Source: Gracilariopsis chorda
Lineage: Eukaryota > Rhodophyta > Florideophyceae > Gracilariales > Gracilariaceae
Direction: 5' to 3'
Assembly (NCBI GenBank): GCA_003194525.1
Contig: NBIV01000423.1
Span: 1-32,026 of the forward strand
Length of the DNA: 32,026 nucleotides
A program made the position numbers and the translations under genes. Shown piece by piece: positions 1 to 32,026 of the stretch (position 1 is the first letter of the stretch; every line of letters starts with the position of its first letter). The notes under the pieces are model-generated. The model did no database searches. It was not told where the DNA came from and saw only the letters and a list, made by a program, of their open reading frames with translations.

Positions 1-887
1 AAATTTGTAGTAGAGTTTGCAGACTGTTTTTGTGGTCTTACAGGTACGTTGTGCTACATGTACCCATAAATGTTCTGAAAATGACCAAACCTAGCCCAAA
101 GAAGATCGGCAGTACGCTGGGTTGGTTTCTTCGCCAGCAAACAAAGCTCACATCAGTAAACGACAGCGCCCATGCGGCTCAGAATATACACTGCATTCAA
201 GTGTTCGAACCATAACGCGCGTAGTATGTTAACCCCTTTCACCATCTGAAAACGGGCGTTTATGAGATTGCATTTGTTGATGTCAAACTGAAATAAGATT
301 GTAGAAGTAGTATCGTCCGCATTACGTTGTTATCTCCCAACCATGTTTCGTTGTACCTTCATGCTGGACAGTTGCATTCCGTGTGCTTGAAAGCAAGATT
401 GCGTTCAGTGATCGACTGAAAACCTCTGTCTGCTCCTCATCTCATAGTCCGGAACATTTGCAGAGCAACCTGTTAGAGGTATAAAGTCTTTGTGCTTCGA
501 TAAACTAAGTCTCGAGGATGCCCCTGTGCCATTTCAGTGATTCTTAAGTAGCCAAGAAAAGTCGGAACGAAGAAAACGGGATCAAGGTGCGGGAACCACC
601 CATTATTAGACTGGTGCTAAACATCTTTACCAGAACCAGGACCGACACAGTGCAGATTTAAAAACCATAACGTCACTCCAAGAGTGACCTCTGTACTTCT
701 AGCTTGTTTTGTTCCCCATGTTTACTTCATTTCATCTCCCTGTACGGTTCGAATGAGGTGGTATTCTACTCGAGACATGATTTGAGAAGGGAGCTTCGTC
801 ATGAACGCTTCCTTGAGCTCAGTTTATCTCCATGTAAGCAGACTGGCTATGCTCACCAGACGAGTAGACCGGGTCAATCGGTTCCAT
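1..887. other. Region without a supportable gene
   Basis: Only short, low-value ORFs are seen. The plus-strand frame at 704-1012 overlaps the 3' end of the minus-strand AlkD-like gene and is judged a shadow. The segment is presumably the 3' flank of that gene. Single-base differences from the second copy (24387-25271) cluster in the first 350 bases, close to the window end. Confidence 0.5.
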
Positions 888-1898
888 TTATGTTGAATCA
901 ATTGTTGGATGTTCCTGTAAATACGCATTCGATCCGTCCCTCACTACGCTTGTTGTTGAAAAAAGGGGAGTTTCAGACCGAACAGCTCCCTGTAATGGTT
1001 GATTCTCTATAGGCGGATGAACATAGCGCTGTATGTTATTAGCCATACCACCAGCATTCGACCGGTGATTCATATTGCTGATTTCGTGCTCTATGTCTCC
1101 GGCAAAGTCGCAGTTGAAGTTCTGCAGAATGATTTCCTTTCTTTTCGAACGCAAAACGTTCTTCCAATCTTGATGATTTGCACAGGCCCTTGTAAGACCA
1201 GGGCCCGTCATCAAAGCCAGATTTCTTTCGTTTGAAAGGAATGTGTAGACTGTGTTCGGAAATCTGTGTGACAACGCTCGAAGTGCGCTTGCCACAACAT
1301 TCTTCGCACATTCATCGCGTTTTGTTAGTAAGAGAACGCACCCTTCAACTACCAAGGACTCGTATATAGCATCCCTTGCCAAAGGGATGAGACAATTCAG
1401 AGCGCTTCTTGCCTTCCAAACGCAGCTCGAACGAAACCATTGCGGGATTATTTGCAGCATAGCTTGACGCTCTCGGATGAGGAGGCCCGTCAAGACTTTC
1501 GTGCTAAAGCTGTCACAGACTTCGTAACAGGACATCAGCCCAGCTTCGAACAGTGCAGAAAAGGCTGTCATCAAGTGGCTTTGTACAGCATTCTCGTTGA
1601 ATAATACTTCGTCAATGAAGACAATGGAGGATAGTTTGTCTTCCAGGTAACTAGAATAGAAAAGCTGAAGCGCTACGTCAATACGGTGTTGTGCAAGAAT
1701 TTCACCGCACTGCGCTCGCCACTCTTCATTCCATGCATGCACCGCAAAACGAATCCCCCCTATTCGGACTCTTCGAAAATGCGTGATTGACTGTGACCGC
1801 TGGCGTTTCCAAGGGCTGGACTCAAATTGAGATTGTCGCTGCAGCAGATTTTGCAGACGAGCGATGCGCAATCGTACGATAGAGTCGTAAGCGTCCAT
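888..1898 (-). CDS. AlkD-like DNA alkylation repair protein (HEAT-type)
   Basis: Single-exon gene of 336 residues. I chose the ATG at 1898 (MDAYDS). The frame is open a little further upstream but without an ATG, and the ATG itself is conserved in the inverted copy at 18264. The protein is mostly helical. Residues about 55-245 resemble the AlkD/DNA-alkylation-repair HEAT family. YEVCD at 125-129 matches the family's W-x-x-x-D helix, with Tyr in place of Trp. VWKARSAL at 160-167 matches the conserved W-x-x-R, and a following helix pair around 187-221 resembles the family's ALR...P...FL pattern. Known members excise or bind alkylated bases. Here the N-terminal 50 residues are basic and the last 80 are low complexity, so the protein is longer than typical members at about 230. 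The assignment is from motif memory only. Glycosylase activity is not shown. Confidence 0.6.
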   Translation of the reverse strand: MDAYDSIVRLRIARLQNLLQRQSQFESSPWKRQRSQSITHFRRVRIGGIRFAVHAWNEEWRAQCGEILAQHRIDVALQLFYSSYLEDKLSSIVFIDEVLFNENAVQSHLMTAFSALFEAGLMSCYEVCDSFSTKVLTGLLIRERQAMLQIIPQWFRSSCVWKARSALNCLIPLARDAIYESLVVEGCVLLLTKRDECAKNVVASALRALSHRFPNTVYTFLSNERNLALMTGPGLTRACANHQDWKNVLRSKRKEIILQNFNCDFAGDIEHEISNMNHRSNAGGMANNIQRYVHPPIENQPLQGAVRSETPLFSTTSVVRDGSNAYLQEHPTIDST

Positions 1899-3511
1899 TG
1901 AATGAGATACGGGTGTTGATTGCTGTAATACTAGCAAGTATATGCAATCTTGGCCACAATTGTTTCCAAAGCTGGTTTGTTCGGGGGAAGAGCAAGAAAT
2001 GGACAGAATGTCCTTCTAGAAAGTACCGTAGACAGCGAGGTTGAAGGGAAACGGATGAAAATTGGGGAACAAAAGGGAAAGCACCAGGGTGTGCGAAGAT
2101 CCAAATGAAGGGTGTTGAGGTTGGCTAGAACATATGATACGACGAAGGCACACGAGCGGCCAAGGCTTTCACAAGCTCAGTATTTATGCCCTGAGTTGAT
2201 AGGCTCTCCGTTAACAGCTGTTTGCACCTTGTTACATGTCAGCGAGTGAGCCACGAAAACACCATAAACAGTAGCTAGAGAGTTTACGTTATCGAGTGCG
2301 CAAGAGGTAAGAAGCGCGGGATAACTTTTATAATACATGTGGTCACGCTCATTGGTATCGAAAGGAACCCCTGTGAACCGCTTCAAAACCCTGTTGAACA
2401 CGCGCCTCCTGAGAACGACAGTCGCGTTCTAAACCACTGCTCTGTTGAAATCAGCCCATCCCCCTCGGATGTGTTTCAGTTGTGCCAGGCCAATCTGCCC
2501 TTGGTAGATACGTGGTGGCAGCCAACAGAAACTTAGGGCTCAAAGCAGAAGCGCTTGATAAAGTATCGTTTACGTGACAAGAACACACACAAATTCAGGA
2601 TCCAGTTTTACAAATGTTTCGAGACCGCATTCCAAACGAGTGACTAACAAAGGCGACCCCCATCACTAAAGTACAGTCTGCTGGTGACGAAATTCGGATT
2701 CTTGGAGGTGGAATTGGACTGTCGCCCTCCGGGCTGCAGTTCACTTCTACTACGAGCCTGATCTTCTAGAAATAATAGCAAAGCAGAATCCGAATGAATG
2801 CAGCGGCACTTCTGAGTACGGAGCTGTCAGCAAATTTTGGCATTGGTCATGAAACGATTAAAATCTCGGTGCATCGGAGTGATATCGTAGTCATGAAGTG
2901 TAAGAACGGGCGTCGTGGAGCCAGACCTAGGCAGCGAAAGATCTCGAGTTTTTCTAACAAGTACAATCTCTGCATGAGAGAGACACTGTCAAACTACAAC
3001 TACCACTGAGTCGACAGTGACTCTTTCTCAGAGAGCTTCACGCTGCACGGCCTGCATTCATGATGTTGTAAAACTCGAAAAAAACATATGATATGATATG
3101 AGGGCTGGATCACCAAACGAGGCTTGAATGCGAGAGAAAGTTGAGGAGGAGCGATACATCCTTGAAGGACTACGTGTCTACATTGAAGTAGAAAGCTTCA
3201 ACATTTTTGAAGGACGTTTGGTGCGGAAACGGATTGCATGTAAGCGCGCTGAGCTGGAGCATTCGGCATGTTACCAGTGTCGGCAAGGGTAAATATCGGT
3301 CACGTGGCAGCACCTGTGCATTAAACTTAGGGTCACAGCCGAGGTGTTAGACAAAGCGACGGGTGTGAGGTTGGTGCGTGGCAAAGTACTACCTCTCAAC
3401 TCACTGCCTGGCAGGTCTTGAGTTGAGAGATCGACCGCGGGGTGTCACATGAATCTTGAGACAACGTGTCTTGTAACCTCTGCGTAGGGACGCCACAAGC
3501 GCGTTACGGGG
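1899..3511. other. Non-coding or decayed part of element A
   Basis: Several short open stretches are shared with A' and B, but none keeps one frame in all copies. One is around 2770-3009: in B its start reads DIIVKQNPKKRSGISEY, and in A and A' a later part reads KCKNGRRGARPRQRKISSF, but each copy has a stop or frame change. A second stretch at 2339-2575 is open in two frames. I treat these as remnants of one or more old coding exons plus the upstream region of the AlkD-like gene. Confidence 0.4.
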
Positions 3512-3787
3512 ATGCGGGATGAAGCAAGGCTGCCGGAGAGATATTACCGACAGCGCAAAAGCTGCGGTATCTACATGTTTCCGGAAGAATGCACCGAAAC
3601 AGGCGCGATCGGTCTGGTTACCTTCGTAGTCGATAACCAGCAATGCCCGACCAAAAGCGCTGACACATATGTGACTTCGAACGCAATGCCGCTTGGCATT
3701 TCAATCGCCGTCACTCTCTCCCGCCGGCTGGCTGCGATCACCTTTCTGTTTCAGCCGGCTCGCAAAGCGATCGAAACACCGCCTTGA
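3512..3787 (+). CDS. Conserved ORF module in element A, unknown function
   Basis: A 91-residue frame starting at ATG 3512 and containing EARLPERYYRQRKSCGIYMF followed by a segment ending TFVVDNQQ. Corresponding frames exist in B (12554-12784), A' (16477-16719, minus) and the second terminal copy (27893-28168). Between A and B several differences fall at third codon positions of this frame and are silent (Ser-Cys, Asn and Ile codons), which favours coding on this strand over the equally open minus frame. Between A and A' most changes alter residues, so constraint is weak or lost. It may be an exon or a decayed gene. I do not recognise the family. Confidence 0.35.
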   Translation: MRDEARLPERYYRQRKSCGIYMFPEECTETGAIGLVTFVVDNQQCPTKSADTYVTSNAMPLGISIAVTLSRRLAAITFLFQPARKAIETPP

Positions 3788-4269
3788 GGGGAGCCGCGCC
3801 AATGACAGTGCCAGCACGAAACCGGCGCTGTCACATAAGCAGCAGTAACAAGTGTTGGCGGAGGAGTAAACCCGCCCGCCCATTCAAAAAGTTGCATTTC
3901 ATCACCGACACTCTCCCCCTCCTTCCCCCCTCCCACAAATGGTTCCAGCGAGCCGTTCGCTCGCGTTGTACGCGCGCTTCCTGGGCGCCGCACAAACGCG
4001 CTGCTGACAGCGCGCCCTCCGCCAAGTGCTTCGGCAACGCGCTCAAATTTAACAAGAAAAAACAGCATCCGCACGAGGCGCGCTCGTACCTGCGCACCAC
4101 CAGCTTCCGTACTTGGCCAAAGCGCGCGTCGTCACCGCTGTGTTTCGCCGCCCCGCCTCTCTTCAAACACAGAGAAAGACAGAACCTGCAACCGTTCCCA
4201 TCACTAACCCCACTTGCACCTCCATCGTCGCAAGGACAGCAATACCCACCTCATCTCTGGCTTGCACAA

Positions 4270-5700
4270 ATGAACGTGACTGTTGGTCAGAACTGTAGAT
4301 AGAGCACTTTCTGTCGATGCGATGTAGCGGCGTCAGGACTATAGAAAAGAGCAGGCACAAGGCCTTGGTAGTTCTCCCAAGGATGCCCCCGACTCCCCAG
4401 AGATGGAACTGGAGTCGGGTTTTTATTTTGCCTTCTTCTGGCGGGTTCCCCAAAGAGGCTGTTTCCTCTTTGGGTTGCGCTGACCAACTACGTTTGGATT
4501 CTAGCGCAATGAGCAGACTGCAACCTACGCAAAAGAGGTGTGGGTAGACTAATAGGATGGGTACCTACCCAAAAACAATGATCAGTTCTTTTGCTACCAC
4601 CTATAGGGTTCCCACCCACGCGCCAGCACATACCTCCGTTAACAGTGACCCCCCGGCCCCCAGGGCTCACATGGTCATCAGCCTTCTCCGCGGCACCCTC
4701 CACAGCACTGCACGTAGCACAAAGTGCCACGCCCGAGCAATCTAGCTCCTATTTTCTCTCGAAATGACCATCCCTAGCACCAGCCTGTTCAGCAGCAGCC
4801 TGCTCAGCTTCAGCTGTCGAACGTGCAGACTTATGTTCAAAACTATCGTACGTTCAATAGCTCACCAATTTCTCCCGCTCCACCCCCTTTCCACCCCCTT
4901 TTTGCCAGCCGCTGACAAACAAGATGTTCTTTTCTCGTTTCCTTACACACAGGCCCCTTCAACTTTCACTACAGCTGCACCGTCAATCTAACCTTAGGTG
5001 ACGGAGAGTGTTTCACTCGAGTAATGTCCTGCCAACAGTGGGCCAACAGAGCCGACAGTTGGCAGGACATGGCTCGAGTGGCGCACTCTCCATCACCTGT
5101 CCCCGCGCCATTCAACCCCATACCGCCTGTGACGTCTGTGCATCCGGCGGGCCGCACGTCTCACCGTACTCCACCCGCCAGTACGCCCCGCAACAGCTGC
5201 TTTCACAGGCGCTCGGCGCATTTCCGTCCGTACGCTCACTACCTCGGCTGTCGCCACTGATGAAACGTCCCTCCAAACGCAGCCGTCTGTCTCCACGTAC
5301 AATGCCCACATCCAACTCCAGCGAGTCTGGGAGTTGCGAAGATAGATTCCATAACATGCATACCCGCAGCTACGGCTCCACGTTGGCCGATGTGAACCAA
5401 ACCTCTCTGAATGACTGGGAGGCTGTGGTAGACATGTATTTGCATGGAAGCGGTGCTCCGGACGGTGTGCCGCTGCGCGATCATTGCAAAGAAGACGGTC
5501 GTCGTGTGAATGACCGCAAACTACTGGAGAAGCGCCGCAATATCGGAAAGACGTTTGAGTTTTTTAGGCGCGTCGAGATTCGAGGCGGCGATCGGCTATT
5601 GTTGGGAGGGCAACTTGCGCCGCATGCAGAAAATGTACAGTGTGATCAGTCGTTGTCGCATTGTGAGCGCCATGAGGAAGGCGGGTCCACACTAATGTAA
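4270..5700 (+). pseudogene. Decayed copy of the spliced gene intact at 14702-15959
   Basis: Exon 1 starts MNV at 4270, is then interrupted by the LTR-like insertion (4281-4644), and resumes at 4645. The intron is recognisable at 4848-4952 (GTACGT to ACACAG, 105 nt), and exon 2 runs from 4953 to about 5684. Besides the insertion there is an in-frame TAG in exon 1 shortly after 4700, a one-base deletion near 5176, and an extra T in the T-run at about 5566-5571. The last is absent from the second terminal copy and so may be a sequencing error. Homology to A' stops near 5684, which removes the C-terminal region. The element copy is therefore judged non-functional. Confidence 0.7.
4281..4644. mobile_element. 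Solo LTR-like insertion (364 bp)
   Basis: A 364-bp segment present in A but absent at the same point in B and A'. It begins TGTTGG and ends GTTAACA, so it has the canonical TG...CA ends with a short TGTT/AACA inverted repeat. It is flanked by a 5-bp direct repeat GTGAC at 4276-4280 and 4645-4649. Those are the marks of an LTR retrotransposon solo LTR left after recombination. It contains two hairpins (4388-4419 and 4449-4474), the first followed by a T-rich run. No internal retroelement coding region is seen anywhere in the window. A small non-autonomous element is the alternative. Confidence 0.65.
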
Positions 5701-5819
5701 TTCGCAGTGGCGAGACGCTAGTAGTACATGGTCCACACAAGCAGTTGCCTCATTCGGGCAGAATGAAAGAAAGATGACCGATACGACCGAAAAGAACGGG
5801 TTCTAACCCAGTGTTAAGA

Positions 5820-6623
5820 ATGCGCTTTTCGCCTACCTCTACTGCGCCGCACCAGCACGCCCCCTCTGTCAAGCAGCAGCAGCAGCAGCAGCAGCAACTC
5901 ATATCGCCCATCAACCGCGCCCTGGGAATTTCGCCCCGCCTAATTGTTGTAGGTGACGTGCACGGATGTATTCATGAGTTGCAGCAGCTTCTCAGATTGG
6001 CTGACTACGCGCCGGGCGATCAAGTCATATTTCTGGGCGATCTCGTTGCAAAGGGTCCGGATTCCCCGTCAGTCGTCCAGTTAGCGCGTGAGATCGGCGC
6101 AAAGACCGTGCGAGGAAACCATGACTATGAGGTCATCCGCTTCTGGGAAGCGCGACGTCGTGGCGACCACGCCATCGTCTCACCCGAGCATGCCGCCATC
6201 GCCGCCAAACTTTCAACTGCAGACGTTAGGTTTTTGGGCGATGCACCGTGGTTCATTGAGGCCGCTGATATGAAGCACTTGTTTGTTCACGCCGGCTTCA
6301 TCCCGCGCGTGAAGCTCACCCAACAGAACCCTCGCCTTATGATGAATATGAGGAGCGTTTTGAAGGACGGAACAGTTACGGCGAAAAGTGTCGTTGGTTA
6401 TGAATGGGCAAAGTTGTGGCAGGGTCCTCACACCGTGGTTTTCGGACATGACGCGTGTCGCGGCTTGCAGCACTTTCAGTATGCTAGGGGAATTGACACG
6501 GGATGTGTTTACGGTGGCCGATTGACCGCTTTACTGTTACCCGAGAATCGACTCATCTCTGTTGCCGCAAAGCGCGCCTATGTGTCTCCGAGGAAGTTGC
6601 GCACCGTTCTTTGTGACCAGTAA
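5820..6623 (+). CDS. ApaH-like metallophosphatase (ALPH, PPP superfamily)
   Basis: Single-exon gene of 267 residues from ATG 5820. Metal-site motifs occur in the order known for PPP-type phosphatases: GDVHGC at 45-50, GDLVAKGPD at 73-81, GNHD at 99-102, HAG at 157-159 and FGHD near 208-211, followed by GIDTGCVYGG at 224-233. GNHD (not GNHE) and the C-terminal GIDTGC..GG block are typical of bacterial ApaH (diadenosine tetraphosphatase) and eukaryotic ApaH-like phosphatases rather than PP1/PP2A. Family members hydrolyse dinucleoside polyphosphates. One trypanosome member is an mRNA decapping enzyme, so the substrate here is open. The N-terminal 40 residues are low complexity with eight Gln (19-26) from a CAG run. 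No signal peptide or membrane segment is evident. Confidence 0.92.
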   Translation: MRFSPTSTAPHQHAPSVKQQQQQQQQLISPINRALGISPRLIVVGDVHGCIHELQQLLRLADYAPGDQVIFLGDLVAKGPDSPSVVQLAREIGAKTVRGNHDYEVIRFWEARRRGDHAIVSPEHAAIAAKLSTADVRFLGDAPWFIEAADMKHLFVHAGFIPRVKLTQQNPRLMMNMRSVLKDGTVTAKSVVGYEWAKLWQGPHTVVFGHDACRGLQHFQYARGIDTGCVYGGRLTALLLPENRLISVAAKRAYVSPRKLRTVLCDQ

Positions 6624-7014
6624 CCTCGTCTGCTGCCCTTTTTATGGTTATTACTCATTATCGCTTCCGCATTCGCATCTGCATCTGCATCTTTACTCCC
6701 TCCTCACCAAATTCTATCTTAACAATTGTACTTTCTTCCCCATGCTTCTAATGGCACATGCACAACTTTTCCCACGTTCTCTGCTCAATCACTCACCTGC
6801 CTTTTTCCTTTTTGTCACATGGTCATGCATGCCAAAACGTCCTATGACGCAAGCACCTGCGTGCATTGCAACGCTGTAAGACTAAACAAAAAAGCTGTTC
6901 GTTGACATCCCCCCATAACCCGACACAAAAACAACAAGTTCTTATGGGTACTGCTCCTGGCCTTGTGCTGGAAACACGTATGTACTGCGTTGCGCGCGTG
7001 ATCCATCTTCTCTC
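6624..7014. other. Phosphatase 3' flank
   Basis: T- and C-rich sequence downstream of the phosphatase stop. It contains a short hexamer array (GCATCT-like units near 6672-6692) and no supportable gene. An overlapping frame entered at 6562 is a shadow of the phosphatase. Confidence 0.5.
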
Positions 7015-7221
7015 ATGGCCCCTCGTACTGAATTATTCTCTCTGTGTAAATGGGCAGTAAACCCGCATACGCAACATCTACACACAAAGCTCCGAAAGGT
7101 TGAGTTACGGGCAAATGCCTCCAACCACCGTTGGGACATTCGCTCTGAAGGGCGCGTTCATTATCTCAAACTGAATGAAACCATCCCCGACTGGAAAAAC
7201 GTAAAGATTCGTCGGGCTTGA
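7015..7221 (+). CDS. Small ORF, unknown
   Basis: A 68-residue frame from ATG 7015, rich in basic residues (KLRKVELR, KNVKIRRA), identical in the second terminal copy at 31392-31598. It follows the phosphatase by about 390 bases. It could be a small gene or the last exon of a spliced one. No family is recognised and there is no independent homologue in the window to test for constraint. Confidence 0.25.
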   Translation: MAPRTELFSLCKWAVNPHTQHLHTKLRKVELRANASNHRWDIRSEGRVHYLKLNETIPDWKNVKIRRA

Positions 7222-7742
7222 ATGGATGCATTACATGTTCGTCGTGCTCGCAACCGCTATATTATTGTGTGAAGTGCGCTGCGCTTGTTGGATTCACGTT
7301 CAGGTTTCCTTTTCTTCGATCTTCACTCCCAGCCATGCAATGACCGCCGGACCTTTGCAAGCGTAGGACCTTGTACAGTAACCTAAGGAATTGACGTGAA
7401 GTCTACAGTAGGTGACGGTTGTAACGCAAAACTGTCACGCAGAATCTGCTCAGTGGCATACGAATTGTATGGCACGATGTAACTGACATATTTACAATCT
7501 TTGGCTCTACCTGGAAGGGTACAGATTAGACATCAATATACCATGGGTGCAGAAGGTAGAAAGGTGGCAGTTGGCACAGTGACCAATGGGCAGCGCGTAC
7601 CGTCGGTGCTGTGTGCACGCACAGTACACGCGCAAGCGCCCCTCCGCCGCCGCAGCGTTGCTTACAACCTTATACACTACTCGCGCCGGCATGCGCCGCG
7701 CCACCGCCGTCCACACACGCCACTCGCTCAGACCACATCGCA
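7222..7742. other. Region upstream of the proline-rich repeat gene
   Basis: No gene is supported. Open frames near 7501-7983 arise from the GC-rich repeat in other frames and start without an ATG or run into the repeat. This is the likely promoter and 5' UTR region for the gene at 7743. The second terminal copy ends inside this region (equivalent of 7650). Confidence 0.4.
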
Positions 7743-8442
7743 ATGTCCAACTATACGCATCCGACGCACTATACTGGCACCCCGCCGCCCCCGCCCCCGA
7801 ACTATAGGCATCCAACGCACTATACTGGCACCCCGCCGCCGCCGCCGCCCAACTATAGGCATCCGACGCACTATACTGGCACCCCGCCGCCGCCGCCCTC
7901 GTCTTCGTCCTCTAGGTCCAACTATAGGCATCCGACGCACTATACTGGCACCCCGCCGCCGCCGCCCCGTCTTCGTCCTCTAGGTCCAACTATAGGCATC
8001 CGACGCACTATACTGGCACCCCGCCGCCGCCGCCCCGTCTTCGTCCTCTAGGTCCAACTATAGGCATCCGACGCACTATACTGGCACCCCGCCGCCGCCG
8101 CCCCCGTCTTCGTCCTCTAGGTCCAACTATAGGCATCCGACGCACTATACTGGCACCCCGCCGCCGCCGCCCCCGTCTTCGTCCTCTAGGTCCAACTATA
8201 GGCATCCGACGCACTATACTGGCACCCCGCCGCCGCCGCCCCCGTCGTCGTCCTCCGGCGCAGGCACTGACAACCCACCACCGCTTCCCACCGGCTATCT
8301 CGGTCAGCCGCCGCCGCTGCTCGGCTTTGTCTATCCTACTTACCCAGGCCTACTGCCGCCGCCTCCCCGATCCTCGTCCAGCACTTCCCGGCACGTGCGC
8401 AAGATCAAACGACGCGCGAAGCAGATGTCGCGAAAATCTTGA
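7743..8442 (+). CDS. Proline/tyrosine-rich tandem-repeat protein, frame broken within the repeat
   Basis: ATG 7743 opens MSNYTHPTHYTG, followed by repeat units of NYRHPTHYTGT plus a run of Pro and then SSSSR (23 residues in a full unit). The tail after the repeat returns to a compatible frame and ends at TGA 8440-8442, with a Pro-rich stretch and then a basic end (RKIKRRAKQMSRKS). Two units are 68 nt instead of 69 because a C run is one base shorter, so as written the frame closes at 8051. The two losses together leave the tail two bases out of frame. Either both are homopolymer errors or the gene is broken. Pro/Tyr/His repeats suggest a structural or surface protein, but no signal peptide is visible. 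Confidence 0.55.
7749..8262 (+). repeat. Minisatellite, eight units (51/68/69 bp)
   Basis: Units start with AACTATAGGCATCC-like sequence at 7749, 7800, 7851, 7920, 7988, 8056, 8125 and 8194. Their lengths are 51, 51, 69, 68, 68, 69, 69 and about 69 bp. The 51-bp units lack the block encoding SSSSR-S. Later units are nearly identical to one another, which points to recent unit-by-unit expansion. The array is very GC-rich with CCG runs, which also makes it error-prone in sequencing. Confidence 0.95.
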
Positions 8443-10383
8443 TTCGCACCTTGGCTCGTGTCCGTTTGTACGTAGCCGTCACGTGCCGGCGTATCCGTTT
8501 TGGAACAATCTCTTGGCTTCGCTACCCCCCCTTTGCCCGCACTATGTAGCACTTCTGTGCGTCTCCCACGCGTGACCCCCTTTGGCCGCTGTATGTGTGT
8601 GCCCGTTCCACCATTGGCACCGCGTTATGCTTGCGCCTTTTCTCTTGTGCTCCGGTCCGCTGTTTCCACTTCTGCTTGGCAATACCGAAAAGCATGTTCT
8701 TCAGCTCGAGAGTCGTCTGTAAAAATACAAGCGCCATCGTGTATACCTTGTGCCCTCATTTCTTTCAACAGGCGCTGTGTTATTATAAACCTTCACTTGC
8801 TACCTTCGCTTTCTTCGTTTATTGCCACTACCCTATAGGTCTAGTAAGTCTACACCTCTCCAATATTTTTCAACGCTTCTTCGCGCCCCCCCTACCCTAC
8901 CCTTGCTACAACGGAATGCGCATCTGCGTCAGCAGCTACTGGCCCACATATTGACACCGAAGCATGACCATTAACCTTACTGGAGTTAAGATATCCCTCC
9001 CAAGTTGCAAAGCTAGCAGTGTAATCCCCGCCATCTCATACCTCCCTAACCTTAAGAAGCTTGTGGCCTCACACTCGCACGTCACCACAGGGGTATAAGA
9101 ATCTAAATTTACTGTCGCCACTTTGCATCATCGCTGTGCTTGCAAACGCAACAACACCTCACCGCCAACTATCCAGCCCCCAATTTTGCCTCCCCAACTT
9201 CAGTACGTTTGGCCTAAAGTATTGTCCAAAAGCCTCAAGAGCAGGTCCTGCACGTCTCCACACACACGCAAAATCATCAGTAAACCCGTTTCCTCATCAC
9301 GTGAGTAAGTCAAACGACGTCCGCTCGTAAATCTCCGTCATGTTGCTTTCCATCCACTAAAGCTACCGCGGGGATATCAACTCAAGCTTCCAACCCAAAA
9401 CCCACTTGTTCTAACCTTCTCCACCCACTAATGACAAAATTTCTTCATACGAGCAACCGATATTCAACCCACGAGAGGTCTCGACATAATGTTTCTTCAA
9501 TCACAGCCTCCCACACGATCATCACGCAACACTCGTCTTCTCGTATTTACGAAGTTGTCATCTATCTTCGGTAACCGGTACACGTATTTCAAGCCTTTTT
9601 AACACACCACCACAGCCGTGTCCGTCTCCAAATTCTCGGTAGCGCCACGGGAAACCGTTGGGTTCCATCCCGTCCTCCCTTCTGCAGTCGCCAAACGCGC
9701 GCTCACCACTGCCTTTTCCCTCCTCCTCTTGACCGTGACTTTTAGGCACGAGCGTTCGACTACAACGATCGGCTCCTGCTTCGTAACGTAGTTGGAGTGA
9801 ACGTCTCATTTCGATATCTGCAGCAGAAAGGCAATCTAGAGCCCTTTCGGTACCGTTGGTACCACATCCCTATATCACCTATTCTGGCTCATACAGCGTC
9901 AGCATGTAGCATACACCATCTCTACCCCATTACAGATCTCGTGTTACGCTTGCAAGCCTTAATTCCCCAGAAATGCCAGCCCAGCACTTTGTCTGTCCAC
10001 AGACATCGAGTATCGGACTCATTTCCCTACAGACGCTCGTCCACTCCTTCCACTCGTTCTCTACAGGATGTCGGTAAAGGCACGCGCCGCGAAAAAGTGG
10101 AAGGCATCGCGCCCCCTTTGCACCACCCAGAAACAGCGGCGGCATCTCTCGTCGTGTTGTCTTGTCTTCCTCCATACCTCCAACACAAGATAGAAAGAAA
10201 GACTCAAAAAGTCCACTTTCCTTGGATCTCGGCGTACTGCACGATACAACCCTGCGAAATCAACTTGGAGCCGTACCCTATTAACTCTGTAAAAACCAGG
10301 AATGACATTGTGAAGCAACATGGGCACGGGAGCTTTAGAGGGAGACACGAATGTAAGCTAAACGATATTGAACGGGACCATGA
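8443..10383. other. Intergenic stretch, no supportable gene
   Basis: Pyrimidine-rich plus strand with many short ORFs on both strands. The longest frame (9797-10396, plus) starts at GTG, has no ATG upstream and shows no recognisable domain. A minus frame at 9558-9809 has an ATG and a hydrophilic Gly/Glu-rich composition but nothing else in its favour. I see no RNA gene and no repeat related to the A/B modules. Confidence 0.45.
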
Positions 10384-10788
10384 GCGTTTTATTTGACAGT
10401 TGGAAGCGAGATTGGTAATATTGCACGCTGGACGGGGAATGCGTCAAGGGAGTTTGCAAAACTCTGTGAAGACAACACTGTCTTCAACCATGCAACGTTT
10501 GTGTGTACAAGTCTCAATGAACTTCTGACAATTGATTGAACCTATACTAGAATTCGGGACTACCTCAGCGAAGGCGACCGTTTGCTATGTCCTTTCAGTG
10601 TATCTCAAAAGGTACAGCAAAGCGCATGTGCTCACAAGCGTATAGTTCATTCAGAAGCTCGCGCCAGTGACCGCTGAGCGCGTGGAGGCCGCAGTTTTGC
10701 AAAGAATGCTCGAATCTATTGATGCCTTTCTTGTCGAGCTTCAAGAGACAGCGCTGGAGATGGGAATTAGAAACATAGATTTCGGAAA
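10384..10788 (+). pseudogene. Decayed protein-coding remnant
   Basis: Reading GCG at 10384 onward gives a coherent segment (EIGNIARWTGNASREFAKLC... up to CTSLNELL). A shift of one base near 10528 is needed to continue into QLIEPILEFGTTSAKATVCY and VLSVYLKRYSKAHVLTSV. A TAG at 10643-10645 is followed in the same frame by FIQKLAPVTAERVEAAVL and an amphipathic helix, ending at TGA near 10786. Composition is protein-like throughout. The frameshift plus stop indicate a pseudogene or an unrecognised intron. The family is not recognised. Confidence 0.4.
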
Positions 10789-11836
10789 CGCTTGAAGAAG
10801 AGGAAGTTTTTTTGGGGGCGATTCACGCCTTTGTCTGAGGGGGAAGATCAGCTAGTGAACGCACAGGAAGCAACGGTAACGATCGAGATGGAAACGTTTT
10901 GGCGTCTCATTCCGGCAAAGAAGACGCGATATTGAACAAAGCAATGGAGTTCATCGGCCACAGCTGACGATGTGACTTAGAAGGCTTTGAAACAATTTAA
11001 TAGCATTCCAGCAGTACAGTCTATGATCGCGTGCATTTAATGAACATTTTCGGAAGTATGATAAAGTTTAAGAAACCAGGCTGTAATTTACTCCCTGCAA
11101 AACTGAAAACTGATATGCTACCTGTTGCGCAAGAAAAACGGGGGAGGACGCGCATTGTTTTTGTGGGGGTGGAGGTGATGCGGACAAAAGCGCCCCGGAC
11201 TTTACTGGTGTGCGAGTTGCTTCTTACCTCATTTTCAGGCAGTAAAACGGCGAGACTAAGCGATGCACAGTTATGTGGACAAAATGCTCAGCTTCCATGC
11301 TGAAAGCCGGGCAGCGCCCAATAAAATATGCAGAATGAAAACCATATCTAAACCATCGCGTGTGCACCACAAGCACGTGATACAGTCCCCTTTCAAAGCG
11401 CCGCCCCAAGCTGTGTTTCAGCATTTTATAACCAGACCTTTCACCCAAGCTTTGTGCTCTTTTGCTTGACAATTTTAAAGATCACGCTAACACCATACTA
11501 CCTCAAAAAAGAGTCTAAAGTGACTAACTACCAAGCTGAACGTGAACAACACGACTAGAAAACGCCCATTAAAAATATATTTCTGTAAAACCTACGCCCC
11601 CAAAGCTGATCTACAAAATCGTTTTAAAAGAGAGATAGGTGTTTGAATACAAAACAAAATCGTGGGAAAAGGGGCATAATCGCACGACGCAAGCAAAAGC
11701 GTCGGCAGCAAGTACCTAGCAAACCAGTATCCAAGACATCAACTCAAAACAATCCAATCTCTCAATAACAAAAGCCCTCAGTAGATCTTTCTCTGGGAAA
11801 AAAAATGTTTCGATGTTTCCACGATTACGCCTTGTT
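10789..11836. other. Region between the remnant and element B
   Basis: It may contain more of the remnant: an open segment at about 10806-10935 reads LVNAQEATVTIEMETFWRL before a stop. A plus frame at 11031-11303 is open but featureless. From about 11500 the sequence is A-rich and shows no gene. Homology to element A begins at about 11837. Confidence 0.35.
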
Positions 11837-13592
11837 TCTAGATATAATAGTAAAGCAGAATCCGAAAAAACGCAGCGGCATTTCTGAGTACAGAGCTATC
11901 TGCAAAACTCTCGGCATTGGTGATGAAAAGAATGAAATTTGGGTGCGTCGAGATGCTATGCTACTGTAGTCCTGAAGTGTAAGAACGGGCGTCGTGGAGC
12001 CAGACCTAGGCAGCGGAAGATCTCGAGTTTTTCTGACAAATACAATCTCAGGATGAGAGTGACACTGTCAAACTAGAACTACCACTGGGCCGAGAGCGAC
12101 TCTTTCTCAGGCAGCTTCACGCTGCATGGCCTGGATTCATGATGTTGTAAAACTCGAAAAAAACAGATGATATGATATGAGGGCTTGATCACCAAACGAG
12201 GCTTGAATGCGAGAGAAAGTTGAGAAGGAGCGATACGTCGTTGAAGGACTCGTGTCTGCATTTAAGTAGAAAGCGTTACCATTTTCGGAGTACGTTTGGT
12301 GCGGAAACGGATTGCACGTGAGCGCGTTGAGCTGGAGCGTTCGGCATGTTACCAATGATGGCCAGGGTAGATATCGGTCACGTGAGCATTACTTAGGGTC
12401 AGAGCAGAGGCGTTGGGCAATGCAACGGGTGTGATGTTGGTGCGTGGCAAGCTACTACCTCTCAACCCACCACCTGGCACGTAGTGAGTTGAGAGATCGA
12501 CCGCGGGGTGTCACGTGAATCTTGAGACAACGCGTCTTGTAATCTCTACGTAGGTGCATCACAAGCGCGGTACGGCTGAAGCAAGGCTGCCAGAGAGAGA
12601 TTACGGACAGCGCAAAAGTTGTGGTATCTACATGTTTCCGGGAGATTGCACCGAAACAGGCGCGATCGGTGCGGTAACCTTCGTAGTCGATAATCAGCAA
12701 TACCCGACCGAAAGTGCTGACACACAGGTGAACTCGAACACAGTGCCATTTGGCATCTCAATCGCCGTCACTCTCTCCCGCTAGCGGGCGGCGATCACAT
12801 TTTCTTTTTCAGCCGGCTTGAAAAGCGGTCAAAACGCCGCCTTGAGGGCAGCCGCGCCAAGGACAGTGCCGGTACGAAACCGACGCTGTCACATACGCAG
12901 CAGAAATAAGTGTTGGAGGAGGAACAAGCCCGCCCGCCCATTCAAAAAGTTACACCCCGTCACCGACACTCTCTCCCCCCCCCCTCCCCTATCCAGCGAG
13001 CCGTTCCACGCGTTGTACATACGCTCTCTGGACGCGGCACAAACGCGCCGTGGACAGCGCAGCCCCCGTCACGTGCTCCGGTACCGCACCCAAACTAACG
13101 CGAAAAACAGCATCCGCACGTGACACGCACGTACCTTCGCACCACCAGCTTCCGTACTTAAGGGAGAGCGCGCCGGCACCGCTCTGCTTCGCCGCCCCAC
13201 CTCTCTCTTCCAAAACGAAGGAAGGCAGAACCTGTGACCCTTCCCATCACCAACTCCGCTTGCACCTCCATCGCTGCAAAAACACCAATACCGGCTCAAT
13301 CTCTGGCACCCACAAATGAACGTCACTCCCCCTGGCCCCACGGTTCACGTAATCATCAGCCTTCTTCGAAGCACCCCCCGCAGCACCCGTCGCGGCTCCC
13401 GCTCCCGTTGCAGCACCCTCTGCAGCACCCTTCACAGCTCCGTTCGCCGCTCTCTCTCTTCCACACACTCCGCAGAACTGGACGAACACAACTGCGCCAG
13501 GCCCGAGCAATCTGCCGCCAGTGGTCTATCATAATGACCACCCCAATGGTGAGCCTGCCCAGCTTCAGCGGCCGGGCGTGCAGAGATGTGGG
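11837..13592 (+). repeat. Element copy B, direct orientation (partial)
   Basis: Homologous to element A from about 2768 onward, with more divergence than between the terminal repeats. It lacks the 364-bp insertion found in A, so it marks the empty site: the ATG at 13317 runs directly into the Thr-Pro-Pro codons. B stops at about 13592 within exon 1 of the spliced gene, where the sequence folds back into the inverted segment 13593-14438. Confidence 0.8.
12554..12784 (+). pseudogene. Conserved ORF module, copy in B
   Basis: Counterpart of 3512-3787. It carries EARLPERDYGQRKSCGIYMF and TFVVDNQQYPTESAD, but no ATG precedes the conserved part and it stops at TAG 12782-12784, earlier than in A. 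Probably a decayed copy. Confidence 0.4.
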
Positions 13593-14438
13593 CATTGTGC
13601 GTGCGGACAGACGGCTGCGTTTATAGGGACGTTCCGTTAGTGACGAAGACCAAGGTAGGGAGGGCACGGACGCCAATGTGCCGAGGGCGTGTGGAGGCCG
13701 CTGTTCCGGGGCGTATTGGAGGGTTGGAGCACGGTGAGAGGTGCTGCTGCCCGGATGCACAGGCGCCACGGGCGGTATGGGGTTAACTGGCGCGGGGGAA
13801 GGGCCTCTATTGCCCGACTGTGGGCAGGACGTGACTCGAGTTAAGCCCTCTCCGTCAGCAAAGGTTAGATTGACGGTGCAGCCAGAGTGAAAGTTGAACA
13901 AGATGTTCTTTTCTTCGTTTCTATGCATGTCTGTGTGTATGGAAACGAAGAATAGAACAGCTTCTTTGTCAGCAGCTGGCAAAAGAGAGGTAGAAAGGGG
14001 GCGAGGCGGAAAGTATTGGTGAGATATTGAACGTACAGTAGTTGCGATTATAACTCTGCACGCCCGGCCGCTGAAGCTGGGCAGGCTCACCATTGGGGTG
14101 GTCATTATGAAAGACCACTGGCGGCAGATTGCTAGGGCATGGCGCAGTTGTGTTCGTCCAGTTCTGCGGAGGGTGCTACGGAGGGTGCTGCGGAGTGTGT
14201 GGAAGAGAGAGCGGCGAACGGAGCTGTGAAGGGTGCTGTAGAGGGTGCTGCAGCGGGAGCGGGAGCCGCGACGGGAGCTGCGGGGGGTGCTTCGGAGAAG
14301 GCTGATGATTACGTGAACCGTGGGGGCCGGGGGAGTGACGTTCATTTGTGGGTGCCAGAGATTGAGTCGGTATTGGTGTTGTTGCAGCGATGGAGGTGCA
14401 AGCGGAGTTGGTGATGGGAAGGGTTACAGGTTCTGCCC
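13225..14438. repeat. Fold-back inverted repeat of the spliced gene's first exon
   Basis: The left arm, about 13225-13592 (plus), and right arm, about 14055-14438 (minus), are near-identical inverted copies of exon 1 and its upstream flank. The central 13593-14054 is the remainder of the minus-strand copy: intron (donor GTACGT at 14036) and first part of exon 2, ending at codons MPTS near 13590. The 329-residue minus frame spanning 13356-14345 reads through this whole structure, including the intron and the opposite arm. It is not a real gene product. Confidence 0.8.
13590..14345 (-). pseudogene. Truncated inverted copy of the spliced gene
   Basis: Starts MNVTPPAP at 14345. The later part of exon 1 is out of frame relative to A'. 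The intron donor is conserved, but the region before the acceptor has acquired an inverted duplication (13905-13958). Exon 2 then matches A' from CTVNLTF to KRSRLSARTMPTS, where it is cut at the fold-back junction. It lacks the whole conserved C-terminal domain. Confidence 0.6.
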
Positions 14439-14701
14439 ACATTGTCCCTATTTGAGATTTATAAACATGGGCTGCCGTAGAGCATAGCCAGCAAAGTTGC
14501 ACTTTCTTTTAAATATTCAAAAGTTTTCATTTCAAATTCAAGTCTCACAGCGCATGGTCATTTTTTGAAATACCGCCTTTCCAAATTTATCAAAATTTAG
14601 CCATTTGCTTCAATACTCTCCACGGTCTACTCTTGACGACTACATTTCTAAAACTGAAGTCAGTCAGTAAAAAGTCATCATATTTTGCTTTGGTCAGTCA
14701 G

Positions 14702-15959
14702 TCAAGACCACGGCGGCCCTGGCGATAAGAGCGCGCAGTAGCGGATCGCCGGCCAACTGGAAAAAGTGGGCGGAGTGGGCGGAGTGTTCGCGGCACAATG
14801 AGGGGAACTGGCGGGTAATGGCGGCGGAAGGACGGCTCCGTCAGTGTGCATGGGCTCCGAGGTGCGTTTTGCACCACTTTCCTCCTTGGCGCGTTCCTTG
14901 TCGCGAATGCGTGTGTCAATCATCTCCGCCAGCGTCGCAAAGTCATCCGGCACGGGCTCACCCGCCTTCCTCATGGCGCTCACAATGCGACAACGACTGA
15001 TCACATTGTACATTTTCTGCTTGCGGCGCAAGTTGCCCTCCCAACGGTAGCCGATCGCCGCCTCGAATCTCGACGCGCCTAAAAACTCAAACGTCTTTCC
15101 GATAGTGCGGCGCTTCTCCAGTAGTTTGCGGTCATTCACACGACGACCGTCTTCTTTGCAATAATCGCGCAGCGGCACACCGTCCGGAGCACCGCTTCCA
15201 TGCAAATACATGTCTACCACAGCCTCCCAGTCATTCAGAGATCTTTCGCCCACATCGGCGGAAGTGGAGCCGTTGCTGCGGGTACGCATGTCACGGAATC
15301 TATCTTCGCTACCCTCAGACTCGCTGGAGTTGGATGTGGGCATTGCACGTGTAGACAGACGGCTGCGTTTGCAGGGACGTTCGGTCAGTGGCGGCAGCCG
15401 AGGTAGCGAGCGTACGTACGGCAATGCGCTGAGCGGTTGTGAAAGACGCTGTTGCGGAGTGCATTGTCGGGTTGGAGCAGGGTGGGACGTGCGGCCGGCC
15501 GGATGCACAGGCGCAACGGGCGGTATGGGGTTGACGTGAGCGGGGGGAGGGGCTCTGTTGGCCGACTGTTGGCATGACATGACTTGGATGAAGCACTGCC
15601 CGTCACGTAAGGTTAGATTGACGGTGCAGTTGGAGTGAAAGTTGTAGTGGACTGTGTGTAAGGAAACGAGAAAAGAACATCTTCTTTATCAGCAGCTGGC
15701 AAAAGAGAGGTGGAACGGGAGGTACCGGTGAGCTATTGAACGTACAATGGTTTTGAACATAAGTTTGCAAGTCTGGCAGCTGATGCTGAGCACGCTGATG
15801 CTGAGCACGCTGGTGCTGGGGATTGTCATTTTGAGAGAACATGGGCGGTAGATTGCTCAGGCCTGGCGCTGTGTGGTAGGTTCGGTGCTGCGGAGGGTGC
15901 AGCGGATAAGGCTGATGAGCATGTGGGCCTTGGGGACCGGGAGGGGGGGTCACATTCAT
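14702..15959 (-). CDS. Spliced gene of unknown family; intact member of the element's gene
   Basis: Proposed join: exon 1 15959-15746, intron 15745-15652 (94 nt, GTACGT...TTACACACAG with a pyrimidine tract), exon 2 15651-14702, stop TGA. The two exons are in different frames and the join gives exactly 387 codons plus stop, reading QTYVQNH|FHYNFHSNCTV across the junction. Residues 1-70 are Pro/His/Gln-rich with QHQRA repeats. Residues 96-200 are Pro-rich with a basic KRSR patch at 166-169 that could be a nuclear signal. Residues about 209-331 form a compact conserved region (NDWEAVVDMYLHG, KRRTIGKTFEFLGASRFEAA, CRIVSAMRKAG). The tail is low complexity. The frame upstream of 15959 is open without an ATG, so an additional 5' exon is possible. 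Function unknown; nuclear or nucleic-acid binding is only a guess. Confidence 0.65.
15652..15745 (-). other. Intron of the spliced element gene
   Basis: GT-AG intron of 94 nt on the minus strand, donor GTACGT, acceptor TTACACACAG, phase 1. The same boundaries are recognisable in A (4848-4952, 105 nt), and the donor also in the truncated inverted copy (14036). In A the joined frame likewise continues from QTYVQNY into NFHYSCTVNLTL. Agreement in separate copies supports real splicing. Confidence 0.7.
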
Positions 15960-16476
15960 TTGTGCGAACCAGAGATTGGACGAGTATTGCTGTTGTGGCG
16001 ACGATGGAGGTGCAAGTGGGTTATTGATGGGAACGGTTGCGGGTTCTGTCTTTCTTTGTTTTTGAAGAGAGGTGGGGCGGCGAAACAGAACGGTAGCGAC
16101 GCGCGCTTTGGCTCAAATACGGAAGCAGGTGGTGCGCAGGTACCGAGCGCGCCGCGTGCGGATGCTGTTTTTCTCGTTACTTTTGAGTGCGTTACCGGAT
16201 CACGTGGCGGAGGGCGCGCTGTCAGCGGCTCGTTTGTGCCGCGTCCAGGAAGCGTGCGTAAAACGCGAGCGAACGGCTCGCTGGAACCATTTGTGGGAGG
16301 GGGGGAAGGAGGGGGAGAGTGTCGGTGATGGAATGCAACTTTTTGAATGGGCGGGCGGGTTTACTCCTCCGCCAACACTTGTCACTGCTGCTTATGTGAC
16401 AGCGCCGGTTTCGTGCTGGCACTGTCCTTGGCGCGGCTCCCCTCAAGGCGGCGTTTTGACCGTTTTGCGAGCCAGC

Positions 16477-16719
16477 TTAAGAAAGAAAGGTGATCGTAGC
16501 CAGCTGGCGCGAGAGAGTGACAGCGATTGAAATGCCAAGCGGCATTGTGTTCGAAGTCACATATGTGTCAGCGCTTTTGGTCGGGCATTGCTGTTTATCG
16601 ACTACGAAGGTAGCCGGACCGATCGCGCCTGTTTCGGTGCGTTCTTCCGGAAACATGCAGATATCGCAGCTTTTGCGCTGTCGGTAATTTCTCTCCGGCA
16701 GCCTTGCTTCATCCCCCAT
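16477..16719 (-). pseudogene. Conserved ORF module, copy in A'
   Basis: Counterpart of 3512-3787 with ATG at 16719 (MGDEARLPERNYRQRKSC). It remains open to 16477 but differs from A mostly by residue-changing substitutions (Gly to Asp, Tyr to Cys, Cys to Arg). I suspect relaxed constraint. The opposite strand is also open here, as in every copy. Confidence 0.35.
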
Positions 16720-18263
16720 CCCCGTAACGCGCTTGTGACGCACCTACGTAGAGTTTACAAGACGCGTTGTACCTTGTCACGCACCAACCTCACACCCGTC
16801 GCATTGTCCAACACTTCTGCCTGACCCTAAATGTAATGCTCCGGTGCTGCCACGTGACTGGTATTTGCCCTTGCCGTCACTGGTAACATGCCGAATGCTC
16901 CAGCTCAGCGCGCTCACATGCAATCCGTTTCCGCCCCAAACATCCTCCAAAAATCGTAAAGCTTTCTACTTCAATGCAGGCACGTAGTCCTTCAAGGATG
17001 TATCGCTCCTCCTCAACTTTCTCTCGCACTCAAGACTCGTTTGGTGATTTAGCCCTCATATCATGTTATCTGTATTTTCAAGTTTTACAACATCACGATT
17101 CCAGGCCATGCTGCGTGAAGCTCTCTGAGAAAGAGTCACTCTCGACCAGTGGTAGTTGTAGTTTGACAGTGTCTCTCTCATGCAGAGATTGTACTTGTTA
17201 GAAAAACTCGAGATCTTTCGCTGCCTAGGTCTGGCTCCACGACGCCCGTTCTTACACTTCATGACTACGATATCACTTCGACTCACAGATTTTGATCTTT
17301 TCATCACCAATGCCGAAACCTGCAGATAGCTCTGTACTCAGAAATGCCGCTGCGTTCATTCGGATTCTGCTTTGTTATTATTTCTAGAAAGATCAGGCTC
17401 TTGGTGGAGGTGAACTGCAGCCCGGAGGGCTAGCCCTCCGGGCTACCGTTCAATTCCACTTCCAAGAAACCGAATTTCGTCACCGGCAGACTGTGCTCTA
17501 GTGATGGAGTCGCTTTAGTTAGTGACTCGTTTTGGATGCGGTCTCGAAACATTTGTAAAACTGGATCCTGAATTTGTGTGTGTTCTTGTCACGCAAACGG
17601 TGCATCCTCAAACGCTTCAGGTTTGAGTCCGAAGGTTCTGATGGCTGCCACCACGTATCTACCAAGTGTAGATTGGTCGGGCACGACTGAAACACGTCCG
17701 AGCGAAAGGGGGTGACTTCAACGGAGCAGTGGTTTAGGACGCGACTGTGGTTCTCAGGAGGTGCGTTTTCAACAGGGTTTTGAAGCGGTTCACAGTGGTT
17801 CCTGTCGATACCAATGAGCGTGACCTCATGTAGTATAAACTTTTTCCCGCGCTTCTTACCACTTGCGCACTCGATAACGTAAACTCTCTAGCTACTGTTT
17901 CTGGTGCTCTCGTGGCTCACTCGCTGACACGTAACAAGGTGCAAACAGCTGGTAACAGAGAGCCTTATCAACTCAGAGCATAAATACTGAGCTTCGTAAA
18001 GCCTTGGCCGCTCGTGTGCCTTCGTCGTATCATTTATTCTGGTCAACCTCAACACCCTTCATTTGGATCTTCCCACACCATAGTGCCTTTTGTTCCCCAA
18101 TTTTCATCCGTTTGCCTTCGACCTCGCTGTCTTCGCTACTTTCTAGGAGTATGTTCTGTCAATTTCTTGCTCTTCCCCGGAACAAACCAGCTTTGGAAAC
18201 ATTTGTGGGCGAGATTTCATAGGTTTGTGAAGTTTACAGCCATCAACACCCGTATAACATTCA
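16720..18263. other. Non-coding or decayed part of A'
   Basis: Inverted counterpart of about 1899-3500. Remnant frames seen in A recur with different stops and frame changes: the KCKNGRRGARPRQRKISSF segment lies on the minus strand near 17200-17270. It holds the 26-bp palindrome at 17419-17444, which A lacks. No gene is supported. Confidence 0.45.
17419..17444. repeat. Perfect 26-bp palindrome
   Basis: The 13-base half AGCCCGGAGGGCT is followed immediately by its exact reverse complement with no loop. Element A has only one half at the corresponding place (near 2731-2741), so the palindrome arose in A' by inverted duplication, or one half was lost in A. Confidence 0.95.
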
Positions 18264-18314
18264 ATGGACGCGTACGAATCTATCGTACGTAGCGCGTGCT
18301 GCCGCCAGTTTTGA
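18264..18314 (+). pseudogene. 5' fragment of the AlkD-like gene
   Basis: ATG 18264 opens MDAYESIVR, matching MDAYDSIVR of the gene at 1898, and then diverges to a TGA at 18312-18314. The upstream flank back to about 18000 is also homologous to the AlkD-like gene's upstream region. The element duplication therefore carried the promoter region and gene start but not the body. Confidence 0.75.
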
Positions 18315-18604
18315 GCGGTCTATTCACGGGCCCGCGGGCCGCGACCCGTAAGCGACAGCGCATTTTCTCTTTACAACATGCTGTGTGGGCTGACTTGGCT
18401 ACATCGCCGGTAGCTCCATCGGAGGTGCTCAACGAAGATTGAAGATGGAAAGCGTTTAGAATCAGGTCGATTGCACTGTCGTCATGTAAACCGATAGTGG
18501 AAAGCAGATTGTCCACACCTGAGATTAGAGCGCTACAATATTCTTTTGAATCCGTCGTCCCACTAAATCTCGCCGCGAATCGCGCCCAACACAAATCGCT
18601 GTAC
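18280..18604 (-). CDS. Possible 3' exon of an unknown gene
   Basis: Minus-strand frame running to TAG at 18280-18282 and reading SALISGVDNLLSTIGLHDDS, then AIDLILNAFHLQSSLSTS, which has a convincing helical, protein-like composition. No ATG is present at its start. An acceptor-like TTACTCGCAG precedes codon GTA near 18604, so it is more likely a terminal exon than a complete gene. Its end overlaps the AlkD-like 5' fragment at the edge of the A' repeat, so the tail beyond CKEKMRCRL may be a product of the rearrangement. No family recognised. Confidence 0.35.
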
Positions 18605-18934
18605 CTGCGAGTAAGAGCTAACCTTCGCAAGGTTACTCAATCGGATTATATGCACTGCTTTACTCTCCATGCCCGCTTCATTCGTTAAAGATATCAGCCA
18701 ATGACCGTTTCGTCAACTATTGATGTCTCCTGTACACAAGTTAACTCTCCCCCGCCACATCATATTCTCTCCCGATTCCAGCAGCCTCATCCGCCACAAT
18801 AACCACGCAGATGTATCGCTGTTTATTCTCGGTACTCTCCTACATTCTTACGAATGCACCCATTCCTACAATCTCAATTCTGTCTAAGGCGGCTCATGGT
18901 TTTATGTCCTACACATACTGACAAGGCGTGGGTT

Positions 18935-19054
18935 CTGACGTAATATAGTACCATGATGCACGTAAAACTCACGTATGTATCTCACGATAGATAATACGTC
19001 AGACATTATTGCTGAGAGGTAGGCACTAATGCTGCTTATTAGTGACTACGTCAG
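18935..19054 (+). promoter_or_regulatory. Cluster of TGACGT (CRE-like) motifs with inverted repeats
   Basis: Three TGACGTA/TACGTCA motifs lie at 18936-18942, 18995-19001 and 19047-19053. The first two sit in an inverted pair (CTGACGTAATAT at 18935-18946 and ATAATACGTCAG at 18991-19002). A perfect 7-bp inverted repeat CACTAAT/ATTAGTG (19024-19030, 19038-19044) lies beside the third. TGACGT is the core bound by bZIP factors of the CREB/ATF/TGA type. The cluster lies 90-210 bases upstream of a TATA box. Confidence 0.5.
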
Positions 19055-19143
19055 CTCTTTAGTTCGTGGTTCCCTGCATAGCAACCACTTGCATAACGAG
19101 AAGCGTCCCTGGTTTTGGCAGGGTTTTGCATGGGCGCATAGCC

Positions 19144-19153
19144 TATATAAAAT
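19144..19153 (+). promoter_or_regulatory. TATA box of the F-box gene
   Basis: TATATAAAAT lies about 90 bases downstream of the TGACGT cluster and upstream of the F-box gene. Initiation would be expected about 30 bases further on. Several short upstream ATGs follow (19237, 19243, 19264, 19319), so the leader would carry small upstream ORFs unless it is spliced. Confidence 0.5.
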
Positions 19154-19604
19154 ACAGACGGGAGACCTCATCCATAAGGGAGGAGAAGTCATCCAACCTA
19201 CCTAATAGGTTCAATCGTTGAATTCTCCTAAACTCGATGATAATGCTTCGATTTATTGTTTGGATGGGAGGATCTGCGGTACAACAGGCCGGTCGACACC
19301 GTTGCCCTTGGGGGCAATAGATGCCTTGAATTAATGGCTAATGCCGAAAGCTTTTGGGCGGTAAGCTCGAGGCGGAGTGCAAGGTTGTTGTATTCTGTTA
19401 AAGGGTTGCTTCCGCGCCGGAATACTCAGGCCTCGGCGAGGCGTTTAGCGAGCTTCATGAACCGCGGCCGTCGCTATCTCAGATCTGCAGGCCCATGCGT
19501 GTATTATTCTTACGGAACTTCTCTTCATAGGTCAGCTTTTCCCTATTTCCTTCGCTACCTGGACCAGCTCGGGCCTTGAGTATAGTTCTTTCAGGGTTCA
19601 CCAA

Positions 19605-20158
19605 ATGGATCTTCACATATCAAACTTTCCGTTCGATGTGCTGCAGCGCATTTTCAGTATTGGGGTTAAGGAAGTGTGGTGCCCATCTTATGAAGAATAT
19701 TCAGACTTTTCTGAGTCCTCCGAGGAAGATGTTGAAGATGGCTATAGCCTTCTTTTCAAACCAGATCGTGACCCTTTCAGGGAATCCCAATGAACTTCTG
19801 ACATTGATGCAGCGCGCAAAAGTGTGTACGGTGTGGTCAGGCGCCATCATTGAAAAGCAGTTTTGGGAGTCAGTTGTTACCACCATGTTCCGTGAACAGT
19901 ATACGGAGCCTTGGAAACTCGGACGAAGAGGGAACGCTCTGTTTGCGGATGTACCTGTACCGATACTCGGTACAATGGACCAGTTTCTTTCAAATATAGG
20001 AAAGATTTAGACATCGATTCGTAGAGGACGCCCGCATTTTCACGTATACCTGCCTATCTCTAGTGATCGAAGGCGCGAAACCATCAGAGCATGGTTCAGT
20101 TTGGGACTATTTCTTCGGACGTGCACCCCAATATTTCGAATATGAAGACAGGAGATGA
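19605..20158 (+). CDS. F-box protein, spliced
   Basis: Proposed exons 19605-19656, 19781-19950 and 20000-20158. Intron 1 (19657-19780, 124 nt, GTATTG...CTTTCAG) removes an acidic out-of-frame stretch and joins FPFDVLQRIF to RNPNELLTLMQRAKVCTVW, giving a complete F-box at residues 6-50, including V-C-x-x-W and the F-W of QFWESVV. Intron 2 (49 nt) is less sure; it joins GNALFAD to ERFRHRFVEDARIFTYTC. The frame ends at TGA 20156-20158. The overlapping next frame (DDLTRGRRVGFATLIL...) looks coding up to about 20350, so a one-base indel may hide a longer protein that the inverted copy then cuts. An upstream exon starting at ATG 19341 with donor 19361 and acceptor 19594 would keep the frame. F-box proteins recruit substrates to SCF ubiquitin ligases. 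Confidence 0.6.
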
Positions 20159-20356
20159 TGATTTAACAAGAGGCAGACGGGTCGGCTTTGCAACTTTAAT
20201 TCTCAACGATTGGCCTTTACTACAGAGTTCGGACGTTGATCTTGCAGAAAACGGCATACTTTCTCCCGCAATACCGAGATCTCGAACGGAGTTCTATTCA
20301 AAAGCAGAGCTTGTCATAAGAACTAATCCACCATATCCGTCTATCAAGAAGCTTTC

Positions 20357-20720
20357 TTGTGCGCATTGCATCAATGTGAAAACTTCAGGGATTCCCTGAA
20401 AATCGTCACGGTCTGGTTTTAAAAGAAGGCGATAGCCACCTTCAACATCCTCCTCGGAGGACTCAGACAAGTATGCGTATTCTTCATGAGCTGGGCGCCA
20501 CGCTTCCCTAACCCCAATACTGAAAATGCGTTGAAGCACATCAGACGGAAAGTTGGACATGTTTAGATCTGTGGTGAATCCTGAAAGAACTATGTTCAAT
20601 GCCCGAGCTAGTCCAGATATCGAAGGAAATAGGGAAGAGGTGACCTATGGAGAGAAGTTCCGTAAGAATACTACACGCATGGGCCTGCATATCTGAGATA
20701 GCGACGGCCGTCGGTTCATG
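20357..20720 (-). pseudogene. Broken inverted copy of the F-box gene
   Basis: Reads MSNFPSDVLQRIF on the minus strand with the same intron donor (GTATTG) and acceptor (TTTTCAG). Exon 2 has lost two bases after the Asn-Pro codons, so the spliced frame meets a stop at once. Read without splicing, the intron keeps an open acidic frame (LSESSEEDVEGGYRLLLKPD), which is why an unspliced ORF of 101 codons exists. Truncated soon after the F-box start. Confidence 0.65.
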
Positions 20721-21132
20721 ATACCCTTACAGTTCGATAATGAAGGGTGATCAAATGCTTTCTGCGGCGGACCGGCGGTCGCACAAGTCTCAACATGCGC
20801 GTGTTTGTTGCCCCCACACAATGCGTAGGGGCCCCGAAGCGGACTAAACGCCGTTTGGGCAGTAGGACGTACGAAGTAAAGGCCAGCTTGTGCTAGAAGA
20901 ACTCCGGAGGAAGGAGGCCGCCTCAGTAGAGCTTCTGAGGTCTTTGTGGCTGCTGCTCTCTCTGACAGACTGCCACTGAAGGCAGTTTTCCGCGTAGCAT
21001 ATTCGACCAACAAGCGCTTCGAGACATCAAATCGTACCGAGACGCGACAAGGGAAATATATCGACTTGCGGACTGGTCAATTCCGTCCAGGCTCAAACTG
21101 GCACACATCTCGAGGGATTTCAGAGCCAGTGA
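20721..21132. other. Region downstream of the inverted F-box copy
   Basis: A minus frame here (20645-21013) merges with the F-box leader in a different frame from the copy and looks like a shadow. No gene is supported. Confidence 0.35.
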
Positions 21133-21899
21133 ATGAAGTCATCTCTGCATGTTCCACGACTTCAAGATTTGCGCACCGAGGATATAAATGTTGATGTCAT
21201 GTCACTACAGCAGACTTCCAGCTCTCATGTTGGCCGTCCATTTGGTACGAATGCAGTTCAAACACCCCCTAGCACATCGCAGACTTTGCAAGTGGGTGCC
21301 ACTGATGCTGGAGGGGGGTCACAAGGTGCGCCACACTATGACCTGGATCAAGATGAAAAGGATCAAAACCGACCACAACAATTTACGCCACAGATGTCAC
21401 ATTATGAGGGTTCTCGGCAAGAACCAGATACATTGTCTCATTCAGTGCTGTACGCCAGCTGTGAACTTGGACAGTACTCTATCTCTTCACTATCCAACAA
21501 AGCAAACGCCACTCTCTTGGAATGCCGTCTTGTTTGCCAATATCTCAGGAAATCGAAGACGGAGAGGGTCAGATTGTCCAGAGGCCTGGGCCGTTCGCAC
21601 ATGAGTCCAGGTATGGCAATCAAAACTGCTATAAGAAGAAGCACACCAATAGCACTGCATCATCGCGTCGGTCCAGTACGATGCACTTCTTCTTTACAGA
21701 TTCAATGGATGGCTTTGCAGCTATCACGGGCGACGAATCGAGCGTTTCAAACGCTCAGAACGGGGCAGATATCCCAGAATGTCCAGCCATATGCAATACT
21801 GGGAATGGTCCTGCCAGCGAAGAAGCCCATCTTCTAGAAGAGTGGCCTGAAGACATAGAAGAGGAGCTGGAAAGATTATATATGCGAAAACAAGCGTAA
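21133..21899 (+). CDS. Hypothetical protein, two frames (intron or frameshift)
   Basis: From ATG 21133 a polar frame runs with Ser/Gln/Asp-rich content (HYDLDQDEKDQNRPQQFTPQ), plausible to about 21520. A second frame then takes over (ISQEIEDGEGQIVQ ... CPAICNTGNGPASEEAHLLE ... EDIEEELERLYMRKQA) and stops at 21899. The acidic coiled end is convincing coding sequence. Neither frame covers both parts, so an intron near 21470-21530 or a frameshift is needed. The family is not recognised. A related acidic block lies at about 22630-22838. Confidence 0.4.
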
Positions 21900-22163
21900 G
21901 AAAGAGGCAATGAGAGCAGCGAGGTTATCGAGTTCGAGACGAGGAAGTAAGTGATTACAACTCATGCGGGGCCAATCCCGTATCGCTCAGGCTGTGCAAG
22001 TTTTGCCCTCAAGTTCTTCCGTTCAAGCAAGCGTGAGTTAATCCACAGCCCCGAGTACAGGCAACAATTTTCCAGTTTCATCCCTCCCTACCTACTACCC
22101 ACGGATCTGAGCATGTGCAGGTATCATCTCACATGATCGTCTCTGTGAGAACAGGCTCAATCG

Positions 22164-22838
22164 ATGTATCAACATCAGAGCCAACATCAGCATCCATTAC
22201 GATCCCCTGAGTCCTGTGCCGTTGTGTATACCTGGAATCATTCCTCAATACGCATCCCCTCATCCATGGCAGTAGACGTTTTCCCCGAACTATCTACTCG
22301 GTCTGCATCTGGTTCTTGTCGTGTAACGGAGAATGGATCTTATAAGGGAGTTGATCCACTGTCACTGAATTTCTCGCATCAAGACATAGGTGCTAGCACG
22401 TCTGAAAACAGTGCAGCAGCAGATTGTAATCGCTGCAACAGCGGTGAATGTTGTAGCATAAGACGGGGGTTGCATCAACGTACAAACATCTGCACCGCAC
22501 GGCACGAAGAACAACATGGTACTGGCAGGACTACTTGGGCTGTACGGGCGGTGCCCTATGCCTGTTCAGCAGCGTGCACTACTGGAAACAGGGTCTTGGC
22601 AGAATGAGAACAGAGATGTCACGGGAGAGTGATTCACGATCTTGCAATCTGCGCTAATGAGCATGGACCTGCTTCAGAAACAAGATGATCGCTAGAAGAT
22701 CAGACTACAAGCAAATCGGATTGCGAGAAGGGTGAATCTCGTACCTCAACAGAGAGCGAAGGTGGCGCACCTTTTGACCCCCCTCCAACATCGGTGGAAC
22801 ATCATCTCCCACTCTTTGTTAACATGCGTAAGAACTGA
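22164..22838 (+). pseudogene. Related hypothetical coding fragments
   Basis: A frame at 22164-22607 starts MYQHQSQHQHPLRSPES and is Ser/His/Cys-rich. A separate frame from about 22615 reads DLAICANEHGPASETR, then TGA, then SLEDQTTSKSDCEKGESRTS and on to TGA 22836-22838. The block ICANEHGPASE matches ICNTGNGPASE at about 21787-21822, so the two loci share an ancestor. The in-frame TGA and the separate upstream frame suggest decay. Confidence 0.35.
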
Positions 22839-23023
22839 TGCCAAAAAGACGAATCATCTGCGTATACCTGAGTAATATTGAGCGCTGCCTCGTAAGCTTT
22901 CACAAGCACCTTGCCGTCGATGGCTGAGCCTGCAGCCATAGCTTCAGCAGCTCCGATAGATCGATAGATAGGGACTCTGACTCTGACAACCCATCCTTCT
23001 CAGCGCCCACCTGTTGTCTTAAT

Positions 23024-23376
23024 CTAGACCGACACTCTCTCCGTGACTGGTTTCGATCCAAGCCCTTCAACGTTATTTATGGCCCCAGATACAGGGTTCG
23101 CGGGATCAAGTCCCGCCTGCTTCAAGAAAATGGCTTCTGTGCGCAGCCACTGTAACCGCGATGCAGTGTGAGAGCTGCTACACCCAAGCAGATATGCCAA
23201 GCAAGAGATGGGTCGACGCCCGCAACAAAGAGGAGAAGTATAAATGGATGAATTACCTGTGCAGCGAACCAGCACAAGAGCGCCGGATTGACTCCATCGT
23301 TTTTCATAGATCTCACCACTGCGTTCCAAGTGCTTTGGCCTTCGCCAATGCCCGAGTACATGTAACCATGTCCCAA
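23024..23376 (-). CDS. Possible spliced gene fragment with PPR-like text
   Basis: Two frames are joined by a candidate 107-nt intron (23256-23150; CAG|GTAATT ... GGTTACAG). The upstream exon reads GEGQSTWNAVVRSMKNDGVN..LCWFAAQ and the downstream exon WLRTEAIFLKQAGLDPANPV, phase 0. STWNAVVRSMKNDGVNP resembles a pentatricopeptide repeat, but only one unit is visible. More coding-like minus sequence lies beyond, around 22800-22960 (GAAEAMAAGSAIDGKVLVKA or an alternative frame), so the gene probably has further exons. The start is not defined: the frame opens without a clear ATG before 23361. Confidence 0.35.
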
Positions 23377-23832
23377 GCTCTGTTTGCCTTGTTGCTTTCA
23401 TGACGGGTTTTGGCGGGAACCAAAGTGTTTTTATGCCCGGAAAATCTGACTGCGTCATTTGATCCCTTTCAGACTTGGGGACGTTGGAGTAAACTCATAT
23501 AGGGACATGTTTACAAGGTTTGGAAGATAATTGTCACATGGTTTTTGAGGTAAGGGTCTGTAAACGTTCGGAAACTGGTGGTTTGGACTTTCATTTCCTT
23601 CAAAACGTCTATTACGACGATGGTATGAAACGACGAATTACAGTTATAACGACGAATTCTATGGCGAACAGTTAACCATGGCTTTCATGTACCGCTACGA
23701 GAATCCTCACGTACTACAATGCTTTCCAGCAGAAGCCCTACGTTTTTCGGAGAGCATGGAATGTCAACCGCAAGATTTCAGTTACGCATTGGAGCACATG
23801 TGCTGATTATTGAATTGAGCGAGTAAAAAGAT
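23377..23832. other. No supportable gene
   Basis: Only short ORFs on both strands. The minus frame starting at 23458 overlaps the candidate spliced exon in another frame. This may contain the 5' region of the minus-strand gene fragment. Confidence 0.4.
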
Positions 23833-24198
23833 CTAAACTTGTTGCTGGCACAACTCATTTTTGACAACCTCTATGAGCTCTCTCAGAACCTCCAAAGTCA
23901 GACATTTCATCTCTGGTTGCTGCTCTATCTTCGTCAAACGCATATTCTGCTTTCTGTTACTGGCTCGTTGAACCACATTACTTAACGCTGTGATGAAGGA
24001 GTAACACGCTCTTGTAATGGCAGCTCTCAATTTCAGTCACCTTCTTTTCGAGGGGCACAACAATTTGTTGGACGGAGTCTCTTTCGTGAGCTCGACCAAC
24101 ACACCTGTTTCTCCCTGCACTGGCTTCCAGCAGCCGGTTTGAACTGCCCTCCCCGAAGGGCCTGGTTTCCGAGGTATCACAAGTACTTTCTCGTTCAT
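23833..24198 (-). pseudogene. Minus-strand ORF split by one in-frame TGA
   Basis: From ATG 24198 the frame reads MNEKVLVIPRKPGPSGRAVQ ... LLCPSKRR, meets TGA at 24037-24039, then continues in the same frame LKLRAAITRACYSFITAL ... LEVLRELIEVVKNELCQQQV to TAG at 23833. The second half is an amphipathic helix, probably a coiled coil. The whole would be 121 codons. A nonsense mutation, a sequencing error, readthrough, or two unrelated frames are all possible. No family recognised. Confidence 0.35.
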
Positions 24199-25271
24199 GA
24201 TGTCAAAGGGGTAACTGAAATACAATTTTCCTAGTGTGCGTTACACTAATGCCCAATGCTGATGAAGCTATATGGTGAACGGTCTGGCTGATTCTTTGTA
24301 CAGAATGCCAGGACTCATCTTTTATATCATTGTAATGCTACGATCGACACATCTAGAAGGTGCTTACTCTATCCTATCGGAGACACAAATTTGTAGTAGA
24401 GTTTGCAGACTGTTTTTGTGGTCTTACAGGTACGTCTGTGCTACATGTACCCATAAATGTTCTGAAATGACCAAACCTAGCCCAAAGAAGATCGGCAGTA
24501 CGCTGGGTTGGTTTCTTCGCCAGCAAACAAAGCTCACATCAGTAAAACGACAGCGCCCATGCGGCTCAGAATATACACTGCATTCAAGTGTTCGAACCAT
24601 AACGCGCGTAGTATGTTAACCCCTTTCACCATCTGAAAACGGGCGTTATGAGATTGCATTTGTTGATGTCAACTGAAATAAGATTGTAGAAGTAGTATCG
24701 TCCGCATTACGTTGTTATCTCCCAACCATGTTCGTTGTACCTTCATGCTGGACAGTTGCATTCCGTGTGCTTGAAAGCAAGATTGCGTTCAGTGATCGAC
24801 TGAAAACCTCTGTCTGCTCCTCATCTCATAGTCCGGAACATTTGCAGAGCAACCTGTTAGAGGTATAAAGTCTTTGTGCTTCGATAAACTAAGTCTCGAG
24901 GATGCCCCTGTGCCATTTCAGTGATTCTTAAGTAGCCAAGAAAAGTCGGAACGAAGAAAACGGGATCAAGGTGCGGGAACCACCCATTATTAGACTGGTG
25001 CTAAACATCTTTACCAGAACCAGGACCGACACAGTGCAGATTTAAAAACCATAACGTCACTCCAAGAGTGACCTCTGTACTTCTAGCTTGTTTTGTTCCC
25101 CATGTTTACTTCATTTCATCTCCCTGTACGGTTCGAATGAGGTGGTATTCTACTCGAGACATGATTTGAGAAGGGAGCTTCGTCATGAACGCTTCCTTGA
25201 GCTCAGTTTATCTCCATGTAAGCAGACTGGCTATGCTCACCAGACGAGTAGACCGGGTCAATCGGTTCCAT

Positions 25272-26282
25272 TTATGTTGAATCAATTGTTGGATGTTCCT
25301 GTAAATACGCATTCGATCCGTCCCTCACTACGCTTGTTGTTGAAAAAAGGGGAGTTTCAGACCGAACAGCTCCCTGTAATGGTTGATTCTCTATAGGCGG
25401 ATGAACATAGCGCTGTATGTTATTAGCCATACCACCAGCATTCGACCGGTGATTCATATTGCTGATTTCGTGCTCTATGTCTCCGGCAAAGTCGCAGTTG
25501 AAGTTCTGCAGAATGATTTCCTTTCTTTTCGAACGCAAAACGTTCTTCCAATCTTGATGATTTGCACAGGCCCTTGTAAGACCAGGGCCCGTCATCAAAG
25601 CCAGATTTCTTTCGTTTGAAAGGAATGTGTAGACTGTGTTCGGAAATCTGTGTGACAACGCTCGAAGTGCGCTTGCCACAACATTCTTCGCACATTCATC
25701 GCGTTTTGTTAGTAAGAGAACGCACCCTTCAACTACCAAGGACTCGTATATAGCATCCCTTGCCAAAGGGATGAGACAATTCAGAGCGCTTCTTGCCTTC
25801 CAAACGCAGCTCGAACGAAACCATTGCGGGATTATTTGCAGCATAGCTTGACGCTCTCGGATGAGGAGGCCCGTCAAGACTTTCGTGCTAAAGCTGTCAC
25901 AGACTTCGTAACAGGACATCAGCCCAGCTTCGAACAGTGCAGAAAAGGCTGTCATCAAGTGGCTTTGTACAGCATTCTCGTTGAATAATACTTCGTCAAT
26001 GAAGACAATGGAGGATAGTTTGTCTTCCAGGTAACTAGAATAGAAAAGCTGAAGCGCTACGTCAATACGGTGTTGTGCAAGAATTTCACCGCACTGCGCT
26101 CGCCACTCTTCATTCCATGCATGCACCGCAAAACGAATCCCCCCTATTCGGACTCTTCGAAAATGCGTGATTGACTGTGACCGCTGGCGTTTCCAAGGGC
26201 TGGACTCAAATTGAGATTGTCGCTGCAGCAGATTTTGCAGACGAGCGATGCGCAATCGTACGATAGAGTCGTAAGCGTCCAT
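25272..26282 (-). CDS. AlkD-like protein, second copy
   Basis: This is identical in translation to the gene at 888-1898, with the same ATG. It lies inside the direct repeat and is probably the same locus read twice. Perfect identity over 1 kb, while neighbouring sequence shows homopolymer indels, argues against long independent evolution of two copies. Confidence 0.6.
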   Translation of the reverse strand: MDAYDSIVRLRIARLQNLLQRQSQFESSPWKRQRSQSITHFRRVRIGGIRFAVHAWNEEWRAQCGEILAQHRIDVALQLFYSSYLEDKLSSIVFIDEVLFNENAVQSHLMTAFSALFEAGLMSCYEVCDSFSTKVLTGLLIRERQAMLQIIPQWFRSSCVWKARSALNCLIPLARDAIYESLVVEGCVLLLTKRDECAKNVVASALRALSHRFPNTVYTFLSNERNLALMTGPGLTRACANHQDWKNVLRSKRKEIILQNFNCDFAGDIEHEISNMNHRSNAGGMANNIQRYVHPPIENQPLQGAVRSETPLFSTTSVVRDGSNAYLQEHPTIDST

Positions 26283-27892
26283 TGAATGAGATACGGGTGT
26301 TGATTGCTGTAATACTAGCAAGTATATGCAATCTTGGCCACAATTGTTTCCAAAGCTGGTTTGTTCGGGGGAAGAGCAAGAAATGGACAGAATGTCCTTC
26401 TAGAAAGTACCGTAGACAGCGAGGTTGAAGGGAAACGGATGAAAATTGGGGAACAAAAGGGAAAGCACCAGGGTGTGCGAAGATCCAAATGAAGGGTGTT
26501 GAGGTTGGCTAGAACATATGATACGACGAAGGCACACGAGCGGCCAAGGCTTTCACAAGCTCAGTATTTATGCCCTGAGTTGATAGGCTCTCCGTTAACA
26601 GCTGTTTGCACCTTGTTACATGTCAGCGAGTGAGCCACGAAAACACCATAAACAGTAGCTAGAGAGTTTACGTTATCGAGTGCGCAAGAGGTAAGAAGCG
26701 CGGGATAACTTTTATAATACATGTGGTCACGCTCATTGGTATCGACAGGAACCCCTGTGAACCGCTTCAAAAACCCTGTTGAACACGCGCCTCCTGAGAA
26801 CGACAGTCGCGTTCTAAACCACTGCTCTGTTGAAATCAGCCCCATCCCCCTCGGATGTGTTTCAGTTGTGCCAGGCCAATCTGCCCTTGGTAGATACGTG
26901 GTGGCAGCCAACAGAAACTTAGGGCTCAAAGCAGAAGCGCTTGATAAAGTATCGTTTACGTGACAAGAACACACACAAATTCAGGATCCAGTTTTACAAA
27001 TGTTTCGAGACCGCATTCCAAACGAGTGACTAACAAAGGCGACCCCCATCACTAAAGTACAGTCTGCTGGTGACGAAATTCGGATTCTTGGAGGTGGAAT
27101 TGGACTGTCGCCCTCCGGGCTGCAGTTCACTTCTACTACGAGCCTGATCTTCTAGAAATAATAGCAAAGCAGAATCCGAATGAATGCAGCGGCACTTCTG
27201 AGTACGGAGCTGTCAGCAAATTTTGGCATTGGTCATGAAAACGATTAAAATCTCGGTGCATCGGAGTGATATCGTAGTCATGAAGTGTAAGAACGGGCGT
27301 CGTGGAGCCAGACCTAGGCAGCGAAAGATCTCGAGTTTTTTCTAACAAGTACAATCTCTGCATGAGAGAGACACTGTCAAACTACAACTACCACTGAGTC
27401 GACAGTGACTCTTTCTCAGAGAGCTTCACGCTGCACGGCCTGCATTCATGATGTTGTAAAACTCGAAAAAACATATGATATGATATGAGGGCTGGATCAC
27501 CAAACGAGGCTTGAATGCGAGAGAAAGTTGAGGAGGAGCGATACATCCTTGAAGGACTACGTGTCTACATTGAAGTAGAAAGCTTCAACATTTTTGAAGG
27601 ACGTTTGGTGCGGAAACGGATTGCATGTAAGCGCGCTGAGCTGGAGCATTCGGCATGTTACCAGTGTCGGCAAGGGTAAATATCGGTCACGTGGCAGCAC
27701 CTGTGCATTAAACTTAGGGTCACAGCCGAGGTGTTAGACAAAGCGACGGGTGTGAGGTTGGTGCGTGGCAAAGTACTACCTCTCAACTCACTGCCTGGCA
27801 GGTCTTGAGTTGAGAGATCGACCGCGGGGTGTCACATGAATCTTGAGACAACGTGTCTTGTAACCTCTGCGTAGGGACGCCGCGTTACGGGG

Positions 27893-28168
27893 ATGCGGGA
27901 TGAAGCAAGGCTGCCGGAGAGATATTACCGACAGCGCAAAAGCTGCGGTATCTACATGTTTCCGGAAGAATGCACCGAAACAGGCGCGATCGGTCTGGTT
28001 ACCTTCGTAGTCGATAACCAGCAATGCCCGACCAAAAGCGCTGACACATATGTGACTTCGAACGCAATGCCGCTTGGCATTTCAATCGCCGTCACTCTCT
28101 CCCGCCGGCTGGCTGCGATCACCTTTCTGTTTCAGCCGGCTCGCAAAGCGATCGAAACACCGCCTTGA
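27893..28168 (+). CDS. Conserved ORF module, terminal copy 2
   Basis: Identical in translation to 3512-3787, although six bases just upstream are missing relative to copy 1. Same reservations about whether it is translated. Confidence 0.35.
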   Translation: MRDEARLPERYYRQRKSCGIYMFPEECTETGAIGLVTFVVDNQQCPTKSADTYVTSNAMPLGISIAVTLSRRLAAITFLFQPARKAIETPP

Positions 28169-28650
28169 GGGGAGCCGCGCCAATGACAGTGCCAGCACGA
28201 AACCGGCGCTGTCACATAAGCAGCAGTAACAAGTGTTGGCGGAGGAGTAAACCCGCCCGCCCATTCAAAAAGTTGCATTTCATCACCGACACTCTCCCCT
28301 CCTTCCCCCCCTCCCACAAATGGTTCCAGCGAGCCGTTCGCTCGCGTTATACGCGCGCTTCCTGGGCGCCGCACAAACGCGCTGCTGACAGCGCGCCCTC
28401 CGCCAAGTGCTTCGGCAACGCGCTCAAATTTTAACAAGAAAAACAGCATCCGCACGAGGCGCGCTCGTACCTGCGCACCACCAGCTTCCGTACTTGGCCA
28501 AAGCGCGCGTCGTCACCGCTGTGTTTCGCCGCCCCGCCTCTCTTCAAACACAGAGAAAGACAGAACCTGCAACCGTTCCCATCACTAACCCACTTGCACC
28601 TCCATCGTCGCAAGGACAGCAATACCCACCTCATCTCTGGCTTGCACAAA

Positions 28651-30062
28651 TGAACGTGACTGTTGGTCAGAACTGTAGATAGAGCACTTTCTGTCGATGC
28701 GATGTAGCGGCGTCAGGACTATAGAAAAGAGCAGGCACAAGGACCTTGGTAGTTCTCCCAAGGATGCCCCCGACTCCCCAGAGATTGAACTGGAGTCGGG
28801 TTTTTATTTTGCCTTCTTCTGGCGGGTTCCCCAAAGAGGCTGTTTCCTCTTTGAGTTGCGCTGACCAACTACGTTTGGATTCTAGCGCAATGAGCAGACT
28901 GCAACCTACGCAAAAGAGGTGTGGGTAGACTAATAGGATGGGTACCTACCCAAAAACAATGATCAGTTCTTTTGCTACCACCTATAGGTTCCCACCCACG
29001 CGCCAGCACATACCTCCGTTAACAGTGACCCCCCGGCCCCCAGGGCTCACATGGTCATCAGCCTTCTCCGCGGCACCCTCCACAGCACTGCACGTAGCAC
29101 AAAGTGCCACGCCCGAGCAATCTAGCTCCTATTTTCTCTCGAAATGACCATCCCTAGCACCAGCCTGTTCAGCAGCAGCCTGCTCAGCTTCAGCTGTCGA
29201 ACGTGCAGACTTATGTTCAAAACTATCGTACGTTCAATAGCTCACCAATTTCTCCCGCTCCACCCCCTTTCCACCCCCTTTTTGCCAGCCGCTGACAAAC
29301 AAGATGTTCTTTTCTCGTTTCCTTACACACAGGCCCCTTCAACTTTCACTACAGCTGCACCGTCAATCTAACCTTAGGTGACGGAGAGTGTTTCACTCGA
29401 GTAATGTCCTGCCAACAGTGGGCCAACAGAGCCGACAGTTGGCAGGACATGGCTCGAGTGGCGCACTCTCCATCACCTGTCCCCGCGCCATTCAACCCCA
29501 TACCGCCTGTGGCGTCTGTGCATCCGGCGGGCCGCACGTCTCACCGTACTCCACCCGCCAGTACGCCCCGCAACAGCTGCTTTCACAGGCGCTCGGCGCA
29601 TTTCCGTCCGTACGCTCACTACCTCGGCTGTCGCCACTGATGAAACGTCCTCCAAACGCAGCCGTCTGTCTCCACGTACAATGCCCACATCCAACTCCAG
29701 CGAGTCTGGGAGTTGCGAAGATAGATTCCATAACATGCATACCCGCAGCTACGGCTCCACGTTGGCGATGTGAACCAAACCTCTCTGAATGACTGGGAGG
29801 CTGTGGTAGACATGTATTTGCATGGAAGCGGTGCTCCGGACGGTGTGCCGCTGCGCGATCATTGCAAAGAAGACGGTCGTTCGTGTGAATGACCGCAAAC
29901 TACTGGAGAAGCGCCGCAATATCGGAAAGACGTTTGAGTTTTTAGGCGCGTCGAGATTCGAGGCGGCGATCGGCTATTGTTGGGAGGGCAACTTGCGCCG
30001 CATGCAGAAAATGTACAGTGTGATCAGTCGTTGTCGCATTGTGAGCGCCATGAGGAAGGCGG
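28651..30062 (+). pseudogene. Decayed spliced gene, terminal copy 2
   Basis: Same damaged gene as 4270-5700, with the LTR-like insertion and intron at 29228-29332. It lacks the extra T that breaks copy 1 near 5566, so the frame from 29892 reads GKTFEFLGASRFEAAIGY, but it has its own one-base losses near 29650 and 29765 and an extra T near 29880. These complementary breaks look like read errors layered on a real pseudogene. Confidence 0.65.
28661..29024. mobile_element. Solo LTR-like insertion, terminal copy 2
   Basis: Counterpart of 4281-4644, also 364 bp with TG...CA ends and GTGAC on both sides (28656-28660, 29025-29029). A few base differences, one of which (near 28854) breaks the second hairpin. 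Confidence 0.65.
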
Positions 30063-30195
30063 TCCACACTAATGTAATTCGCAGTGGCGAGACGCTAGTA
30101 GTACATGGTCCACACAAGCAGTTGCCTCATTCGGGCAGAATGAAGAAAGATGACCGATACGACCGAAAAGAACGGGTTCTAACCCAGTGTTAAGA

Positions 30196-30998
30196 ATGCG
30201 CTTTTCGCTACCTCTACTGCGCCGCACCAGCACGCCCCCTCTGTCAAGCAGAGCAGCAGCGAGCAGCAACACTCATATCGCCCATCAACCGCGCCCTGGG
30301 AATTTCGCCCCGCCTAATTGTTGTAGCGTGACGTGCACGGATGTATTCATGAGTTGCAGCAGCTTCTCAGATTGGCTGACTACGCGCCGGGCGATCAAGT
30401 CATATTTCTGGGCGATCTCGTTGCAAAGGGTCCGGATTCCCCGTCAGTCGTCCAGTTAGCGCGTGAGATCGGCGCAAAGACCGTGCGAGGAAACCATGAC
30501 TATGAGGTCATCCGCTTCTGGGAAGCGCGACGTCGTGGCGACCACGCCATCGTCTCACCCGAGCATGCCGCCATCGCCGCCAAACTTTCAACTGCAGACG
30601 TTAGGTTTTTGGGCGATGCACCGTGGTTCATTGAGGCCGCTGATATGAAGCACTTGTTTGTTCACGCCGGCTTCATCCCGCGCGTGAAGCTCACCCAACA
30701 GAACCCTCGCCTTATGATGAATATGAGGAGCGTTTTGAAGGACGGAACAGTTACGGCGAAAAGTGTCGTTGGTTATGAATGGGCAAAGTTGTGGCAGGGT
30801 CCTCACACCGTGGTTTTCGGACATGACGCGTGTCGCGGCTTGCAGCACTTTCAGTATGCTAGGGGAATTGACACGGGATGTGTTTACGGTGGCCGATTGA
30901 CCGCTTTACTGTTACCCGAGAATCGACTCATCTCTGTTGCCGCAAAGCGCGCCTATGTGTCTCCGAGGAAGTTGCGCACCGTTCTTTGTGACCAGTAA
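30196..30998 (+). CDS. ApaH-like phosphatase, terminal copy 2 (frame broken near its start)
   Basis: Same gene as 5820-6623. The catalytic body from after the first metal motif is identical, but the N-terminal coding part has a lost C near 30209, a scrambled CAG run (30247-30270) and an extra C inside the GDVHG codons near 30327. The result is an apparent ORF starting only at 30333 without the GD of the first motif. Given the intact copy, these are probably assembly errors. Confidence 0.7.
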
Positions 30999-31391
30999 CC
31001 TCGTCTGCTGCCCTTTTTATGGTTATTACTCATTATCGCTTCCGCATTCGCATCTGCATCTGCATCTTTACTCCCTCCTCACCAAATTCTATCTTAACAA
31101 TTGTACTTTCTTCCCCATGCTTCTAATGGCACATGCACAACTTTTCCCACGTTCTCTGCTCAATCACTCACCTGCCTTTTTCCTTTTTGTCACATGGTCA
31201 TGCATGCCAAAACGTCCTATGACGCAAGCACCTGCGTGCATTGCAACGCTGTAAGACTAAACAAAAAAGCTGTTCGTTGACATCCCCCCCATAACCCCGA
31301 CACAAAAACAACAAGTTCTTATGGGTACTGCTCCTGGCCTTGTGCTGGAAACACGTATGTACTGCGTTGCGCGCGTGATCCATCTTCTCTC

Positions 31392-31598
31392 ATGGCCCCT
31401 CGTACTGAATTATTCTCTCTGTGTAAATGGGCAGTAAACCCGCATACGCAACATCTACACACAAAGCTCCGAAAGGTTGAGTTACGGGCAAATGCCTCCA
31501 ACCACCGTTGGGACATTCGCTCTGAAGGGCGCGTTCATTATCTCAAACTGAATGAAACCATCCCCGACTGGAAAAACGTAAAGATTCGTCGGGCTTGA
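31392..31598 (+). CDS. Small ORF, terminal copy 2
   Basis: Identical to the 68-residue frame at 7015-7221. Unknown function. Confidence 0.25.
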   Translation: MAPRTELFSLCKWAVNPHTQHLHTKLRKVELRANASNHRWDIRSEGRVHYLKLNETIPDWKNVKIRRA

Positions 31599-32026
31599 AT
31601 GGATGCATTACATGTTCGTCGTGCTCGCAACCGCTATATTATTGTGTGAAGTGCGCTGCGCTTGTTGGATTCACGTTCAGGTTTCTTTTCTTCGATCTTC
31701 ACTCCCAGCCATGCAATGACCGCCGGACCTTTGCAAGCGTAGGACCTTGTACAGTAACCTAAGGAATTGACGTGAAGTCTACAGTAGGTGACGGTTGTAA
31801 CGCAAAACTGTCACGCAGAATCTGCTCAGTGGCATACGAATTGTATGGCACGATGTAACTGACATATTTACAATCTTTGGCTCTACCTGGAAGGGTACAG
31901 ATTAGACATCAATATACCATGGGTGCAGAAGGTAGAAAGGTGGCAGTTGGCACAGTGACCAATGGGCAGCGCGTACCGTCGGTGCTGTGTGCACGCACAG
32001 TACACGCGCAAGCGCCCCTCCGCCGC

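Follow-up and report, generated by a model that had tools for sequence, protein, structure and literature searches.

The window analysed here, a stretch of 32,026 bp from Gracilariopsis chorda, is the entire contig C423 of an assembly of 91.3 Mb in 1081 contigs, and its edges are the contig ends. It holds part of an ApaH-like phosphatase (ALPH) gene, an ORF for an AlkD-like protein, three copies of a module, a minisatellite and several segments with relatives elsewhere in the genome. Known RNA genes were found neither within the window nor in eight related stretches.

The two ends of the contig are alike. Self-BLAST aligns bases 1-7650 with 24387-32026 at 99.43% identity over 7664 columns, with 6 mismatches and 33 gap openings, and this alignment extends from base 1 right up to base 32026. 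An end match of 7.6 kb at 99.4% is far beyond what chance can account for. The offset of the self-match and the contig end at 32026 define one full repeat unit of 24,386 bp (1..24386, no strand, arbitrary phase), of which the contig spans ∼1.31 turns; by self-BLAST and classification of the differences, 24387..32026 (+ strand) is a second pass over bases 1-7650. The first-pass annotation had claimed identical ends in a unit of about 24.38 kb, with repeat limits exactly at the window edges, and both points are borne out. As for a dispersed 7.65-kb repeat as the source of the overlap, it was ruled out, with no second copy among the assembly matches scored.

The ALPH gene part and its 3′ flank (5823..7374, + strand) are 97.5% identical to C24:55794-57338. 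The copy is 5′-truncated: it is without the upstream coding part of the chromosomal C24 locus and uses a new ATG start. Its ORF (5811-6623), for which an ApaH-like phosphatase had been proposed at first sight, is matched by Pfam, and it contains all six motifs of the family: GDVHG at 48, GDLVAKG at 76, GNHD at 102, HAG at 160, VVFGH at 209 and IDTG at 228. ALPHs are defined by these six motifs and by conserved distances between motifs 1 and 2 (28-30), 2 and 3 (26) and 5 and 6 (19) (PMC8220851). Measured between motif starts, as we read that text, the corresponding distances in C423 are 28, 26 and 19; the ORF resembles the family in motifs and in spacing.

The AlkD-like ORF lies at 888..1937 on the − strand (349 aa; open frame 891-2015, 375 codons) and returns in the second pass at 25272-26321. 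Here, too, the initial assignment agrees with Pfam, which places the protein in DNA_alkylation (PF08713) with 45.7 bits against a cut-off of 21. An intact-looking relative at 70% occurs in C347, against which omega is 0.36-0.40, and broken copies are found elsewhere; among 2027 scored candidates, one relative reached E≤0.001. The likeness to AlkD-type DNA alkylation repair proteins rests on this Pfam match and on a Foldseek ranking that AlkD tops at E 0.08, with none at E≤0.001. The predicted structure is of low confidence (mean pLDDT 62.9, from a two-sequence alignment), and the resemblance in fold is tentative. By sequence, the protein had no match in the PDB, and no relative was confirmed among IMG/VR viral contigs. 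The Pfam scan, which took in 103 of 114 open frames with a length of 75 codons or more, returned no replication, Rep, helicase, recombinase or transposase domain; weak hits to DUF6858, DUF3099 and Herpes_V23 (E 0.002-0.008 over the 103 frames) were taken as chance.

The family of duplicated modules pointed out in the first-pass annotation is seen in self-BLAST. Its copies, delimited also by assembly matches, occupy 1866..5686 (+ strand), 11835..14437 (+ strand, with the inner part 13585-14437 inverted) and 14853..18295 (− strand, inverted relative to copy 1). A module-encoded ORF at 14702..15580 (− strand, 292 aa) carries a conserved domain of unknown function; a sequence search of the PDB gave nothing convincing (one match, E 0.66), and no relative was confirmed when the alignment was compared with IMG/VR viral contigs.

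These modules have relatives in tandem arrays. The stretch 11835-13388 is 94-95% identical to modules of long-unit arrays, and in other contigs modules related to it are repeated at a spacing of 13.9-17.4 kb. In addition, parts of it match a 5,609-bp array at about 92%; over 3,392 bp, the units of that array are 100% identical. The 14-17-kb class comprises 28 matches in 24 contigs, plus a border: C778 carries this class and continues into sequence of C122 (a contig of 228 kb), an array-to-flank join that is directly observed. At least part of the module family is chromosomal. Multi-kb arrays also lie inside large contigs, namely C75 (about 5.6 kb), C140 (9.8 kb) and C69 (5.2 kb).

Much of the remaining unit has relatives elsewhere as well. 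Following the ALPH flank is a 171-bp dispersed repeat (7374..7544), full-length copies of which are 87-96% identical elsewhere, and then a C56-like segment (7540..10931, + strand; 93-97% to C56:326918-329922). This segment includes the minisatellite, announced earlier at 7749-8262 and located at about 7747-8255 (+ strand; 51/69-bp units), which is longer in C423 than in C56. Next comes a repeat-family segment (10930..11835; 80% to C79:1912-2810) with further partial relatives, at 69-85%, in many contigs. Beyond the modules are a dispersed repeat of about 275 bp (18936..19210; copies 95-98%), a segment common to the 5.6-kb tandem array of C75 (19455..20809; 83-88%) and a C717-like segment (20813..21177; 97% to the C717 end, 1-366), whose portion 20813-21131 is 93% identical to C630. 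A C918-like segment (21132..22764, + strand; 88-89% to C918 and C75:199086) begins within a longer open frame of C918 and has a 408-bp stretch in common with the C335 end at 93%; the assembly search further identified a segment at 80% to C527 and C368 (23672..24074). No strand was assigned to the segments given here without one. The C717 end (97% over 365 bp, mostly substitutions) and the C335 end (93% over 408 bp) were considered as borders of the unit and taken as relatives instead.

Among the matches scored, the closest long pieces outside C423 are those in C24 (97.5%), C56 (93-97%) and the C717 end (97% over 365 bp), and only the 275-bp dispersed repeat reaches 98%. Because the ALPH is a 5′-truncated copy of a chromosomal gene, the 24,386-bp unit is a mosaic of pieces that have relatives elsewhere in the genome.

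How do the two passes differ from each other? They are separated by 6 substitutions, 27 homopolymer-length indels and 6 other indels, one of them of 6 bp at 3494. The homopolymer indels look like consensus errors, and since they make up most of the differences, the passes are recent copies or the same copy. In nine control pairs, which are not independent because several share loci, substitutions exceeded indels in eight (19:5, 38:3, 12:1, 13:2, 4:0, 11:7, 74:22 and 23:12), and the count pooled over all nine, 196:62, differs from the 6:33 of C423 (Fisher p about 4e-13). The ninth pair, two array units resolved within the 302-kb contig C75, showed 2 substitutions and 10 indels; the pattern therefore fails as a discriminator between circle and array. 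It marks recent identity and consensus error, not circularity. When the 28 difference sites were compared with relatives, the left pass was favoured at 12 and the right pass at 6, with no informative relative at 10; private changes are present in both passes.

Does this contig derive from a chromosome, or is it a free molecule? The assembly alone cannot separate a free circle from a collapsed chromosomal array: 1.31 head-to-tail units would look alike in either case. The best explanation, to which we give a probability of about one half, is that C423 represents a collapsed chromosomal long-unit tandem array of head-to-tail 24,386-bp units, a reading that is slightly likelier a priori because this genome has many arrays with multi-kb units. 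Array-forming module sequences would have been joined to pieces related to unrelated chromosomal loci (the ALPH 3′ part at C24, 3 kb of C56 and others), and the composite unit then amplified and homogenised, perhaps by unequal crossing-over, or by excision, rolling-circle copying and re-integration. The placement of C423 itself in a chromosomal array, like the direction of copying, is inferred. One result counts against this explanation, because a real array is expected to leave border reads: among the matches scored for queries covering the whole unit (40 of 82, 40 of 183, 40 of 77, 39 of 145, 40 of 180 and 40 of 53 candidates), neither another contig with the 24.4-kb unit nor one with a border of it appeared, with the matches of two queries obtained in part and a short overlap liable to be missed. 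The 14-17-kb class differs in this respect, with its many matching contigs and its border.

The same result suits the main rival, a free 24.4-kb extrachromosomal circular DNA (eccDNA) that combines array modules with copies of chromosomal segments and whose overlap was left untrimmed in the assembly. This is a serious but tentative alternative. The first-pass annotation had proposed a circle or an array; the self-closing contig it relied on is real, and its leaning toward an extrachromosomal element is possible, but a collapsed array yields the identical contig. Poor polishing of an untrimmed overlap might account for the right pass having more indels against C24 (9, with 25 substitutions) than the middle of the contig has against C56 (7, with 61 substitutions). 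However, the left pass shows no such excess (4 indels and 26 substitutions against C24), which weakens this argument, and the C75 units are just as indel-rich. A circle is also opposed by the partly chromosomal nature of the module family and by the absence of a recognisable replication gene from the frames scanned. Circle and array may even coexist, since circles reportedly arise from tandem repeats in chromosomes. The bolder idea that C423 belongs to a population of nuclear algal circles, which would have in common a module (possibly for maintenance), recruit host gene fragments (such as those for the ApaH-like phosphatase and the AlkD-like protein) that then stay under purifying selection, and exchange sequence with chromosomal arrays, is unlikely.

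An assembly artefact, for example a looped path through repeats that corresponds to no continuous molecule, is quite improbable: repeats and inverted repeats abound in the unit (self-BLAST) and the assembly contains many short repeat contigs, but, judging from the matches scored, the overlap is not some dispersed repeat by which unrelated paths were connected. More improbable still is a Helitron-like or other transposon, that is, a rolling-circle element with captured host gene fragments, assembled from its circular intermediate or from a tandem insertion. Helitrons are described as capturing genes, forming circular intermediates and inserting in tandem (PMC5148889), and copied gene fragments, a head-to-tail unit and related tandem arrays are found here as well; Rep, helicase, transposase and recombinase domains are absent from the scanned frames, although a non-autonomous element lacks them too.

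Arrays and circles are both known kinds of element, and it is the composition of C423 that is unusual. In two studies, on plants (PMC2543021) and human (PMC3225859), array-derived eccDNA consists of multiples of chromosomal tandem units, for whose excision homologous recombination is proposed. C423 would fit this scheme in that its unit is related to chromosomal arrays; however, the circles covered there stem from satellites or 5S rDNA, whereas the present unit is 24.4 kb long and carries copied gene pieces. A possible parallel is the EPSPS eccDNA replicon of Amaranthus palmeri (Koo et al. 2018, as summarized in PMC10469358), which was shown by FISH and is transmitted via chromosome tethering. 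That circle is large and bears protein-coding genes (400 kb, 59 genes), compared with 24.4 kb for the putative circle here. A search of the stramenopile and algal genome-assembly literature found no report of gene-bearing eccDNA; its matches included Crypton transposons, telomeres and Helitrons.

C423 is a reminder that a self-overlapping eukaryotic contig is by itself no evidence of a circle. If it does represent one, the eccDNA would be gene-bearing and come from a lineage where the literature searched gave no such report. If it represents an array, pieces of the genome, including a gene fragment with all the motifs of its family, lie inside a long-unit tandem repeat.

The two ends of the window, which is one whole contig (C423) in an assembly of 91.3 Mb and 1081 contigs, carry the same sequence: bases 1-7650 match bases 24387-32026 at 99.43% identity over 7664 columns, and the match reaches both contig ends. 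C423 is therefore 1.31 turns of a unit measured at 24,386 bp, where the first-pass annotation had proposed about 24.38 kb. Between the two passes through the shared part there are 6 substitutions and 33 indels; 27 of the indels fall in homopolymers, and one of the remaining 6 is 6 bp long. Among control pairs from the same assembly, substitutions outnumber indels in eight of nine; the ninth, two units of a tandem array in contig C75, has 2 substitutions and 10 indels. On the strength of these comparisons, we take the passes to be sequence that was identical until recently, with consensus errors added, real divergence being at most about 6 substitutions and the 6-bp indel. That reading applies whether C423 is a circle or a homogenised array.

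Is C423, then, a collapsed chromosomal tandem array or a free extrachromosomal circle (eccDNA)? An assembler may yield a self-overlapping contig from either a circle or a long near-identical array that reads cannot span. The earlier proposal of a circle or array thus stands as to the overlap, and both sources can account for it. We give the array a probability of about 0.5, because other arrays exist in this genome. The circle, against which those same arrays speak, is a somewhat weaker contender; in its favor, no border contig joining the unit to flanking sequence was found in searches that each scored 39 or 40 of 53-183 candidates and that a short border overlap could escape. Nor did the assembly searches, together covering the unit and scored to the same depth, return a second contig containing it. 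The two readings need not be exclusive, because circles whose sizes are multiples of the repeat unit are reported for satellite and 5S rDNA sequences (PMC2543021, PMC3225859).

The modules, a repeated sequence family with three copies in the unit, also occur in many other contigs among the matches listed. One module class repeats every 13.9-17.4 kb, and its non-module part gives 28 matches in 24 contigs. A contig of this class, C778, runs on into sequence common to C122:3200-9000 (about 100%), and the 228-kb C122 opens with 3.16 kb of array; so at least one array of the class is joined to a large contig, with the border at C122:1-3162 and in C778 (loci L031, L027 and L028). The flank there includes a multi-copy element with direct copies of about 365 bp some 5.1 kb apart, which looks like an LTR element. 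Units of the C459 class (L029) are 5,609 bp long and identical across 3,392 bp. Other multi-kb arrays lie inside the large contigs C75, C140 and C69; unit sizes are 5.6 kb in C75 (L018) and C459, 9.8 kb in C140 and 5.2 kb in C69.

The C423 unit is a mosaic. The duplicated modules described in the first-pass annotation are present, by self-comparison and locus comparison, at 1866-5686 (forward), 11835-14437 (forward, inner part inverted) and 14853-18295 (reverse), about 78-91% alike within aligned pieces. Between and alongside the modules the unit also holds part of an ApaH-like phosphatase (ALPH) gene, 97.5% identical to C24:55794-57338 in a 480-kb contig; a segment 93-97% identical to C56:326918-329922 (338 kb), with a minisatellite longer in C423 than in C56; segments related to C79 (80%), the end of C717 (97%), C918 and C75 (88-89%), and C527 and C368 (80%); a segment in common with the C75 array; and dispersed repeats of 171 bp and 275 bp, the latter at 95-98%. 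Among the fetched loci, matching pieces of 100 bp or longer from outside C423 cover 78.8% of the unit, none at 98% or more; the 275-bp repeat does reach 98% in a genome-wide search. To build the mosaic, end joining or template switching would have set genome pieces beside modules, and recombination would then have amplified the product. Tandem arrays with long units are a known kind of structure, as is eccDNA; the composition of C423 is unusual among them, and C423 as a gene-bearing circle is a claim that deserves a test.

The predicted phosphatase is borne out by ORF 5811-6623 (270 aa), in which the six ALPH motifs are all present and typically spaced. Similarity to C24 starts within a longer C24 coding region, so the C423 gene lacks the upstream part and uses a new ATG. 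Across 241 codons the two copies differ at 10 synonymous and 2 nonsynonymous sites (omega 0.064, Fisher p 3e-5). At both nonsynonymous sites the C423 residue recurs in one relative, P0002, while P0006 and P0009 differ, so these changes may be C24-derived; alternatively, the pattern could reflect very recent copying from another allele. At about 4840 of the C24 locus (L014), a one-base difference causes a frame shift ahead of the catalytic part, as assembled, and may be an assembly error. Besides the window's own, the top protein match is a eukprot entry (81%); named eukaryotes further down, among the best 120 of 4630, include Tribonema, Triparma, Heterosigma, Scytosiphon and Vaucheria, but also the red alga Pyropia. 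Judged by these matches, the source is probably a stramenopile alga.

The AlkD-like protein, likewise anticipated, corresponds to ORF 888-1937 on the reverse strand, which matches PF08713. The family has two intact-looking members, in C423 and C347 (70% protein identity, omega 0.36-0.40), and several broken ones: stops or frame breaks occur in the fetched stretches of C425, C569, C752, C495, C414 and C527, and more distant broken relatives lie in C335 and C918. C425/C569/C752/C495 and C414/C527 form contig groups 99.4-99.7% alike over the compared stretches, perhaps retained haplotypes or recent duplicates. Among 2027 database candidates scored, which covers relatives sharing exact words, one protein reached E<=0.001 (62%). 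The structural model, from a two-sequence alignment, is weak (mean pLDDT 62.9); AlkD ranks first among its structure matches, at a non-significant E of 0.08.

A scan of 103/114 open frames of C423 turned up no domain of a replication protein, transposase or recombinase. The module-encoded protein (14702-15580, reverse strand) has no convincing PDB match, and neither it nor protein P0121 matches Pfam. The conserved domain of the module-encoded protein, marked by the strings DRKLLEKRR and KQKMY, is present in 30 database proteins (by source label: lgn 21, jgi 4, ncbi 3, eukprot 1, ena 1). A module-family protein, P0122, is recorded from a 21.8-kb contig of the red alga Agarophyton chilense and may originate from another organism within that sample.
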